In this document: in pieces, positions 1-64,000 of the stretch
Layout of the letters: every line of letters starts with the position of its first letter
How positions within the stretch are numbered: the first letter of the stretch is position 1
Origin: Lachnoclostridium sp. An196
GTDB lineage: Bacteria; Bacillota; Clostridia; Lachnospirales; Lachnospiraceae
Assembly (NCBI RefSeq): GCF_002160135.1
Contig: NZ_NFJZ01000001.1
Location: forward strand, 1 to 64,000
DNA: 64,000 nt
Direction of reading: 5' to 3'
Position numbers and translations under genes: made by a program
The notes under the pieces: generated by a model
Told to the model about the DNA's origin: nothing
The model's input: the letters and a program-made list of their open reading frames with translations, nothing else
Databases searched by the model: none

Positions 1-41
1 TCTCTTGAAGGTATCATGATTTTATGCTAAGTTAAAGAAAG

Positions 42-70
42 AAAAAAGCCCTTGTTTCCGATAAAACAAG
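42..70 (-). terminator. Rho-independent terminator read leftward
   Basis: The arms CTTGTTT (51-57) and AAACAAG (64-70) close a six-base loop. On the minus strand the hairpin is followed by six U residues (complement of 42-47). No intact minus-strand gene ends next to it, because 104-634 is a plus-strand remnant. It is therefore probably left over from a neighbouring or lost gene, or from the end of an inserted element. Confidence 0.5.
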
Positions 71-103
71 AACTTCCTTTGCATAACTATTAACTTCACA
101 TAA

Positions 104-634
104 CACCGGGATTACAGTATCCATACAGAAGGGATGCCGATTCAGGTGGTAATGTACGAGGACCGGCTGGAGATCCGTAATCCGGGCGGTATTTACGGCA
201 GACTGAGGGTTGACCAGCTTGGGAAAGTACAGCCTGATACAAGAAATCCAGTGCTTGCATCGGCGCTGGAGATCCTGGAAGTCACAGAGAACAGATATTC
301 AGGGATCCCAACGATGCGCAGGGCATTGGCCGGGGCAGGTCTTCCGGAACCGGTTTTTCAGGACACCAGAGGAAGTTTTCTTGTTGAATTTTATAAGATG
401 AGGGAGGATGGACAAGAACAGCCGGACAGGCTGACAGAAGAAGAGAAATCACTGCTGATTTTCTGCAGGACGCCCCGTACCCGACGGGAGATTTGTGATT
501 ATCTGGGACTGTCTTCCACAACCTATGCCATCCAGCGGCATGTGACACCGCTGGTGGAAAAAGGTTTCATCTGCCTGAGCATACCGGAAAAACCCAGCAG
601 TCCCAGGCAGCTGTATTTTACCGCGCGAGTATAA
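104..634 (+). pseudogene. 3' remnant of AlbA/GHKL-type ATP-binding transcriptional regulator (COG2865-like)
   Basis: The first in-frame ATG is at 134, but the reading frame is open back to 104 and those ten codons (HRDYSIHTEG) match the conserved core of the COG2865 family of DNA-binding regulators with an N-terminal AlbA_2 domain and a GHKL-like ATPase half. The codon at 101-103 is TAA, so homology starts abruptly at the break. What remains is the end of the ATPase half (EIRNPGG box at about residues 14-20 of the ATG form) and a C-terminal winged-helix-like region (about 100-160). The N-terminal AlbA_2 part, over half of a normal protein of roughly 400-500 residues, is missing and no ribosome site precedes the ATG. 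I infer a decayed or rearranged gene. A small expressed C-terminal fragment cannot be excluded. Confidence 0.7.
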
Positions 635-643
635 TGCTCACCG

Positions 644-2557
644 CTAGTCGTTCAGTGCTTTCTCCGGCAGTCCGGTATGGATCTGCTCCATAAAGTCATG
701 CCAGATATCGACCGGATAGCTGGCGCCGGAGAGGGCGCTCACGCCCCGGGGAGAGTCGAAGCCTACCCACACGCCGGTGGTGTAGTAGGCAGAATAGCCC
801 ACGAACCAGCCGTCGATATTGTCATTGGTGGTCCCGGTTTTTCCGGCGGCGGGCATGTCGGAGAGGCCGTGTCCCCGGGCGGTTCCGCGGGTAAGGACTC
901 CCTCCAGGATGTTGGTCATCTCTCTGGCGGCGGACGCCTCATAGACCTGATGTTCATCCCGGTCCGGCTCCACGATCACGTTTCCATCCATATCCGTGAT
1001 TTTCACAATACAGGTGGGAAGACGGTAGACGCCCTCATTGGCCAGTGTGGCATAGGCGGCCGTCATTTCTACGGTGCTGACCCCGGTGGTGAATCCGCCG
1101 AGAGCGGCTGACAGATTGTAATCTTCTGCTTCGATAGAAGAAAAATTCATATCCAGAAGATAGGAAAGGCCCACTTCCGGTGTTAATTCCCGCAGCAGCT
1201 TGTGGGCCACCGTATTTTTGGACTGTTCCACTGCGGTACGCAGAGAGATGGCGCCTGCGTAGCTGCCGCCGGAGTTTTCCGGCCCGTCTTCCTCTTTGGA
1301 GTCGATCACGGTGGAAGAAGCCGTGTAGCCCCGTTCCAGTGCCGGAGTATAGACAATCAGAGGTTTGATAGCGCTTCCAGGCTGGCGGAAGCTTAAGTAA
1401 GCCCGGTTATAGTCTGTAGAAACATCCTCCTGGGAACGGCCGCCCACGATGGCAGCCACCAGACCGGTCTCATTGTCGATACAGACCGCGGCGGACTGTA
1501 AAGCATAGGTCCCGTTGGAATTCATGGTGTTGTAAGCTTCCAGCTGCCGGTCGATCGTACTCTGTAAAAGCTCCTGCATATCCATATCGATGGAAGTATA
1601 AACACGGTAACCTCCGTTATAGAGTTTCTCTCGGCAGGTGTCATAGTCTTCACCGGTCGCTTCCATCAGAGCGCGGGCGGCGCATTCATAGATGTAGGTA
1701 TGCGCCCAGGTCCTGGTAAATGATGGACTGGAATTTGTTAATACAATATCTTCAGCAAGCGCTTCTTCGTACTCTTCCTGGGATATCTTCCCATCTTTAT
1801 ACATGTTCTCCAGAATCAGATCCCGCCGTTTCAATGTATTCTCTCCGTTTGTCAGGGGATCATACAGGCTGGGACTGTTGGGAATCGCGCAGAGAAAAGC
1901 GGTCTCAGACAGAGTGAGTTCATCCGCGTCTTTGCTGAAATATCCCCGGCTGGCTGCCTGGATGCCATAGTATCCGTTGGCGTAATAGATATTGTTAATA
2001 TAAAATTCCAGTATTTCATCTTTGGAATATTTATTCTCCAGAGCAATGGCGATAAAGATTTCCTCTACTTTTCTCTCCCATCTCACTGTGTGGGTCAGAT
2101 AGATATTACGCGCAAGCTGCTGGGTAATCGTGCTTCCTCCCTGAGAAATACTGTTTTTGGAAATTAAAGAAAGAGAAGCGCGGACAATGGCGAAGGGATC
2201 AAATCCTCCATGCTTGTAAAACCGTTTGTCCTCGATGCTGACGAAAGCGTCTTTTACCTGCTGCGGGATCTCGTCTGAGGTCAGATATGTGATATTGCGG
2301 TCATTGCGCAGAAGAGCGATCAGTTCCCCGTCCGCGTCGTAGACTTCTCCGGACTGATAGTTCCGGAAGTCGTCGATGGAGGAATCCGCTATGACCTCTT
2401 TTGCTTCCTTATATAATGAAAATACAGTCTGAATATACCCGGCGCGGAAAAACAGAAATCCGGCGCCGATAAAAAGGCAGAGTACAAAAATCTGGGAGAT
2501 GCGGAAAAAGACGCTTCCCTTTGTCTGCCTCTTTTTTTTGATATGGTGTTTTTTCAC
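644..2557 (-). CDS. Class A penicillin-binding protein (PBP1A family)
   Basis: This bifunctional peptidoglycan synthase polymerises lipid II (GT51 domain) and cross-links stem peptides (transpeptidase), anchored in the membrane by one N-terminal helix (about residues 19-40) after a Lys-rich cytoplasmic tail. Visible motifs are the GT51 catalytic Glu in EDKRFYKHGG, then GGSTITQQLARN, and in the transpeptidase SAIK (catalytic Ser), SKN and KTGTT. Length is about 637 residues, a little short for the family, with no C-terminal extension. I place the start at the GTG at 2557 because AAGGAGG lies 5-6 bases before it. That ribosome site falls inside the frame if the ATG at 2578 is used, which would add seven residues. 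The gene converges on the 104-634 remnant and diverges from the radical SAM gene. Confidence 0.93.
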   Translation of the reverse strand: MKKHHIKKKRQTKGSVFFRISQIFVLCLFIGAGFLFFRAGYIQTVFSLYKEAKEVIADSSIDDFRNYQSGEVYDADGELIALLRNDRNITYLTSDEIPQQVKDAFVSIEDKRFYKHGGFDPFAIVRASLSLISKNSISQGGSTITQQLARNIYLTHTVRWERKVEEIFIAIALENKYSKDEILEFYINNIYYANGYYGIQAASRGYFSKDADELTLSETAFLCAIPNSPSLYDPLTNGENTLKRRDLILENMYKDGKISQEEYEEALAEDIVLTNSSPSFTRTWAHTYIYECAARALMEATGEDYDTCREKLYNGGYRVYTSIDMDMQELLQSTIDRQLEAYNTMNSNGTYALQSAAVCIDNETGLVAAIVGGRSQEDVSTDYNRAYLSFRQPGSAIKPLIVYTPALERGYTASSTVIDSKEEDGPENSGGSYAGAISLRTAVEQSKNTVAHKLLRELTPEVGLSYLLDMNFSSIEAEDYNLSAALGGFTTGVSTVEMTAAYATLANEGVYRLPTCIVKITDMDGNVIVEPDRDEHQVYEASAAREMTNILEGVLTRGTARGHGLSDMPAAGKTGTTNDNIDGWFVGYSAYYTTGVWVGFDSPRGVSALSGASYPVDIWHDFMEQIHTGLPEKALND

Positions 2558-2587
2558 GTTGTCCTCCTTGCGCGGCATGATAAGGAT

Positions 2588-2616
2588 ATTATCCTACAAA
2601 TTGCGGGGAAGTGCAA
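2588..2616 (-). promoter_or_regulatory. Sigma-A-type promoter of the PBP gene
   Basis: On the minus strand TTGCAC (complement of 2611-2616) is followed after 17 bases by GATAAT (complement of 2588-2593). It lies about 30 bases upstream of the preferred GTG start of the penicillin-binding protein. Confidence 0.55.
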
Positions 2617-2668
2617 TTCCTAAAAAAGAAATCCCCGGAGCTTTCTGGTCAAAAGTCTTAAAATATAG

Positions 2669-2693
2669 TATACTGACGTTAAAAAGCGTTAAA
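2669..2693 (+). promoter_or_regulatory. Possible promoter -10 with two CGTTAAA direct repeats
   Basis: TATACT at 2669-2674 could be the -10 element for the radical SAM gene; the -35 is weak (TGGTCA, 2646-2651). Just downstream, CGTTAAA occurs twice (2677-2683 and 2687-2693), ten bases apart, one helical turn. The pair would cover the transcription start and early leader, where a repressor operator could lie. The binding protein is unknown. Confidence 0.3.
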
Positions 2694-2726
2694 GTGTTGG
2701 GGATGAAAACAGGAAAGGAGGGTTCT

Positions 2727-3812
2727 ATGAGCTGGAACACAGAAAAAATTTATACAAATGCATCGGAGATCGCAGGATACCTGGGACTGACGGCGGAGGA
2801 AGAAAGGCAGATGCAGGAGATCCTGGAACGGTATCCGATGGCAGTGCCGGAGTATTATTTATCGTTGATTGACAGGGAGGATCCGAATGATCCCATTCGC
2901 CGTATGTGTATTCCGTCATTGACGGAGACAGATATGTCGGGGGAATTTGACACCAGCGGGGAAGCGGACAATACGGTACAGACGGGGCTGCAGCATAAAT
3001 ATGCCCAGACGGCGCTGATCCTTTCCACAAACCGCTGCGCCATGTACTGCAGACACTGTTTCCGGAAGAGGCTGGTAGGACTGGATGACGCGGAGACTGC
3101 CAAGAATTTTGAGGCCATGATGGAATATGTGGCGGAACACAAGGAATTGACCAATGTGCTGGTATCCGGAGGCGATTCCTTTATGATGTCCAACCGGATG
3201 ATCAAACGGTACCTGGACGCGCTGACCGGGATGGAGCATCTGGACCTGATCCGGTTCGGTACCAGGGTGCCGGTGGTATTTCCGGACCGGATATTGAAGG
3301 ATCAGGAGCTGCAGGACATTTTCCGTTATTATGCAGATAAAAAACAGATCTATATCGTAAGTCAGTTCAATCACCCCAGAGAACTTACCTGGCAGGCCAG
3401 GGAAGTGATTCGTATTTTCCGCAAAATGGGGATCATCTTCAAAAATCAGACGGTATTGTTAAAAGGCGTCAATGATGACCCACAGGTGTTGGGACGGCTC
3501 CTGAGGAATCTGACTGCGGCAGGCGTCGTTCCGTACTACATTTTCCAGTGCCGTCCGGTGCGCGGTGTAAAGAACCAGTTCCAGGTGCCTCTGGAACGGG
3601 GCGTACGGATCGTGGACGAGGCAAAAAACATGCAGAATGGACAGGGGAAATGCATCCGCTACTGCATGTCCACGCCCAGGGGAAAGATCGAAATCCTGGG
3701 AGAACTTCCGGATGGACAGATGCTTTTTAAATTCAATCAGGCCAAGGACGGCACCGACGCGGCGAAGCTTTTTGCAGCGCGTCTGGAGCCGGGGCAGTGC
3801 TGGCTTTTCTAA
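2727..3812 (+). CDS. KamA-family radical SAM protein (lysine 2,3-aminomutase-like)
   Basis: The product is 361 residues. The CX3CX2C cluster motif (Cys104, Cys108, Cys111; CAMYCRHCFRKR) would bind the [4Fe-4S] cluster that cleaves S-adenosylmethionine. A following GGD element (VSGGDSF) and overall pattern match the KamA/EpmB branch. The start at 2727 is chosen because GGAAAGGAGGG lies just upstream; a longer frame from 2499 overlaps the divergent gene and has no such site. Family members move amino groups (lysine 2,3-aminomutase, EF-P lysine modification). I cannot locate the PLP-binding lysine with certainty, and no EF-P or lysine-fermentation gene is adjacent, so the substrate is open. A strong terminator follows, so it is likely monocistronic. 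Confidence 0.88.
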   Translation: MSWNTEKIYTNASEIAGYLGLTAEEERQMQEILERYPMAVPEYYLSLIDREDPNDPIRRMCIPSLTETDMSGEFDTSGEADNTVQTGLQHKYAQTALILSTNRCAMYCRHCFRKRLVGLDDAETAKNFEAMMEYVAEHKELTNVLVSGGDSFMMSNRMIKRYLDALTGMEHLDLIRFGTRVPVVFPDRILKDQELQDIFRYYADKKQIYIVSQFNHPRELTWQAREVIRIFRKMGIIFKNQTVLLKGVNDDPQVLGRLLRNLTAAGVVPYYIFQCRPVRGVKNQFQVPLERGVRIVDEAKNMQNGQGKCIRYCMSTPRGKIEILGELPDGQMLFKFNQAKDGTDAAKLFAARLEPGQCWLF

Positions 3813-3832
3813 GACTGCGTGATAAAACATAA

Positions 3833-3874
3833 ACCGCTCGCACAATCGTAAATACGAGGTGCGGGCGGTTTTTT
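3833..3874 (+). terminator. Rho-independent terminator after the radical SAM gene
   Basis: ACCGCTCGCAC (3833-3843) pairs with GTGCGGGCGGT (3859-3869), with one G-T wobble, followed by a run of T to 3874. It separates the radical SAM gene from the cluster that begins at 4053. Confidence 0.85.
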
Positions 3875-3945
3875 GGCGCGCGCCGGCCCGAATGGAAAAA
3901 GATGCCGGATGCCCTGATATAAAGAAAATGTTAAACTTTACATGA

Positions 3946-3974
3946 TTGCCGGTAAAATTTAAGAATGTTAATTT
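3946..3974 (+). promoter_or_regulatory. Tentative promoter of the 4053-21621 cluster
   Basis: TTGCCG (3946-3951) is followed after 17 bases by TAATTT (3969-3974), about 80 bases before the first gene. The -10 overlaps a short inverted repeat with arms GTTAA/TTAAC (3967-3978) that could be an operator. The rest of 3875-4052 is AT-rich and holds nothing else I can name. The promoter is weak by sequence and uncertain. Confidence 0.3.
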
Positions 3975-4052
3975 TAACTTGGATATATATACCTTTCTGT
4001 GGGTACAGTGAAAACCGGAATACAGGGGAGATAGATTTTTCGGGGGAGAGTT

Positions 4053-4985
4053 ATGGGAAATATGGAAAAGGCGCTTTGGAACCTTGCGGACACATGTCTG
4101 GAGGCAGGAGAAAGGGAGCGGCCGGAAAAGCAGTGGCTCGGACGTATGTATGACAGATTCCGGGAAGCGAATAGAAGCCTGGGAAAAGCGGAAGCGGACG
4201 AGCAGATCTATATGAAAATGTATGCGCAGATTCCGGGGAAACCGTCGGACACTTTGAAGATCCGTTACTGGAGAACCGGGAGACACCTTCCGGTGAGCAG
4301 GGAACAGTGTCTGTCTTTTGGAAAAGCACTGGATCTTTCCGAAGAGGAGATGCGGTATCTGATCCAGGGATATTATGACCGGAGCGACCGCGTTTTTGAG
4401 ACGGAGCAGGAGGGAGGAGCCTATGGACGGAGGATCGGGCTTCTGAACGAGCTGATCCAGGAATATCTGGATAAAGTCCATCCTGTGATCCGCCACCGTC
4501 TTTACCGCTCCGGCGCGGATCTGGAACACAGTCTCCGCCATATTTATTATACGGACGCCAGAAGCTATCTGGACGCCAGAGAACCGGATCAGACAGAAGT
4601 GAAGCAGCACATTGCCAGCATCAATTATGTATCGGAATTCGGGCGTCAGATGAAGCTTCTGGGAGAGATTCCCAGAAAGACGATGATCCGGCATCTTCTG
4701 CTGTTCGCGGTTCCTTTCGTGAGCAGGGAATTGTTAAGCAGCCGCCTGGAGGCGTTTGGGTACCTTCCGCTGCAGGATACGCATACGCAGGTGGACGGGA
4801 GCCGTCTGGACCGCCTGATCCTTGGCTTCCTGGAACTGTATGAGGAAAACTGTTCCGGAAAAGATCCGGAAAGCTGCAGCCGGTGGTTCCGGGAAGCATA
4901 CGGGATCCTGGACCGGTATCTGGAAGAAAGAGGAAATACAAGCCTGAGATTCTTATATTTTAAGGCGCTGAAGGGGAGCGAATAG
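4053..4985 (+). CDS. Unknown protein, first gene of the STAND/Hsp70/AAA+ cluster
   Basis: This 310-residue soluble protein is not recognised. Residues about 64-115 (from TLKIRYWRTGR to the YYDRSDRVFE end) look like a small helical, possibly HTH/XRE-like unit with the phrase SREQCLSFGKALDLSEEEMRYLI. The rest is predominantly helical and charged, with no transmembrane segment and no catalytic motif I can identify. GGGGGAG precedes the ATG by a few bases. It ends four bases before the first STAND ATPase, so the two are probably translated together. By position it could be a regulator, an adaptor or an effector for the STAND proteins. This is inference from context only. Confidence 0.75.
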   Translation: MGNMEKALWNLADTCLEAGERERPEKQWLGRMYDRFREANRSLGKAEADEQIYMKMYAQIPGKPSDTLKIRYWRTGRHLPVSREQCLSFGKALDLSEEEMRYLIQGYYDRSDRVFETEQEGGAYGRRIGLLNELIQEYLDKVHPVIRHRLYRSGADLEHSLRHIYYTDARSYLDAREPDQTEVKQHIASINYVSEFGRQMKLLGEIPRKTMIRHLLLFAVPFVSRELLSSRLEAFGYLPLQDTHTQVDGSRLDRLILGFLELYEENCSGKDPESCSRWFREAYGILDRYLEERGNTSLRFLYFKALKGSE

Positions 4986-4989
4986 ACGG

Positions 4990-6990
4990 ATGACTTCTTC
5001 AAATGATGAATTCTGGGAATGGAGAGAACGGCTGTTTCTTCTGCGCGGGAAATATAAGGATACGCCGCCCGGTTTCCGCAGCGATGAGGAAGCGCTGCGG
5101 GAATGGGAGCGTTTTATCCGTGAAAAAGAAGAGTATGCGGCCAGGAACAGGCATCGGATCCAGGCAAGTTACTGCCCTCCGGAAGAGCCTTTTGTGGGAC
5201 GCGAAGGTTACCTGGAAGAAATACAGCGCCGGTTCCAGGAGTGGGAAAGCCCGGTAGTCCTGTACGGGGTCGGAGGGATCGGCAAGACGGCTCTGGCCAG
5301 GGCATATATCCGGAAGCACCGGCAGGATTATGACGCCGTGCTGTTTTTGTCCTGCCAGGCGGACCTCAAGTCGGTGATCTGCGACGACTGCCAGCTCCCG
5401 ATCGTCAACCTGCAGTATTCCGCGGATAAATATGGAAATAAAAACCGTTACTTTAAGGAAAAGATAAAGGTTCTTCAGGATATTGCCGGAGAAACCAGGC
5501 TGCTGCTGGTGTTCGATGACTGCAATATGGACAGGGATGCGAAAATGGCAACGGTATTTTCGCTGCCCTGCCATATTCTTGTCACCACCAGGATGGATCC
5601 TTCCGTATGGGGCGCGTACAAGGGGATCCGGATCCGGGAGCTGGAGACAGACAAGGAATGGGCGCAGTTTGTCGGGGCCTATCAGGACAGAAAACTTACC
5701 CCGGAAGAGATAAAAGCAATCCTGGAGTACCGGGAACAGGTGAACGGACATACGCTGTTCATGATGATGCGGGTCCGGGGAATAGAGATTCAGGGAGATT
5801 TGCTGGATACGGTCGCCAGGGATCTGCTGTCCCGTTTCCGGCTCGGGAAGATGGAAAAGCAGGCGCTCAGGGAGCTGTCAATTATGCCGGTACAAGGAAT
5901 CTCAAGATCTCTTTACCGGAAAGTCTCCCGGGTGACGGACCGGGCGGTGGACTGCCTTGCGGACCATCTGCTGGTGCGGAGAGAAATGGTATGCGGAGCG
6001 GATCAAGAGGATGAAAAAGAGGATGAAATATTGTCTTTGCACCCGCTGATCGCAGAAGCTGCCAGGGCCGTATTTGCGCCGTCTCTGGAGAACTGCCATA
6101 AGCTGGTGGATGGTTTTTCACATCTGCTGTACTATACCTGGAACCGGACGTACCTGCAGAACCAGAGAATGGAACCGTATGTGTTCGCTTTGATTTCCGC
6201 TTTCCCCAGGCCGCTTCCCTGGCTGGCGCGCCAGCTGGATACGGTGGCTACGTTTTTATGGATCCAGGGATATTATGACGAGGCGGAATCCTGGTACCGG
6301 AAAGGGTATGAGGTACTGGAGAAATGTCCGTCTTTTGACAAATTATATTATCAGGCCCGTACCAATGCCTGCAGTAAGATTTCCCGGATCTTCCGGTATC
6401 AGGGAGAATATCAAAGTGCGCTGGAACTGATCGAAGAAGCCCTCAGGCACGCAGAAGCGCTCCGGGAGGAATCCGAGAGAGGTGCCTGGTATGATTGGGA
6501 AGGAAACTGGGAAGTGCTGTATCACTATGCGCTGTTGGATAAAGCAAAAATCCTGCTCGGCATGGAACGGAATGAAGAGGCGGAGGCGCTGTGCCGGGAG
6601 GGACTAGGGTATGTGCGCCGGGTACAGGAAAAAAAGGGCGCGGAGGAGTTCCGTGAAAATGAGTTTAAAAGCGTCCTGGTGGAAGTGCTGGCGGCAAGGG
6701 GAGAATTCGGGCAGGCAAAGGAACTGTGCAGGGATATGGTAGAGAAAGCGGAGCGGTACCGGGGCAGGTACTTCAAGGACACGCTGAGCTGCCGGGAACA
6801 GCTGGGCGACGTGTGCATGGCAGCCGGGGACTTCCGGGAGGCCGGGGAAGAGTATGAAGCTGTCCGAAGTTTTCTGTGCCGGGAATACCCGTATCAGGAG
6901 GAATGGATCAGGCGGATCGATGAAAAATTATCCGGAAGCCGGACAGCCCGGCCGCATATGGCCGGAGAGAACAGGGGGGACAGGATGTGA
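4990..6990 (+). CDS. STAND (NB-ARC-like) ATPase with C-terminal TPR-like repeats, copy 1
   Basis: The 666-residue protein has a short N-terminal region (about 1-65) with the phrase KYKDTPPGFR, then VGRE (69-72), a P-loop GVGGIGKT (93-100), Walker B LLLVFDD (171-177) and ILVTTR (196-201), the order seen in NB-ARC/STAND switch ATPases. Residues from about 420 to the end are helical repeats of TPR type, with repeated YxxALxLxxEAL patterns, the usual ligand-sensing part of these proteins. STAND proteins typically oligomerise when the sensor binds its ligand. No toxic effector domain is fused at the N-terminus, so any output must come from a partner. It overlaps the next gene at ATGTGA and has a paralogue at 8317. 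Confidence 0.88.
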   Translation: MTSSNDEFWEWRERLFLLRGKYKDTPPGFRSDEEALREWERFIREKEEYAARNRHRIQASYCPPEEPFVGREGYLEEIQRRFQEWESPVVLYGVGGIGKTALARAYIRKHRQDYDAVLFLSCQADLKSVICDDCQLPIVNLQYSADKYGNKNRYFKEKIKVLQDIAGETRLLLVFDDCNMDRDAKMATVFSLPCHILVTTRMDPSVWGAYKGIRIRELETDKEWAQFVGAYQDRKLTPEEIKAILEYREQVNGHTLFMMMRVRGIEIQGDLLDTVARDLLSRFRLGKMEKQALRELSIMPVQGISRSLYRKVSRVTDRAVDCLADHLLVRREMVCGADQEDEKEDEILSLHPLIAEAARAVFAPSLENCHKLVDGFSHLLYYTWNRTYLQNQRMEPYVFALISAFPRPLPWLARQLDTVATFLWIQGYYDEAESWYRKGYEVLEKCPSFDKLYYQARTNACSKISRIFRYQGEYQSALELIEEALRHAEALREESERGAWYDWEGNWEVLYHYALLDKAKILLGMERNEEAEALCREGLGYVRRVQEKKGAEEFRENEFKSVLVEVLAARGEFGQAKELCRDMVEKAERYRGRYFKDTLSCREQLGDVCMAAGDFREAGEEYEAVRSFLCREYPYQEEWIRRIDEKLSGSRTARPHMAGENRGDRM

Positions 6991-8345
6991 TACGTTTTAC
7001 GGAGAAAATATCCGGAAAAAAGCTGGGACTTTTTCTGCTGCCGCTGATGTTGTCCGCGGTCTTTCAGCAGATCTATGAACCCGTCAGCGCCGCGGTGGCG
7101 GGACGCTACCTGAACGAGGAAGCGGTGGCGGTGATCGGCGCGTGCAGCGGATGGAGCGGCGTGGTGGAATCTCTGTTTGTGCACATGACGACAGGATTCA
7201 GCATCTGTATCAACCGGCAGGCCGGGTTAAAGGACAGCGGAAAGATGCGTTCGGTATTTCAGACGGCGGTAAAAATCACGCTTTTTTTGACCTTCGGAAG
7301 CATGCTGCTGGCTCTTTTCACAGAGCCTTTTATGGGTCTGGCAAATATTCCGGAATGGATGCGGCCGGAAGCCCGCCGGTACCTTGTATGGCTTTTCCTG
7401 GGCGGAGGCTTCTGGGGGATCCAGAACCTTCTGGCCTGCGTCATACAGGGAAAGGGGGAGAGCACGTTCCCTTCCGTTGTGATGATTGCTTCCGCTGTTG
7501 CCCAGACCGCGATGTCTGTCGTCCTGCTGGGCATGCTTGGCGTGGGGGTGGAAGGAGTGTCTCTGGCTGTGTTCATCAGTCAGGGCATCAGTTCCCTGCT
7601 GCTGTTCCTTTATCTGTGCCTCAGGGACTGGGGAAGGGAACTGATATGTCCCCTGGCCGGAGGAACCCCCGGCATATGGAGGGATATTCTGGAGAGCGGC
7701 ACAGCGAAATCTATGATGGGGATTATGACCAACATCGGGTATATGGCGGTGCAGCGCTGCGTGAATCTGTATTCTGTGGATGTGATCGCCGGATATACAT
7801 ACGCGATGTCTTTGATGAATCTGTTTATGCAGCCGTTATGCGCGTATGCGATTGCCGCGAATATCATGTCCGCGCAGAACGTGGGCAGCGGGAGCCCGGA
7901 GATGGCGTTTTATTATAATCGGAAGATGACGGTGCACAGCCTGTACTGGTGCGCGGGCTATGTACTGCTGGCGCCGGTGTGGGTTCCGTCCCTGATGCGC
8001 CTTCTGGCCGGGCCAGGGGTATCTCCTGGCCTTCTTCAGGCCGGGAACAGCTGGCTGTATGTGGCGGTGGCCTCTTACCCGTTCCTGGTGGTCCTGATGA
8101 TCGGAAGGAACGCCCTGCAGGGGATGGGATATTATAAAGTGCTTTTGCTGCTGGGCTTTCTGGAAATGGCGGCGCGGTTTTTCTCGGCGTGGGTACTGGT
8201 CCCGCTGATGGGATATACGGCGGTCTGCCTCAATACGGCGCTGGTCTGGGGACTGCCGGGACTCACCGCGCTGTGGCTTTACCGGAAGAGAATGAAAGAG
8301 GCATGGAGGGATGCTTATGGGGAAGAACGAGTATTTGGACGGTGA
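6987..8345 (+). CDS. MATE-family multidrug/metabolite efflux transporter inside the cluster
   Basis: This polytopic membrane protein of 452 residues shows the two-lobed MATE fold: LMLSAVFQQIYEPVSAAVAG at the start of lobe one and a matching helix set after about residue 225. Family members export cationic drugs or metabolites by Na+ or H+ antiport, or flip lipid-linked substrates. It starts with GTG at 6987, overlapping the ATGTGA end of STAND copy 1, and its 3' end overlaps the start of STAND copy 2 by some 29 bases. Translation of the three is therefore probably coupled. That close linkage suggests it works with the STAND pair, perhaps as a membrane output or a substrate exporter, but the substrate is unknown. 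Confidence 0.88.
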   Translation: MIRFTEKISGKKLGLFLLPLMLSAVFQQIYEPVSAAVAGRYLNEEAVAVIGACSGWSGVVESLFVHMTTGFSICINRQAGLKDSGKMRSVFQTAVKITLFLTFGSMLLALFTEPFMGLANIPEWMRPEARRYLVWLFLGGGFWGIQNLLACVIQGKGESTFPSVVMIASAVAQTAMSVVLLGMLGVGVEGVSLAVFISQGISSLLLFLYLCLRDWGRELICPLAGGTPGIWRDILESGTAKSMMGIMTNIGYMAVQRCVNLYSVDVIAGYTYAMSLMNLFMQPLCAYAIAANIMSAQNVGSGSPEMAFYYNRKMTVHSLYWCAGYVLLAPVWVPSLMRLLAGPGVSPGLLQAGNSWLYVAVASYPFLVVLMIGRNALQGMGYYKVLLLLGFLEMAARFFSAWVLVPLMGYTAVCLNTALVWGLPGLTALWLYRKRMKEAWRDAYGEERVFGR

Positions 8346-10425
8346 AAATCTGGAATGGCAGGAGCGCCTGTTCCGCCTTCGGAAAAAATACAGGGAGACG
8401 CCCCCGGGATTCCGGGAAGCGGAGGAAGAAGAAAAAAGCCTGCGCGACCTTCGCCGGATCAGAAAAGAGTATGAAGAGCGGAAAAAATACCGGATCCGTT
8501 CCGGATACCGGGCTTTGCAGGAGTGTTTTGTGGGAAGGGAGCGTTACCTGACGCGGATCGAGGAGATCCTGGCGGAAAAATCCGGGCCGGCGGTTCTGTA
8601 TGGAATCGGGGGGATCGGCAAAACCGCGATCGCCAGGGCATATGTCCGCCGCCATCAGGAAGAGTATGATTCCGTGCTTTTCCTGTCCTGCGACATCGGC
8701 TTTTCTCCGCTGTTCTGCGACGATATCCGCGTGGCGGTCTCCAACCTGCATTATTCCAAAGATAAATACGGGAGCAAGAAGCAGTATTTTAAAGAAAAAA
8801 TGAAAGCTCTGACGGAGATTGGGGAAGAATCCAGATTTCTGCTGGTGCTGGACGACTGCAACCGGGAAGCAGATCCGTACATGGAACAGATCTTTGCCCT
8901 GCCCTGCGATATTCTGGTCACGACCCGGGTCGATCCTGCCATGTGGGGAGTGGCCGGCGGGATCCCGGTGACGGAACTGGAACCGGGCCGGGAATGGGAA
9001 GAGTTTGTCCGGGCGTACCGGGGATCGGAGCCGACGCAGGAGGAATGGAAAGAATATCGGGAATACCGGGAGAGGATCGGCGGGCATACGCTGCTTATGA
9101 TGCTGAAGCTGCACGGCGTGGAGCCGGGAAAAGACGCATCCGGCACGATGGAGATGATCGCCAAGGATATGTTCCGCAGATTCCCTCTGAAAAAATGGGA
9201 AAAACAGGCGCTCCGGGAACTGTCCCTGATGCCGGTGCAGGGGATTTCAGAAGATTTGTATTATCAGGTATCGGGAATGGCTCCCGGGGCAGTGGAACGG
9301 CTGGAAGACCGTCTGCTGATACGGCGGGAGGAGAAAGAGGGGAAATATGTGCTTTCGCTCCATCCGATCATCGCAAAAGCGGCCCGCGACGTGTTTGTAC
9401 CTACCCAGACAAACTGCAGAATGCTTCTGCATGGATTCTATAAGATCGCGCGCAATTCCTGGAACAGGACCTATCTGGAAAACCAGGAGATCGAGCCGTA
9501 TATATTTGCTTTCCTGAACGCTTTTTCGGCGCCGAAACCGTGGCTGTTCAGAGAATACGGCGCGTTTATCGCATGGCTGTGGATCCAGGGATATTTTGAA
9601 GAGGCGGAAAAATGCTGCAGGAGCCTGGTCTGTCAGATGGAAGCCTGTTACGGCGCTGTACATCAGGCGACCGGGGAAACCTATCTGTGGATGGCCGCCG
9701 TCTATTATAATTCCATGAATTTTGAGAAAGCGGACGTCTGGTATGAGAAAGGCTTTCAGAGCCTGAACGCCTGCAGGCCGTTTGACGACCGGTATTTTAA
9801 TACCCTCGGCACTTCCTACGCCAAACTTTCCCGATCCGCGCGCTACAGAGGAGATCTGGAGCTGGCGCTTGACCTGGCGGATGAGGCGCTGAAGATCGGC
9901 AGGAAATACTGGGATCTCTGTGAAGAAAGGGGCGTCTGGTACGAGGAGAGTGACGCCCAGAATACCTGGTGCCACTGGCTTTTGAACAAGGCGAGGATCC
10001 TGTACGACATGGGAAGGCTGCAGGAAGCCTGGGAACTGGGGCATCAGGCATGGAAGGGAGTCTGGGACGAGGTGCAGGAAGGCAAGAACTATGGCTACGA
10101 ACTGGTGGAATTTGAACGTTTTCTGGTAAAAGCGCTGATGGCGCTGGAAGATTACGGACGGGCTGAGGAAGTCGCGGAAGAGATGCTGAAGACCGCGCTG
10201 GCTTACCGGATGGAGGGATCGAAGGAGGTATTAAGCTGCCGGGAGCAGATGGCGGACCTGTATCTGAAAATGGGCGATGAAAAGAAAGCGGCCGGATTGT
10301 ACGGGGAGATCATACAGAAGCTGATGGAAGATTTTCCATATCAAAAAGACTGGATCCGGAAAATACAGTCCAAATGGAAGGCGGCGGGCGGAAATGTTAA
10401 AGTTCACCTTATTGACGAAGAATAG
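8317..10425 (+). CDS. STAND (NB-ARC-like) ATPase with C-terminal TPR-like repeats, copy 2
   Basis: This 702-residue paralogue of the gene at 4990 repeats its architecture: N-terminal KYRETPPGFRE, VGRE, P-loop GIGGIGKT (96-103), Walker B FLLVLDD, ILVTTR, then TPR-like repeats to the end. Over the 33 residues around the P-loop, 25 are identical to copy 1 by eye, while the repeats differ more, consistent with sensing different ligands. I prefer the ATG at 8317 because GGAGGG sits six bases upstream; an in-frame ATG at 8311 directly abuts that site. The copies probably arose by duplication and may form a hetero-oligomer. No effector domain is fused. The ligand is unknown. Confidence 0.88.
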   Translation: MGKNEYLDGENLEWQERLFRLRKKYRETPPGFREAEEEEKSLRDLRRIRKEYEERKKYRIRSGYRALQECFVGRERYLTRIEEILAEKSGPAVLYGIGGIGKTAIARAYVRRHQEEYDSVLFLSCDIGFSPLFCDDIRVAVSNLHYSKDKYGSKKQYFKEKMKALTEIGEESRFLLVLDDCNREADPYMEQIFALPCDILVTTRVDPAMWGVAGGIPVTELEPGREWEEFVRAYRGSEPTQEEWKEYREYRERIGGHTLLMMLKLHGVEPGKDASGTMEMIAKDMFRRFPLKKWEKQALRELSLMPVQGISEDLYYQVSGMAPGAVERLEDRLLIRREEKEGKYVLSLHPIIAKAARDVFVPTQTNCRMLLHGFYKIARNSWNRTYLENQEIEPYIFAFLNAFSAPKPWLFREYGAFIAWLWIQGYFEEAEKCCRSLVCQMEACYGAVHQATGETYLWMAAVYYNSMNFEKADVWYEKGFQSLNACRPFDDRYFNTLGTSYAKLSRSARYRGDLELALDLADEALKIGRKYWDLCEERGVWYEESDAQNTWCHWLLNKARILYDMGRLQEAWELGHQAWKGVWDEVQEGKNYGYELVEFERFLVKALMALEDYGRAEEVAEEMLKTALAYRMEGSKEVLSCREQMADLYLKMGDEKKAAGLYGEIIQKLMEDFPYQKDWIRKIQSKWKAAGGNVKVHLIDEE

Positions 10426-10469
10426 AGAAATCGTTAATGTACAAAAATACAGAGTCAGGAGGGTGAATG

Positions 10470-11948
10470 ATGATCGGGATTGACCTGGGAACTACTTTTT
10501 CAGCGGCGGCGTATCTGGATCCGGACGGGAACCCGCAGCTTGTAAGCAACAGCAGGGGGGCGCGTCTGACTCCTTCGGTAGTGATGGAAGAGGACGACGG
10601 CACGGTCGTCGTGGGGGAAGATGCCAGAGAGTCCATGGTGTTGATGGGAGACGCGGTCGTTTCCACGGTAAAAGATTATATGGGTACGGACAGAAAGTTT
10701 GTTCTTCCTTCAGGAACGGCTTATACTCCGGAGCAGGTGTCGGCGCTGATACTGAAAAAAATTGTGAAAGACGCCGAGGAATTTCTCGGAGAAGAGATTC
10801 GGCAGGCAGTGGTTACAGTGCCTGCCTATTTTAATGACGCGCAGAGGCAGGCCACAAAGGATGCGGGAAGGATGGCGGGACTCGATGTGGCCTGTATGCC
10901 CAACGAGCCCACGGCCGCCGCGCTCTACTATGCATGGAGCAGCCGTATGGAGAAGGGACGCATCCTGGTCTACGATCTGGGCGGAGGGACCTTCGACGCT
11001 TCCATCGTGGAGATCTGCGGGAAACAGGCGGAGGTGGTGGCCACCGGAGGGATCCGCAAACTGGGCGGGCATTTTTTCGACCAGCTGATCCTGAATTATG
11101 CGGCGGATTACCTTCTGGAGAAATACGGTCTGGATGTGTACGACGACGAATATATCGACGAACTGCAGGAACTGAGCCTGAAAGCGGAGAACTGCAAAAT
11201 CCAGTTGAGCAGCAGGACTTCCGCCCAGATGGTCATCAAGATCGGGAAGGTACGTGAAAAGCTGGAGATTACCCGAGCGCAGTTTGAAAAGATGATCGCA
11301 GGATTTTACGGGCGGACGGAGAGCACGGTGCGGATGGTGCTCCAGGATGCCGGGATGAGCTGGAAAGATATCGACAAACTTCTCCTGGTGGGCGGATCCA
11401 GCAAGATTCCGTATATCGCGGAGCGGCTCCGGGAATTTTCCGGGATGGAGCCTTCCCATGAGACGAATCCGGACGAGGCGGTGGCGCTGGGAGCGGCGCT
11501 CTATGCTTCCGGATTGTTTGAAAAGGTCCAGGATGTGTGTTCCCACAGCCTGGGGATCGTGTCCCGCAGAGGAGCCGGAGCGGAGAAATACAACAGTGTG
11601 ATCATTCCCAGAAATACGGCGCTTCCTGCCCGGATGTCCAGGGACTATTATACAGGGACGAACGATATGAAAAAGATCTGCCTGGAGATCACGGAGGGGG
11701 AGGACGAGGACCTGGATTATGTGAGCATCCTGGCCGGGATTGAGATCCTCCTGCCGCCGGGGATTCCCAGGAACACCAGGGTGACGGTGGAAATGTTCCT
11801 GAACCAGAACCAGCTTCTGCACGTATACGCCAGGATCCATGCGGAGCCGGAGATCTATAAAGAGATCGAGATTCCCCGCAGCAGCAACCTGGACGAGTCG
11901 GAGATCGCGGAGCAGACGACGCTTCTGGAACGGATCGTGGTGCAGTAG
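10470..11948 (+). CDS. Hsp70 (DnaK-like) protein lacking the C-terminal lid
   Basis: The 492-residue product has a complete actin-fold ATPase: IGIDLGTTFS at the N-terminus, NEPTAAALYY, DLGGGTFDAS and GGSSKIP. After about residue 375 only a short beta-rich substrate-binding part remains, ending at about 490. Canonical DnaK is about 610-640 residues and carries an alpha-helical lid, absent here, as is the EEVD-like or disordered tail. It lies inside the cluster with no dnaJ or grpE beside it, so it is not the housekeeping dnaK. A role as a dedicated ATP-dependent chaperone or switch for cluster proteins is inferred. The ATG at 10470 is preferred over 10467 by its spacing to AGGAGGG. Confidence 0.9.
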   Translation: MIGIDLGTTFSAAAYLDPDGNPQLVSNSRGARLTPSVVMEEDDGTVVVGEDARESMVLMGDAVVSTVKDYMGTDRKFVLPSGTAYTPEQVSALILKKIVKDAEEFLGEEIRQAVVTVPAYFNDAQRQATKDAGRMAGLDVACMPNEPTAAALYYAWSSRMEKGRILVYDLGGGTFDASIVEICGKQAEVVATGGIRKLGGHFFDQLILNYAADYLLEKYGLDVYDDEYIDELQELSLKAENCKIQLSSRTSAQMVIKIGKVREKLEITRAQFEKMIAGFYGRTESTVRMVLQDAGMSWKDIDKLLLVGGSSKIPYIAERLREFSGMEPSHETNPDEAVALGAALYASGLFEKVQDVCSHSLGIVSRRGAGAEKYNSVIIPRNTALPARMSRDYYTGTNDMKKICLEITEGEDEDLDYVSILAGIEILLPPGIPRNTRVTVEMFLNQNQLLHVYARIHAEPEIYKEIEIPRSSNLDESEIAEQTTLLERIVVQ

Positions 11949-11966
11949 GCGGGAGGAGAGCCGGGG

Positions 11967-13988
11967 ATGGAAAAGGATTTTGAAGAACTGGTAAAGGAAT
12001 ACCAGAGAGAAAAAGAAGCAGGAGCAGAGGCGGGACGGATGACGGAGCTGCTCCGGGAAATTATGGAGATTTCCTACGACGGACGGCTGATGTACGAGCT
12101 GGCGCTGTGGTACTGGAAAGACGGATACCCTGCCAGGGCGAAAAGAACCTGTAAACAGATCCGCCAGTTTTTCCGGGAAGGCGAGTGGGCGGACCGGGCA
12201 GGAGAGACGCTGAGCCTCCTGGACGGGGACGAGGATCTGCCGGAAATACTGGAAAAAACGTGGCTGTCCGGAGAAACTGCGGCAGAAGACGCCGAAAAAG
12301 AAAAGGAGGCGCCGCGTCCGGAGAAAAACGGAAGCGGTCCGCAGATCCCGCCGGTGATCGAAGAGGCGTTCCGGGGCATGGTAGGAATGGAATCCGTGAA
12401 AAAGGAGCTGGTGAGCTTCTATAATATCGCCCGCCTGGAAAAACTCAGGGAAGAGCAGCTGGGAATCTCCGGAAACGAAAGCCGTTCTTATAATTTTGTC
12501 CTTTATGGGAACCCGGGTACCGGAAAGACCACGGTCGCCCGGATTATAGGGAAAGTGCTCTACGCGCTGGGGATCCGGGAGAAAGACGCGTTTATGGAAG
12601 TGGACCGCGGGAAACTGGTCAGTGAGTACGTGGGGCAGACGGCCAAAAACGTACAGAAGGCGCTTGCGGAGATCCGGGGCGGCACGCTGTTTATCGACGA
12701 AGCCTACAGTCTGTATAAAAAGGATGACGCCAAAGATTTCGGGCAGGAGGCCATCGATACCCTGTTAAAGGATATGGAAGACCACCGCAGCGAATATTCG
12801 GTGATCCTGGCAGGATACCGGGGACCCATGACCGAGATGCTGAACCATGCCAACCCGGGCTTCCGTTCCCGGTTCACTTACCATATTGTGATCCCGGATT
12901 ATTCCGATGAAGAGCTTCTTGAGATTGCCCGCAGCGTGGCGGGAAGCCATCATTACATAATAGAAGAAAAAGGTTATGAAGCGCTGAAAAAGCGGATCGA
13001 CCGGGAACGGATCGACGAGACGTTCGGGAATGCCCGTTTTATCCGCGAGGTGATCAACGACGCAGAGAAAAACCTGGCGGACCGACTGGTAAAAATGGGG
13101 CATTTTGAACAGGCGGACCTGACGGTACTGAAAGCGGAGGACATATTCCCGGAAGAGGATCAGGGCAAAGACCTGAAAGAACTGCTGGCGGAACTGGACG
13201 GGCTGACAGGACTTGCGGAAGTGAAGAAAAGCGTATCCGAAATGCTGGATAAGATCGCAGTCGGCAAGGAGGCCGAACGGCGGGGGATCCAGGGAGACTT
13301 CGGCATGGGGAGCCTCCATATGGCGTTCAAGGGCAATGCCGGGACGGGCAAGACCACGGTGGCGCGTCTGCTGGGGAAGATCCTGGCCGAGATGGGCGTT
13401 CTGAAGCGGGGAGACGTATTTATAGAGACGACGCGGGCGGATCTGGTGGGACAGTACCAGGGGCATACGGCGGCGAAAGTCAAAGAGACAGTGCGTTCGG
13501 CGCTGGGCGGGGTGCTCTTTATCGACGAGGCGTACGCGCTGGTGAAGGATGAGTCGGACAGCTTCGGCAGGGAAGCGGTGGACACATTGGTGGCGGAGAT
13601 GGAGAACCACCGGGACGCGCTGGTAGTGATTCTGGCGGGATATACCGGAGATATCGACCGGTTCCTGGCGGAAAATCAGGGACTCAGGAGCCGGGTGACC
13701 AGGGACCTCTTTTTTGCCGATTACACGGCGGAGGAGATGACGGAGATCTTCTGCTCGCTGGCGAAGAAAGGAGGGATCCGGATCCCCGAGGACGTTCTGC
13801 CCTCCATCCGCAGATGCCTGGAAGAAAAGGCGTCCGCGCCGGATTTTGGCAACGGACGCGGGGTTCGCAACGTATTTGAGGCAGCGTGCCGGAGAAAAGA
13901 CAGCAGGATCGCGGCCCGGATGCGGGAGGGAGCGGTCCTGGCGGACGAGGATTTTGTGACATTCACAGAAGAAGATATGCTTGTATAG
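11967..13988 (+). CDS. Tandem CbbX/SpoVK-type AAA+ ATPase
   Basis: The 673-residue protein has a helical N-terminal region with an acidic linker (about 1-125) and two AAA+ modules of the CbxX/CfqX (SpoVK, RuBisCO-activase CbbX) type. Walker A is GNPGTGKT (181-188) and GNAGTGKT (456-463); Walker B is LFIDEA (241-246) and VLFIDEA (516-522). Arginine-finger candidates lie in GFRSRF (298-303) and GLRSR. Both modules look catalytically intact. Family members remodel protein complexes, and EccA of type VII secretion also belongs here, but no WXG100 or EssC gene is present. It follows the Hsp70 gene by 18 bases, and the two plausibly act on the same clients. Confidence 0.9.
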   Translation: MEKDFEELVKEYQREKEAGAEAGRMTELLREIMEISYDGRLMYELALWYWKDGYPARAKRTCKQIRQFFREGEWADRAGETLSLLDGDEDLPEILEKTWLSGETAAEDAEKEKEAPRPEKNGSGPQIPPVIEEAFRGMVGMESVKKELVSFYNIARLEKLREEQLGISGNESRSYNFVLYGNPGTGKTTVARIIGKVLYALGIREKDAFMEVDRGKLVSEYVGQTAKNVQKALAEIRGGTLFIDEAYSLYKKDDAKDFGQEAIDTLLKDMEDHRSEYSVILAGYRGPMTEMLNHANPGFRSRFTYHIVIPDYSDEELLEIARSVAGSHHYIIEEKGYEALKKRIDRERIDETFGNARFIREVINDAEKNLADRLVKMGHFEQADLTVLKAEDIFPEEDQGKDLKELLAELDGLTGLAEVKKSVSEMLDKIAVGKEAERRGIQGDFGMGSLHMAFKGNAGTGKTTVARLLGKILAEMGVLKRGDVFIETTRADLVGQYQGHTAAKVKETVRSALGGVLFIDEAYALVKDESDSFGREAVDTLVAEMENHRDALVVILAGYTGDIDRFLAENQGLRSRVTRDLFFADYTAEEMTEIFCSLAKKGGIRIPEDVLPSIRRCLEEKASAPDFGNGRGVRNVFEAACRRKDSRIAARMREGAVLADEDFVTFTEEDMLV

Positions 13989-14000
13989 GAGGGAAAAAGA

Positions 14001-15371
14001 ATGAGCGATGTGAGAAACCTGTGCATGGAACTGCTGGCAGTGGAGGAGAAATGGAGAACGCTGGCAGGAACGAGTAAAAAGAAGCTTCCGGATCTGGGCT
14101 CGGCCCACGCGAATATACAGAAGGCGAACCGGAGCAAACTCATCAAATGGATATTCGTGGCGGCGATCCTGGCGGTGGCTTTTCTGGTCGTGAAGCCGAT
14201 GCTGCCTGTGGCAGGAGAGGACGACAGCTTTGAGATGACTTTTTTCGCGGGGATCTGTAAGTTTGGATTCTGGTTTATTCTGCTCTGCGCCCTGGGACTT
14301 GTTCTGTGGCTGGGCGGAATCTACGGCAAAGTAGACGAGACGGACAAAAAGGCCGACCGTACTTACGCGGAGAATAAACGTTTCAACGAAAAACTGGACG
14401 CGGATCTGGCAAAAGCGAAGGAGGATCATGCCCGGATCCTTCAGATGCTGCGCACGGAGGGACAGAAAGGGTATTTCTATGACATCCCGTTTGATCCGGC
14501 GGCCACATACAAGACGTTCAGGGACGGCGTGGAATTTTACAGTTCTGAGATGGGCAACAGTTTCATCGGAGGCCCGCCGGTGATCTATAAATATCATGAG
14601 AATTGGCCGGTCCGCCTGGACGGGTTCCATCCGGGAAAAAGCTGCAAGATCAAAGAGGCGATGGACGTCCTCACGGACAAGGATTATGTAAAGATCTGTC
14701 CTGACAGGAAATGGATCCGGGAGAACCAGGAAAAAGAGTGCGTCCTGTTCGGTATGTGGGATATGTATCAAGAACCCCTGAAGGACAGGAAAATATTTAA
14801 ACTGGGGAACCTGGACTTGAATCAGGCGATAAAGACAGCGGTGAGGACCATGTCGGACGCGGCCAGATTTTTAAGCTCCGGGATCGACGCGTACGACCCG
14901 TTCATCCCCCAGCGGATTCCCCGCTCCCAGGTGAAGGACGACAGGAATGAAACGCTGGAAAAAGAAAGGCAGGATTACCACTACGGGATAGTGGACGAGG
15001 AGGATTTTGAGCATCTGCATTATGCGTACACTTTTTTGCTGATAGAAAAGGGATACCTGGTTATCTGCAACGGAAAGCTGGTATGCGCCGCTCTGTCCAA
15101 CCATCCGGTGGGCTCGCTGCTTATGGAGTTTAACATCGGAAAAGGACAGTACAAACGGTGGGCAGATTACCATGGATACCTGGCAAAGGTGGATACAAGC
15201 GGCAAGCAGGCCAGCCCGGATATGGCGTCCACGATCGATTATCTGACAAAATACTGCGGGAGTTATTTCCCGGCATTTGATCCGTTTATGAAGAAGCCGG
15301 AGGGGATGCCGGACAGTCTGTTCCGTCTCCTGATGGCCGGATGGTATCGGGCTTCGCAGAATAAGAAATAG
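14001..15371 (+). CDS. Unknown membrane-anchored protein with coiled coil
   Basis: This 456-residue protein is not recognised. Two hydrophobic helices lie at about residues 50-68 and 85-108. A charged stretch at about 112-155 is likely a coiled coil. A large C-terminal region (about 160-456) is soluble and probably cytoplasmic, rich in Tyr, Lys and Asp, with no catalytic signature I can identify. A strong GGAGGG ribosome site precedes the ATG and the gene lies 12 bases after the AAA+ gene. It could tether the AAA+/Hsp70 machinery to the membrane. That is inference from topology and position. Confidence 0.78.
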   Translation: MSDVRNLCMELLAVEEKWRTLAGTSKKKLPDLGSAHANIQKANRSKLIKWIFVAAILAVAFLVVKPMLPVAGEDDSFEMTFFAGICKFGFWFILLCALGLVLWLGGIYGKVDETDKKADRTYAENKRFNEKLDADLAKAKEDHARILQMLRTEGQKGYFYDIPFDPAATYKTFRDGVEFYSSEMGNSFIGGPPVIYKYHENWPVRLDGFHPGKSCKIKEAMDVLTDKDYVKICPDRKWIRENQEKECVLFGMWDMYQEPLKDRKIFKLGNLDLNQAIKTAVRTMSDAARFLSSGIDAYDPFIPQRIPRSQVKDDRNETLEKERQDYHYGIVDEEDFEHLHYAYTFLLIEKGYLVICNGKLVCAALSNHPVGSLLMEFNIGKGQYKRWADYHGYLAKVDTSGKQASPDMASTIDYLTKYCGSYFPAFDPFMKKPEGMPDSLFRLLMAGWYRASQNKK

Positions 15372-15390
15372 ATAACAGGAGGAAACGCAG

Positions 15391-16095
15391 ATGGGAAGAG
15401 TGACAGGACTGGGAGCCAGGCTGATCTTCGGCTCCCTGCTGGTGTATATTTTTGTGAGTTTTCTGGGGGCGTCGGGTCCTTTTGGAGGGATGGCCGGGAT
15501 GCTGGTCTCCAGGTTCCCGTTCCACAGGCAGATTGCGGAGGCGTTTGCGGAAGGACTGGGGTATGATATCAGCATGATCCCGGCGGTGTATTCCTCTATC
15601 GTGGACGACCTGATCGTGCTTCTTCTGTCGGTGGCGCTGTCGGGAGGCATTTCCACAACGCTGGGACATATCTTCAGCCCTGACGGAAAAGTGGGAATAC
15701 AGGGGATGGCAGTGTCCGCGCTGTCCCTGGTCGTGACGGTGTGCGTGGCCAGCTTCCTTTTCGGCGGCATTGTGCAGTGGATGAACCAGAGCCTGGGCGG
15801 AAGGCTTCTGCTTCCGGTACTGAAAGTGCTGATCCTGGTAGTTTCAGCCCTGGTCTTCATCGCGTTCGTACAGGCATGCGCCGGACTGGCGAGAGGGGAG
15901 GTCGGACTTGGCCTCCTGGGTTTTTTTGCCATCCGGTCGGTCATAGAGACAGTGGTGGCGGATGTGGCGGCTGTCTACATCATACTGACGATCCTGAACC
16001 GGGCCGGAGCGGTGGCAGGAACCTTCACGGCGGTTTATATTGTGGCGACGCTTGTGCTGTTTGTGGTCGGAAACCTGGGCAGGGCAGCGTCCTGA
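15391..16095 (+). CDS. Unknown polytopic membrane protein
   Basis: The 234-residue protein is almost wholly hydrophobic, with about five or six predicted transmembrane helices (for example near residues 10-28, 72-90, 108-130, 142-165, 172-195 and 205-228). It has no conserved transporter motif I recognise and few charged residues inside the helices. AGGAGG precedes the ATG at good spacing. It is 19 bases after the two-helix membrane protein, so the two may form a membrane complex. A CvpA-like fold was considered because of the small Gly- and Val-rich helices, but I cannot support it. Confidence 0.75.
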   Translation: MGRVTGLGARLIFGSLLVYIFVSFLGASGPFGGMAGMLVSRFPFHRQIAEAFAEGLGYDISMIPAVYSSIVDDLIVLLLSVALSGGISTTLGHIFSPDGKVGIQGMAVSALSLVVTVCVASFLFGGIVQWMNQSLGGRLLLPVLKVLILVVSALVFIAFVQACAGLARGEVGLGLLGFFAIRSVIETVVADVAAVYIILTILNRAGAVAGTFTAVYIVATLVLFVVGNLGRAAS

Positions 16096-16133
16096 ACGGA
16101 CTGTGAAAATAACTGAAAAGGAGAAGAAAGCAT

Positions 16134-17789
16134 ATGGGCGACAGAGACGACGGTATTCTGCTGGACGAGGCGCAGGGGCAGGAACAAGAACAGGACGAAT
16201 CTTTGATGGATCTTCTGGGACTGGAGGATGATTCAGAAAACATTGAGCTGATGAAGGGCGCGGCGGAACAGGGAAAGGAAGAAGGCATCCTGAACCTGGG
16301 GATCGCATATCTGCACGGCAAAGGGGTAGAGCAGGACTTCGCGGAAGCATGCTACTGGTTTGAACAGAGCAGGGACGCCATGGCGATGGTGCAGATCGCG
16401 GAAATATATGATAAAGAAGGCAGCAAAGAGCTGGCTGTGGAATATTACCGGCGAGCCGTATCCGCGCCGGAAGACAGGTTCGGGGGCTTCCGTGCTTCCG
16501 CCTGCATCAACCTGGCGCTGAAGCTTTGCGCGGAAGACCCGGAAGAAGCTGATCGGTATCTGCGCCAGGCGGCGGATCTGGGAGTGCCGGAGGATTATCA
16601 GCAGATCGCCTGCAAACTTGCAGGGATTCTTGGAGGCGTGTTCGCGAAGCAGGAAAATCTGGAGAAAGCGCTGGAATGGCTCCGTTTCTCGGCGGACGGC
16701 TGCGAGGACACGGGCGTGAAGAAGCAGCTGACAGCGGTCTGCAGAGAGGTGCTGAGAGAGGGACCGGGCAGCAGCCTTTATAAAGAAGCGCTGGAAGGGA
16801 TGGAGCATCTGGCGGATGGAGGCGACCAGCTGGCCATGATGACGGTTTTCCAGTACTGGGATAAAAATACAGATCTGCCCCAGAGCGCCGCGAAATATAA
16901 AGAGTGGCTGGTGAAAGCCGCCGATTTTGGGGTGGAATACGCGCAGTTCCTCCTGGTGCAGGAATATCTGGGGACCGGAAGACGGCGGACTGACATTCCG
17001 GAGGATATCGGGCTGGCAAGAAAATATTTTGACAGGTGCAAGGTGTGGATCGGGACCGTGGAGAACGGCGGTGAAATCGTCGCTCGTTTTGAGGCGGCGA
17101 TCCGGGCGAAAGAGCAGGGCGCGTCAGCCGGGAACAAAGCAGGATCGGAGGACGCTGTACCGGAGAGAATTCTGGAGCAGGAAGAAGCGGAAGAGATTGT
17201 CGAACGTATGAGCAGGACCGGAGAGACGGTGTTGGTGATCCCCGAGGGCGTGACAGGTATCGGCGTCCGCGCGTTTGACAGCAGAGCTTCAAAAAAGCTG
17301 AAATATACAAAAAATATTGAATCTATACGCTTCCCGGATTCCGTGAGAGAGATCGACACATGGGCTTTTGCGTGCATGGATTCGCTCAAAGAGATCACGC
17401 TGCCGCCGCGCCTTAAGTATCTGGGCAAGGATGCTTTTTCCGGTGATTGGGTGAATTTTATCAATTTATGGGTGCGCGACAAACGGACGTTCCAGTGCAT
17501 CGAGATCCCTGCATGCACAGAATTGGAAGAGGACGCCCTCTTTGGAATCCACCGGATCATGACGCTGAGATTCCTGGAGGGAAGAAAGGTGCTGGACTGG
17601 AAATTTCTGGGAGACAAAACGTGGATCGGAGAGGTGATCGTGCCGGATTCGGTAGAAAAAATGATTCCTTTTGAGCCCAGCTACAGAAAGATCCGGATTG
17701 AGAAGTTTTCCCTGCCGTCAAAGCTTAAGGATCAGTTCCAGGAATGTATCGGGAAATACTGCCCTAAAGCCCGGGCAGAGTTTCGGTAG
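16134..17789 (+). CDS. Sel1-repeat protein fused to a BspA-like leucine-rich repeat domain
   Basis: The 551-residue protein starts with an acidic Glu/Gln-rich segment, then Sel1-like repeats from about residue 40 to 330 (canonical unit LGIAYLHGKGVEQDFAEACY). After a linker it carries a LRR_5/BspA-type leucine-rich domain (about 365-500) with phrases such as IPEGVTGIGVRAF and IRFPDSVREIDTWAF. Both repeat types bind proteins. No signal peptide is visible, so the LRR domain, which in BspA proteins is usually surface-exposed, here appears cytoplasmic. A strong AAAAGGAG site precedes the ATG. The role inferred from context is client recognition or scaffolding for the Hsp70/AAA+ pair. Confidence 0.85.
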   Translation: MGDRDDGILLDEAQGQEQEQDESLMDLLGLEDDSENIELMKGAAEQGKEEGILNLGIAYLHGKGVEQDFAEACYWFEQSRDAMAMVQIAEIYDKEGSKELAVEYYRRAVSAPEDRFGGFRASACINLALKLCAEDPEEADRYLRQAADLGVPEDYQQIACKLAGILGGVFAKQENLEKALEWLRFSADGCEDTGVKKQLTAVCREVLREGPGSSLYKEALEGMEHLADGGDQLAMMTVFQYWDKNTDLPQSAAKYKEWLVKAADFGVEYAQFLLVQEYLGTGRRRTDIPEDIGLARKYFDRCKVWIGTVENGGEIVARFEAAIRAKEQGASAGNKAGSEDAVPERILEQEEAEEIVERMSRTGETVLVIPEGVTGIGVRAFDSRASKKLKYTKNIESIRFPDSVREIDTWAFACMDSLKEITLPPRLKYLGKDAFSGDWVNFINLWVRDKRTFQCIEIPACTELEEDALFGIHRIMTLRFLEGRKVLDWKFLGDKTWIGEVIVPDSVEKMIPFEPSYRKIRIEKFSLPSKLKDQFQECIGKYCPKARAEFR

Positions 17790-17819
17790 GCTGCGGGCAG
17801 GGAGCCGGAAGGAGGAAGC

Positions 17820-18407
17820 ATGAGAGAGGAAGAACTGTTATACAGCGCTCCGGTGGAAGAAGAGCAGCCTGCCCTGGATGAACTGGAGATTGAAAAGACG
17901 GCGCGCCGCTACCAGACAGGAGACGGCGTGGAGAAGGATCTGGACGAGGCCCTGCGGTGGTACAGGAAGAGCAAAAGCTCCCTGGCCCGGTACGCGTCGG
18001 CCCTGATTTGGCAGGAAAAAAGGGCATACAAAGAGGCAGAGCAGGAACTGCTGAAAGGCCTGGAGGCGGAAGAAGGCGACGCTATCCCGTTTATCCAGAT
18101 GGAACTTGGCAAACTGTACCTGAGCGGACAGATTTCAGGCACGCCAGACTACAGCCTCGCCATCCGCTATCTGGAAGAGGGCCTCAGGGGAGAACCCGCT
18201 TATGGAAAGCTCTGCGCGGGTCTTTTGGGACTGGCGTATGAGAAAGCAGGGAGAACGATCCAGGCGATCCACTGGTACAAGACCGCCGTCCGGGACTTCG
18301 GACGGGAAGAATACCGGGAGAACCTGTACCGCCTGTATCTGACCGGAGCGGCAGGCGCGCAGATGAAGCGTGTGGCGGAAGAGGCCCTGGGGAAAGAGGT
18401 GCGGTAG
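17820..18407 (+). CDS. Small Sel1/TPR repeat protein
   Basis: This 195-residue soluble protein consists mainly of Sel1-type repeats, beginning with YQTGDGVEKDLDEALRWY at about residues 29-46 and continuing with SLAIRYLEEGLRG and AIHWYKTAV units. No enzyme motif or membrane helix is present. GGAAGGAGG precedes the ATG. The stop codon is followed directly by the ATG of the next gene with no spacer, so translation is probably coupled. It is likely a short scaffold or adaptor of the cluster. Confidence 0.82.
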   Translation: MREEELLYSAPVEEEQPALDELEIEKTARRYQTGDGVEKDLDEALRWYRKSKSSLARYASALIWQEKRAYKEAEQELLKGLEAEEGDAIPFIQMELGKLYLSGQISGTPDYSLAIRYLEEGLRGEPAYGKLCAGLLGLAYEKAGRTIQAIHWYKTAVRDFGREEYRENLYRLYLTGAAGAQMKRVAEEALGKEVR

Positions 18408-19874
18408 ATGGCGGAAAGGACGGAAATGGCACAGGGAGTGCTGGAACGGTATGGGATCGACTCATCCCTGCCGGACAGCCAGGCCTTGACGCTGCTGGAA
18501 AAAGAACATCAAAAGCTTCTGAGAAAACTGAACCATGTCTTCGGAAACGCCGTAAAGGAGCAGGAACTGGAACAGGAACTGGACGTCCTGGAGACGGCGA
18601 TGGAAGAGCTGGAACGCGCGGGAGGCAGAAAACTGTCTCTGGACGATGTGGAGCTGGAGACGAAGAGCCTGTCCCAGACGCAGATTGAATTTGACGAGAA
18701 CGCGCAGACCGAGGAGGAGGCGATCGCTGAGATGATGGAGATCCGCCGCCTGGAGAAACAGATAAGGAAAGACCAGGGAAAGAATATAGAAGTCAGCTTC
18801 CGGGGAATCCTGAAGCTTTTGGATTACTATAAACGGAAGGGCAGCTTTCTGGGAAGAGAAAAATGGCTTGCCTATGCGGTTGAGTGGTTCCATTATCCTC
18901 AGCACACCAACGAGATGTACGACCTGCAGCGGACCAGGACGGACGGCCTGGCGGACCCGGAGAAATGCCGCTACTGGATGCGCCGGGCGGCGCAGACCGG
19001 ACACAAGGACGCCTGTTTTGAGATGGGAAAAGAGTGCATGAAGGAGGGAAGCCCTTCCTTTGACCTGAAACAGGCCGCAGTATATTTTGCGAAAGCTGCG
19101 GACCGGGAGCATCCGCAGGCGTATCTGTACGCGTTCACGGCGTTTTATAAACTGGGAGATTACAACAGGGCGGAGACCTGCCTCAAGGCGGCGGACAAGA
19201 TCGGCGTGCCGGGAGCGGCGTACCGCCTGGGCGTGGTCTACGATGTGGACGAGAACAGTTATGGGCAGAGAAACCCGGAGGAAGCGCTTGCCTGGTATGA
19301 AAAAGCGTACCGGCAGAGCCCGGACGGGGATGTGTGCTACGGGCTGGGCGTCCTGTACGATGAGTTCGGAAGAACGCGGGAGGCGGAGGAGGTCCTGCAG
19401 CGCGGGATCCGGGAATACCGGTCAGAAGACTGCGAAGAAGCCTGGGAAGACCAGAAAGGACGTGCAGAAAACGCAGGATCCGGGGAAGAACCGGAGGAAG
19501 AGCCGGAAGCGGCGTCATGGGAAGGAGAGCCTGAGAAAGAACCGGAGGAAACGTCATGGAAAGCGGAGTCGGAAGAAGAGATGGAATCGTTGATATCCCC
19601 GAAAAGGGATTCCAGGCAGGATCTGATCCGGCAGGCTACGGCTCTTTATGAGCAGGGAAACTACAGCAGGGCGGCGCTGGTATTTCTGAAGCTGAAAGGC
19701 GAGTATGAGCTGGAAGGGGAATACCGGGCCGCGCTGTGCTATCTGGCGGATAAGAAGAGCCGATTCAGCAGAGGGCTTGCAAAGACCTGGCTGAAGGCGC
19801 TGGCGAAGGAAGATTATAAGGATGCCGGGGATATCTACGAAAGAGAATTTGGCGCTCTGAAGCGGAAGAAATAA
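18408..19874 (+). CDS. Sel1-repeat protein with helical N-terminus and acidic linker
   Basis: The 488-residue protein has an N-terminal helical region (about 1-150) opening with LERYGIDSSLPDSQALTLLE and a coiled-coil-like stretch; Sel1/TPR repeats at about 175-345; a Glu/Pro-rich acidic linker at about 355-405 made of near-repeats of the pattern EPEEEPEAASW; and a short C-terminal TPR-like unit. The first 60 residues faintly recall the small J-like or helper segments found in proteins next to variant Hsp70 genes. However, no HPD motif is present, so a DnaJ function is not supported. It starts on the base after the previous stop codon. Confidence 0.8.
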   Translation: MAERTEMAQGVLERYGIDSSLPDSQALTLLEKEHQKLLRKLNHVFGNAVKEQELEQELDVLETAMEELERAGGRKLSLDDVELETKSLSQTQIEFDENAQTEEEAIAEMMEIRRLEKQIRKDQGKNIEVSFRGILKLLDYYKRKGSFLGREKWLAYAVEWFHYPQHTNEMYDLQRTRTDGLADPEKCRYWMRRAAQTGHKDACFEMGKECMKEGSPSFDLKQAAVYFAKAADREHPQAYLYAFTAFYKLGDYNRAETCLKAADKIGVPGAAYRLGVVYDVDENSYGQRNPEEALAWYEKAYRQSPDGDVCYGLGVLYDEFGRTREAEEVLQRGIREYRSEDCEEAWEDQKGRAENAGSGEEPEEEPEAASWEGEPEKEPEETSWKAESEEEMESLISPKRDSRQDLIRQATALYEQGNYSRAALVFLKLKGEYELEGEYRAALCYLADKKSRFSRGLAKTWLKALAKEDYKDAGDIYEREFGALKRKK

Positions 19875-19902
19875 ATCAAGGACGGTCAAGGAGGAAGATA
19901 GG

Positions 19903-21051
19903 ATGTTTTTTGTCAAACCGAAAATGGCTGATGAAGAGAGAAAGAAATGGTCTGAGGAAATTGAACAGCTCCTAGACGCAGATAGGACTCAGGAGGCTTA
20001 TAATAAAGCTCTGGAGTTCGATAAACTGGACAAGGACGCCGCAGGCTATCATATGAGTTATTTTTATTTTATGGGAGAATGTGTGCGGGAGGACAGAAGG
20101 GAAGCTTTAAAACGGATCGAAAAATACGTGCGCCGCGTGCCGGACGACCCGGAAGGATGGTACCGGTACGGCCTTTTCCTGCGGCTGGAAGGAAATGAAC
20201 CGGAAGCGGCGGAATGCTTTGAAAAGGCATCCGGAATGGGACATATCCAGGGAACGGTGGATCTGGCGGGAAGCTGTAAGATCCTGGCAGACCAGTTCCG
20301 CAACCAGGCGGCGGGAACGCTGAATGTGAAAGAATACGGGGAGTGCAATAACCGGGCGGTTTCTCTGTATATCCGCTCCATGGCCCTCTATGACAAGATC
20401 GTGCAGGAACATCCCGACGAACTGGAGGACGCCGACTGGCAGGGATACGGCCGCGCCGCGGACATGATGTATTTCCTGAGCCTGGCCGGAGAAGTAAAAA
20501 AAGTGAACGTGAAAGATTCGGAGTCTCAGAATTACCTGAACCTGGGGCTGCAGCTCGTGTCCGGCAAGGGGAACGTCAAAGAGCAGCGTTACTGGAGAAT
20601 CAATGCGGCGAGAATATACAGCCAGATGGAGCAGGCAGGATGGAAAGCCATGGCAGAATATTTCCGCATGTCCATGTGTCTGTACGACTGCTCTGAGAAA
20701 AAGAACCAGCCGATGTTTGCGAACGCCAGATGGCATATGGACCGGATACAGGAGCTGAACGGCAGCCTGTCGGAGGAACAGAGAAAGTCCTATCCGGAGG
20801 ATTTCGCGGATGTAACAGAACTGTATGGAAAAATGGAGAAAAAATACGGGAAGATTATGGAAAACCGGCTGCGCGCGGGGGAATATCCGGATCTTTCCGA
20901 GGACTATATGCCGGGACAGGCCCCGGCAGTGGAAGACTGCAGACGGTTTATGGATTTTGCGGAGGCGCTCAGAAACGGCGCTCCGGCTCAGCCGGATGCT
21001 TCCAGGGAGCCGGAAAAGAAGAAAAAGGGACTGTTTGGATTATTCCGCTGA
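19903..21051 (+). CDS. TPR-like repeat protein
   Basis: The 382-residue soluble protein is built from helical pairs of TPR type (for example RVPDDPEGWYRYGLFLRLEG and EAAECFEKASGMGH near residues 75-120). It ends in a basic Lys-rich tail followed by GLFGLFR. No catalytic motif or membrane segment was found. AAGGAGG precedes the ATG and the gene is 28 bases after the Sel1/acidic-linker gene. The Phe-rich C-terminal tip could act as a docking peptide. Function is unknown beyond probable protein-protein interaction within the cluster. Confidence 0.78.
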   Translation: MFFVKPKMADEERKKWSEEIEQLLDADRTQEAYNKALEFDKLDKDAAGYHMSYFYFMGECVREDRREALKRIEKYVRRVPDDPEGWYRYGLFLRLEGNEPEAAECFEKASGMGHIQGTVDLAGSCKILADQFRNQAAGTLNVKEYGECNNRAVSLYIRSMALYDKIVQEHPDELEDADWQGYGRAADMMYFLSLAGEVKKVNVKDSESQNYLNLGLQLVSGKGNVKEQRYWRINAARIYSQMEQAGWKAMAEYFRMSMCLYDCSEKKNQPMFANARWHMDRIQELNGSLSEEQRKSYPEDFADVTELYGKMEKKYGKIMENRLRAGEYPDLSEDYMPGQAPAVEDCRRFMDFAEALRNGAPAQPDASREPEKKKKGLFGLFR

Positions 21052-21066
21052 AAGGAGAGAGAAAGA

Positions 21067-21621
21067 ATGATTCCGTATGTGTTTACTTTTATCGGGATGT
21101 TCCTCCGCCAGTGGTATGTCAATGTGATCAATCCCAGCGACGGCGGGGCAGTGTTCTTAACGGCCGTCGGAGTCCTGCTGACCGTCATGGGATTATGGAA
21201 GACCTATAAGATTCAGGGAGGAAAATATGCCGACAGGAAAAGACTGGGGATTGCCATGGGCGTCCACGGGGCGATCTGGCTGGCAGGCCTTTTGCTGTTT
21301 GGCGTGGTGAGCTGGATCCTGGGCAAGATTGTCTACCTGATCGCGCTTGTCATCGGACTGGCGATCGCTTATTTCTGGTTCCGTTCGCTGGACGGGAGCA
21401 GTTCTGACACAACACACAGCCAGGAAAGTGACGAAAAGGAGGGACTGGATGCGCTCCCCAATCTGATGTACGATGGCTACAAGCGCTGGCAGCTGGAGTA
21501 CAGATGCCGGGATCATGCGGTCTATCACGATGACGACGGCAACAAGATTACGATCCGCCAGGCCAGCGTATGCAGGGGGAATATCCAGACAGACGCAGGA
21601 TTTTTTCAAAGTTATCAATAA
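21067..21621 (+). CDS. Unknown membrane protein, last gene of the cluster
   Basis: The 184-residue protein has about three or four hydrophobic helices in its first 120 residues (near 5-20, 28-46, 60-85 and 88-108) and a soluble C-terminal tail of some 70 residues, with DDDGNKITI in a probably beta-rich end. It is not recognised. AAAGGAGA precedes the ATG, 15 bases after the TPR gene. Its stop codon abuts a hairpin, so it closes the transcription unit. Confidence 0.72.
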   Translation: MIPYVFTFIGMFLRQWYVNVINPSDGGAVFLTAVGVLLTVMGLWKTYKIQGGKYADRKRLGIAMGVHGAIWLAGLLLFGVVSWILGKIVYLIALVIGLAIAYFWFRSLDGSSSDTTHSQESDEKEGLDALPNLMYDGYKRWQLEYRCRDHAVYHDDDGNKITIRQASVCRGNIQTDAGFFQSYQ

Positions 21622-21644
21622 AAAAGAGGGGCTTGCGGCCCCTC
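21620..21644 (-). terminator. Terminator of the purine permease gene, shared with the cluster end
   Basis: GAGGGGC (21626-21632) pairs with GCCCCTC (21638-21644) around a five-base loop. Read leftward it is followed by a run of six U, so it ends the minus-strand permease. Read rightward the U tract is poor (AAAATATTT follows), so termination of the plus-strand cluster here is weaker. Confidence 0.8.
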
Positions 21645-21670
21645 AAAATATTTGCCTGTGTCAGGCGATT

Positions 21671-23026
21671 TTATATAAACGTCAGCAGTACAAAATTTAA
21701 TATGAATAAAAATGTGGCCGCCCAGAGGATTGGATGAACCTCTCCGGCTTCTTTTTTGCAGATTTTTACCAGACAGTAGGTGATAAAACCAAATGCGATG
21801 CCGTCCGAGATGCTGTAGCACAGCGTCATGAACAGACTGGCGAAAAACGCGGGTACCGCTTCTTCAAAGTCTTCCCAGTTGATCTCCTTAAAAGCAGAGG
21901 TCATCATAACGCCCACGCTCACCAGAGCCGGAGCGGTGGCCGCGTAAGGGATTGCGCTGACGAAAGTAGCCAGGAACGCACTGAGCGCGAAGCAGACAGC
22001 CACGACGACGCTGGTCAGTCCGGTGCGTCCTCCTGCGGCGATTCCTGCGGCGCTCTCCACATAGGTGGTGGTGTTGGAAGTGCCGAAAAGCGCGCCGATG
22101 GAAGTGGCGGCCGCGTCGGCGAAAAGAGCCTTGTCCATCTTGGATTTAAATCCGGAACTGTTTTCCATGGTCTTTTCATCTTCTTCGCTGAAGATACCGC
22201 TCTGAATGCCGGTGCCGATGAACGCGCCGATGGTGTCGAACGTGTCGGAAACGCTGAATGCCAGGATCGTGATCAGCACCATGGGAAGCTTCGTCATGTC
22301 CGCAAACAGGGAAGGAAGTCCTGCGGGGGTAAAGATGACGCCGACGGTGGTGGGCAGCGCGGCGCAGGCTTCACGGAAAGAGACCGTGTCGGCCATCGTG
22401 GTGACGCCCATGGGGATCCCGACGACAGTGGCAATAACGATCCCGATCAGGATTGCCCCGGGAACCTTGCGTACCAGAAGCACGATCGTCAGAGCAAGGC
22501 CGATCAGGAAGAGCCAGAGCTGCGGATCGTTGAAAGTCGCCAGTGCCGGGACTCCGGAATCAAATTTGATAAATCCCACGTTCAGAAGCCCTATATAAGA
22601 GATAAACAGGCCGATACCTCCGCCGATGGCGTGCTGCAGGCTTCTGGGAATACATTTGATGATGTACTTCCGAAGCTTTGTCACGGTGATCAGGATATTG
22701 AGAATACCGCAGATAAATACCATGGACAGCGCCTGCTGCCAGGTAAAGCCGAGACCGAAACAGACCGTGTACACGAAAAAGGCGTTTAGCCCCATACCGG
22801 GGGCCTGCGCATACGGCACATTCGCCACCAGTCCCATGACCAGCGTGCCGATGATGGCGGCGATGATCGTGGCAAGAAATACCGCGCCCCATTCCATGCC
22901 GGCCTGGCTCAGGATCGCGGGATTGATGGCGATGATATACGCCATGGTGAAAAAGGTGGTGAGCCCGGCAGCGACTTCGGTCAGAACTGTCGTACCGTTC
23001 TCACGCAGTTTGAAAAAATCATTCAT
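21671..23026 (-). CDS. NCS2/AzgA-family purine permease (guanine/hypoxanthine type)
   Basis: This 451-residue proton-coupled permease with about 12-14 membrane helices imports purine bases such as hypoxanthine, guanine or adenine. It is assigned to the AzgA/PbuG branch by GLTTFFTMAYIIAINPAILS at about residues 20-39 and by GTSNTTTYVESAAGIAAGGR in the second half. I choose the ATG at 23026 because AGAAGGGAG lies upstream at good spacing; an in-frame ATG at 23083 would add 19 non-conserved residues. A sigma-A promoter lies about 70 bases upstream. I looked for a purine riboswitch in the leader and found none. The substrate cannot be fixed from sequence. Confidence 0.9.
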   Translation of the reverse strand: MNDFFKLRENGTTVLTEVAAGLTTFFTMAYIIAINPAILSQAGMEWGAVFLATIIAAIIGTLVMGLVANVPYAQAPGMGLNAFFVYTVCFGLGFTWQQALSMVFICGILNILITVTKLRKYIIKCIPRSLQHAIGGGIGLFISYIGLLNVGFIKFDSGVPALATFNDPQLWLFLIGLALTIVLLVRKVPGAILIGIVIATVVGIPMGVTTMADTVSFREACAALPTTVGVIFTPAGLPSLFADMTKLPMVLITILAFSVSDTFDTIGAFIGTGIQSGIFSEEDEKTMENSSGFKSKMDKALFADAAATSIGALFGTSNTTTYVESAAGIAAGGRTGLTSVVVAVCFALSAFLATFVSAIPYAATAPALVSVGVMMTSAFKEINWEDFEEAVPAFFASLFMTLCYSISDGIAFGFITYCLVKICKKEAGEVHPILWAATFLFILNFVLLTFI

Positions 23027-23094
23027 ATTACGTTTCTCCCTTCTGGATATGCGGAATCCGTTTATTGTTGTATATAATTCCAAAAGACGTTTCC

Positions 23095-23123
23095 ATTATA
23101 GGAGATTTTCCTGAGAATGGCAA
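23095..23123 (-). promoter_or_regulatory. Sigma-A promoter of the purine permease
   Basis: On the minus strand TTGCCA (complement of 23118-23123) is followed after exactly 17 bases by a perfect TATAAT (complement of 23095-23100). It lies about 70 bases before the ATG at 23026 and just beyond the terminator of the upstream PucR gene. Confidence 0.75.
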
Positions 23124-23147
23124 ATTGATTCTGATAAGCAGGGTATA

Positions 23148-23176
23148 AAAAAAGAACCGCTTTGCGGGTTCTTTTT
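23148..23176. terminator. Symmetric terminator between permease and PucR regulator
   Basis: A 13-base perfect stem (23148-23160 with 23164-23176, AAAAAGAACCGC type) has a three-base loop and is flanked by A and T runs, so it can terminate in both directions. Its main use is the end of the minus-strand PucR gene at 23184. Confidence 0.85.
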
Positions 23177-23183
23177 TTATGCT

Positions 23184-24752
23184 TTATTCATGCGGGAAAT
23201 GAAATCCGTTCTCTAATTCATAATAATACATGCGGATGAGCTCGGTGGAGATCAGAAGATAAAGGCGTACATTCGGATCGTCCAGATTCAGGTTTACAAG
23301 TTCCCGGATTTTGCTCATGCGCTGATAGAAAGTGTTGCGGTGAATATAAAGCGCGCCGGCCGCAGTTGCCGCATTGCAGTTGTTCTGGACATAGGCTTCC
23401 AGTGTCTTCAAAAGATCTGTGCCGTTTGCTTTGTCGTAACCATGAAGCTCTACCAGAGCCGGATGGCAAAGATGCCGGGGAGGCAGGCGGCTGGAGCCGT
23501 AATGGATAAAATGGTAAAGAGCATAGTCTTCAAAAATATAACACCATATATTGGGATTGTATACCTGTCCCATCTCATAGGCATAGCACGCCTGCTGATA
23601 GTATATGGGAGTGGTTTCAAAACTCCAGTATTTAAAACTGATGCCTGCCTTTAAAAGTCCGTCCCGTATAAGAAAGCTGATGCTGTGGGGGATGTCGTAG
23701 ACAGAACAGCCCGCTTTATCCAGATTCACGATCGCAACGATCTGGCCTTTGTAAGGAATCGCGATACAGTCATGAAACTGATTTTCCAGTTTCAGACAGA
23801 AAGGATTAAGGTAATTGTAACGCTCTGTTTTCTGATCATCCAGCGGATAGATGACGATACAGCAGCAGCAGTCAGTGATCTGCCAGCCGATGTTGCTGAG
23901 CAGATTTTTCAGGTCTTCCGTGCTGAATTTGACGCCTTCCAGCATGGAAAGGATAATAGACGGAAGGCTGCGGGAGTCCGGCGCGTCATGTTCCAGATTC
24001 TGAAAAGAAAGCAGGATGTATTCATGGATATAATCAATCAGCTGCACGATTCCGTGAGTAAATTTCCGCGCAGTTTCAAAAGCGGCAATAATATAATTAT
24101 CCCTGCCGTTCATGGTAGTGATCAGGTTGTAAGGAAGACGGTCGTCCTGCAAAAGTACGGCGCTGCCCACAAAACAACGTGCTTTTTCCGTAAATACCAG
24201 ACTCAGCTGGTTTACGAATTCAGTAGGCATGACTTTGCGTCCGGAAAACATATCGTTTTCCCATTCCAGAAGTCCGGAAGCATTTGGAGAAATATACTGC
24301 AGGCGCAGCGATTCATCAAATACAATAAACGGCACCTGAAGAAAGTCTTCGATAAGATCGCAGAGAGATTCCGGGGAATCCCCGTTCAGCAGATGCCGTT
24401 TAATGGAATTGTCAAAAGAGTAATATTTTTGGAAAATCTGCAGCACGTAATTAAATATGGCTGAAAACCGCTTGTCGTTTACACAAAAATATTCTATATC
24501 TGCCTGGTCAAAATAATTTTCAGCAGGAGAACCGACCACGATCAGAGAAACATGGCTGTCGGATTTCCAGTGAGCAGGAAGGCGGCGGGCTTCTGTGATG
24601 TAGACGGTATGGGGGTCGGGCAGATCAGAGGCGCCGCTCGTAAAAAGAGCAGCGCCTGAAAGATTTCTGCCGTATAAATGGCCGGAACAAAGTGGAGCCA
24701 GGGAAAAATTTTTGCTTAATTCTTCCCATAAAACAGACATACTGATATACAT
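23184..24752 (-). CDS. PucR/CdaR-family transcriptional regulator
   Basis: The 522-residue protein ends in the PucR-type helix-turn-helix (about 445-510) with LEAYVQNNCNAATAAGALY and HRNTFYQRMSKI. The long N-terminal part is a probable sensor without a recognisable enzyme motif. PucR relatives activate purine, sugar-acid or amino-acid catabolism genes. AAAGGA precedes the ATG by about eight bases, so the first Met is kept. The gene starts 17 bases after the truncated URO-D gene, suggesting it once shared an operon with it. The purine permease downstream and the URO-D methyltransferase-like genes upstream are the obvious target candidates. Confidence 0.87.
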   Translation of the reverse strand: MYISMSVLWEELSKNFSLAPLCSGHLYGRNLSGAALFTSGASDLPDPHTVYITEARRLPAHWKSDSHVSLIVVGSPAENYFDQADIEYFCVNDKRFSAIFNYVLQIFQKYYSFDNSIKRHLLNGDSPESLCDLIEDFLQVPFIVFDESLRLQYISPNASGLLEWENDMFSGRKVMPTEFVNQLSLVFTEKARCFVGSAVLLQDDRLPYNLITTMNGRDNYIIAAFETARKFTHGIVQLIDYIHEYILLSFQNLEHDAPDSRSLPSIILSMLEGVKFSTEDLKNLLSNIGWQITDCCCCIVIYPLDDQKTERYNYLNPFCLKLENQFHDCIAIPYKGQIVAIVNLDKAGCSVYDIPHSISFLIRDGLLKAGISFKYWSFETTPIYYQQACYAYEMGQVYNPNIWCYIFEDYALYHFIHYGSSRLPPRHLCHPALVELHGYDKANGTDLLKTLEAYVQNNCNAATAAGALYIHRNTFYQRMSKIRELVNLNLDDPNVRLYLLISTELIRMYYYELENGFHFPHE

Positions 24753-24769
24753 TCAGATCATCCTTTTGA

Positions 24770-25618
24770 TCAGATTTGGTGTTCCTGGGCGTATTTGCGG
24801 CCATATGAGGCCAGCTCGTCCAGATAAATGTCATTGTTCCATTTTCTGAAGCAGCATTCGTTGGCGATGGAAGGATAGAAACGCCCTCCGGGACAATAGG
24901 TATCGAACGCCCGGCGCACCTCGGCACGGATTTCTTCTTCTGTAATGTTTTCAATATCAATCTTCGGACCGTCAATGCCTCCGATCATGGCCAGCTTTCC
25001 TTCTGTGATTCTCTGGATTTCCACGATGTCATTCTGCGGGATGACGCCCTGCCAGATATCGATACCCATTTCTACCATATCCAGAACAAGAGGCTGACAG
25101 ACGCAGTCGGCATGGTGCATGAACATAATGCCGCAGTCGTGGGCTGTTTTGACAATCTCTGCGTGAAGCGGTTTGATCAGTTCTCTCCAGACCCGGGGCG
25201 GAAGAAACACATTCTGTTTGGTTCCCCAGTCATCGTGATAAAATACAATATCCGGCTTCAGATATTTGGCCGCCAGTTTCAGATATTCGATTTTATAGTC
25301 GGCGATTTTCCTGAGCACGCCGGCCATTTCTTCAGGGTATTCCATATAGTTAATCAGCGCGTTCTGCATTCCCATCAAATGATGAGTCCGTTCAAATAAC
25401 CCGCCGGAGCAGTAGATGGCACAAAAGTATTCGTCCCGGTTTACCTCTTCCGCCTGTTTGACGGCGGCACTCCAGTCCAGTCCTTCAAGAGTGGGAACTT
25501 TAAGCTGCTCTTCCCAGTGTTCAATGTCTTTGATTACCGCATTCTGATCATTGACCACCGGATGCGGTCCCGGCGCGGTAGGAAGGAAAAGGAACGAGGT
25601 TCCCCATCCCGAATACAT
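24770..25618 (-). CDS. URO-D family protein (corrinoid methyltransferase type), 5'-truncated
   Basis: The 282-residue product matches the uroporphyrinogen-decarboxylase superfamily, in the branch that includes MtaA-like cobamide methyltransferases rather than haem synthesis. Visible parts are GWGTSFLFLP, PHPVVNDQNAVIKDIEHW, FYHDDWGT, and HHADCVC, a likely metal-binding segment. Normal members are about 330-350 residues, so roughly the first 60 are missing. A TGA stands immediately before the ATG in frame and no ribosome site is present. Its broken end faces that of the plus-strand URO-D gene five bases away. It may be silent. Confidence 0.78.
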   Translation of the reverse strand: MYSGWGTSFLFLPTAPGPHPVVNDQNAVIKDIEHWEEQLKVPTLEGLDWSAAVKQAEEVNRDEYFCAIYCSGGLFERTHHLMGMQNALINYMEYPEEMAGVLRKIADYKIEYLKLAAKYLKPDIVFYHDDWGTKQNVFLPPRVWRELIKPLHAEIVKTAHDCGIMFMHHADCVCQPLVLDMVEMGIDIWQGVIPQNDIVEIQRITEGKLAMIGGIDGPKIDIENITEEEIRAEVRRAFDTYCPGGRFYPSIANECCFRKWNNDIYLDELASYGRKYAQEHQI

Positions 25619-25623
25619 TCATT

Positions 25624-26403
25624 ATGAAGGATATGTCCAACTGGAGAAACGAATTTATCTTTCCGGATCTTGACAAAATTGATTTTTCCGCGGGAAGAGA
25701 GGAAGCCGAGAAGAAACTGTCTCCGGACAAGATAACCGGTTATGTGATGCAGGATGGCCTGTTTGAACGGCTGATGTCTCTGTGTCCTACAGAAGAGGGA
25801 CTTGCATGGATGATTGAGGAGCCGGAGGACGCGGCGGACTTTTTTAACGCCATGGCAGATTATAAGATCGCTATGATCCATAAGCTGATGAAAGAGTGGG
25901 TACATATCGACATGATAATCAACAGCGACGACTGGGGGACTCAGATGAGTACATTTATGTCGCCTTCAGTGTATGAGGAACTGATCCTTCCGCCCATGAA
26001 ACGGATCGGAGAAGTGGTCAAGTCTTATGGCGTATACTATGTATGCCATTCCTGCGGGAAATGCCAGGCTTTGGCTCCTTATATGGTAGATATCGGATTC
26101 CGAATGTGGGAAACACAGAACATGAATGATCATAAAGCGGTACAGAGAGCTACAGAAGGGAAATTGAATCTGCAGGTAACTTTGGATCCGTATGTGCTTC
26201 AGGATCCGGATGTGACGGAAGAACAGGTACGGAATTATGTCCGGAGCGTTATTGACCGCCTGGGAACAAACGGAGGGCTTGCGCTGGCTTTCAAAGCGCT
26301 GACTCCGATGGTATATACTTCCGTGATTGATGAAATCTATACTTACAGCCGGAAACTGTATGCCGGAAGGGAAGGTCAGCCGGCCAACCCGCAGGATCTG
26401 TAA
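25624..26403 (+). CDS. URO-D family protein (corrinoid methyltransferase type), 5'-truncated
   Basis: The 259-residue product is a second URO-D/MtaA-like barrel: INSDDWGTQMSTFMSP parallels FYHDDWGT of its neighbour, and CHSCGKCQ replaces the HHADCVC segment. The frame is open upstream to 25582, and codons from about 25600 (FPIPNTFIMKDM) still look homologous, but there is no earlier start codon and no ribosome site. About the first 80 residues of a normal member are absent. It lies head to head with the truncated minus-strand paralogue. Expression is doubtful. Confidence 0.75.
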   Translation: MKDMSNWRNEFIFPDLDKIDFSAGREEAEKKLSPDKITGYVMQDGLFERLMSLCPTEEGLAWMIEEPEDAADFFNAMADYKIAMIHKLMKEWVHIDMIINSDDWGTQMSTFMSPSVYEELILPPMKRIGEVVKSYGVYYVCHSCGKCQALAPYMVDIGFRMWETQNMNDHKAVQRATEGKLNLQVTLDPYVLQDPDVTEEQVRNYVRSVIDRLGTNGGLALAFKALTPMVYTSVIDEIYTYSRKLYAGREGQPANPQDL

Positions 26404-26428
26404 CCGGATGAAAAACAGGGGACTGCGT

Positions 26429-26887
26429 TTACAGACGCAGTCCCTTGATATCTTTGATCCTGGATAAGATTACGTTGCTGGTACATGATAGAATGCCGGG
26501 AAGATGATCCAGAGTTCCGCAGATCAGATGTTCCATTTCTTCATTAGATGCGGCAATGGCATGCACATGCAGTTTGCTTTTTCCGGTGACCCGGTAAATT
26601 TGTGTGACAGTATCATTTTGCCGGAGCGTTTCTGCTACGTCCATTAGGGCTTCGGGTTTTGTTTCAATCTCAAAATAGCAGGAGACAGCTCCGCTGATCT
26701 TCTGAGGATTAATAATTACAGTATATTCTTCAATGATTCCCCTTTTTTCCAGCGACTGCACCCTCATTTTTACAGCTACGCGGGAGATGCCGATTTTCTG
26801 CCCGATCTCTGAGTAAGACATACGAGCGTTTTCTGTCAAAAGACGGATAATTTCCTGGTCTAATTCGTCAAGTCCTTCTAAAAACAT
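26429..26887 (-). CDS. Lrp/AsnC-family transcriptional regulator
   Basis: The 152-residue protein has the N-terminal winged helix (about 8-55; LTENARMSYSEIGQKIGISR) and a C-terminal RAM/AsnC ligand-binding ferredoxin-like domain (about 70-145). Family members are feast-famine regulators that bind amino acids and form dimers or octamers. It is transcribed divergently from the MATE transporter at 27054, a common arrangement for a local regulator and its exporter target. AAGGGGAC precedes the ATG. A promoter with TATAAT lies about 40 bases upstream. Confidence 0.92.
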   Translation of the reverse strand: MFLEGLDELDQEIIRLLTENARMSYSEIGQKIGISRVAVKMRVQSLEKRGIIEEYTVIINPQKISGAVSCYFEIETKPEALMDVAETLRQNDTVTQIYRVTGKSKLHVHAIAASNEEMEHLICGTLDHLPGILSCTSNVILSRIKDIKGLRL

Positions 26888-26924
26888 AAAAAAGTCCCCT
26901 TATGTTTCTGTGTTTTTAATATTG

Positions 26925-26954
26925 ATTATATAATGTTTCTTTAATGTACGTCAA
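26925..26954 (-). promoter_or_regulatory. Promoter of the Lrp/AsnC regulator
   Basis: On the minus strand TTGACG (complement of 26949-26954) is followed after 18 bases by TATAAT (complement of 26925-26930). It lies back to back with the divergent MATE promoter; the two -35 boxes are about 19 bases apart, so one bound regulator could affect both. Confidence 0.7.
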
Positions 26955-26972
26955 GAAAACAGGCGGTTTGCA

Positions 26973-27001
26973 TTGACATTCTATATGTCTGATTCTATAA
27001 T
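26973..27001 (+). promoter_or_regulatory. Perfect-consensus sigma-A promoter of the MATE gene
   Basis: TTGACA (26973-26978) and TATAAT (26996-27001) are both full consensus and are separated by exactly 17 bases. The start site would lie about 45 bases before the ATG at 27054. So strong a core promoter implies either high constitutive expression or tight repression, plausibly by the divergent Lrp-type protein. Confidence 0.85.
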
Positions 27002-27053
27002 AAATTACGAATGTTAATTTAAAACTTACATAAAGAAAGAAAAGTGATGAGAG

Positions 27054-28403
27054 ATGGAAAATGAGCTGACACGTGGGCCGGTAATAAGTACCATGCTTCG
27101 TTTTGCAGTACCGATGATTCTGGGAGATCTTCTGCAGCAGTGCTATAATATCGCGGATACGCTGATTGTGGGAAGATATCTGGGAGAAAATGCGCTGGCA
27201 GCTGTGGGATCTGCATTTTCTTTAATGACTTTTTTGACGTCTGTGATTCTGGGACTGGCTATGGGAAGCGGCACGGTTTTTTCAATCCGTTACGGACAGA
27301 AAGACATGGTACGGCTGAAAGAGGGGATTCTGGCCGCGTTTGTTCTTTTGGGCGCAGTTACGGCGCTGCTTAATGTGCTGGTATTTGCCGGACTTGACGG
27401 AATTATCTGGTTCCTGCGCACGCCCGAGGAATTAAAAGAGATAATGAAAGACTATCTGATAGTGATTTTTGCCGGTCTTGTGGGAATTTTTCTTTATAAT
27501 TTCTTTGCATCGCTGCTGCGTTCTTTGGGCAATTCTGTGGTGCCTCTGGCATTTTTGGCGGTGTCTGCACTCTTGAATATAGGTTTGGATCTATGGTTTG
27601 TGGCGGGAATAAATCGCGGTGTGGCCGGGGCCGCGGAGGCAACAGTAATATCCCAGTATGTATCCGGAATCGGGATCGCTGTTTATACGTATATGAAATT
27701 TCCCGAACTTTTTCACCGTGACGGAAAGATCTGTCTGCGCAGAGAACGGATTCTGGAAATCACTAACTTTTCTGCGTTGACCTGCATGCAGCAGTCCATC
27801 ATGAATTTTGGCATTCTGGCAGTTCAGGGGCTGGTCAACAGTTTCGGAACGACGATCATGGCGGCATTTGCGGCTGCAGTGAAAATTGATGCGTTTGCAT
27901 ATCTTCCGGTACAGGATTTTGGAAACGCTTTTTCTATTTTTATAGCTCAGAATTATGGAGCGGGAGAAAAGAAGCGTATTCACAGAGGAATGCGTGCAGC
28001 GGTGTTGATTTCGGTATCGTTTGGTTTGCTTATTTCGCTTTGTGTTTTCGTTTTTGCCGTGCCGCTGATGAGCATGTTCATTGACGCCGGGGAGACGGCA
28101 GTAATTTCGGAAGGTGTGAGATATCTGAGGATAGAGGGAATATTTTATTTTATGATTGGAATATTGTTCCTTCTCTATGGATTATACCGGGCGCTGGGGA
28201 GACCGGGCATGTCTGTTGTGCTTACTTTAGTGTCTTTGGGAACCCGTGTGGCACTGGCTTATTCGCTCTCTGCGATCCCCGCACTGGGAGTCGTGGGAAT
28301 CTGGTGGTCCGTACCTGTTGGATGGTTTCTGGCAGACGCGCTGGGAATAGGGTATCTGGCAGTAAAAAGAAAAAGGATTTTTGACGCAATACAGACTGTA
28401 TAA
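27054..28403 (+). CDS. MATE-family efflux transporter
   Basis: The 449-residue membrane protein has about 12 helices in two homologous halves, with PMILGDLLQQCYNIADTLIV at residues 19-38 typical of the DinF/NorM-like MATE branch of Firmicutes. It would export drugs, oxidants or metabolites by ion antiport. It is clearly distinct from the MATE gene at 6987. It is a single-gene unit between a consensus promoter and a terminator, divergent from an Lrp-type regulator. The ribosome site is weak (GATGAGAG). The substrate is unknown. Confidence 0.9.
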   Translation: MENELTRGPVISTMLRFAVPMILGDLLQQCYNIADTLIVGRYLGENALAAVGSAFSLMTFLTSVILGLAMGSGTVFSIRYGQKDMVRLKEGILAAFVLLGAVTALLNVLVFAGLDGIIWFLRTPEELKEIMKDYLIVIFAGLVGIFLYNFFASLLRSLGNSVVPLAFLAVSALLNIGLDLWFVAGINRGVAGAAEATVISQYVSGIGIAVYTYMKFPELFHRDGKICLRRERILEITNFSALTCMQQSIMNFGILAVQGLVNSFGTTIMAAFAAAVKIDAFAYLPVQDFGNAFSIFIAQNYGAGEKKRIHRGMRAAVLISVSFGLLISLCVFVFAVPLMSMFIDAGETAVISEGVRYLRIEGIFYFMIGILFLLYGLYRALGRPGMSVVLTLVSLGTRVALAYSLSAIPALGVVGIWWSVPVGWFLADALGIGYLAVKRKRIFDAIQTV

Positions 28404-28422
28404 AAATATAATTTATGAGAAA

Positions 28423-28475
28423 AAGTATAGTCGCGGAAAGAACAGATGTTCTGAAACGTGGCTATACTTTTTTAT
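28423..28475 (+). terminator. Terminator of the MATE gene
   Basis: AAGTATAG (28423-28430) pairs with CTATACTT (28462-28469) around a long loop, followed by a T run. The loop contains a GAAC-N4-GTTC motif, described separately. Confidence 0.65.
28440..28451. promoter_or_regulatory. Candidate LexA (SOS) box upstream of uvrB
   Basis: GAACAGATGTTC fits the Gram-positive LexA operator core GAAC-N4-GTTC. It lies 34 bases before an extended -10 (TGTTATAAT, TATAAT at 28486-28491) and about 170 bases before uvrB, which is a known SOS gene in Bacillus. The same bases form part of the loop of the MATE terminator, so chance cannot be excluded. Confidence 0.45.
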
Positions 28476-28620
28476 TTTTCCGTGTTATAATTTGCCTGAT
28501 TAACTGTATTGTCATCCGACAGTTAAATAAATATATAAACAAAAAAGAATAGGAAACAAATAGATAGTAAATATATGGTTGATGATAGATGTATCAAAAA
28601 TCACAAAGGAGAGATTTGCT

Positions 28621-30609
<1,989 letters not shown>

Positions 30610-30621
30610 AGGAGAAGATAA

Positions 30622-33480
30622 ATGGCAGAACAGAAAAAAGAATATATCCGGATACGCGGAGCCAATGAACATAATCTGAAACATATCGATGTGAATATCC
30701 CAAGAAATGAGCTGGTCGTACTGACCGGACTGAGCGGATCAGGGAAATCTTCCCTGGCCTTTGATACGATATACGCGGAGGGACAGAGACGCTACATGGA
30801 ATCTCTGTCTTCTTACGCGCGTCAGTTTCTGGGACAGATGGAGAAACCGGATGTAGAAAGCATTGACGGTTTGTCTCCGGCCATTTCCATAGATCAGAAA
30901 TCCACGAACCGCAATCCCAGGTCTACGGTGGGAACCGTGACGGAGATCTACGACTATTTTCGTCTGCTGTATGCCCGGATAGGAACGCCTCACTGCCCGA
31001 AATGCGGACGTGAGATTAAGAAGCAGAGCGTGGACCAGATGGTGGATCAGATCATGTCGATGCCGGAGAGAACGAGGATACAGCTGCTTGCGCCGGTGGT
31101 AAAAGGCCGGAAGGGCGAGCATGTAAAACTTCTGGAAAAGATGCGGCGCAGCGGCTTTGTCCGTGTAAAGATCGACGGAAATCTGTATGATTTGTCGGAA
31201 GAGATCAGACTGGAAAAAAATAATAAGCACCTGATAGAAGTGGTGGTGGACCGCCTGGTGGTCAAACCGGGGATTGAAAAGCGCCTGACGGATTCTATCG
31301 AGACGGTGCTCAGCCTGTCGGAAGGCTTGCTGGTCGTGGAAGAAGCAGACAGCGGAGAGATACAGACATTCAGTTCCAGCTATGCGTGTCCTGATTGCGG
31401 AATCAGTGTGGAAGAAGTGGAACCCCGCAGCTTCTCTTTCAACAATCCGTTTGGAGCATGCCCGGAGTGCTCAGGACTGGGATACAAGATGGAGTTTGAC
31501 GAGGACCTGATGATCCCCGACAAATCGCTGAGCATTGCGGAGGGCGCGATCCAGGTGCTGGGATGGCAGTCCTGTACGGATCCGTCCAGTTATACTTTTG
31601 CGATTCTGAAGGCATTGTCGGAAACGTACGGATTTGATCTGAACACTCCGTACCAGGAACTTCCGGAAAAAGTCCGGCACATGCTGATCTACGGCACGGA
31701 CGGCAGGCAGGTAAAAGTACATTATAAGGGACAGCGGGGAGAAGGCTTTTATGACGTGGCGTTCGAAGGCCTGATCAAGAATTCGGAACGGAGATACCGG
31801 GAAACGGGATCTGATACCATGAAACAGGAGTATGAGAGCTTTATGAGGATTACTCCGTGCCGCGCCTGCCGCGGTCAGCGTCTGAAACCCAGTTCGCTGG
31901 CGGTGACGGTGTGCGGAAAAAATATTTATGAAGTAACAAATCAATCGGTGCAGGATCTGCAGAGATTTCTGGAACAGATGACGCTGACCAGGCAGCAGGA
32001 GCTGATCGGAGGACAGATTTTGAAAGAAATCCGTGCGAGGATCCGCTTTTTGATGGATGTAGGGCTGGACTACCTGTCGCTGACCCGCGCTACGGGGACA
32101 TTGTCGGGCGGAGAAGCTCAGCGTATTCGGCTGGCTACGCAGATCGGATCCGGCCTGGTGGGCGTGGCCTATATTCTGGACGAGCCCAGCATCGGCCTGC
32201 ATCAAAGAGACAATGATAAGCTTCTGAATACGCTTTGCCACTTGCGCGATCTTGGAAACAGCGTGATTGTTGTGGAGCACGATGAAGATACGATGCTTGC
32301 GGCAGACTATATTGTGGATATCGGACCGGGGGCAGGCGAGCATGGAGGAGAAGTAGTGGCAACAGGAACCGCACGGGAACTGATGGAGAACCCGGCGTCG
32401 GTTACAGGAGCGTATTTGAGCGGCCGCCTCTGCATTCCCGTGCCGGAAATAAGGAGGACGCCCGTCGGCTGGCTGACGGTTCACGGAGCTGCGGAAAATA
32501 ATCTTAAAAATATTGACGTAAAATTTCCGTTGGGAGTATTTACCTGCGTGACAGGAGTGTCCGGTTCAGGCAAAAGCTCGCTGGTAAATGAGATTTTGTA
32601 TAAGAGCCTGGCGAAAAACCTGAATCATGCGAGGACAATTCCCGGAAAACATAAAGGCATTGAGGGAATGGAATGCCTGGATAAAGTGATCTGTATCGAT
32701 CAGTCTCCGATTGGCCGGACTCCTCGTTCCAACCCGGCAACATATACAGGGGTGTTCGACATGATCCGCGACTTATTTGCGTCCACTGCAGACGCGAAAG
32801 CGCGGGGATACAAAAAAGGCAGGTTCAGCTTTAATGTAAAAGGCGGCCGGTGCGAGGCCTGCGCAGGAGACGGCATCCTGAAAATTGAGATGCATTTTCT
32901 GCCGGATGTATATGTGCCCTGCGAAGTTTGCCAGGGAAAACGGTATAATCGGGAAACTCTGGAAGTAAAATATAAAGGCAAGAGTATTTACGACGTGCTG
33001 GATATGACGGTGGAGGAAGCGCTGACATTCTTTGAGAATGTGCCGTTTGTACGCAGAAAAATCGAGACGCTGTACGACGTGGGGCTTTCTTATATTAAAC
33101 TGGGGCAGCCGTCTACGACGCTGTCCGGAGGAGAAGCGCAGAGGATCAAGCTGGCTACGGAACTGAGCCGCCGCAGTACCGGCAAGACGGCATATATTCT
33201 GGATGAGCCTACCACGGGACTTCATTTTGCCGATGTACACAAGCTGACAGAGATTCTTCAGAGACTGGCTCAGGGCGGCAACACCGTGATTGTCATTGAA
33301 CACAATCTGGACGTAATCAAGACTGCCGATTATATCATCGACATGGGACCGGAAGGCGGAGACGGCGGCGGTACGGTGGTTGCGCAGGGGACTCCGGAGG
33401 AAGTGGCGGAAAATCCGTCGTCCTATACGGGTTATTATGTGAAAAAGTATTTGCAAAAAGGCGGAACTGTTGTATCATAA
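30622..33480 (+). CDS. uvrA: Excinuclease ABC subunit A
   Basis: The 952-residue tandem ABC ATPase finds DNA damage and loads UvrB. It has two P-loops (GLSGSGKSS near residue 35 and GVSGSGKSS near 645), two signature stretches (LSGGEAQRI, twice) and zinc-finger cysteines (CPKCG and CPDCG in the first half; CEACAGDG and CEVCQGKRY in the second). Length and motif order are normal for the family. It is co-transcribed with uvrB, and murB follows after 47 bases. AAAGGAGAAG precedes the ATG. Confidence 0.98.
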
Positions 33481-33527
33481 GGGAAAACAGCGCCCGGAAG
33501 ACGGGCATAGACAGTGAGGAATGGATA

Positions 33528-34427
33528 ATGCTGGAAAAGTTGCAGAGACTGGCCGGTACGGAGCATGTGTATGCGGATGAACCCATGAAAAATCATACGA
33601 CTTTTCGCGTAGGGGGCATTGCCCGATGGTTTGTGGAGCCGCAGTCAGCAGAGGACTTGTGGAATGTGATGAAAGTCTGCCGGGAAGAAGGGGTTCCCTG
33701 CTATGTGGTGGGAAACGGCAGTAATCTGCTGGTAAGCGACGAAGGATATGACGGAGTTATTCTGCATCTGTTCAGGAATATGTCCGGGGTGGAAGTGCGC
33801 GGCACAGAGATTACGCTGCAGGCGGGAGCGCTTTTGATACGCGCTTCTCATATCGCCATGAGAGAAGGCCTGACGGGACTGGAGTTCGCTTCCGGGATTC
33901 CGGGAACTGTGGGTGGGGCAGTGGTCATGAATGCGGGCGCTTACGGCGGAGAGATGAGGGACGTGGTGAAAAGCGTCCGGGTGTTGGCTCCGGATGGCGG
34001 CAGAAAAGAATATGTAAGAGAAGAACTGCGATTCGGATATCGCAGAAGCCGGATTGCGGAAGAAGGGGGCATTGTGCTGGAAGTGACTCTGCAGTTGGAG
34101 CAGGGGGATCCGGAGCAGATCCGTGCTCAGATGGAGGACCTGCGGGTGAAGCGAATGGAGAAGCAGCCGCTGGAATACGGGAGCGCCGGGAGCACGTTTA
34201 AGAGACCGGAAGGCCATTTCGCGGGAAAACTGATCGAGGATGCGGGTCTTAGGGGCTTCCGGATCGGTGACGCGCAGGTGTCGGAGAAACATTGCGGATT
34301 TATCATTAACCGCGGAAATGCTACGGCTTCGCAGATCGCCGAACTGATCGGAGAAGTCCGGGAGCGTGTTCTGGCTTATTCAGGCATTCTTCTGGAGCCG
34401 GAGGTAAAATTTTTAGGAAACTTTTAG
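33528..34427 (+). CDS. murB: UDP-N-acetylenolpyruvoylglucosamine reductase
   Basis: This 299-residue cytoplasmic flavoenzyme reduces UDP-GlcNAc-enolpyruvate to UDP-MurNAc with NADPH in peptidoglycan precursor synthesis. It shows the FAD-binding part YVVGNGSNLLVSDEG, GIPGTVGGAVVMNAGAYGGE, and the active-site segment GSAGSTFKRP, whose Ser is the catalytic acid. Length fits the type II MurB of Firmicutes. It heads the murB-rapZ-whiA-HPr-like block commonly kept together in Clostridia. Confidence 0.96.
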   Translation: MLEKLQRLAGTEHVYADEPMKNHTTFRVGGIARWFVEPQSAEDLWNVMKVCREEGVPCYVVGNGSNLLVSDEGYDGVILHLFRNMSGVEVRGTEITLQAGALLIRASHIAMREGLTGLEFASGIPGTVGGAVVMNAGAYGGEMRDVVKSVRVLAPDGGRKEYVREELRFGYRRSRIAEEGGIVLEVTLQLEQGDPEQIRAQMEDLRVKRMEKQPLEYGSAGSTFKRPEGHFAGKLIEDAGLRGFRIGDAQVSEKHCGFIINRGNATASQIAELIGEVRERVLAYSGILLEPEVKFLGNF

Positions 34428-34448
34428 GACAAAGACGAGGAGAAAAGT

Positions 34449-35324
34449 ATGAGACTGGTGATCGTGACCGGTATGTCCGGAGCAGGAAGAACAACGGCGC
34501 TGAAGATGCTGGAAGACGCAGGATATTTTTGCGTCGATAACCTTCCGGTGCCGTTCATAGAAAAATTCGCAGAGCTGACCGCTTCAGGCAACAGCGAGAT
34601 CACGAAAGTGGCTATCGGAGTGGATGTCCGCAGCGGAAAATCTTTAAGCGAGCTGGAGGAAATCCTGGAGAGGATGACCCTGCACGGGCTGAACTATGAG
34701 ATCCTTTTTCTGGACGCTTCCGACGAGGTCCTTGTAAAGCGTTATAAGGAGACCAGAAGGATGCATCCGCTGGCGGCGTCAGGGAGAATCGAAGACGGAA
34801 TTGTCCGGGAGCGTGAACGTCTGGTGTTTTTAAAAAAACACGCTGACTATATTATCGATACCAGCAAATTATTGACGAGGGAACTGAAGCAGGAACTGGA
34901 TAAAATTTTTGTTCAGAACCGCGCGTTTAAAAATCTGATGATTACGGTCCTGTCTTTCGGATTTAAGTACGGGATTCCCAGCGACGCGGATCTGGTCTTT
35001 GACGTGCGTTTTCTTCCGAATCCTTATTATTACGAAGATCTGAGGAAACTGACCGGTAATGACCAGAAGATCCAGGATTTTGTCATGGGCTATGATATGG
35101 CGCATGTTTTCCTGGACAAGCTGGAAGATATGATTCGTTTTCTTATTCCCAATTATGTATTGGAAGGAAAAAACCAGCTGGTGATTGCCGTGGGATGTAC
35201 AGGCGGCAAGCACCGTTCCGTGACGCTGGCCAATAAGCTGTATGAAAGGCTGAAAAAACAGAGCGATTACGGCGTGAAACTGGAACACCGGGATATCGGC
35301 AAAGATGCGGCCGTTGGTAAATAG
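34449..35324 (+). CDS. rapZ: RapZ/YvcJ-family nucleotide-binding protein
   Basis: The 291-residue P-loop protein belongs to the RapZ (YvcJ) family. The E. coli member is an RNase adaptor controlling glmS mRNA through small RNAs; the Bacillus member is a GTP/ATP-binding protein with a role in competence. The N-terminal P-loop reads GMSGAGRT, with Arg where the family normally has Lys. The rest is intact, including DNLPVPFIEKFAEL and the C-terminal GCTGGKHRSV segment. It lies between murB and whiA as in Bacillus yvcJ, but no yvcK gene is present here. Confidence 0.94.
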   Translation: MRLVIVTGMSGAGRTTALKMLEDAGYFCVDNLPVPFIEKFAELTASGNSEITKVAIGVDVRSGKSLSELEEILERMTLHGLNYEILFLDASDEVLVKRYKETRRMHPLAASGRIEDGIVRERERLVFLKKHADYIIDTSKLLTRELKQELDKIFVQNRAFKNLMITVLSFGFKYGIPSDADLVFDVRFLPNPYYYEDLRKLTGNDQKIQDFVMGYDMAHVFLDKLEDMIRFLIPNYVLEGKNQLVIAVGCTGGKHRSVTLANKLYERLKKQSDYGVKLEHRDIGKDAAVGK

Positions 35325-35336
35325 ACGGAGGGGAAT

Positions 35337-36293
35337 ATGTCATTTTCCGGAGAAATCAAAGAAGAGTTATCCAGACAAAGCTCATCCGGCCGCCACTGCC
35401 GGGTGGCGGAGACTGCCGCGATTCTGAGTCTTTGCGGAAAGGTTCTGATCACGGAAAGTAATCAATATTGTGTTAAAATACAGACGGAAAATCTTCCCGT
35501 TGCCAGAAAGTACTTTACTTTATTGAAAAAAACATTTAATATTAGATCTGAAGTGTCAGTCCGGAAGAACAGGGAGGCGCACAGCTACTCGGTGGTGGTG
35601 CGTAAAAATAATGAAGCAGCCAGACTGCTTCGGGAAGTGTGCCTGTTGGACGGGGACGGAGACATTCATGAATGCATGTCGCTGGTACATAATCGAATCC
35701 TGAAACAGAACTGCTGCAGGCGTGCTTTTATACGGGGAGCGTTCCTGGCGGCGGGGTCGGTCAGTGATCCGGAGAAGTCCTATCATTTCGAAATTGTCTG
35801 TGCTTTTCCGGAGAAAGCGGAGCAGCTGAGGGAGATCCTGCATCAGTATGAGATCGATGCAAAGATTGTGCTCCGAAAGAAACACTATGTAGTCTATGTG
35901 AAAGAGGGTTCACAGATAGTGGAACTTCTTGGTCTCATGGGCGCTCATGTATCACTCATGCAGTTGGAAAATGTGCGGATTGTGAAGGAAATGCGCAATT
36001 CAGTAAACCGGAAGGTGAACTGTGAGACGGCAAACCTGAATAAAACTGTATCCGCAGCGGTCCGGCAGGTAGAGGACATCCGATATATAGAATCTGTTCT
36101 GGGACTGCATAAACTTCCTGAAAACCTGGAGGAAATCGCCAGGGCCAGGATCGGGCATCCGGAAGCCAGTCTAAAAGAGCTGGGAGAGATGCTTTCCCCG
36201 CCGGTGGGAAAATCCGGAGTAAACCATCGCCTGCGTAAGTTGAGTCTTATGGCAGAGCAGTTGCGAGAGGGTAAGGAGGAGTCATATGATTAA
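35337..36293 (+). CDS. whiA: DNA-binding protein WhiA
   Basis: The 318-residue regulator has an N-terminal LAGLIDADG homing-endonuclease-like fold, including AFIRGAFLAAGSVSDPEKSY with no nuclease function expected, and a C-terminal helix-turn-helix (about 250-310; GEMLSPPVGKSGVNHRLRKL). WhiA acts in cell division and chromosome segregation in Bacillus and in sporulation in Streptomyces. GGAGGGG precedes the ATG. Its 3' end overlaps the start of the HPr-like gene by eight bases, so the two are translationally coupled. Confidence 0.96.
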   Translation: MSFSGEIKEELSRQSSSGRHCRVAETAAILSLCGKVLITESNQYCVKIQTENLPVARKYFTLLKKTFNIRSEVSVRKNREAHSYSVVVRKNNEAARLLREVCLLDGDGDIHECMSLVHNRILKQNCCRRAFIRGAFLAAGSVSDPEKSYHFEIVCAFPEKAEQLREILHQYEIDAKIVLRKKHYVVYVKEGSQIVELLGLMGAHVSLMQLENVRIVKEMRNSVNRKVNCETANLNKTVSAAVRQVEDIRYIESVLGLHKLPENLEEIARARIGHPEASLKELGEMLSPPVGKSGVNHRLRKLSLMAEQLREGKEESYD

Positions 36294-36543
36294 GAAACCA
36301 ATCACTATTCAGATCGCGTCTGGACTGGAAGCCCGGCCGGTGGCTTTGCTGGTTCAGGTGGCAAGCCAGTATGAAAGCAAAATCTATGTAGAAGACGGAT
36401 CCAGGAAGGTCAATGCCAAGAGTATTATGGGTATGATGTCGCTGGGGCTGTCCACGGGTGAATCCATTGTTGTATCTGCAGAGGGAAGCGACGAGCAGGC
36501 GGCCATTGAAAATATTGAAAGATATTTGAGCAGTGACAATTAA
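36286..36543 (+). CDS. HPr-like protein with Glu15 instead of the active-site His (Crh-like)
   Basis: The 85-residue protein has the HPr fold. Position 15, the His phosphorylated by enzyme I in true HPr, is Glu (GLEARPVALL; codon GAA). Ser46, the HPr-kinase target, is kept in NAKSIMGMMSL at the exact position. This matches Crh of Bacillus, which has Gln15, keeps Ser46, cannot carry phosphate in sugar transport, and acts as a catabolite-repression cofactor with CcpA. Crh is also encoded next to whiA in Bacillus. A regulatory rather than PTS role is therefore expected. AAGGAGGAG precedes the ATG. Confidence 0.92.
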   Translation: MIKKPITIQIASGLEARPVALLVQVASQYESKIYVEDGSRKVNAKSIMGMMSLGLSTGESIVVSAEGSDEQAAIENIERYLSSDN

Positions 36544-36557
36544 TTAAGAGTAGATAA

Positions 36558-36582
36558 ACGAGGGCCTTCGGACCCTCGTTTT
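36558..36582 (+). terminator. Weak terminator after the HPr-like gene
   Basis: ACGAGGGCC and GACCCTCGT pair around a TTCG tetraloop with one C-A mismatch, followed by TTTT. It would close the uvrB to HPr-like run, although the short U tract suggests partial read-through into the methyltransferase gene. Confidence 0.55.
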
Positions 36583-36611
36583 ATGTCATGACCGGAAAAG
36601 GAGAGGAGACT

Positions 36612-37385
36612 ATGGAGGCGTACACCGGTTTCGCGGAAGTGTATGATCTGTTTATGGACAATGTCCCATATGAGCAGTGGGCCGAATATATTACGGGACT
36701 GCTGCGGGAATATGGGGTCGAAGACGGGCTGGTGCTCGATCTGGGATGCGGAACAGGGACCATGACAGAACTGCTGGCCGAAGCGGGATATGATATGATT
36801 GGTATCGACCAGTCGGAGGAAATGCTGGAAGAAGCATTGGAAAAAAAGGAAGCGTCCGGCCATGATATTTTATATCTTTGCCAGGATATGAGGGAATTTG
36901 AACTGTACGGAACGGTTCGGGCCATCGTATGCGTCTGTGATTCCATGAACTATATTCTGGAAGAGGAGGAGATTCTGGACATTTTGTCCGCGGCGGCATA
37001 CAATTACCTGGATTATGACGGCCTCTTCATTTTTGATTTGAATACAGAATATAAATACAGGGAAATTCTGGGAGAACAGACTATTGCGGAAAACAGGGAG
37101 GAAGGAAGCTTTATCTGGGAAAACTATTATGATGAAGCTCAAAGAATCAACGAATACCAGCTGACGCTTTTTGTAAAAGAAAAAGAAGATATTTACCGAA
37201 AGTTTGAAGAGACACACTATCAGAGGGCATATAGCCTGGATACGGTACGAAATCTGGTGGAACGTTCCGGACTCCGACTGCTGCATATGTATGACGCGTT
37301 TACCAGAGAACCGGCAAGGGAAGATTCAGAACGGATCTACGTGATCTGTCAGAGAGAAAAGACGGATAAAGGAGAACAGATATGA
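36612..37385 (+). CDS. Class I SAM-dependent methyltransferase
   Basis: The 257-residue Rossmann-fold methyltransferase has motif I VLDLGCGTGTMTELLAEAGY near residues 41-60 and the acidic motif II GIDQSEEML. The start MEAYTGFAEVYDLFMDNVPY at 36612 is preceded by AAGGAGAGGAG; an ATG at 36588 lies before that ribosome site and is rejected. The substrate is unknown; the family includes enzymes acting on small molecules and on tRNA. It overlaps the hslO start by four bases (ATGA), so the two are co-translated. Confidence 0.9.
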   Translation: MEAYTGFAEVYDLFMDNVPYEQWAEYITGLLREYGVEDGLVLDLGCGTGTMTELLAEAGYDMIGIDQSEEMLEEALEKKEASGHDILYLCQDMREFELYGTVRAIVCVCDSMNYILEEEEILDILSAAAYNYLDYDGLFIFDLNTEYKYREILGEQTIAENREEGSFIWENYYDEAQRINEYQLTLFVKEKEDIYRKFEETHYQRAYSLDTVRNLVERSGLRLLHMYDAFTREPAREDSERIYVICQREKTDKGEQI

Positions 37386-38260
37386 ACGATTATATAGTGC
37401 GGGCGACGGCGGCCAAAGGGCAGATCCGCGCGTTTGCGGTGACGTCTGCCGAAACGGTGGAGACTGCACGGAGAGCGCATGATACCAGCCCGGTGGTGAC
37501 GGCGGCATTGGGAAGACTTTTAAGCGCGGGAGCCATGATGGGAGCTATGATGAAAGGAGAAGATGATCTGCTGACACTTCAGATTCAGTGCGACGGCCCG
37601 ATCGGCGGTCTGGTGGTGACGGCAGATTCTCACGGACATGTAAAAGGGTATGCGAACCATCCGGAAGTGATGCTGCCGCCCAACGCCAGAGGAAAACTGG
37701 ATGTAGGAGGCGCGCTGGGGCACGGGATCCTGAGCGTGATCCGTGATCTGGGCATGAAAGAACCTTATGCGGGACAGACAGAGCTGCAGACCGGAGAGAT
37801 CGCGGAAGACCTGACTTATTATTTCGCCAGCTCGGAACAGACGCCTTCTTCGGTGGGACTGGGCGTATTGATGAACAGGGATAATACGGTGCGATGCGCA
37901 GGAGGATTTTTGATTCAGCTCATGCCGTTTGCTGAAGAAGAGGTCATCGAAAAGCTGGAGAAAAATCTGGCGGGAATTGATTCGGTGACCGCCTGTCTGG
38001 ATCGGGGAGATACACCGGAACAACTTTTGGAAAAATTGCTGGAAGGACTCGAGTTGGAATTCCAGGAGAAAACAGGACTGCAGTTTTTCTGCAACTGCAG
38101 CAGGGAACGGGTGGAAAAAGCTGTGGTCAGCATAGGAAAGAAAGAGATTGCAGAGATGATTCAGGAAGGGAAGCCGGTGGAAGTCAAATGTCATTTCTGT
38201 AATAAAGCATATGAGTTCAGCATGGAAGATTTGAAGAGAATCATAAAAAGGAGCAGATAA
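37382..38260 (+). CDS. hslO: Redox-regulated chaperone Hsp33
   Basis: This 292-residue holdase chaperone is activated by oxidative unfolding. The four zinc-binding cysteines are present in the C-terminal switch: CNC near residue 239 and CHFC near residue 271 (CX-C and CX2C). N-terminal phrases LLSAGAMMGAMMKGEDDLL and CDGPIGGLVVTADSHG match the family core. Length is normal. It is co-transcribed with the methyltransferase before it, and nadE starts one base after its stop codon. Confidence 0.96.
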   Translation: MNDYIVRATAAKGQIRAFAVTSAETVETARRAHDTSPVVTAALGRLLSAGAMMGAMMKGEDDLLTLQIQCDGPIGGLVVTADSHGHVKGYANHPEVMLPPNARGKLDVGGALGHGILSVIRDLGMKEPYAGQTELQTGEIAEDLTYYFASSEQTPSSVGLGVLMNRDNTVRCAGGFLIQLMPFAEEEVIEKLEKNLAGIDSVTACLDRGDTPEQLLEKLLEGLELEFQEKTGLQFFCNCSRERVEKAVVSIGKKEIAEMIQEGKPVEVKCHFCNKAYEFSMEDLKRIIKRSR

Positions 38261-38261
38261 G

Positions 38262-40196
38262 ATGCAGTACGGATTTGTGAAAGCTGCGGCGCTTGCGCCG
38301 AAAATCAGGGTGGCGGATACGGAATACAATGCGGAAGAGATTATCCGTCTGATGAAAGAGGCTCATGGAAACGGAGCCAGGATTCTGGTATTTCCCGAAT
38401 TATGCGTCACCGGATATACCTGCGGAGACCTGTTTCATCAGGACCTTCTCCTGACGGGGGCCAGACAGGCGCTTCAGGAGATTGTGGAAGCCAGCAACGG
38501 AATGGACGGTCTCTTTTTCGTGGGAATGCCTCTGGAGGTGGAAGGAAAACTTTACAATACTGCTGCGGTGTTCTCGGACGGGAGGATACTGGGATTTGTG
38601 CCAAAGACTCATGTGCCCAATTACAGTGAGTTCTATGAAAGACGTCATTTTACGGAAGCACCGGAAAGATGCCGCGTTCTGGAACTGCCGGAGTGGGGGG
38701 CGGTTCCTTTCGGAACGGATCAGCTTTTTGTCTGCGCGGGTTTTCCCTTGCTTAAGGTGGCGGCCGAGATCTGTGAAGATGTATGGACTCCGAATCCGCC
38801 CAGTATCCGCCATGCCATGCACGGAGCCACGGTCATCGTGAATCTGTCCGCCAGTGACGAGATTACCGGAAAGGACGCGTACCGCCGGGATCTGATCCGG
38901 ATGCAGTCGGGACATCTGGTGTGCGGATATATCTATGCCAGCGCGGGAGAAGGGGAATCTTCCACGGATCTGGTATTTGGAGGCCATCATCTGATCTGTG
39001 AAAATGGTACGCTTTTAAAGGAGTCGGAACGGTTCCGCAACGAGACGATCTATGGAGAGATAGATGTGGAACGGCTGACCGGCGAACGCCGCAGAGTCTC
39101 TACATTTGATAATATATATGATGAAGGCAGATATCAGGTTTCTACATTTGCCATCTGCCCGCAGAAGGGAAGACTGGACCGCTTTGTGGATAAAGCTCCA
39201 TTTGTCCCCGGCAACCGGGCAGAACGGGAGAAACGATGTGAAGAGATCCTGTCAATCCAGTCCATGGGATTGAAAAAACGCATGGAGCATACCAGCTGCA
39301 GAAGCGCGGTGATCGGGATTTCAGGGGGGCTGGATTCTACGCTGGCTCTGCTGGTGACTGCCCGGGCAGCGGACCTTCTGGGCCTGCCCCGTGACTGTAT
39401 TACAGCGGTAACCATGCCATGCTTCGGAACCACAGACCGGACATATACGAATGCCTGCGAACTGACGAAGAGACTGGGGGCGAACCTCATGGAAGTTGAC
39501 ATCCGGGAAGCGGTGACCACGCATTTCCGTGATATCGGACAGGACATGGAAAAGCACGATGTAACTTATGAAAACTCCCAGGCAAGAGAACGGACTCAGG
39601 TGCTGATGGATACGGCAAACCGTCTGGGCGGCATGGTGATCGGAACCGGAGATATGTCGGAACTGGCTTTGGGATGGGCTACCTATAATGGAGACCATAT
39701 GTCCATGTACGGCGTCAATGCGTCAGTTCCCAAGACGTTGGTCCGCCATCTGGTACGGTACTGCGCGGATACCTGTAAAGACAGCAGACTTTCGGAGATT
39801 CTGCTGGATATCCTGGACACGCCGGTCAGCCCGGAACTGCTTCCCCCCAAAGACGGCAAGATCGCTCAGCGGACGGAGGATCTGGTCGGGCCATATGAAC
39901 TGCACGACTTTTTCCTGTATTATATGCTGCGTTTCGGTTTCGCTCCGGATAAAATCTATTATCTGGCGCGCGCGGCGTTTCGGGGCGAATATGAAGATCA
40001 GGTGATTCTGAAATGGCTCAATACTTTCTACAGACGATTCTTCGCGCAGCAGTTCAAACGGTCCTGTCTGCCGGACGGCCCCAAAGTGGGAACTGTGGCG
40101 GTGTCGCCCAGAGGGGATCTGCGTATGCCCAGCGACGCTTCCGCGCGGCTGTGGCTGGGCTGCATGAATAAACTGATGGAAAAAGATACAGACTAA
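38262..40196 (+). CDS. nadE: Glutamine-dependent NAD+ synthetase
   Basis: The 644-residue enzyme makes NAD from nicotinic-acid adenine dinucleotide using ammonia channelled from glutamine. The N-terminal nitrilase-type glutaminase carries the Glu-Lys-Cys triad (Glu in FPELCVTGYT, Lys in PKTHVPNY, Cys in EICEDVWTP). The C-terminal synthetase has the ATP-pyrophosphatase loop SGGLDSTLALL and GTGDMSELALGWATYNGDH. It is the two-domain bacterial form and full length. AAAAGGAGCAG precedes the ATG. Confidence 0.96.
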   Translation: MQYGFVKAAALAPKIRVADTEYNAEEIIRLMKEAHGNGARILVFPELCVTGYTCGDLFHQDLLLTGARQALQEIVEASNGMDGLFFVGMPLEVEGKLYNTAAVFSDGRILGFVPKTHVPNYSEFYERRHFTEAPERCRVLELPEWGAVPFGTDQLFVCAGFPLLKVAAEICEDVWTPNPPSIRHAMHGATVIVNLSASDEITGKDAYRRDLIRMQSGHLVCGYIYASAGEGESSTDLVFGGHHLICENGTLLKESERFRNETIYGEIDVERLTGERRRVSTFDNIYDEGRYQVSTFAICPQKGRLDRFVDKAPFVPGNRAEREKRCEEILSIQSMGLKKRMEHTSCRSAVIGISGGLDSTLALLVTARAADLLGLPRDCITAVTMPCFGTTDRTYTNACELTKRLGANLMEVDIREAVTTHFRDIGQDMEKHDVTYENSQARERTQVLMDTANRLGGMVIGTGDMSELALGWATYNGDHMSMYGVNASVPKTLVRHLVRYCADTCKDSRLSEILLDILDTPVSPELLPPKDGKIAQRTEDLVGPYELHDFFLYYMLRFGFAPDKIYYLARAAFRGEYEDQVILKWLNTFYRRFFAQQFKRSCLPDGPKVGTVAVSPRGDLRMPSDASARLWLGCMNKLMEKDTD

Positions 40197-40210
40197 AAAG
40201 GAATTAAAAC

Positions 40211-40296
40211 AGGCCTCATTCATATATTATAGAAATAATGTAACCGTTCAGGACGGCTTGAACTGTTATGGAATAATTTAGAAATGAGGTCTTTTT
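40211..40296 (+). promoter_or_regulatory. Structured leader that can sequester a ribosome site
   Basis: AGGCCTCATT (40211-40220) can pair with AATGAGGTCT (40283-40292), ten pairs with one G-T wobble, directly followed by five T and the ATG of the next gene at 40297. The 3' arm contains the only plausible ribosome site (GAGG, 40286-40289). Inside the loop an inner stem forms between AACCGTTCA and TGAACTGTT with one mismatch. It could be the nadE terminator, an attenuator, or a switch on the next gene. Confidence 0.45.
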
Positions 40297-41562
40297 ATGC
40301 CTGAAAATGAATTTGCAAACGAACCGGCGCTGCCGGTTCAGACAGGCCGCCTGCAGGTGCGGCTGGTGGAAGAGGGCTCCCGCAGACCGGTCGCGGGGGC
40401 TGAAGTCATGATTTCTTATGAAGGAGATCCAGAGAGCAGTGTACGCCGGTTTATAACGAATGAATCCGGTATGACAGAACTGATCGAACTGCCGGCTCCG
40501 AATCTGGAATACAGTACGCAGTTTTCAGAGCCTCAGCCATATGCGGAATATACCGTGCAGGTGAAGGCGGCCGGCTATGAAGACGCGGAAGTGGAAGGAA
40601 CAGAGATCCTGCCTGGGGTGACGGCGATCCAGGAGATCCGGCTGAGATCATCCGCAGGAGGAGGCGTTTTTGACCGGATTGTCATCGGCCCCCATACCCT
40701 TTATGGGGATTATCCGCCGAAAATCGCGGAATCGGAGATAAAACCGGTATCAGAGACCGGAGAGATTGTGCTGAGCCGGGTTGTGATTCCGGAGTATGTG
40801 ATCGTACATGACGGGGCACCCACAGATGCCAGCGCGCAGAATTACTGGGTGAGATACCGGGATTATATCAAGAATGTGGCGTCCAGCGAGATTTACGCCA
40901 CCTGGACAGACGCGGCGGTCCGCGCCAATATTCTGGCGATCATGTCATTTACGCTGAACCGTGTCTATACAGAATGGTACCGCAATAAAGGATATGACTT
41001 TACAATCACTTCGTCCACGGCGTTTGATCAGAAGTGGATTTACGGAAGAAATATTTATCAGAATATTTCCAATGTGGTTGACGAAATGTTTGGAAATTAT
41101 CTTTCCAGGCCGAACGTGAAACAGCCGATTCTGACACAGTACTGCGACGGCAGACGGGTGTCCTGTCCGGAGTGGCTCAGTCAGTGGGGGTCGCAAAGTC
41201 TGGGAGAACAGGGGTACAGCGCGATAGAGATCCTTCGCTATTATTATGGAGACAGTATTTATATCAATACGGCGATGGAGATATCCGGAGTTCCCGCATC
41301 CTGGCCGGGGTATGATCTTACGGAAGGATCTGCCGGCGCAAAGGTACAGCAGATGCAGGAACAGCTTAACATGATTGCGGAAGCATATCCGGCTCTTCCG
41401 CGGATTGCCGCAGACGGAATCTTTGGCCCGGCCACCCGTGCCGCGGTAGAAGATTTTCAGGCAGTATTCGGACTGCCGGTGACAGGAATCGTAGATTACC
41501 GCACCTGGTATAAAATTTCGGAGATCTATGTAGGCGTTTCGCGTATCGCAGAATTAAATTAA
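40297..41562 (+). CDS. SpoIID-like protein with C-terminal peptidoglycan-binding domain
   Basis: The 421-residue protein has an N-terminal beta-sandwich of the carboxypeptidase-regulatory type (about 15-115), a middle region (about 165-330) resembling SpoIID/LytB glycan-cleaving or stalk-peptide proteins (YIKNVASSEIYATW, YCDGRRVSCPEWLSQWGSQS, GYSAIEILRYYYGD), and a PG_binding_1 domain (about 345-405; GSAGAKVQQMQEQLN, DGIFGPATRAAVEDFQ). No clear signal peptide is visible, which is common for spore-coat or mother-cell wall proteins. I infer a role in spore cortex or cell-wall remodelling. The SpoIID assignment is by pattern only. Confidence 0.78.
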   Translation: MPENEFANEPALPVQTGRLQVRLVEEGSRRPVAGAEVMISYEGDPESSVRRFITNESGMTELIELPAPNLEYSTQFSEPQPYAEYTVQVKAAGYEDAEVEGTEILPGVTAIQEIRLRSSAGGGVFDRIVIGPHTLYGDYPPKIAESEIKPVSETGEIVLSRVVIPEYVIVHDGAPTDASAQNYWVRYRDYIKNVASSEIYATWTDAAVRANILAIMSFTLNRVYTEWYRNKGYDFTITSSTAFDQKWIYGRNIYQNISNVVDEMFGNYLSRPNVKQPILTQYCDGRRVSCPEWLSQWGSQSLGEQGYSAIEILRYYYGDSIYINTAMEISGVPASWPGYDLTEGSAGAKVQQMQEQLNMIAEAYPALPRIAADGIFGPATRAAVEDFQAVFGLPVTGIVDYRTWYKISEIYVGVSRIAELN

Positions 41563-41593
41563 ATACCCCCTTTCTTTTTCTGGAAATATTGGG

Positions 41594-41599
41594 TATAAT
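41594..41599 (+). promoter_or_regulatory. Promoter -10 for mreB
   Basis: TATAAT at 41594-41599 lies about 100 bases before the mreB ATG. The -35 at 17-base spacing (TTTCTT, 41571-41576) is poor, so another factor or context probably matters. Confidence 0.5.
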
Positions 41600-41695
41600 G
41601 TAACAAGTCAGAGTACGTAAAAACGCGCTTTGATACGAGAATGAATGAAAATGCTGTATTTTAAATAGATGGAAAGAACGAAAGGAGAACGTATT

Positions 41696-42691
41696 ATGGC
41701 AGGAACCGATGTTGGAATTGACCTGGGAACAGCCAGTATTCTTGTGTATATCAAAGGCAAGGGCGTTGTGTTGAAAGAGCCGTCTGTCGTAGCATTCGAC
41801 AGAGATACAAATAAAATCAAAGCAATCGGAGAGGAGGCACGTCTGATGCTGGGACGTACTCCGGGGAATATTGTAGCGGTGCGTCCGCTTCGGCAGGGGG
41901 TCATCTCCGACTATACGGTGACTGAGAAGATGCTGAAGTTCTTTATTCAGAAAGCAATCGGCAAAAAAACTTTCCGAAAGCCTAAAATCGCTGTCTGTGT
42001 GCCCAGCGGGGTTACGGAAGTGGAGAAAAAGGCAGTGGAGGATGCGACTTATCAGGCCGGCGCGCGGGAGGTTTTTATTATTGAGGAACCTATCGCGGCG
42101 GCTATTGGAGCAGGGATTGATATTTCCCGCCCCTGCGGAAATATGATTGTGGATATCGGAGGCGGCACAACGGATATCGCGGTGATCTCTCTGGGCGGCA
42201 CTGTGGTCAGTACGTCGATCAAGATCGCAGGCGATGATTTTGACGAGGCCATTGTTCGTTATATGCGTAAGAAACATAACCTTCTGATTGGAGAAAGAAC
42301 CGCCGAGGACATCAAGATCAAAGTGGGAAGCTGCTATCCGAGAGCCCAGGTGGACAGCATCGATGTGCGCGGGCGTAATCTGGTGACCGGCCTGCCGAAG
42401 ACGGTGACAGTCACTTCCGAAGAGACGGAAGAAGCGCTGAAAGAAGCGACGGCTCAGATTGTGGAAGCGGTTCACAGCGTGCTGGAGCGTACTCCGCCGG
42501 AATTGACGGCAGATATTGCCGACAGAGGAATCGTGCTGACCGGAGGCGGCGCACTTCTGCGCGGGCTGGAAGAACTTCTGGAGTCCAAGACCGGTATCAA
42601 TACGATGACAGCGGAAGAACCGATGCAGTGTGTGGCGATCGGAACCGGCAAGTTTGTGGAGTTCCTGTCCGGCAGCCATCACGAAGAGTGA
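41696..42691 (+). CDS. mreB: Rod shape-determining protein MreB/Mbl
   Basis: The 331-residue bacterial actin forms membrane-bound filaments that guide lateral cell-wall synthesis. Motifs include DVGIDLGTASILVY (phosphate 1), EEPIAAAIGAG, VDIGGGTTDIAVISLGG (phosphate 2) and LTGGGALLRGLEELL (adenosine). The start at 41696 follows AAAGGAGAA; a Met at 41669 upstream is rejected. It stands alone, without mreC or mreD beside it, as is typical of Mbl/MreBH paralogues, so the exact paralogue cannot be told. A terminator follows. Confidence 0.95.
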   Translation: MAGTDVGIDLGTASILVYIKGKGVVLKEPSVVAFDRDTNKIKAIGEEARLMLGRTPGNIVAVRPLRQGVISDYTVTEKMLKFFIQKAIGKKTFRKPKIAVCVPSGVTEVEKKAVEDATYQAGAREVFIIEEPIAAAIGAGIDISRPCGNMIVDIGGGTTDIAVISLGGTVVSTSIKIAGDDFDEAIVRYMRKKHNLLIGERTAEDIKIKVGSCYPRAQVDSIDVRGRNLVTGLPKTVTVTSEETEEALKEATAQIVEAVHSVLERTPPELTADIADRGIVLTGGGALLRGLEELLESKTGINTMTAEEPMQCVAIGTGKFVEFLSGSHHEE

Positions 42692-42754
42692 GAGACAGAC
42701 CCGGCAGGGTCCGGGGACGCGGGCAGGGAAGTATGAAATAGAAAAATGATGTGG

Positions 42755-42782
42755 GGACATGGCGGGAGTGCCATGTCCTTTT
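42755..42782 (+). terminator. Terminator of mreB
   Basis: GGACATGGC (42755-42763) and GCCATGTCC (42770-42778) form a perfect nine-pair stem with a six-base loop, followed by TTTT. It stands 12 bases before recD2, which therefore needs read-through or its own start nearby. Confidence 0.85.
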
Positions 42783-42794
42783 GGTTAAAGCAAT

Positions 42795-45020
42795 ATGGAA
42801 ATACGAAAAGGATACGTGGAGCATATAGTGTTCCGAAACGGAGAAAATGGATATACAGTATTTCAGCTTGTGTCGGAGGAAGAGGAACTGACCTGTGTGG
42901 GGATATTTTCCGTATTGTCAGAAGGAGAACTGGTGCAGGTCAAAGGGACAATGAAAGAGCATCCCCTGTATGGGGAGCAGATGCAGGTGGAAGAATACTG
43001 TATTCTGGCTCCGGAGGATGAGACGGCGATGGAACGCTATCTGGGAAGCGGAGCGATCAAAGGGGTCGGAGCGGCCCTGGCAGCCAGGATTGTCAGGCGG
43101 TTTAAAGGAGATACTTTTCGGATTATTGAAGAAGAACCGGAGAGACTGGCGGAAGTAAAAGGAATCAGCGAGCGGAAAGCAATGGAGATCTCGGAGCAGA
43201 TGGAGGAAAAAAAAGAACTCCGCCAGGCGATGATGTTTCTGACTCAGTATGGAATCTCCATGCAGCTTGCGGTGAAGATTTATAAAGAATACGGGCCGCG
43301 CACCTATCAGATCGTACAGGAAAATCCTTACCGGCTGGCAGACGATATCGTCGGGGTCGGTTTTCGCACGGCGGATGAGATCGCGTCGAGGATCGGAATA
43401 CATACGTCGTCAGATTATCGGATCCGGAGCGGGCTGCTTTATGTGCTGCAGCAGGCTGCGGGAGATGGACATACCTGTCTTCCGCAGGATATTCTTCTTC
43501 GGAGAGCGTCGGAGCTTCTGGGGGTGGAGGAAAGTGCTGTCGAGGTACAGATGATGAATCTGTGCATGGATCGGAAACTGGTGATGAGAGAAGACAACGG
43601 GATGGTCATGGTGTTCTACAGCCGGTATTTCTATATGGAATTAAATACGGCCAGAATGCTCCATGATCTGAATCTTACCTGCCGGATGGAGGAGGAAGAG
43701 ATCCGGGAAAAGTTGGAACAGGTTGAGCATGCTTCGGGAATTGAACTGGATGAGATGCAGCGCATGGCCGTACTGGAGTCGGTAAAACACGGTCTGCTTA
43801 TTCTTACGGGCGGCCCCGGCACAGGGAAAACCACTACGATTAATACGATTATCCGGTATTTTGAAACGGAAGGCATGGAGATACTGCTGGCTGCGCCAAC
43901 CGGGAGGGCGGCAAAGCGGATGACAGAGGCTACCGGATATGAAGCGGTGACGATTCACCGGCTTCTGGAATTGTCCGGCGCTCCCGGAGAGGATCAGGGA
44001 CAGGCTTCCTTTGAAAGAAACGAGGATAATCCGTTGGAAGCGGATGTGATCATCATTGACGAGATGTCTATGGTGGACATTTTCCTGATGCATTCGCTTC
44101 TCCGGGCGGTAAGCGTGGGAACCCGGCTGATCCTGGTAGGAGATATCAATCAGCTCCCCAGTGTGGGCCCCGGATGCGTGCTTAAGGATATGATACGGTC
44201 GAACAAGTATCCGGTGGTGATGCTGCGCAAAATATTCCGCCAGGCAAGTCAGAGCGATATTATAGTGAATGCCCATAAGATTAACCGGGGTGAGCCGGTG
44301 ATTCTTGACAATAAGAGCAGGGATTTCTTTTTCCTTAAGAGACAGGATCCTAATATGATCCTGCGGGTAGTGCTGGCTCTGGTTCAGGACAAGCTGCCTC
44401 CGTATGTCCGCGCGAAGCCCTACGATATTCAAGTTCTGACTCCGATGAGGAAAGGCGTTCTGGGGGTGGAGCATCTGAATGAGATCCTGCAGCGATATCT
44501 GAACCCGCCTTCGCCGGAGAAGACAGAGAAAGAGTATATCCGGGGAGTATTCCGGGAAGGCGATAAAGTGATGCAGATCAAAAATAATTACCAGATTGAG
44601 TGGGAAGCAAGAAACCGTTATGGTATTGCAGTAGATAAAGGTACAGGGATCTTCAACGGAGATCTGGGTGTGATCCGCAGTATTGACCTGTTGTCGGAGA
44701 CCGTGGAGGTGCTGTTTGACGAGTACAGGACTGTAGTATACAGCTTTGCGCAGCTGGAAGAACTGGAGCTGGCATATGCCGTGACGATTCACAAGTCTCA
44801 GGGAAGTGAATATCCCGCCGTGGTGATCCCGCTGCTGACCGGCCCGAGGATGCTGATGAACCGGAATCTTCTCTACACGGCGGTTACCCGCGCCAGATCC
44901 TGCGTAACGCTGGTGGGCAGTGAGGAAACTTTTCAGATGATGATTGCCAATGGCAGCGAGCAGGCGCGTTACAGCGGTCTGCTGGGAAGAATACAGGAGG
45001 TAGAGCGGATTGAAAGCTGA
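42795..45020 (+). CDS. recD2: RecD2-type ATP-dependent DNA helicase
   Basis: The 741-residue SF1B 5'-3' helicase of the RecD2 (YrrC) family works without RecBC in Firmicutes, in DNA repair and replication-fork progression. It has N-terminal OB-like and helix-hairpin-helix regions (about 80-200) typical of RecD2, then Walker A GGPGTGKTTTINTI near residue 337, Walker B VIIIDEMSMVD, and C-terminal LAYAVTIHKSQGSEYP and YTAVTRAR. No strong ribosome site precedes the ATG. Its last bases overlap the TTG start of comF. Confidence 0.95.
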   Translation: MEIRKGYVEHIVFRNGENGYTVFQLVSEEEELTCVGIFSVLSEGELVQVKGTMKEHPLYGEQMQVEEYCILAPEDETAMERYLGSGAIKGVGAALAARIVRRFKGDTFRIIEEEPERLAEVKGISERKAMEISEQMEEKKELRQAMMFLTQYGISMQLAVKIYKEYGPRTYQIVQENPYRLADDIVGVGFRTADEIASRIGIHTSSDYRIRSGLLYVLQQAAGDGHTCLPQDILLRRASELLGVEESAVEVQMMNLCMDRKLVMREDNGMVMVFYSRYFYMELNTARMLHDLNLTCRMEEEEIREKLEQVEHASGIELDEMQRMAVLESVKHGLLILTGGPGTGKTTTINTIIRYFETEGMEILLAAPTGRAAKRMTEATGYEAVTIHRLLELSGAPGEDQGQASFERNEDNPLEADVIIIDEMSMVDIFLMHSLLRAVSVGTRLILVGDINQLPSVGPGCVLKDMIRSNKYPVVMLRKIFRQASQSDIIVNAHKINRGEPVILDNKSRDFFFLKRQDPNMILRVVLALVQDKLPPYVRAKPYDIQVLTPMRKGVLGVEHLNEILQRYLNPPSPEKTEKEYIRGVFREGDKVMQIKNNYQIEWEARNRYGIAVDKGTGIFNGDLGVIRSIDLLSETVEVLFDEYRTVVYSFAQLEELELAYAVTIHKSQGSEYPAVVIPLLTGPRMLMNRNLLYTAVTRARSCVTLVGSEETFQMMIANGSEQARYSGLLGRIQEVERIES

Positions 45021-45717
45021 CCTGATCGGATTGTTGTTTCCGAGAAGATGCCCTGTATGTCATGACGTGGTAGAGGACAGGGGGGAGCGTATATGCAGAA
45101 TCTGCAGGCTGAGACTTCCCTATGTGAGGGAGCCGTCCTGCAGAAAATGCGGAAAACCATTGTATGCGGAGGAAAAGGAATACTGCCGGGACTGCGCGTC
45201 CGGGAAACATGTTTTCCGACAGGGAAGGGCGCCTTTTGTGTATGATGAGATTATGAGGAGGTCTGTCTCCAGGTTTAAATATGGAGGCCGCCGGGAGTAC
45301 GCGTCATTTTACGCGGAAGAAATTCTGAGAAAATGCGGCAGAGAGGCCGCGCTCTGGAAAGCAGAAGCGTTTATTCCGATCCCGCTGCATCCGTCCCGCA
45401 GGAGAAAGCGCGGTTTTAACCAGGCAGAGCTTCTTGCGCGCGAACTGTCTAAGAGGACAGGTATTCCTGCGGATGCCGGGGTTTTGTTCAGGGTAAAGAA
45501 GACCCGTGTACAGAAGGAACTGAACCGGGAAGAAAGAGCAGCCAATCTGAAAGGGGCTTTCTCGCTTGGAAAAGGAACTCTTCCTTATAAAAAAGTGATA
45601 TTGATAGACGATATTTATACAACCGGAAGCACCGTAGACGAAGCAGCCCGGATACTCCGGGAGGGAGGGGCCGATTCCGTATATTTTTTGTGCATTTGTG
45701 TTGGAAGAGGCAATTAA
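45010..45717 (+). CDS. comF: ComF-family phosphoribosyltransferase-like protein
   Basis: The 235-residue protein has an N-terminal zinc finger (CPVCHD, CRICR, CRKCGK, CRDC) and a C-terminal type I phosphoribosyltransferase fold with the PRPP loop VILIDDIYTTGST. ComF helps single-stranded DNA uptake and processing during competence in Gram-positive bacteria; its role in non-transformable Clostridia is unclear. It begins with TTG at 45010, inside the end of recD2, with AGGAGG nine bases upstream. Its 3' end contains the promoter of the following c-di-AMP operon. Confidence 0.92.
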   Translation: MKADLIGLLFPRRCPVCHDVVEDRGERICRICRLRLPYVREPSCRKCGKPLYAEEKEYCRDCASGKHVFRQGRAPFVYDEIMRRSVSRFKYGGRREYASFYAEEILRKCGREAALWKAEAFIPIPLHPSRRRKRGFNQAELLARELSKRTGIPADAGVLFRVKKTRVQKELNREERAANLKGAFSLGKGTLPYKKVILIDDIYTTGSTVDEAARILREGGADSVYFLCICVGRGN

Positions 45718-45729
45718 TTGTGTTATACT
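45701..45729 (+). promoter_or_regulatory. Promoter of the cdaA operon, inside the comF 3' end
   Basis: TTGGAA (45701-45706) is followed after 17 bases by an extended -10 (TGTTATACT; TATACT at 45724-45729). The -35 lies within the last codons of comF and the ATG of the first operon gene is about 30 bases downstream. Confidence 0.7.
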
Positions 45730-45759
45730 ATGATGTAAATGAGATGAGGGCTGCGGATT

Positions 45760-46188
45760 ATGATTAATGAGGAAAAAGTGGTATTGATGACGAAGGCCTC
45801 TTTGTGCGAGGCAAAAGAGACAAAGAAAAAGTTAAAAATTGCCGGGTATTTCCGGCATGATTATATCAGCCTTCAGCTTCTTTCCGGCTGGTTTTTTGCT
45901 ACGGTCAGCTTTGGGCTTTGCGCGGCGTTATGGGCGTTCTGCAACATGGAATATTTGCTGGATAATCTCCATAAGATGGATTTGAGAAATTTTGGCCTGA
46001 CATGGATATTGCTGTACGTCTGCGCTGTGGCGGTTTATTCCTGTATTCTGTACGGGGTCTGTTCTTTTCGTTACACAACAGCCAAAAAATGCGCGGCATC
46101 CTATGGACGCCTGCTCCAGAAGATATTGGAGATTTACGAGCAGGAGGAAAAAAACCCGGCTCCGGGAAATATGACGGAGGAAACGTAA
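45760..46188 (+). CDS. Unknown small membrane protein upstream of cdaA
   Basis: The 142-residue protein has two hydrophobic helices (about 45-65 and 78-100) between a Lys-rich N-terminal tail and a charged C-terminal tail. It is not recognised. It starts the operon behind its own promoter and ends one base before the next membrane-protein gene. The partnership with the c-di-AMP cyclase is inferred from position only. Confidence 0.75.
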   Translation: MINEEKVVLMTKASLCEAKETKKKLKIAGYFRHDYISLQLLSGWFFATVSFGLCAALWAFCNMEYLLDNLHKMDLRNFGLTWILLYVCAVAVYSCILYGVCSFRYTTAKKCAASYGRLLQKILEIYEQEEKNPAPGNMTEET

Positions 46189-46189
46189 C

Positions 46190-47140
46190 ATGACATCATT
46201 GTTAGAATTAAAACAGCATTTGAAATTATTTTATTCCAAATTCGATACTTACATTATTCCGGTTCTGAAATTTCTCTTGGCGCTGGCTGTGTTTTTTACG
46301 ATCAACGGTCAGATCGGGTTTATGGAAAGGGCCGCAGGACCGGCAGTTTCTCTTTTGCTGGCGCTGCTATGCGCTTTTCTTCCCGTAAATTTGATCGCAT
46401 TATTTGGAGCGCTGCTGATCTGCCTGCATGCTTTCGCGCTGTCCATTGAGGTGTTCGCTATGGCGGCAGGACTGCTTTTTATTATGTATGCGTTATACTT
46501 TCGGGTGGCGCCGGGATACGGCTATGTGCTGGTGATAACACCGCTGGCGTTTTTTCTGAATATTCCGTATGTGATTCCGCTGGTGATGGGCCTTTTGGGA
46601 GGTCCGGTATGCGCGGTGCCGGTGGCATGCGGAACGGTGATTTATTATCTGATTTTCTATATGAAGAATAATACTACGATGCTGACGAACCCTGAGTCGG
46701 AAGAAGTGGTTTCACGTCTTGCTTACCTGGTGGAAAACATTCTGAATAATAAGACGGTTCTGCTGACGATTCTGGTATTCGCGGTGACGCTCATGGTCGT
46801 CTACGCTATTCGGCGGATGAGTATGGATTACGCATGGTATCTGGCGATTGGAGCCGGGGCTGTGGTGAATGTCGTGCTGTTTCTGGTAGGTTCACTGATA
46901 ATGTCGATCTCCATAGAGATTCTCCCGCTGGTGCTGGGAACGCTGGTGGCTCTGGCGATTGCCGTGGCAGTGGAGTTTTTTGTATTCAGTGTGGACTATT
47001 CACGTACAGAATATACACAGTTTGAAGACGACGAGTATTATTATTATGTGAAAGCGGTGCCCAAAATGTCGATCGCCATACCGGAGAAGAAAGTGAAAAA
47101 GATCAGTTCCGGCGGAAGAAATGCCCGCCGCAGACGCTGA
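46190..47140 (+). CDS. Unknown polytopic membrane protein upstream of cdaA
   Basis: The 316-residue protein has about eight or nine membrane helices spread over residues 20-265 and a basic tail ending in KKVKKISSGGRNARRRR. It has the look of a conserved clostridial protein of unknown function. A good GGAGG site precedes the ATG. It lies in the same operon as cdaA and cdaR, so it may influence, or respond to, c-di-AMP. I see no channel or transporter signature. Confidence 0.78.
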   Translation: MTSLLELKQHLKLFYSKFDTYIIPVLKFLLALAVFFTINGQIGFMERAAGPAVSLLLALLCAFLPVNLIALFGALLICLHAFALSIEVFAMAAGLLFIMYALYFRVAPGYGYVLVITPLAFFLNIPYVIPLVMGLLGGPVCAVPVACGTVIYYLIFYMKNNTTMLTNPESEEVVSRLAYLVENILNNKTVLLTILVFAVTLMVVYAIRRMSMDYAWYLAIGAGAVVNVVLFLVGSLIMSISIEILPLVLGTLVALAIAVAVEFFVFSVDYSRTEYTQFEDDEYYYYVKAVPKMSIAIPEKKVKKISSGGRNARRRR

Positions 47141-47181
47141 CAGCCATATCGCAGAGACTGCCTGAGAAAGGATGTGGGACA

Positions 47182-48060
47182 ATGAGTCTGGATCAAATAA
47201 GGCAATACCTGGACTGGAATACACTGAACGTCACCTGGACGGATGTGGCGGAGATTGTTATCCTGTCTTTTATCATATATCAGATCATGATCTGGATCAA
47301 ATCGACGCGGGCCTGGACGCTGCTGAAAGGATTTGCGGTGGTGCTTGCACTTCTGGCAGTGGCGGCAATTTTTCACATGGACACAATTCTGTGGATTGCG
47401 AAGAATTTTTTCAGTCTTGGTATCACAGCGCTGATCATCGTGTTTCAGCCGGAGCTTCGGCGTGCGCTGGAACAGCTGGGAGAAAAAAATATACTTACAA
47501 CGATTGTTCCGTTTGACAGCCCCAAAACAGCGGGGGAAGGGATGACGGATCGAACGGTGTCGGAACTGGTCAAAGCCTGTTTTGAGATGGGCAAGGCAAG
47601 AACAGGCGCGCTTATAGTAATCGAACAAAGTGTGAGCCTGCAGGAATACGACAGAACAGGAATCTCGCTGGATTCTCTTGTGTCCAGTCAGCTTCTTCTG
47701 AATATTTTTGAAAAAAACACACCGCTGCATGACGGAGCGGTGATTCTGGCAGGAAACAGAGTCCGTTCTGCCACCTGTTATCTGCCTTTATCAGACAATA
47801 TGACTCTGAGTAAGGAACTGGGAACGAGACACCGGGCTGCCGTAGGGGTGAGCGAAGTCAGCGATTCTCTGACGGTTGTGGTGTCTGAGGAAACGGGATC
47901 CGTTTCTGTGGCAAAAAGCGGGCGTCTGCTTCGCAACCTCAATCAGGAACAGCTCAGGGAACAGCTTCGCGCCCTTCAGGCGAAGACGGGAGAGAAAAAA
48001 AGAAAGGTGCTCAGACTGTGGAAAGGACGTGGCGGACATGAAGACAAAACTGCTCAATAA
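47182..48060 (+). CDS. cdaA: Diadenylate cyclase CdaA
   Basis: The 292-residue membrane enzyme makes cyclic di-AMP from two ATP, controlling potassium and osmolyte homeostasis and cell-wall balance. Three N-terminal helices (about 22-40, 47-64, 74-90) precede the DAC domain with DGA at 184-186 and RHR at 216-218, both needed for catalysis. The gene overlaps cdaR by 23 bases, the usual pairing. Usually glmM follows in Firmicutes; here it does not. Confidence 0.95.
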   Translation: MSLDQIRQYLDWNTLNVTWTDVAEIVILSFIIYQIMIWIKSTRAWTLLKGFAVVLALLAVAAIFHMDTILWIAKNFFSLGITALIIVFQPELRRALEQLGEKNILTTIVPFDSPKTAGEGMTDRTVSELVKACFEMGKARTGALIVIEQSVSLQEYDRTGISLDSLVSSQLLLNIFEKNTPLHDGAVILAGNRVRSATCYLPLSDNMTLSKELGTRHRAAVGVSEVSDSLTVVVSEETGSVSVAKSGRLLRNLNQEQLREQLRALQAKTGEKKRKVLRLWKGRGGHEDKTAQ

Positions 48061-49303
48061 CCTGCTGCTGAAATTGCTTTCCGTAGCGGCAGCCATGGTT
48101 CTGTGGCTGATCGTGGTAAATATCGATGATCCCATAACAGACGTTTCTTTCAGAAACATAAAAGTTGACATTGTTAATGCGGATATACTTGCGGATCAGG
48201 GGCAGGTATATCGGGTCGTGGAAGGTACGGATACCGTAGATCTGACGGTATATGCCCGCACCTCTGTGGCGGGGCGCCTTCAGGCATCAGATTTCAGGGC
48301 GACGGCAGATGTGCAGAAGGATCTGCGGTATGACAGCATGGTGAGCATTTCTGTGAGCTATGTGGGAGGAAACGCACGTACGGAAGATGCCATCGAGCGC
48401 ATAGACCAGAGCCGTTCCAATGTGCTGGTCAGCATCGAAGAGTCGGTGACAGAGCAGTTTAAAGTGACGACCAGATATACCAACGAACCCAGCGACGGAC
48501 TGGAAGTAGGTACGCTGACTCCGGAACAGACGGTGGTGGAGATCACCGGTCCGAAATCTACCGTGGATGAAATCCGGGAAGTGGTTGCCGAAGTCAATAT
48601 CGCCGGGATCACAGGAACGGCGGTGCGCACCTGCACGCTGAAACTGATCGATGGAAATGGAGACGAGATGGATGACACTTATCTGGAATACGCGGAGAAA
48701 GATCAGCCGTTCCAGGTGACGGTGACGACCCTGAATACAAAGGAAGTGGGGATCAGCTTTGACGTAAGCCAGGCGGCGCCGGAAGGCTATGGACTGTCGG
48801 CTATTTCCTATACTCCTCAGACGGTGACGATCGCAGGGGAACAGTCTAATATCCGGCCGATACTGAATCTGGATATTCCGGCGGAGGCGCTGAATCCGGA
48901 CGGACAGACCGGAAGCGTGGAGCAGACGGTGGACATCAGTCAGTATCTGCCTGACGGGATCCGGATTCCGGATGAGAATGAGAGGGAAATTGTGGTACGG
49001 ATGGAAATCATACCGTATGAGACCACAAGTTATACATTCGTCCCGGGACAGATTCATTTCGCCAATATACAGGAAGGACTGGAACTGGATGCGGAAGACA
49101 GCGGGGATGTGACGATACAGGTCAGCGGCCTGCCGGCGGATCTGGCCGCGTTGACACAGGACAGTATCCAGCTTACTGCAGATCTGGCAGATTGTACAAG
49201 AGCCGGATCATATACGGTGCCGGTGACGGTAACGGTTCCGGACGGTTATACATGTTCGGATACCCCTGAGATCACAGTGCGTCTGGTGAGAACAGAAGAA
49301 TAG
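48038..49303 (+). CDS. cdaR: CdaA regulator CdaR (YbbR-domain protein)
   Basis: The 421-residue protein has one N-terminal membrane helix (about 8-27; LLLKLLSVAAAMVLWLIVVN) and an extracellular part of about four YbbR domains, the known regulator of CdaA in Bacillus and Listeria. The start at ATG 48038 is chosen because the signal-anchor begins there; the frame runs open upstream inside cdaA but without homology. The overlap with cdaA suggests coupled translation. Full length for the family. Confidence 0.92.
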   Translation: MKTKLLNNLLLKLLSVAAAMVLWLIVVNIDDPITDVSFRNIKVDIVNADILADQGQVYRVVEGTDTVDLTVYARTSVAGRLQASDFRATADVQKDLRYDSMVSISVSYVGGNARTEDAIERIDQSRSNVLVSIEESVTEQFKVTTRYTNEPSDGLEVGTLTPEQTVVEITGPKSTVDEIREVVAEVNIAGITGTAVRTCTLKLIDGNGDEMDDTYLEYAEKDQPFQVTVTTLNTKEVGISFDVSQAAPEGYGLSAISYTPQTVTIAGEQSNIRPILNLDIPAEALNPDGQTGSVEQTVDISQYLPDGIRIPDENEREIVVRMEIIPYETTSYTFVPGQIHFANIQEGLELDAEDSGDVTIQVSGLPADLAALTQDSIQLTADLADCTRAGSYTVPVTVTVPDGYTCSDTPEITVRLVRTEE

Positions 49304-49384
49304 ACTGAATAAAGCGGGGTTCTGCTGCTCTGGCGGCAAAGCCCTGTCTTTTGCTTAAAAAGAAATTTATGTAAGGAGTCTTGC

Positions 49385-51973
49385 ATGGGTAAAAAGCATT
49401 TACTGATATGGGCTGTCTGCTGTCTGCTGATCACGGCGGCAGGGATCGCGTATCCGGTGACCAGCGCCAGATCTCTGGGGCTGGAAGGGGCAAATCAGGC
49501 GAATATGGTCAGCAGAACAGAAGAACTGACAGCAGGCAGGGTTCTGGAATTTGTGTTGGAGCCCCCTGCGGATACGGCGGAAGAGATCGGGTTTTTCTTT
49601 TCATCCGGAGGGTATCAGTTTACGGAGGGATATCTCCGGATCATGGCATTTGACGGAGACACTGTCATCGGAGGGAGGGATTTTCTCCTGTCAGAGATAG
49701 GGGACGTGCAGTTCCTGTCAGTGCAATTGGATACTCCGCCGGAAGAACTGAGGGTATGCATAAGTTCAGACGCGGCTGCGAGAGGTCCTTCTCTTTGGTT
49801 CAACGAGAATACCGTGACGCCGGGAGAAGCATATCTGGATGGTGTCAGACAGGAAAAAAGTCTTGTATATAATCTGACTTATACGGTGCGGATTCACCGC
49901 GTCTGGCAGCCTCTGGCTGTGGGCGTGCTTCTGCTGTTGGGAGGTCTCGGAGTTTACGCGGCGAACGGTTTTTCATTCCGAAAGGAAAAAGGACAGAAAT
50001 CGCCGGAAGACGGAGAAAGATTTCCCAGACCGAACAGACGGCAGGCAGCAGGATTGTTATGTATAGTGGTATTGGGGGCCCTGCTTTTTTATTATCTGTA
50101 TGATACCAGAATCCGGATTGCCCAGAATACTACAGAACAGGTAACGGTTCTGGAGGCGGACGGCGAGCTGATACCGGTGACAGAAGCCACATCTGTGGTG
50201 AGTCAGAAGGTGAAACCGGGGGAGGAACTGCTGACCGGGCTTGGCGTAAGGTTTTATCTGGAGGACGGAGTAACCCTGGACCAGGGAAGCATGCATGCGG
50301 TCGTGACGGACCTGACCCTGGGACAAGTCCTGTGTGAGACAGATATTCAGGCCTCCCAGTTTATTTCGGGAGAATATGTGGGATTGCTGTTTGAAAATTC
50401 GCAGAGCGGGGTGTCTGATCATGAATACCGCATTGATTTGACTTTCTCGGAAGAGCTTTGGGACAGCGGTCTTCAGATCATGAGCAGCAGCGAGGGAATC
50501 TGTGTAAGAGCGTATCTGTATTTTAATATATTCCTCAAAAGATTTTTCTTTTTCATGTTCCTGGGAGTGGAAGGATTCCTGTGTGTTTTCTGGTATGTGA
50601 CCTTTGTGAAAAAGGCGCGTCTGGAAACGGTTTTCCTGGTGACAGTGCTGTTCTTCGGCCTTATATACAATGTGATGCTGACGCCGTATATGGTGCCGGA
50701 CGAAGAGAAACACATCGATATGGCATACCGTTACAGCAACGATGTGCTGGGATATGAATCCCTTGGAGACACCGCATGTCTGAAGCGGGCGGATGACGCG
50801 GAGATGGAGTTTACTTCCTCGCCGTCGTTTCGGAATTACCGGAATATTTATCATGGCATGTTTTCCAAAGTGTCGGATGATACTATGGTGGAGGCGGAAG
50901 TAAACAGCAATATTGAGGGAAGTATCCTTCTGTATCTGCCCGCAGTGGCGGGGATGACACTGGCGCGTCTTCTGGGATGGGGGACAGTTCCTATGCTGCT
51001 GCTGGCCCGGTATCTGAATCTTGCCGCGTTTGCTTTCCTGACCTGGGCAGGGATGAGAAGACTTCCGTTCGGCAAGACAACGCTTTTTGTGCTTGCGCTT
51101 CTGCCGGTTAATATGCAGCAGTGCACTTCATTTTCCCATGACGCCATGGTTCACGGAATTGTATTTTTCTATAGCTGTCTGTGTATCCGGGCCATATTTG
51201 CGGAAGAGAAGATAAGCGGACAACAGATGATATTGATGGAACTCGCGGCCCTGTTCCTGATATACTGCAAAAGCGGAAGCTATTTTCCGCTGGCGCTCCT
51301 TCCGTTGCTGATTCCTGTGGTACGTTACCGGGGCAAAAAGGAAAAAGGCATGGCCATGATTGCGCTGCTGGGAATTCCTCTGGTGGGATTCCTTATGAGA
51401 AACCTGAGCGTAGTGACCGGGATTATGGCGACGACAGCGCAGACCAGCGTGGTGGAGACCGGGGGAGGAGCGGAATATCTGACTGGTTATACGCTGGGAT
51501 ATTTTCTGAACGATCCGATAGAACTGGTTTATATGCTGGTCAATACTGTTTTTGACAAAGGCGGATTTTATCTGGAGTCTCTGGTCGGATATCAGCTGGG
51601 ATGGGTAGAGATCGAGACGTCCGTGATAGTGGTTCTGCTGTTCTGGTTCCTGTTGTTCCTGTCTGTCTGCGACACGGAAGGAAGCCAGATACAGATTTGC
51701 AAGGGACAGCGTGCATGGATGTTTCTGCTGTGTGCGGGAAGTACAGGATTGATTCTTCTGGGGATGCTGCTTCAGTGGACGCCTATGGGGTATGTGTCTA
51801 TCGAGGGAGTTCAGGGAAGATATTTCCTGCCGTTTATGCTGGTCCTGCTGACTGCGTGCAAAAACAAATTTATTCTGCTCAGGCGCAGGATCGACAGAGG
51901 AATTGTGTCCGCTGCCGTGACAGGGCAGCTCCTGACCCTTATGTATGTGATAAAACAGGTGACGATGGTATAA
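49385..51973 (+). CDS. DUF2142-family membrane protein
   Basis: The 862-residue protein has an N-terminal helix, an extracytoplasmic region (to about 390) and a polytopic C-terminal half. The phrase MVPDEEKHIDMAYRYSN near residues 437-453 fits the acidic motif typical of DUF2142 proteins, which resemble GT-C glycosyltransferases and occur in surface-polysaccharide clusters. It is probably a lipid-linked-sugar glycosyltransferase. AAGGAGTC precedes the ATG. Its TAATG end overlaps the start of the next glycosyltransferase by one base, so they are co-translated. Confidence 0.85.
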   Translation: MGKKHLLIWAVCCLLITAAGIAYPVTSARSLGLEGANQANMVSRTEELTAGRVLEFVLEPPADTAEEIGFFFSSGGYQFTEGYLRIMAFDGDTVIGGRDFLLSEIGDVQFLSVQLDTPPEELRVCISSDAAARGPSLWFNENTVTPGEAYLDGVRQEKSLVYNLTYTVRIHRVWQPLAVGVLLLLGGLGVYAANGFSFRKEKGQKSPEDGERFPRPNRRQAAGLLCIVVLGALLFYYLYDTRIRIAQNTTEQVTVLEADGELIPVTEATSVVSQKVKPGEELLTGLGVRFYLEDGVTLDQGSMHAVVTDLTLGQVLCETDIQASQFISGEYVGLLFENSQSGVSDHEYRIDLTFSEELWDSGLQIMSSSEGICVRAYLYFNIFLKRFFFFMFLGVEGFLCVFWYVTFVKKARLETVFLVTVLFFGLIYNVMLTPYMVPDEEKHIDMAYRYSNDVLGYESLGDTACLKRADDAEMEFTSSPSFRNYRNIYHGMFSKVSDDTMVEAEVNSNIEGSILLYLPAVAGMTLARLLGWGTVPMLLLARYLNLAAFAFLTWAGMRRLPFGKTTLFVLALLPVNMQQCTSFSHDAMVHGIVFFYSCLCIRAIFAEEKISGQQMILMELAALFLIYCKSGSYFPLALLPLLIPVVRYRGKKEKGMAMIALLGIPLVGFLMRNLSVVTGIMATTAQTSVVETGGGAEYLTGYTLGYFLNDPIELVYMLVNTVFDKGGFYLESLVGYQLGWVEIETSVIVVLLFWFLLFLSVCDTEGSQIQICKGQRAWMFLLCAGSTGLILLGMLLQWTPMGYVSIEGVQGRYFLPFMLVLLTACKNKFILLRRRIDRGIVSAAVTGQLLTLMYVIKQVTMV

Positions 51974-53001
51974 TGAATGAAGATGTGAGGTTCAGCGTGG
52001 TGATTCCGGTCTATCAGGCTCTGGATACGCTGGAAAGATGTGTGGCTTCCTGGCTGGGACAATCGAGAAGTGATCTGGAACTGATTCTGGTAGACGACGG
52101 TTCCACGGACGGAAGCGGCGATAAATGTGAAGAACTGGCCGGTGGGGATTCCAGGATCCGTGTAATACATCAGACAAACGCGGGCGTGTCCGCGGCCAGA
52201 AATGCGGGAATTGGTGCCGCGCGGGGAGAATTCTTGCTGTTTACGGACAGCGACGATTATGTGGAACCAGTTTATCTGGAAAAGATGGCCTCCGCGCAGC
52301 GGCTGGAGGACAGCGATCTGGTATTATGCGGGTTTCACCATCTGTATGACGGAACGGATATCAGGAAAGTTCCGGAGCTGTCCGGAACCTGGGCAATGGA
52401 AGCTTTCGCGGAGCCGTTTCTCTCTCTGTATGAAAAGAGTTATCTGAATATGCCCTGGAACAAGCTTTTCCGCAGAGAATGGCTGGGAAAATTCGATACA
52501 GATCTCAGCCTGGGAGAAGATCTGCTCTTTAACCTGGAGTATCTGAGAAGATGCCGGAAAATCACAGTGGTTCCGGAAGCTCTTTGTTTTTATATACAGG
52601 AAGAGCAGAAAACGACTCTTTCTTCCCGAAAGAGGGAAGACCGTCTGGAACTGGCGAAAATGGTATGTCGGGAGACGGAACATTTCTACGAAGAACGGTG
52701 GAAGACCAGACCGGATGGAAGAATTTTTACCCGATATATGAACGAGATTCTGGATGAATGTGAGAAATTGCCGACGGACCGCAGTCTGAGTTTGAAAGAA
52801 AAAAGAGAATACATTCATATGTGTGCCGGAGATTCCTGGGTGAGGCAGAGAGGTAAGGAAGCATGTCTTTCGCTGCCGGATTACCGGATTCTGTGGTTTT
52901 TTCTGAAACGGGATATGCCGCGCACCGTGTATGCTTTATGTGTGCTTCGCCGTGCAGTGGTGACGATTGTACATGAAATGCGCAGGAGGAGACAGAGATG
53001 A
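51973..53001 (+). CDS. Family 2 glycosyltransferase, first of three
   Basis: The 342-residue GT-A enzyme opens with FSVVIPVYQALDTLERCVAS, then LVDDGSTDGSGDKC (nucleotide binding) and the metal-binding TDSDDYVEP. It probably transfers a sugar from a UDP- or dTDP-sugar to a lipid-linked glycan. The ATG at 51973 overlaps the stop codon of the DUF2142 gene (TAATG); a longer frame upstream lies within that gene and is rejected. It overlaps the second glycosyltransferase by four bases. Confidence 0.9.
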   Translation: MNEDVRFSVVIPVYQALDTLERCVASWLGQSRSDLELILVDDGSTDGSGDKCEELAGGDSRIRVIHQTNAGVSAARNAGIGAARGEFLLFTDSDDYVEPVYLEKMASAQRLEDSDLVLCGFHHLYDGTDIRKVPELSGTWAMEAFAEPFLSLYEKSYLNMPWNKLFRREWLGKFDTDLSLGEDLLFNLEYLRRCRKITVVPEALCFYIQEEQKTTLSSRKREDRLELAKMVCRETEHFYEERWKTRPDGRIFTRYMNEILDECEKLPTDRSLSLKEKREYIHMCAGDSWVRQRGKEACLSLPDYRILWFFLKRDMPRTVYALCVLRRAVVTIVHEMRRRRQR

Positions 53002-53975
53002 AACCTTTGATCAGTGTAATTGTGCCTGTTTACCGGGTGGAAGAATTTCTGCCAAGATGCGTGGACAGTCTGAGGGCGCAGACTTATGAAAATCTGGAGA
53101 TTATTCTGGTGGATGACGGATCTCCGGATCACTGTCCGGAGATTTGTGAGAAATATGCGGCCAGAGATGTGAGGATCCGGGTTATTCATCAAGAAAACAG
53201 AGGACTCTCGGGAGCGCGGAATGCGGGAATCGACGCGGCAGCAGGCGAATATCTGGCATTCGTGGATTCGGACGATTATGTAACGGAGGACTTTATCGAA
53301 TCTTTGTACACGCTTGCAGAGGAGACCGGGTGTCCGATTGCGCAGTGCAAATTTTCTTATGTACAGGGAGAAAGACTTCGGGAAAGAGAAAATCAGGTCT
53401 GGAAAATCTATCGGGGAGAGAGCCTGATGACCCAGCTCTACGGTCCGGAAGAAGAAGCGACTTGTTTTGTTGTGGCATGGAACAAACTATACCGAAAGGA
53501 TTTATTTGACGGTATCCGATACCCGGAAGGCAGGGTTCATGAAGACGAGGCAACGACATACCGGTTATTCCATGCAGGGAAAAAACTGGCTTTTCTGGAC
53601 CGCGCGTTGTATGGATACTACACAGGAAATACAGGGAGCATTACGGCGGTGTTTTCGCGGAAAAGACTGGACTGGATGACTGCCCATGAGGAGAGGATCT
53701 GCTTTTTCGCGGATCACGGATATGAAAATCTGCTTCCGGCAGCGTACAGAAAGCTATGCGACGCATGCATCACTTTTTATTTTCGCTGTACGGAGGATGT
53801 GGAGAGCTCAAAGACGCTGCAGGCTGACTTAAAAAAACGCCTGCAGAAATATCAGAAGGACGGAGCGGCGTTCATCCGCAAGCTTCCCTGGAAAACACGG
53901 ACGGGGTACCGGCTGTTTCGTATTTCACCGGGAGTCTATCAAAAAATTCTGAGCAGGATACAGGAGCCGGGATGA
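52998..53975 (+). CDS. Family 2 glycosyltransferase, second of three
   Basis: The 325-residue GT-A enzyme is closely similar to its neighbours at the N-terminus: VIVPVYRVEEFLPRCVDSL, LVDDGSPDHCPEICEKY and AFVDSDDYVTEDF. Similarity drops in the C-terminal acceptor-binding half, consistent with different acceptor specificities. It starts in an ATGA overlap with the first copy and ends in the same kind of overlap with the third. Confidence 0.9.
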   Translation: MKPLISVIVPVYRVEEFLPRCVDSLRAQTYENLEIILVDDGSPDHCPEICEKYAARDVRIRVIHQENRGLSGARNAGIDAAAGEYLAFVDSDDYVTEDFIESLYTLAEETGCPIAQCKFSYVQGERLRERENQVWKIYRGESLMTQLYGPEEEATCFVVAWNKLYRKDLFDGIRYPEGRVHEDEATTYRLFHAGKKLAFLDRALYGYYTGNTGSITAVFSRKRLDWMTAHEERICFFADHGYENLLPAAYRKLCDACITFYFRCTEDVESSKTLQADLKKRLQKYQKDGAAFIRKLPWKTRTGYRLFRISPGVYQKILSRIQEPG

Positions 53976-55030
53976 AAGAAAAGATCAGTGTAATTGTGCC
54001 GGTTTACGGCGTGGAAAAAGTGCTGGGACGCTGTGTGGAAAGTATTCTGGCGCAGACATATGAAAATATAGAAATAATATTGGTGGATGACGGATCGCCG
54101 GATAGCTGTCCGGCGATCTGCGACGACTACAGCAGGAGATTTTCCAATATCCGGACCATACACAAAAGGAACGGAGGACTTACTTCCGCATGGAAAGAAG
54201 GAGTGCGTCATGCGGAAGGAGCGCTGCTGGGATTTGTGGACAGCGATGACTGGATCGATCCGGACATGTATGAGCGGCTGGCGGGAGCATTGGAGGAAAA
54301 AGATGCGGATATCGCCATGGCGGGGCTGGTTTTTGACTATGCGGATCCGGGATATCCTCCCCGCCGGGAGACGAACCGGATGGAGAAGCCGTTTTATGAC
54401 AGCGCGGATTTGAAAGCCCTTTTTCCGGTCCTTTTGAATGACGGAAGTTTTATCGGGAGAACGATCCAGCCTTCCCGTGTGACAAAGCTGTTCCGGAGAG
54501 AGCTGGTGGAGCGCAACCTGGACCTGTGGGATGAACGGGTGACGGTAGGAGAGGACCTGCAGATGGTCTTCGCCGCAGTGCTGGATGCCCGGGGGATCTG
54601 CGCGGTCCCGGATTATTATCCGTACCATTACTGGTACAATATGGCTTCTATGACTGGCGGACACGATCCGGCATATCTTCAAAAGATTAAACTGCTTCGC
54701 GAACGGATGGAGAAGATCTCTGACGAAAAAGGAGTCTATGATTTCCGGCCTCAGATCCGCAACGATTTTCTGAGTCTGGCGGTTATGGCAGTGAAAAACG
54801 AGATTTGGAGAAACCGTCGGGACCCGTTGGGAAAAGTATTGGAAAATGTAAGTGCCATGTGCCGGGATGCCTCCGTGCAGGAGGCATTGCGGAATCATAC
54901 GATGGACAGGATAGGATTATCTGTCAGGCTTTATATTTTTATGATGAAACACGGGATGGCGTTTAGCTGCTATCTGGTTACAAAGATATTCTTTACTTTT
55001 TACTATCGGATCTTTTCCCGTATGCAGTGA
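53972..55030 (+). CDS. Family 2 glycosyltransferase, third of three
   Basis: The 352-residue GT-A enzyme carries VIVPVYGVEKVLGRCVESIL, LVDDGSPDSCPAICDDY and GFVDSDDWIDPDMY. The N-terminal domain is nearly a copy of the second enzyme while the C-terminal 200 residues diverge, pointing to tandem duplication and specialisation. Its last helix is hydrophobic and may touch the membrane. It starts at an ATGA overlap. Confidence 0.9.
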   Translation: MKEKISVIVPVYGVEKVLGRCVESILAQTYENIEIILVDDGSPDSCPAICDDYSRRFSNIRTIHKRNGGLTSAWKEGVRHAEGALLGFVDSDDWIDPDMYERLAGALEEKDADIAMAGLVFDYADPGYPPRRETNRMEKPFYDSADLKALFPVLLNDGSFIGRTIQPSRVTKLFRRELVERNLDLWDERVTVGEDLQMVFAAVLDARGICAVPDYYPYHYWYNMASMTGGHDPAYLQKIKLLRERMEKISDEKGVYDFRPQIRNDFLSLAVMAVKNEIWRNRRDPLGKVLENVSAMCRDASVQEALRNHTMDRIGLSVRLYIFMMKHGMAFSCYLVTKIFFTFYYRIFSRMQ

Positions 55031-55044
55031 TAAAGGAGAGAAAA

Positions 55045-55884
55045 ATGGAACGGAAATTGATATTTCTGGATATTGACGGGACAATTTTGATCCCGGGAAT
55101 GGTTGTCCGTCGGGAGGTTATGGAAGGACTCCGGAGGGCCCGCAACCGGGGGCATCAGATCTTTATCTGTACAGGGAGAGCTGTGTCGGTGCTGCCCGCG
55201 GAACTGGACGATCTGACATGGGACGGGGTGATCGCCAGCGCCGGAAGCGATATCTGGATTCATGGACAGAATGTCTACCGCGGTTCTCTGGAAGTGGAGC
55301 AGATCCGGAAGGCCAGCAGGCTCCTGGAAGGATTTGGAGCGGTTTATGTGCTGGAAGGCTATGACCACATGTATGTATGCGGCTATGGAAGAAAGCTGCT
55401 GTTGGATCAGGTGGCGTCCGAAGATCTTAATCCTGAGATGGTACGATGGAGAAATTTCTTCCGGCAGAAAAAGAATGTCCGGAGCTTCGAGGAGTGGGAT
55501 CCGGATCAGACGCCGATCCCTAAAGTGACTTTTATGTTGTGGGGAAAAGAATATCTGGAAAAGCTGGAATCAGAGTTAAAAGATGATTTTTATATGGCGC
55601 TGTTCCAGACCGGATCAGGTGATTTCTTCAACGGGGAGCTGATCTCGCTGAAAGACAATAAAGGTACGGCAGTACGGCGGACGGCGGACCTTCTGAAAGC
55701 AGATATCAAAGACACGATAGCTTTTGGAGACAGCATGAACGATTATCAGATGATTGAAATGGCAGAAGTGGGAGTCGCTATGGGAAACGCGGATGAAAAA
55801 GTGAAAAAGATTGCTGACCGGGTCTGTGAATCTGTGGAGGAAGACGGGGTGATCCGGGAGTTGGAAAGGATGGGAATATGTTGA
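55045..55884 (+). CDS. Cof-type HAD-superfamily phosphatase
   Basis: The 279-residue class IIB HAD hydrolase removes phosphate from sugar phosphates or cofactors. Motif I is LDIDGTIL, with the first Asp as nucleophile; motif IV is AFGDSMNDYQM. The start at 55045 follows AAAGGAGAG; a GTG at 55027 precedes that site and is rejected. It ends overlapping the DUF6020 gene by seven bases. In this setting it may handle a sugar-phosphate intermediate, but Cof proteins are broad in substrate. Confidence 0.9.
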   Translation: MERKLIFLDIDGTILIPGMVVRREVMEGLRRARNRGHQIFICTGRAVSVLPAELDDLTWDGVIASAGSDIWIHGQNVYRGSLEVEQIRKASRLLEGFGAVYVLEGYDHMYVCGYGRKLLLDQVASEDLNPEMVRWRNFFRQKKNVRSFEEWDPDQTPIPKVTFMLWGKEYLEKLESELKDDFYMALFQTGSGDFFNGELISLKDNKGTAVRRTADLLKADIKDTIAFGDSMNDYQMIEMAEVGVAMGNADEKVKKIADRVCESVEEDGVIRELERMGIC

Positions 55885-57779
55885 AAAAGCTGGGCCAATG
55901 TATCGGCAGGCAGAGAAACTGGATCTATGCTGTTTTCGCCTGTTTCGCGCTGATGATATCGCTGAATACAGATCTGAGTGAGATCAGCGCCGAAGCGGCT
56001 GCAGGCGGTTTCTGGAATCTGCTGGCGGGATACATAAAAAAATTGGAGTATCTGCTTCCGGTGTTTACCTATCGGGATGCGCTGCTTGCGTTTTTTATTT
56101 TTTTCTTTTTTCAAAAAGCCGGAGAGGAATGGGATACGCAGATTTCCCGGTGGACATACCGGATGCCGGCGGCACTGACCGCATTTTTTCTGGTGTTCGG
56201 TTACAGCTTCCGATATACCAATTCATGGGATTTAATTTTCATGGATACATTCCATCTTCTGGTATCTGCACTGATGATGGCGGGATATTATTTCCTGTTC
56301 TCCAGAATTTACAGCCAGTTTCTTTACCGGATCTGCAGAATGGCCTCTGAAAGGGGCGTAAATGCGAGACCGTGGAAAGCAACGGAGTGGATCTTTGAAA
56401 AGCATGCGTTTTGGGGACCCTTTCTGGTGATTCTGCTGTTCTGGGCGCCGTATATCCTGGCGAAATTCCCAGGAGCCGCCATGCCGGAGACGCTGGCGGA
56501 AATGAGGCAGTTTTACTGGAACGACATTAACAATTATTACCCGCCGTTCCATACGGTGACCATGAGTCTGATCATGCAGCTCGGCAATCTGATACATTCG
56601 TATACGCTTGGATTTTTCCTGAATCTGGTATTGCAGCTCGCTCTTCTTTTGTCGGCGTTCTCTTATGGGTTCGTTCTGATGAAACGGTGGAAGACTCCGT
56701 ACATGATCCGCTATGCATCGCTTGCCATTATCTGTATTGTACAGTTTTTCCCGATGGAATCTACAATCGTGGAGAAAGATGTCCCCTATACAGCGTGCGT
56801 AATTTTCCTGGTGCTGCTGCTCTACGAACTGGTGCGGACGATTCGGGCGGACGAGGTGTATTCCTGGAAAAAGATGGTTGGCATGGTTCTGGTCTGTATG
56901 GGAGTGGCCTGCAACCGGAATGAAGGATTCTATTTAATTCTGGTATCCGGCATCGCCGTGGCGGTATATGTGTTCCGGATTTTATGGAACGGGCATCGGA
57001 CGAACTGTATCCGGATCATGACGGCAGTTCTGCTGCCGCTCCTGCTTTTTGCCGGTTATCAGAAGGTCCTGCTGCCTGCCTGCGGAGTGACAGACAACGG
57101 CCCGAAAGAAGCTTTGTCTATCCCGTTCCAACAGACGGCGCGATATGTCCGGGATTATGGGGATGAAGTGACAGAGGAAGAGGCGGAAATCATAGGACAG
57201 GTGCTGGATTATGAGAATCTGGCAGAGCTGTATGACCCGATTACATCCGATCCGGTGAAATATACCTATCACGCGGAGGCGACAGGGGATCTGCTGGATT
57301 ATTTTGGCGTGTGGTTCCGACAGCTTCTGAAGCACCCGGGCAGCGCGGTGGAAGCTACGATGAACAATGCTTATGGTTGGTTTTATCAGGAAGGGTACGC
57401 CCATAATTACCTGATGACGCCCACAATCGACGGGCAGGAAATCCGCTGGGAGATTGTGCAGCCGGAGAAACTTGCAGGGGTGCGCCAGGTGATGGAGCGT
57501 GTGGCCAAACTGTTGTCAAGAGTACCGGTCGTCAACTGGTTTGAAAATGCCGGTTTTGTATCCTGGATGACGATTCTGGCGGCAGCGGTGTGGATCGGCT
57601 CCGGACGGAAAAAATACCTGCTTTCCGCACTGCCTCTGCTGGTCGCGCTGCTGGTATGCGTGGCGTCGCCCACGTTCAATTATCAGGTCCGGTATATCAT
57701 GCCGGTGATGTTCTGCGTTCCGTATTTGCTGCCGATGGTGCTGCAGAGCCTGACAGAGAAAAGAGAACGGGAGCGCTAA
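55878..57779 (+). CDS. DUF6020-like polytopic membrane protein
   Basis: The 633-residue protein has about 12-13 membrane helices and an extracytoplasmic region rich in acidic residues, including FYWNDINNYYPPFHTV near residue 213. The layout resembles GT-C-type glycosyltransferases and matches clostridial proteins annotated as DUF6020. It likely modifies a surface glycan together with the DUF2142 and GT2 proteins. Its 3' end forms one arm of a terminator shared with the convergent deacetylase gene. Confidence 0.8.
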   Translation: MLKKLGQCIGRQRNWIYAVFACFALMISLNTDLSEISAEAAAGGFWNLLAGYIKKLEYLLPVFTYRDALLAFFIFFFFQKAGEEWDTQISRWTYRMPAALTAFFLVFGYSFRYTNSWDLIFMDTFHLLVSALMMAGYYFLFSRIYSQFLYRICRMASERGVNARPWKATEWIFEKHAFWGPFLVILLFWAPYILAKFPGAAMPETLAEMRQFYWNDINNYYPPFHTVTMSLIMQLGNLIHSYTLGFFLNLVLQLALLLSAFSYGFVLMKRWKTPYMIRYASLAIICIVQFFPMESTIVEKDVPYTACVIFLVLLLYELVRTIRADEVYSWKKMVGMVLVCMGVACNRNEGFYLILVSGIAVAVYVFRILWNGHRTNCIRIMTAVLLPLLLFAGYQKVLLPACGVTDNGPKEALSIPFQQTARYVRDYGDEVTEEEAEIIGQVLDYENLAELYDPITSDPVKYTYHAEATGDLLDYFGVWFRQLLKHPGSAVEATMNNAYGWFYQEGYAHNYLMTPTIDGQEIRWEIVQPEKLAGVRQVMERVAKLLSRVPVVNWFENAGFVSWMTILAAAVWIGSGRKKYLLSALPLLVALLVCVASPTFNYQVRYIMPVMFCVPYLLPMVLQSLTEKRERER

Positions 57780-57792
57780 ATCAGCTCCCGTT
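57766..57792. terminator. Bidirectional terminator inside two convergent gene ends
   Basis: AACGGGAGC (57766-57774) pairs with GCTCCCGTT (57784-57792), perfect nine pairs and a nine-base loop. The loop contains both stop codons region (57777-57783), so each arm lies in the coding sequence of one of the two convergent genes. U tracts are short in both directions. Confidence 0.65.
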
Positions 57793-58548
57793 TACAAATT
57801 GGCGGCCTTCGTGGTCCATTTCGTAGTTCTCAGTGTAGATCAGTTCCGAAATGGGGACGATCTCGTACCCTTTGTCTGTGAGGCCGGTGATGACCTGTTC
57901 CAGCGCGTCTTTTGTATAGGTGGCGCCATTGTGCATCAGGATGATGGATCCATTGCCCAGATGCGGATGATCCACTACCTTGGACACGATGGCGTCCGCA
58001 CCATAGTCTTTCCAGTCCAGACTGTCCACGTCCCATTGAATCACATGGTATCCCAGTCCATTGGCGGCTTCGATCAGCGTGTCGTTATAGTCGCCGTAAG
58101 GAGGACGGAACAAAAACATGTCTTTGCCGGTCAGCTCTTTGACTTTATCGTGTACTTTCTGGATCTCGTCTTTGCATTCTTCCGCACTCAGCTGGGACAT
58201 CTGCTTGTGATTTTCACTGTGATTTCCCAGATCATGTCCTGCGTCCGAAATCGCTTTTACATCTTCCGGATAAGATTCTACCCATCCTCCGGTCATGAAA
58301 AATGTAGTTTTAATGTTGTGCTTTGCCAGGATGGAGAGAAGATCGTTGGTGTCTTCATTTCCCCACGCCGCGTCAAAACTCAAGGAGACTTTCGGCGCTT
58401 CGGTCTGCACGCAGTAGATTGGGAGTCTGCGGCTTTCAACCAGGGCGGAGGCGGGAACGGTGTCTTCTCCGAAAAAAATTGTGCCAACCAGCACAACAGT
58501 CAGGCAGAGCGCAAGGATACCTGCTTTTGAGAGGAACAAGTGTTTCAT
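57781..58548 (-). CDS. PdaB-like polysaccharide deacetylase
   Basis: The 255-residue protein has an N-terminal signal-anchor (about 8-27) and a NodB-type deacetylase domain (about 50-245). SFDAAWGNEDT replaces the classical TFDDG as in PdaB, followed by the metal-binding HSENH in GNHSENHKQM, RPPYGDYN and ILMHNG. PdaB acts in spore cortex muramic-lactam formation or late sporulation in Bacillus; other members deacetylate wall or surface glycans. It lies between surface-glycan genes and an LCP ligase, convergent with the DUF6020 gene. Confidence 0.9.
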   Translation of the reverse strand: MKHLFLSKAGILALCLTVVLVGTIFFGEDTVPASALVESRRLPIYCVQTEAPKVSLSFDAAWGNEDTNDLLSILAKHNIKTTFFMTGGWVESYPEDVKAISDAGHDLGNHSENHKQMSQLSAEECKDEIQKVHDKVKELTGKDMFLFRPPYGDYNDTLIEAANGLGYHVIQWDVDSLDWKDYGADAIVSKVVDHPHLGNGSIILMHNGATYTKDALEQVITGLTDKGYEIVPISELIYTENYEMDHEGRQFVNGS

Positions 58549-58630
58549 AGATACTCCGCAGGATATTTCTTGTTTCTATGTGTATGAGATTTTTAAGAAA
58601 ATCATGACAAATTGTTCGGCTCGTGTTTCA

Positions 58631-58659
58631 TTGAAAACAGAAAAAGAATGAGGTATAAT
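58631..58659 (+). promoter_or_regulatory. Sigma-A promoter of the LCP gene
   Basis: TTGAAA (58631-58636) is followed after 17 bases by a perfect TATAAT (58654-58659). The ATG of the LCP gene is 45 bases downstream. Confidence 0.8.
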
Positions 58660-58704
58660 AATACATCATTATTTTTTTGAGCATTATACGAGGAGATTGT
58701 AAAT

Positions 58705-59700
58705 ATGAAAATAAAAAGTGAAGAAAAAGGGACGGAAAAGAAGAAACGCAAAAAGAAAAAAATGCACCCGTTTGTCAGGGGATTTCTGGGATGCATGGTT
58801 GTACTTGTACTGCTGCTTGGCGCAGCCGGCTTTCTGGCGGGCGGCTTTTTGTATGGGAGGTTAAATTATCAGGAAATAGATTCTTTGTCAAGCGAGCCGT
58901 TTAAAGAAGAGGGTGTAAAAAATATTCTCCTGATCGGCAATGACTCCAGAACAGATGACGAAAGCGGGCGTTCCGACGCGATGATTCTAGTCTCCATCAG
59001 CAGCAGGACCAATTCGATTCATCTGACTTCATTTTTGAGAGATATGTATGTAGACATTCCGGGACATGACGGCAATCGTTTAAACGCCGCATATGCCTAC
59101 GGCGGCCCGGAGCTTTTGATGGAAACCCTGGAGGAAAACTTTGATATTGAGGTAAACCGCTATATGCTTGTGAATTTCCAGGCATTTGCGAATCTGATAG
59201 ATGCCGTTGGCGGTATAGAACTGGATGTGACAAATGAAGAAGTTCAGTATATTAACGGATATCTGGTAGAGTATAATCAGCTGGAAGGCAGGCCGGAAGG
59301 TACAGATTACCTGGATACATCCCTCAGCGGGAATATTCATCTGAATGGGCCTCAGGCCCTGGCATACTGCCGTAACCGCTATATCGGCACGGACTTTGCA
59401 AGGACGGAGAGACAAAGGAAGGTCATAGCAGCCGCGGTAAAAAAGGCTCCGCTGGCGCTGGCGACAAACGGAAGCGAACTGATCGACGGCGTAATGTCGA
59501 ATATAACTACCAATCTGACAAGTTCAGAATTCAGAGGCCTGTTGCTGCAGGCGCCGGCCATGATGACCTATGAGATGGTTCAGGGAAGTATCCCGCAGGA
59601 AGGAACGTACTCGAACGCAACGATCAGAGGCATGGCAGTTCTGGAAGTGGATTTTGAAGCGAATAAAGAATACATACAGACGGAAATATACGGAAAGTAG
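58705..59700 (+). CDS. LytR-CpsA-Psr (LCP) family protein
   Basis: The 331-residue protein has a very Lys-rich cytoplasmic N-terminus, one membrane helix (about 27-50) and an extracellular LCP domain (about 70-265). Conserved elements are LIGNDSR, SDAMILVSI, SFLRDMYVDIPG, RLNAAYAYGG, DAVGGIELDV and YCRNRYIGTDFARTERQRKV, including the Arg and Asp residues of the active site. LCP enzymes attach undecaprenyl-linked teichoic acid or capsule to peptidoglycan. It is the likely last step for the glycan made by the genes upstream. AGGAGAT precedes the ATG. Confidence 0.94.
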   Translation: MKIKSEEKGTEKKKRKKKKMHPFVRGFLGCMVVLVLLLGAAGFLAGGFLYGRLNYQEIDSLSSEPFKEEGVKNILLIGNDSRTDDESGRSDAMILVSISSRTNSIHLTSFLRDMYVDIPGHDGNRLNAAYAYGGPELLMETLEENFDIEVNRYMLVNFQAFANLIDAVGGIELDVTNEEVQYINGYLVEYNQLEGRPEGTDYLDTSLSGNIHLNGPQALAYCRNRYIGTDFARTERQRKVIAAAVKKAPLALATNGSELIDGVMSNITTNLTSSEFRGLLLQAPAMMTYEMVQGSIPQEGTYSNATIRGMAVLEVDFEANKEYIQTEIYGK

Positions 59701-59714
59701 ATTTTTGCTCTGTA

Positions 59715-59757
59715 CCGCAAAAGACCGGTGCGCGTTGTCCGCACCGGTCTTTTGCGG
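59715..59757 (+). terminator. Strong hairpin terminator after the LCP gene
   Basis: An 18-pair perfect stem (59715-59732 with 59740-59757) encloses a seven-base loop. T-rich sequence lies inside the 3' arm (GGTCTTTTGCGG) rather than after it. Termination is likely but not of the textbook form, and the palindrome works on both strands. Confidence 0.7.
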
Positions 59758-59780
59758 GAATCATGAGGTTAAAAAGTGGG

Positions 59781-59809
59781 TTGTGCATTCATTTGTTTAT
59801 GAGTATAAT
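59781..59809 (+). promoter_or_regulatory. Promoter of the thrE-lrgAB-type operon
   Basis: TTGTGC (59781-59786) is followed after 17 bases by a perfect TATAAT (59804-59809), about 30 bases before the ATG at 59840. Confidence 0.7.
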
Positions 59810-59839
59810 GGTACCGTTTGAGAAAGGATCAGAACTAAA

Positions 59840-60622
59840 ATGGGAAAAGAAGATAAAAGAGAAGCCTTAAATGTAGCCTTTCTTGCAGGGGATATTCTCC
59901 TGGCCAGCGGAGCGGAGATTTTTCGCGTGGAAGAGACGATTTTTCGTATTGCGCAGGCATATGGGGTAGAATCCAGCGATGCCTTTGTGTTGAGCAGCGG
60001 CATTTTCCTGACGGCGGGAAATGACAGAGAAGCAGACTTTGCAAGGGTTCTTCATATTCCGCTCAGCGCGGCCCGGCTGGACAGGGTGACTGAAGTGAAT
60101 CAGCTTTCCAGAGAGATTGTTCAGGGAAAACATACGCCTGCTCAGGCCAGGGAGAGGCTTTTAGAGATCCAGAATATGCCGGGAAAATCAAAGCTGTGTC
60201 AGGTACTGGCTTCCGGCGTGGGAAGCGCCTGTTTTTGTTTCCTGTTTGGCGGAGACTGGCTGGACAGCGCGGCGGCATTTGCTTCGGGGCTCCTGTTATA
60301 CTTGTTTCTTTTGTATCTGGTGAGGGGAAGGCTTTCTAAAATTGCATCCAATATCTCCGGGGGAGCTCTGGTGACTTTTTGTTGTATTCTGTTGTATCAA
60401 TGTGGAATTGGTCATCAGTTGGGGCAGATGATTATCGGTTCTATCATTCCCCTGGTTCCGGGAGTAGCATTTACAACGGCGATTCGCGATATCGCGGATG
60501 AGGACTACATTGCCGGCGCGGTCAGGATGCTGGATGCGCTGCTTGTGACCTTTTGCATAGCCATGGGAGTGGGACTGGTCATGACTCTTTATCATTATCT
60601 GACAGGGGGAACGATGCTGTGA
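59840..60622 (+). CDS. ThrE-family threonine/serine exporter, large subunit (DUF1212)
   Basis: The 260-residue protein starts with a soluble part (about 1-115; AGDILLASGAEIFRVEETIF is typical) and continues with about four or five membrane helices. In Corynebacterium ThrE is a single protein exporting threonine and serine. In Firmicutes it is often split, as here, into this part and a second small membrane part encoded directly downstream. GTG of the next gene overlaps its stop codon, so both are co-translated. Confidence 0.9.
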   Translation: MGKEDKREALNVAFLAGDILLASGAEIFRVEETIFRIAQAYGVESSDAFVLSSGIFLTAGNDREADFARVLHIPLSAARLDRVTEVNQLSREIVQGKHTPAQARERLLEIQNMPGKSKLCQVLASGVGSACFCFLFGGDWLDSAAAFASGLLLYLFLLYLVRGRLSKIASNISGGALVTFCCILLYQCGIGHQLGQMIIGSIIPLVPGVAFTTAIRDIADEDYIAGAVRMLDALLVTFCIAMGVGLVMTLYHYLTGGTML

Positions 60623-61074
60623 ACGGAAGAATTATATGGGAATTTCTGGCGGCGTTCGGGGGAACGGCAGCTTTTGCCCTGCTGTTCCAGGTACCGAAAA
60701 AATATTACGGATATTGCGGTCTGATCGGCGGCTGCGGGTGGATCTGCTATAAATGCCTGCTTCCGGAATGTTCGGAACCATTGGCCGCGTTTTTCGCCAA
60801 TGTGGTCGTGGTATTTCTTTCCCGTCTGTTTGCCGTGAGAGAAAAATGCCCGGTTACAGTTTTCTTGATTTCGGGGATTTTTCCGCTGGTTCCGGGAGCG
60901 GGGATTTACTGGACTGCTTATTATATTGTAGTCAATGAACTGGAACTGGCAGGTCAGAGAGGATTCCAGACGCTGAAAATCGCGGTGGCGATTGTATTGA
61001 GTATTTTGCTCGTTTTTGAGCTTCCTCAGGGAATATTCCGCGTAAGATTTCGAAAGGAGAAAAAGACGATATGA
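60619..61074 (+). CDS. ThrE-family threonine/serine exporter, small subunit (ThrE_2)
   Basis: The 151-residue membrane protein with about four helices corresponds to the C-terminal half of ThrE; GIFPLVPGAGIYWTAYYIVV parallels the PLVPGVAF stretch of the first subunit. The GTG start at 60619 overlaps the previous stop codon (GTGA); an earlier ATG in frame lies inside the first gene and gives no homology. It ends in an ATGA overlap with the LrgA gene. Confidence 0.88.
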   Translation: MNGRIIWEFLAAFGGTAAFALLFQVPKKYYGYCGLIGGCGWICYKCLLPECSEPLAAFFANVVVVFLSRLFAVREKCPVTVFLISGIFPLVPGAGIYWTAYYIVVNELELAGQRGFQTLKIAVAIVLSILLVFELPQGIFRVRFRKEKKTI

Positions 61075-61430
61075 AATATATCAGGCAGTTTTTGATTATA
61101 CTTTTGATAACATTTCTTGGAGAGGTATGCAGATACTTGATTCCGCTGCCGGTTCCGGCGTCGATCTACGGGCTTCTTCTGTTATTGGGGGCGCTGTTGG
61201 CCGGAGTGATAAAGCTGGATCAGGTAAAGGAAGTTTCCTGTTTTCTGATTGAAATTATGCCGTTGATGTTTATCCCCGCGGCAGTGGGACTTCTGGAGTC
61301 CTGGGGGGCCTTAAGCGGCATTTTCGCGGAAGTAGCAGTGATTACGGCGGTATCTACGGTCCTGGTCATGGGAATCAGCGGAATTGTGACCCAATGGATC
61401 ATCCGGGCCGAAAGGAGGAAAGAAAAATGA
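61071..61430 (+). CDS. lrgA: CidA/LrgA-family holin-like protein
   Basis: The 119-residue protein has four membrane helices (LIILLITFLGEVCRYLIPLP and LLLLGALLAGVIKLDQV among them), matching LrgA/CidA. These proteins control murein hydrolase activity and lysis in Staphylococcus, and newer work points to pyruvate or small-acid transport by LrgAB in Bacillus. It overlaps lrgB by four bases. It shares an operon with the ThrE pair. Confidence 0.92.
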   Translation: MKYIRQFLIILLITFLGEVCRYLIPLPVPASIYGLLLLLGALLAGVIKLDQVKEVSCFLIEIMPLMFIPAAVGLLESWGALSGIFAEVAVITAVSTVLVMGISGIVTQWIIRAERRKEK

Positions 61431-62119
61431 AAGAGATGCTGTGCAGTTCTGTGTTTTTCGGCGTGATGGTCAGTGTGCTGACTTATGAACTGGGGAATTT
61501 TCTGAAAAGAAAGTTTCATCTGGCGATTTTTAACCCATTACTCGTTTCAGTAGCCGCCGTGATTGGAATGCTGCTGATTTTTCGGGTGGATTATGATTCT
61601 TATTATAACGGGGCGCAGTATTTAAGCTATCTGCTGACTCCGGCGACGGTCTGTCTTGCAGTCCCGTTGTATGAGCAGATTACGCTTCTGAAAAAACATT
61701 TTAAAGCGATTCTTGGGGGCATTTTATCCGGGGTGCTGACCAGTCTTGTGAGCATTCTGGCTATGTCTGCCGTTTTTGGGCTTTCTCATGAAGAGTATGT
61801 TACCTTGCTGCCCAAATCCATTACGACGGCGATCGGAATGGGCGTTTCGGAGGAACTGGGAGGCATCGTCACGATTACTGTGGCAGTCATTGTAATTACC
61901 GGAGTATTGGGGAATATGATCGGGGAGGCTGTCTTCCGGCTTTTCAGGATAGAGGAACCGGTGGCAAAAGGAATTGCGATTGGCTCCGCGGCACATGCGA
62001 TCGGGACAGCGAAGGCTATGGAGCTGGGAGAAGTGGAAGGAGCCATGAGCAGCCTGTCTATTGCGGTGGCGGGGCTGCTGACCGTAATCGGAGCTTCATT
62101 GTTTGCAGGTTTCTATTGA
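61427..62119 (+). CDS. lrgB: LrgB/CidB-family membrane protein
   Basis: The 230-residue protein has about six or seven helices and the LrgB signatures LPKSITTAIGMGVSEELGG and GSAAHAIGTAKAMELGEVEG. It is the partner of LrgA in the same complex. The start is the ATG at 61427 in an ATGA overlap; an ATG at 61394 lies within lrgA and is rejected. Full length for the family. Confidence 0.93.
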   Translation: MKEMLCSSVFFGVMVSVLTYELGNFLKRKFHLAIFNPLLVSVAAVIGMLLIFRVDYDSYYNGAQYLSYLLTPATVCLAVPLYEQITLLKKHFKAILGGILSGVLTSLVSILAMSAVFGLSHEEYVTLLPKSITTAIGMGVSEELGGIVTITVAVIVITGVLGNMIGEAVFRLFRIEEPVAKGIAIGSAAHAIGTAKAMELGEVEGAMSSLSIAVAGLLTVIGASLFAGFY

Positions 62120-62178
62120 AAACTGTCTGCAAACTCCATATACTGAAAGAGAAGTATTAACTGCTAAAGGGGAAGTAT

Positions 62179-63039
62179 ATGAAGTTCACATGGAAAGAAG
62201 ACGGAAGGCGTATTATTCTTATTGTTGTGGCGGCGGCGATTTCAGCTGTAAACATTAAATCTTTTGTGCGGACCGGCGGACTGTACCCGGGCGGAGTGAC
62301 GGGACTGACTTTGCTGATTCAGCGTGCGTGCGAGATGTTTTTCGGGTGGGAGATTCCGTATACCCTGGTGACCTGTCTGCTGAATTTTGGCCCGCTTTAC
62401 ATCGGTTACCGGTACCTGGGGAAAAAATTTACCCTTTATTCGTGTCTGTCGATCCTGGTGACCAGTATTCTGACAGATATTCTGCCTTCGGTTCCGATTA
62501 CCTCGGATATTTTGCTGATCTGTATTTTCGGAGGCATCATCAACGGCGCGGTTATCAGTATCTGTCTGCATCAGAATGCCACCACCGGAGGAACGGATCT
62601 GATATCCATCTATTTATCCAAGAAGAAAGGTGTGGACACCTGGAACTTGATTCTTGGGCTGAATATGGTGATCCTTCTGGCGGCAGGCCTGTTGTTCGGA
62701 TGGGACAAGGCGCTTTATTCCATCATTTTCCAGTTTGCCTCCACGCAGGTTCTCCACATGCTGTATAAGCGCTACCAGCAGAATACGCTTTTTATTGTGA
62801 CAGATCACCCCAAAGAAGTATATCTTCAGATTTACAGCCTGACGAATCATGGAGCGACGATCATACAGGGGGAAGGCTCTTATGTACATATGCAGCACAA
62901 AATCCTGTATTCCGTGGTTTCCAGTGAAGAACTGAAAGAAGTGCTGAAAGCGGTAAAAAAAGTTGATCCCAACTCTTTTATCAACGTTATCCGCACGGAG
63001 CGGGTGGTAGGTCTTTTTTATCAGAAACCCAATGAATAA
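62179..63039 (+). CDS. YitT-family membrane protein
   Basis: The 286-residue protein has about five N-terminal membrane helices (YitT/DUF161; GGLYPGGVTGLTLLI and NATTGGTDLISIYLSKKKG) and a C-terminal cytoplasmic DUF2179 domain (about 205-280; ending NVIRTERVVGLFYQKPNE). The molecular role of YitT proteins is not established. AAGGGGAAG precedes the ATG. It stands 59 bases after lrgB and may be on the same transcript. A separate promoter lies just after it. Confidence 0.92.
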   Translation: MKFTWKEDGRRIILIVVAAAISAVNIKSFVRTGGLYPGGVTGLTLLIQRACEMFFGWEIPYTLVTCLLNFGPLYIGYRYLGKKFTLYSCLSILVTSILTDILPSVPITSDILLICIFGGIINGAVISICLHQNATTGGTDLISIYLSKKKGVDTWNLILGLNMVILLAAGLLFGWDKALYSIIFQFASTQVLHMLYKRYQQNTLFIVTDHPKEVYLQIYSLTNHGATIIQGEGSYVHMQHKILYSVVSSEELKEVLKAVKKVDPNSFINVIRTERVVGLFYQKPNE

Positions 63040-63042
63040 ATC

Positions 63043-63071
63043 TTGGAAAAAGCGGGCGGACATGTTATAAT
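63043..63071 (+). promoter_or_regulatory. Promoter of the terminal glycosyltransferase gene
   Basis: TTGGAA (63043-63048) is followed after 17 bases by an extended -10 (TGTTATAAT; TATAAT at 63066-63071), 32 bases before the TTG start at 63104. Confidence 0.75.
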
Positions 63072-63103
63072 GAACCGACTATAGATTTTGAGGGAGAAAA
63101 AAC

Positions 63104-64000
63104 TTGGATAAGATAGCAGTATTGATCCCATGTTATAATGAGGAAAAGACGGTGGCGAAGGTGGTCCGGGATTTCAGGAACGTACTTCCGGAAGCGGTCG
63201 TCTACGTATATGATAATAATTCATCGGACCGGACAGCACAGCTGGCCAGGGAAGCCGGAGCGGTTGTCCGCCACGAGTACCAGCAGGGAAAGGGAAATGT
63301 GATCCGCCGGATGTTCCGTGAGGTGGATGCGGAAGTGTATCTGATGACGGATGGAGACGATACTTATCCTGCGGAGTTCGCGAGAGAGATGGCGGACAAG
63401 GTTCTTCATCACCAGGCGGATATGGTCGTGGGAGACCGGCTTTCTTCTACGTATTTTACAGAAAATAAACGGCCGTTCCACAATTTTGGCAATACGCTGG
63501 TGCGCAGTACGATCAACCGCCTGTTTCATACAGAGATCAAAGACATTATGACCGGTTACCGTGCATTCAGCTACCAGTTTGTGAAAACGTTCCCGGTTCT
63601 CTCCAAAGGTTTTGAGATTGAGACAGAGATGACGATTCATGCTGCGGATAAAAATATGCAGGTGGAGAATGTGGTGATCGAGTACCGCGACCGTCCGGAG
63701 GGTAGCAAGTCCAAACTGAATACCTATTCTGACGGAGCAAAAGTGCTGATGAGCATCGCGAAATTGTACCGCAATTATAAGCCGATGAATTTTTTCGGGC
63801 TGCTGGCCCTGGCTCTGGCGGTCGTAAGTATCGTATTTTTTATTCCCGTACTGGCAGAGTATTTGGAAACGGGACTTGTACCTAAATTCCCGACGCTGAT
63901 TGCCTGCGGTTTTGGGCTGATCGCGGCGCTCCAGTCCTTGTTCGCGGGACTGATCCTGTCTGCGGGCGCGCAGAGGAACCGCCAGGATTTTGAGATGAAT
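63104..64000 (+). CDS. Family 2 glycosyltransferase (polyprenyl-phosphate sugar synthase-like), partial
   Basis: The gene runs off the window end after 299 codons. It starts with TTG at 63104, with AGGGAG seven bases upstream; there is no ATG nearby and homology begins at once with IAVLIPCYNEEKT. The metal-binding segment is MTDGDDTYPAEF and VGDRLSS follows. Two membrane helices lie near the end (about residues 228-248 and 262-288). The pattern fits dolichol-phosphate mannose synthase-like or ArnC/GtrB-like enzymes, which load a sugar on polyprenyl phosphate for surface glycans. The C-terminus is not in the window. Confidence 0.88.
   Translation, partial: MDKIAVLIPCYNEEKTVAKVVRDFRNVLPEAVVYVYDNNSSDRTAQLAREAGAVVRHEYQQGKGNVIRRMFREVDAEVYLMTDGDDTYPAEFAREMADKVLHHQADMVVGDRLSSTYFTENKRPFHNFGNTLVRSTINRLFHTEIKDIMTGYRAFSYQFVKTFPVLSKGFEIETEMTIHAADKNMQVENVVIEYRDRPEGSKSKLNTYSDGAKVLMSIAKLYRNYKPMNFFGLLALALAVVSIVFFIPVLAEYLETGLVPKFPTLIACGFGLIAALQSLFAGLILSAGAQRNRQDFEMN

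Follow-up and report, generated by a model that had tools for sequence, protein, structure and literature searches.

The window, a stretch of 64,000 nucleotides from Lachnoclostridium sp. An196 (Lachnospiraceae), contains an array that fills positions 4053-21621 with 13 plus-strand genes in the list of open reading frames, g1 to g13 (Table 1). From g1 to g13, neighboring genes are separated by 4, -4, -29, 41, 18, 12, 19, 38, 30, 0, 28, and 15 bases. The first-pass annotation had described thirteen co-directional genes spaced by no more than about 45 bases, in agreement with the largest gap of 41 bases. Its statement that the genes often overlap was too strong, as only two of the 12 junctions do so. 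It also placed a hairpin only at the end of the array. A consensus terminator scan of both strands contradicted this, listing 28 candidates, internal ones included, against 16.3 +/- 4.1 expected; we do not trust the internal candidates. By eye, the genes immediately flanking the array resemble housekeeping genes. Below, g1-g4, g12, and g13 are grouped as unit A and g5-g11 as unit B.

Table 1. Genes and other features of the array, with positions counted from the first nucleotide of the window.
Feature	Description	Position	Strand	Basis
g1	310 aa, unit A; predicted XRE-type HTH fold (~residues 22-107), helical C-terminal part	4053..4985	+	predicted structure
g2	666 aa, unit A; STAND ATPase	4990..6990	+	Pfam NB-ARC + TPR
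g3	452 aa, unit A; MATE-family transporter	6987..8345	+	MatE 94.6 bits (cut-off 24.9)
g4	702 aa, unit A; STAND ATPase	8317..10425	+	Pfam NB-ARC + TPR
g5	493 aa, unit B; lid-less variant Hsp70	10467..11948	+	HSP70 372.3 bits (Pfam)
g6	673 aa, unit B; tandem SpoVK/CbbX/EccA-type AAA+	11967..13988	+	Pfam, NCBIfam, motifs
g7	456 aa, unit B; orphan, two hydrophobic segments near N terminus	14001..15371	+	hydropathy
g8	234 aa, unit B; multi-span orphan membrane protein	15391..16095	+	hydropathy
g9	551 aa, unit B; Sel1/TPR + BspA-type LRR	16134..17789	+	LRR_5 63.1, Sel1 42.5 bits
g10	195 aa, unit B; Sel1/TPR protein	17820..18407	+	Sel1 46.2 bits
g11	488 aa, unit B; N-terminal three-helix domain + Sel1/TPR	18408..19874	+	Sel1 36.4, TPR_19 47.0 bits
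g12	382 aa, unit A; TPR-like, basic C terminus	19903..21051	+	weak TPR/Sel1 matches
g13	184 aa, unit A; small membrane protein	21067..21621	+	hydropathy
Unit B cassette	segment absent from collinear sister locus	10453..19850	.	blastn
Hairpins	terminator-like, between g13 and convergent permease gene	21626..21668	.	

Within unit A, both g2 and g4 combine an NB-ARC domain above the Pfam gathering score (35.4 and 32.7 bits; cut-off 23.5) with C-terminal repeats (TPR_12, 39.2 and 36.7 bits; cut-off 30.1), the pattern of STAND NB-ARC ATPases. For g4, an alternative ATG at 8311 would yield a protein of 704 aa. DNA-binding regulators made up 37 of the 50 structural matches listed for the predicted structure of g1, with a best Z of 7.2, in the range that the tool warns may be chance, and an E of 0.17 from Foldseek alone. 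The first-pass annotation had left g1 without description, yet no other gene accompanies the STAND genes as steadily. Placement of g12 in unit A is based on one sister species.

The g5 protein belongs to the Hsp70 superfamily, with the phosphate motifs of an actin-like nucleotide-binding domain and a beta substrate-binding subdomain. Aligned with the DnaK of its own genome, it retained the nucleotide-site motifs (by eye) and carried KVQDV where DnaK has ILLLDV, such that the hydrophobic interdomain linker is missing. Alignment with this DnaK and with relatives of g5 showed that the protein ends just past the beta subdomain and has no lid. Besides lacking lid and linker, g5 scored far under the canonical DnaK model (TIGR02350; 377.6 bits versus a cut-off of 822.55). 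Its genome holds five Hsp70-like genes including g5, and a sixth match (340 aa) was weak. A tree placed g5 in a clade of eight unit B rows (support 100/99) that excluded the Hsp70 of genome G049; 13 further loci were sought for this tree, and the ORF filter left rows from five.

Directly downstream, g6 encodes an N-terminal extension and two AAA+ domains, with AAA (130.7 bits) and AAA_lid_6 (95.3 bits) each matching two stretches and Walker A and B motifs intact in both domains. Its closest relatives were the models for SpoVK, CbbX, and EccA and, among structures, CbbX and EccA. Summed over two matched stretches, g6 reached 473.5 bits against SpoVK (TIGR02881; cut-off 422.95), but remained below the equivalog cut-offs of CbbX (414.3 versus 459.25) and EccA (TIGR03922; 396.6 versus 466.65). 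PMC10659427 describes a sensor-1 GY as a mark of the SpoVK/CbbX/EccA clade and the characterized members as dedicated chaperones; as a further feature it gives an Asn that precedes the first arginine finger by four residues. Both g6 domains contain the sensor-1 GY (AGY at residues 282 and 557), together with the AAA core and AAA_lid_6 of the clade. In its motifs ANPGFRSR and ENQGLRSR, Arg follows Asn by four and by six residues; most relatives keep only the later Arg, and either may be the finger in question.

Among 250 family genomes g7 occurred in its own genome only, and no relative was present in the plasmids or phages searched. The only relative of g8 in the genomes searched (39% identical) lies in the G048 module, which also holds three relatives of g9. 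By eye, g11 and its relatives had seemed to begin with a J domain that lacks HPD, and the HPD motif was present in 0 of 9 aligned sequences. This reading was dropped because the N-terminal profile aligned to 25 J domains with low probability (hhalign; 3% local, 0.5% global), two PDB comparisons of the N-terminal model (pLDDT 86.3) returned no named J domain among the 50 matches listed in each, and Pfam matches were weak or unrelated. What is left is a conserved helical N terminus. EAD9 (PF19962) scored 15.8 bits here (E 0.012), under its cut-off of 25, and 15.1 bits (E 0.02) in the G096 relative.

These assignments bear out most of the gene content given by the first-pass annotation: two NB-ARC-like STAND ATPases, a MATE transporter, a variant, lid-less Hsp70, a double CbbX-type AAA+ ATPase, one Sel1 protein with an LRR domain (g9, above cut-off for both), and three orphan membrane proteins (g7, g8, and g13, each with strongly hydrophobic segments and no Pfam family). 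Of the four Sel1/TPR proteins it listed, g9, g10, and g11 passed the Sel1 cut-off, while g12 gave sub-threshold TPR and Sel1 matches only.

Unit B recurs elsewhere. In nine of nine modules from eight genomes, the gene immediately after a lid-less Hsp70 encodes a SpoVK/CbbX-type AAA+ protein with several domains. Most unit B members scored 739-884 bits with the unit B Hsp70 profile; two Hsp70s counted among them lie near the DnaK range (G049, 467 bits; the second G1039 module, 434.5 bits). Gene content varies otherwise. A small gene of 150-200 aa, absent from the window, is present in four of the nine modules, and the downstream Sel1 protein is above the Pfam cut-off in six, below it in two, and missing from one. 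Sel1 proteins with C-terminal hydrophobic spans were apparent by hydropathy in two other modules (G096 and G473). At order level, the AAA+ protein was found in nine genomes: four with the Hsp70 beside it (window, G096, G473, G541), three without (G503, G515, G451), and two in which the contig ends at the AAA+ gene (G307, G573). The 15-20 kb read around the modules of the other seven genomes contained no homologue of g1, g2, or g4. By eye, lipoprotein-like ORFs lie near some modules and an integrase-like ORF lies upstream of the G213 module (L072). In G213, a MATE gene of opposite orientation also lies ~1.4 kb beyond the Hsp70-AAA+ module.

The distribution of unit A was followed through 15 g1 loci, two of them (L096 and L109) cut by contig ends. 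Loci L099, L100, L101, L104, and L107 were counted as L081, L082, L095, L094, and L096, with which they are identical; L097, found via its STAND gene, was added, and L098 (G155; STAND protein with a TIR-like start by eye) was excluded because it has no g1. A STAND gene adjoins g1 at 14 of the 15 loci, a MATE gene is adjacent to g1 or the STAND gene at nine, and g13 is present or has a relative at five, window counted. The genes that follow the STAND gene vary between species, differing in G1049/G090, L102, L106, and L110. At E 1e-30, STAND relatives were patchily distributed, occurring in six of 299 family genomes, one of which had no g1.

The two units rarely met. Among the g1 loci, only the window shows the Hsp70 cassette (1/15); at 12 it is missing from the sequence read, and two are contig-cut. 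Whole-genome searches of six unit A genomes (G063, G090, G204, G228, G1048, and G1049, leaving aside those behind L102, L103, L105, L106, and L108-L111) found no unit B Hsp70 above the DnaK range, the best score being 417 bits, within that range. Among 299 family genomes, STAND with g1 was found in G000, G063, G090, G204, and G228, and a unit B Hsp70 of at least 739 bits in five (G000, G048, G096, G213, G473), with only G000 common to both searches. Of 398 phylum genomes, only the g5 genome gave a score well above the DnaK range, and genome contigs scanned with the g5 protein yielded 22 pattern matches and no relative.

Comparison with the sister species G1048 delineated the cassette. There the locus and its flanks are kept without g2 and exactly g5-g11: blastn blocks end at 10452 of the window and resume at 19851, and the g12 counterpart comes directly after the STAND gene. 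Identities were 94% for g4, 89% for g12, and 84% for g13. The last 24 bases of g11 persist in the sister as a remnant with 21 of 24 identical; the next best match in 20 kb was 15, and none of 200,000 shuffled tails reached 21. As these bases were kept, the sequences favor a deletion in the sister over an insertion in the window. The C-terminal third of g11 is in no other unit B module, so a cassette insertion fused with a resident g11 tail may still account for the difference. The genes g5-g11 have a GC content of 0.52-0.59, near the 0.52-0.57 of unit A, and composition thus gives no mark of a foreign cassette.

A mobile-element reading was set aside, given unremarkable GC and no relatives of g1 or g7 in plasmids or viral and phage DNA. 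For g1, plasmids gave no relative, and none of 25 pattern matches in viral contigs was one. Plasmid records matching g5 (278) and g6 (293) were all below 60% identity, with 15 listed at 37-39% for g5, many annotated dnaK, and 12 listed at 41-43% for g6. The Hsp70 profile gave at least 80 matches in viral contigs, to DnaK-like genes, the best at 38% among the matches listed.

Taken together, the array probably does not encode a single machine, and a chaperone cassette lies inside a separate sensor-transporter locus. Homologues without linkage, which the first-pass annotation had named as evidence against its reading, occur between the two units and not within them. We favor, at a probability of roughly 0.5, a composite locus in which unit A is a STAND switch and unit B a dedicated chaperone relay; the biochemical steps, client, and signal are what we infer. 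In unit A, the NB-ARC/TPR ATPases would sense a signal and oligomerize, acting with the separate, putatively XRE-type HTH protein g1 to control the locus, with the MATE exporter as the commonest candidate output of the switch. In unit B, the lid-less and presumably fast-exchanging g5 would bind exposed client segments, Sel1/TPR proteins would serve as adaptors, the tandem AAA+ ring would remodel the client with no protease involved, and the membrane tether would be provided by g7 and g8. The earlier suggestion of membrane-linked remodeling by Hsp70 and CbbX-type AAA+ with Sel1 adaptors is consistent with the domain assignments. With unit junctions of 41 and 28 bases and no convincing terminator between the units, both may share a transcript and act jointly in this species. 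A bolder and rather improbable version makes unit B an undescribed bi-chaperone that would pass clients from Hsp70 to AAA+ via Sel1/TPR at the membrane, similar to DnaK-ClpB but of separate origin; built into the STAND locus here, its occupancy would gate an NLR-like switch.

STAND ATPases are common in defence, which lends some plausibility to unit A as an anti-phage or inter-bacterial defence locus with swappable downstream effectors, unit B being one payload. The patchy STAND distribution and the changing genes after the STAND gene would fit this. However, PADLOC 2.0.0 gave only generic AAA/TPR cross-matches and named no system for the 10 proteins scanned (all but g3, g8, and g10), g1 has no relatives in plasmids or viral contigs, the immediate flanks look housekeeping-like, and MATE transporters are not known as defence effectors. 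A defence role is neither shown nor excluded, and we regard this reading as unlikely. A single thirteen-gene machine, in which the relay holds or monitors the STAND ATPases as a guard and stress or infection occupying the Hsp70 frees them, would explain the uniform direction and short gaps, and to judge from the g11 remnant, the two units came together before this species arose. It also has a precedent, as PMC12169576 reports that bNACHT25 sensing requires DnaJ and that Hsp90 affects NLRs. Nevertheless, the cassette is seen at one of 15 unit A loci (two contig-cut), no unit B Hsp70 was found in six unit A genomes, unit B occurs by itself in other genomes, and the sister holds unit A without it, making one machine quite unlikely.

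Unit B could instead be an EccA/SpoVK-type secretion or envelope chaperone that readies particular proteins for export or membrane enzymes. The nearest relatives of g6, the hydrophobic C-terminal spans of the G096 and G473 Sel1 proteins, and the lipoprotein-like ORFs seen by eye all point this way, but Pfam placed no secretion gene among the 13 (for g6, in the best 25 of 39 families) and g6 lies under the EccA cut-off; we give this option a small share of our confidence. General proteostasis back-up, with an auxiliary Hsp70 and AAA+ disaggregase serving no dedicated client, is very unlikely. The five Hsp70-like genes of the genome imply that specialization or back-up is common, but the unit B Hsp70 is rare (5 of 299 family genomes and, well above the DnaK range, its own gene alone in 398 phylum genomes), and a lid-less, linker-changed Hsp70 would be expected to be a poor general foldase.

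The composite locus matched no described system in the literature searched, as the first-pass annotation had supposed. As described in PMC11090510, Type III-A CoCoNuT (type IV restriction; SpoVK-like extension) is similar in its Hsp70-like NBD/SBD unit, tandem SpoVK-family AAA+, leucine-rich repeats, glycine-zipper protein, and large compound operons. In contrast, the Hsp70 here is a stand-alone protein, and both Walker sets are intact in g6, where CoCoNuT keeps only those of the C-terminal AAA+ domain. Pfam found no McrB GTPase, McrC, or TerY-type VWA in the 13 proteins (g6, best 25 of 39 families). As PMC7159879 describes them, MoxR-vWA ternary and GTPase-centric conflict systems share NTPase chaperones and STAND NTPases, some with HSP70 and some with Sel1, but with the same Pfam scope we found no vWA, MoxR, or GTPase/tubulin family, and the AAA+ is SpoVK/CbbX-type. 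Relative to the SpoVK/CbbX/EccA chaperones in PMC10659427, which resemble g6 in sensor-1 GY, lid family, and variable N-terminal extension, unit B differs by at least two AAA+ domains per protein and by its Hsp70 pairing. Xre-HTH/STAND/TPR regulators (PADLOC STAND_TPR; g4 13.4 bits, weak) and the FxSxx-COOH TPR protein (NF040586; g2 98.9 versus cut-off 300) likewise join NB-ARC and TPR with an HTH-like partner, which is a separate protein here. Phage sensing by bNACHT25 and DnaJ also links a STAND-class ATPase functionally to an Hsp70 system, using NACHT and the general DnaJ/K of the host (PMC12169576) instead of NB-ARC and an encoded variant Hsp70.

Recognizing that units A and B are separable avoids naming a false thirteen-gene system. 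Our data identify g1 as a conserved marker for an uncharacterized STAND family with varying downstream genes, so far in Lachnospiraceae and other Clostridiales genomes. The pairing of an Hsp70 without lid or usual linker with a dedicated-chaperone-type AAA+ protein offers a small, testable model of possible cooperation between Hsp70 and AAA+ machines outside DnaK-ClpB.

The array consists of 13 ORFs on one strand (g1–g13, Table), with spacing between neighbours of −29 to 41 bases. Families were assigned using Pfam on all 13 proteins and NCBIfam on 9 of the 13; PADLOC, run on 10 of the 13, named no defence system among the proteins scanned. No family was found for g1, g7, g8, or g13 (Pfam on all four; NCBIfam within its 9 of 13 proteins), and g12 gave weak TPR scores with Pfam. 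Hydropathy analysis placed two spans in g7, several in g8, and about three in g13. Flanking genes, named by eye, were penicillin-binding-protein-like, lysine-aminomutase-like, and permease-like on the opposite strand.

Table. Gene assignments and coordinates of the array and of loci read elsewhere
Feature	Coordinates	Content	Basis
g1–g13	4053–21621 (+)	13 ORFs	
g2, g4		STAND ATPases, NB-ARC/TPR	Pfam/NCBIfam
g3		MATE transporter	Pfam/NCBIfam
g5		Hsp70	Pfam/NCBIfam
g6		tandem AAA+, SpoVK/CbbX/EccA type	Pfam/NCBIfam
g9–g11		Sel1 proteins, one with BspA-type LRR	Pfam/NCBIfam
Segment lacking in sister species	10453–19850	g5 to last codons of g11	alignment to G1048
Glycine-rich proteins	L082:12722–13180; L095:12053–12490	145–152 aa, after STAND gene	
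g6 relative in G515	L032:7814–16255	beside BREX BrxL-like ORF, close to Hsp90/HtpG-like gene	by eye
Two similar short Hsp70s, own genome	L008:10484–12028 and 15274–16800 (G000:C12 about 88.5 and 93.3 kb)	HTH-like ORF (374 aa) and orphans nearby	by eye
1145 aa protein and 564 aa Hsp70, own genome	L010:8769–13907 (G000:C12 about 394–399 kb)	protein immediately 5' of Hsp70	by eye
Opposite strand beside unit A	L108:13100–20911	cluster with vWA protein and kinase-like protein	by eye
Other side of unit A	L108:1487–2908	SpoVK-like AAA+, 45% to g6 over 281 residues	

The thirteen genes form a composite array. Of the relatives sharing its flanks, the closest was the sister species G1048 (uncultured Lachnoclostridium; named copy L099), where gene order was kamA-g1-g3-g4-g12-g13-permease and the five shared proteins were 84–94% identical to those of the window. 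This locus lacked g2 and exactly the g5–g11 segment. On the left, the alignment passed the g4 stop and ran 27 bases beyond it; on the right, it restarted in the final 24 bases of g11, 21 of which were identical. As this stretch appears to be a remnant of g11, it favours deletion of g5–g11 in the sister over their insertion in the window. In G1049, another species of this genus, g1-g3-g4 and a further STAND gene were followed at the g5–g13 position by three other genes with no blastp match among the window's proteins. Whole-genome searches across 17 genomes of the genus found the g6 protein in two (own and G1039) and g1 in three (own, G1048, and G1049). The glycine-rich protein at two loci (L082 and L095) was 83% identical between genera, versus 42–57% for its neighbours. 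It had a glycine-zipper look by eye, and the G1049 copy had no Pfam family.

To compare the two parts of the array, unit A (g1–g4, g12, and g13) and unit B (g5–g11), the family was searched twice, each time in 299 genomes and apparently in one and the same sample. Unit A, scored as the STAND gene with g1, was present in G000 (the window's genome), G063, G090, G204, and G228; G155 also matched in the STAND search, but without g1. Unit B was present in G000, G048, G096, G213, and G473, the five of 299 genomes scoring at least 739 bits with a four-member Hsp70 profile. Only the window's genome held both units among the 299. When the profile was run on six whole unit A genomes (G063, G090, G204, G228, G1048, and G1049), each yielded one gene at 384–417 bits, the DnaK range, although four of the six were only 88–89% complete and a unit B Hsp70 could have been missed. 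G1048 and G1049 had no g6 relative at E 1e-60.

Other listed genes in the family and phylum samples scored at most 467 bits with this profile and were mostly at least 600 aa; DnaK of the window's genome scored about 415 bits. In the phylum sample of 398 genomes, g5 alone stood out; a further 32 genomes passed the threshold, at 436–465 bits. At E 1e-80, a g6 search matched 9 of 392 order genomes. An Hsp70 gene lay directly 5' of the g6 relative in four of these nine (window, G096, G473, and G541) and was not beside it in G503, G515, and G451; in G307 and G573 the contig stops at the g6 relative. Additional modules occurred in G541 (884 bits), in G1039 (two in tandem, 750 and 434.5 bits), and, more distantly, in G049 (467 bits). 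The G1039 pair, divergent Hsp70-AAA+-Sel1 modules, lies on a single 19 kb contig (L077) from the window's genus.

Altogether, nine modules were found in eight genomes. The AAA+ gene immediately followed Hsp70 in all nine, a count partly selected, as G541 and G1039 were found via the AAA+ gene. The following protein exceeded the Sel1 cut-off (30.7) in six modules (window, G473, G541, G213, and both of G1039) and fell below it in two (G096, 24.8 bits; G048, 24.0 bits), while no Sel1 protein followed in G049. A 150–200 aa protein was present in four of the nine, the window not among them. The module closest to the window's was that of G048 (Hsp70 72%, AAA+ 65%, g8 39%, g11 43%), with three g9-like proteins and then a PP2C phosphatase. 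In a tree of 21 rows, Hsp70s of eight modules formed one clade (support 100/99), with G049 outside.

Other Hsp70 neighbourhoods were also read. In the same tree, the short Hsp70s of L008 formed a separate branch (100/100). The 1145 aa protein of L010, judged by eye, began like a J domain and carried numerous TPR-like repeats. Two loci of the same phylum (L075 in G835, L076 in G813) carried paired 510 aa Hsp70s around a small orphan, then a polyprenyl-synthase-like gene (by eye). Among the pattern matches listed for viral contigs, Hsp70 relatives were present in 593 of 599, so this collection commonly carries DnaK-like genes.

Within unit B, g5 kept the nucleotide-site motifs (by eye) and ended just past the beta subdomain, its linker reading KVQDV where DnaK of the same genome has ILLLDV. 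Its best solved relatives were DnaKs, aligning to about residue 482 of g5. Both AAA+ domains of g6 had Walker A, Walker B, and Arg-finger-like motifs, and a sensor-1 GY mark, the Asn mark being ambiguous. The G048 and G049 proteins likewise had two complete domains; in the longer relatives (G096, G473, G541, G213, and G1039), the first domain had a Walker A-like motif and no match to the Walker B pattern used. The g11 N terminus, with no assigned family, gave a confident three-helix predicted model.

The nearest published compound operons were the conflict systems of PMC7159879 and those Type III-A CoCoNuTs (PMC11090510) in which a SpoVK-like ATPase occurs together with LRR, a glycine zipper, and an Hsp70-like unit. 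The genes that define these systems were not found at the window's locus, and no paper joining Hsp70, Sel1, and CbbX or SpoVK was found among open-licence literature. The first-pass annotation had read the thirteen genes as one system. Its gene array holds (13 ORFs, gaps of at most 41 bases), but a single system is not supported, given the G1048 locus without g5–g11 and the separate distribution of A and B. The units might still cooperate if unit B chaperones gated the unit A STAND proteins as a guard, for which bNACHT25 and DnaJ offer a precedent (PMC12169576); their separate distribution speaks against general coupling.

A locus of two units is the best-supported reading. Linkage, boundaries, and motifs were observed directly, and the biochemistry of both units is inferred. 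Unit A would be a switch gated by its STAND ATPases, working with an HTH-like partner and exporting through the MATE transporter. Unit B would act as a dedicated remodelling relay, because, according to PMC10659427, those members of its SpoVK/CbbX/EccA-type AAA+ clade that have been characterised are narrowly specialised for certain clients, and because Pfam found no peptidase family among the 13 proteins.
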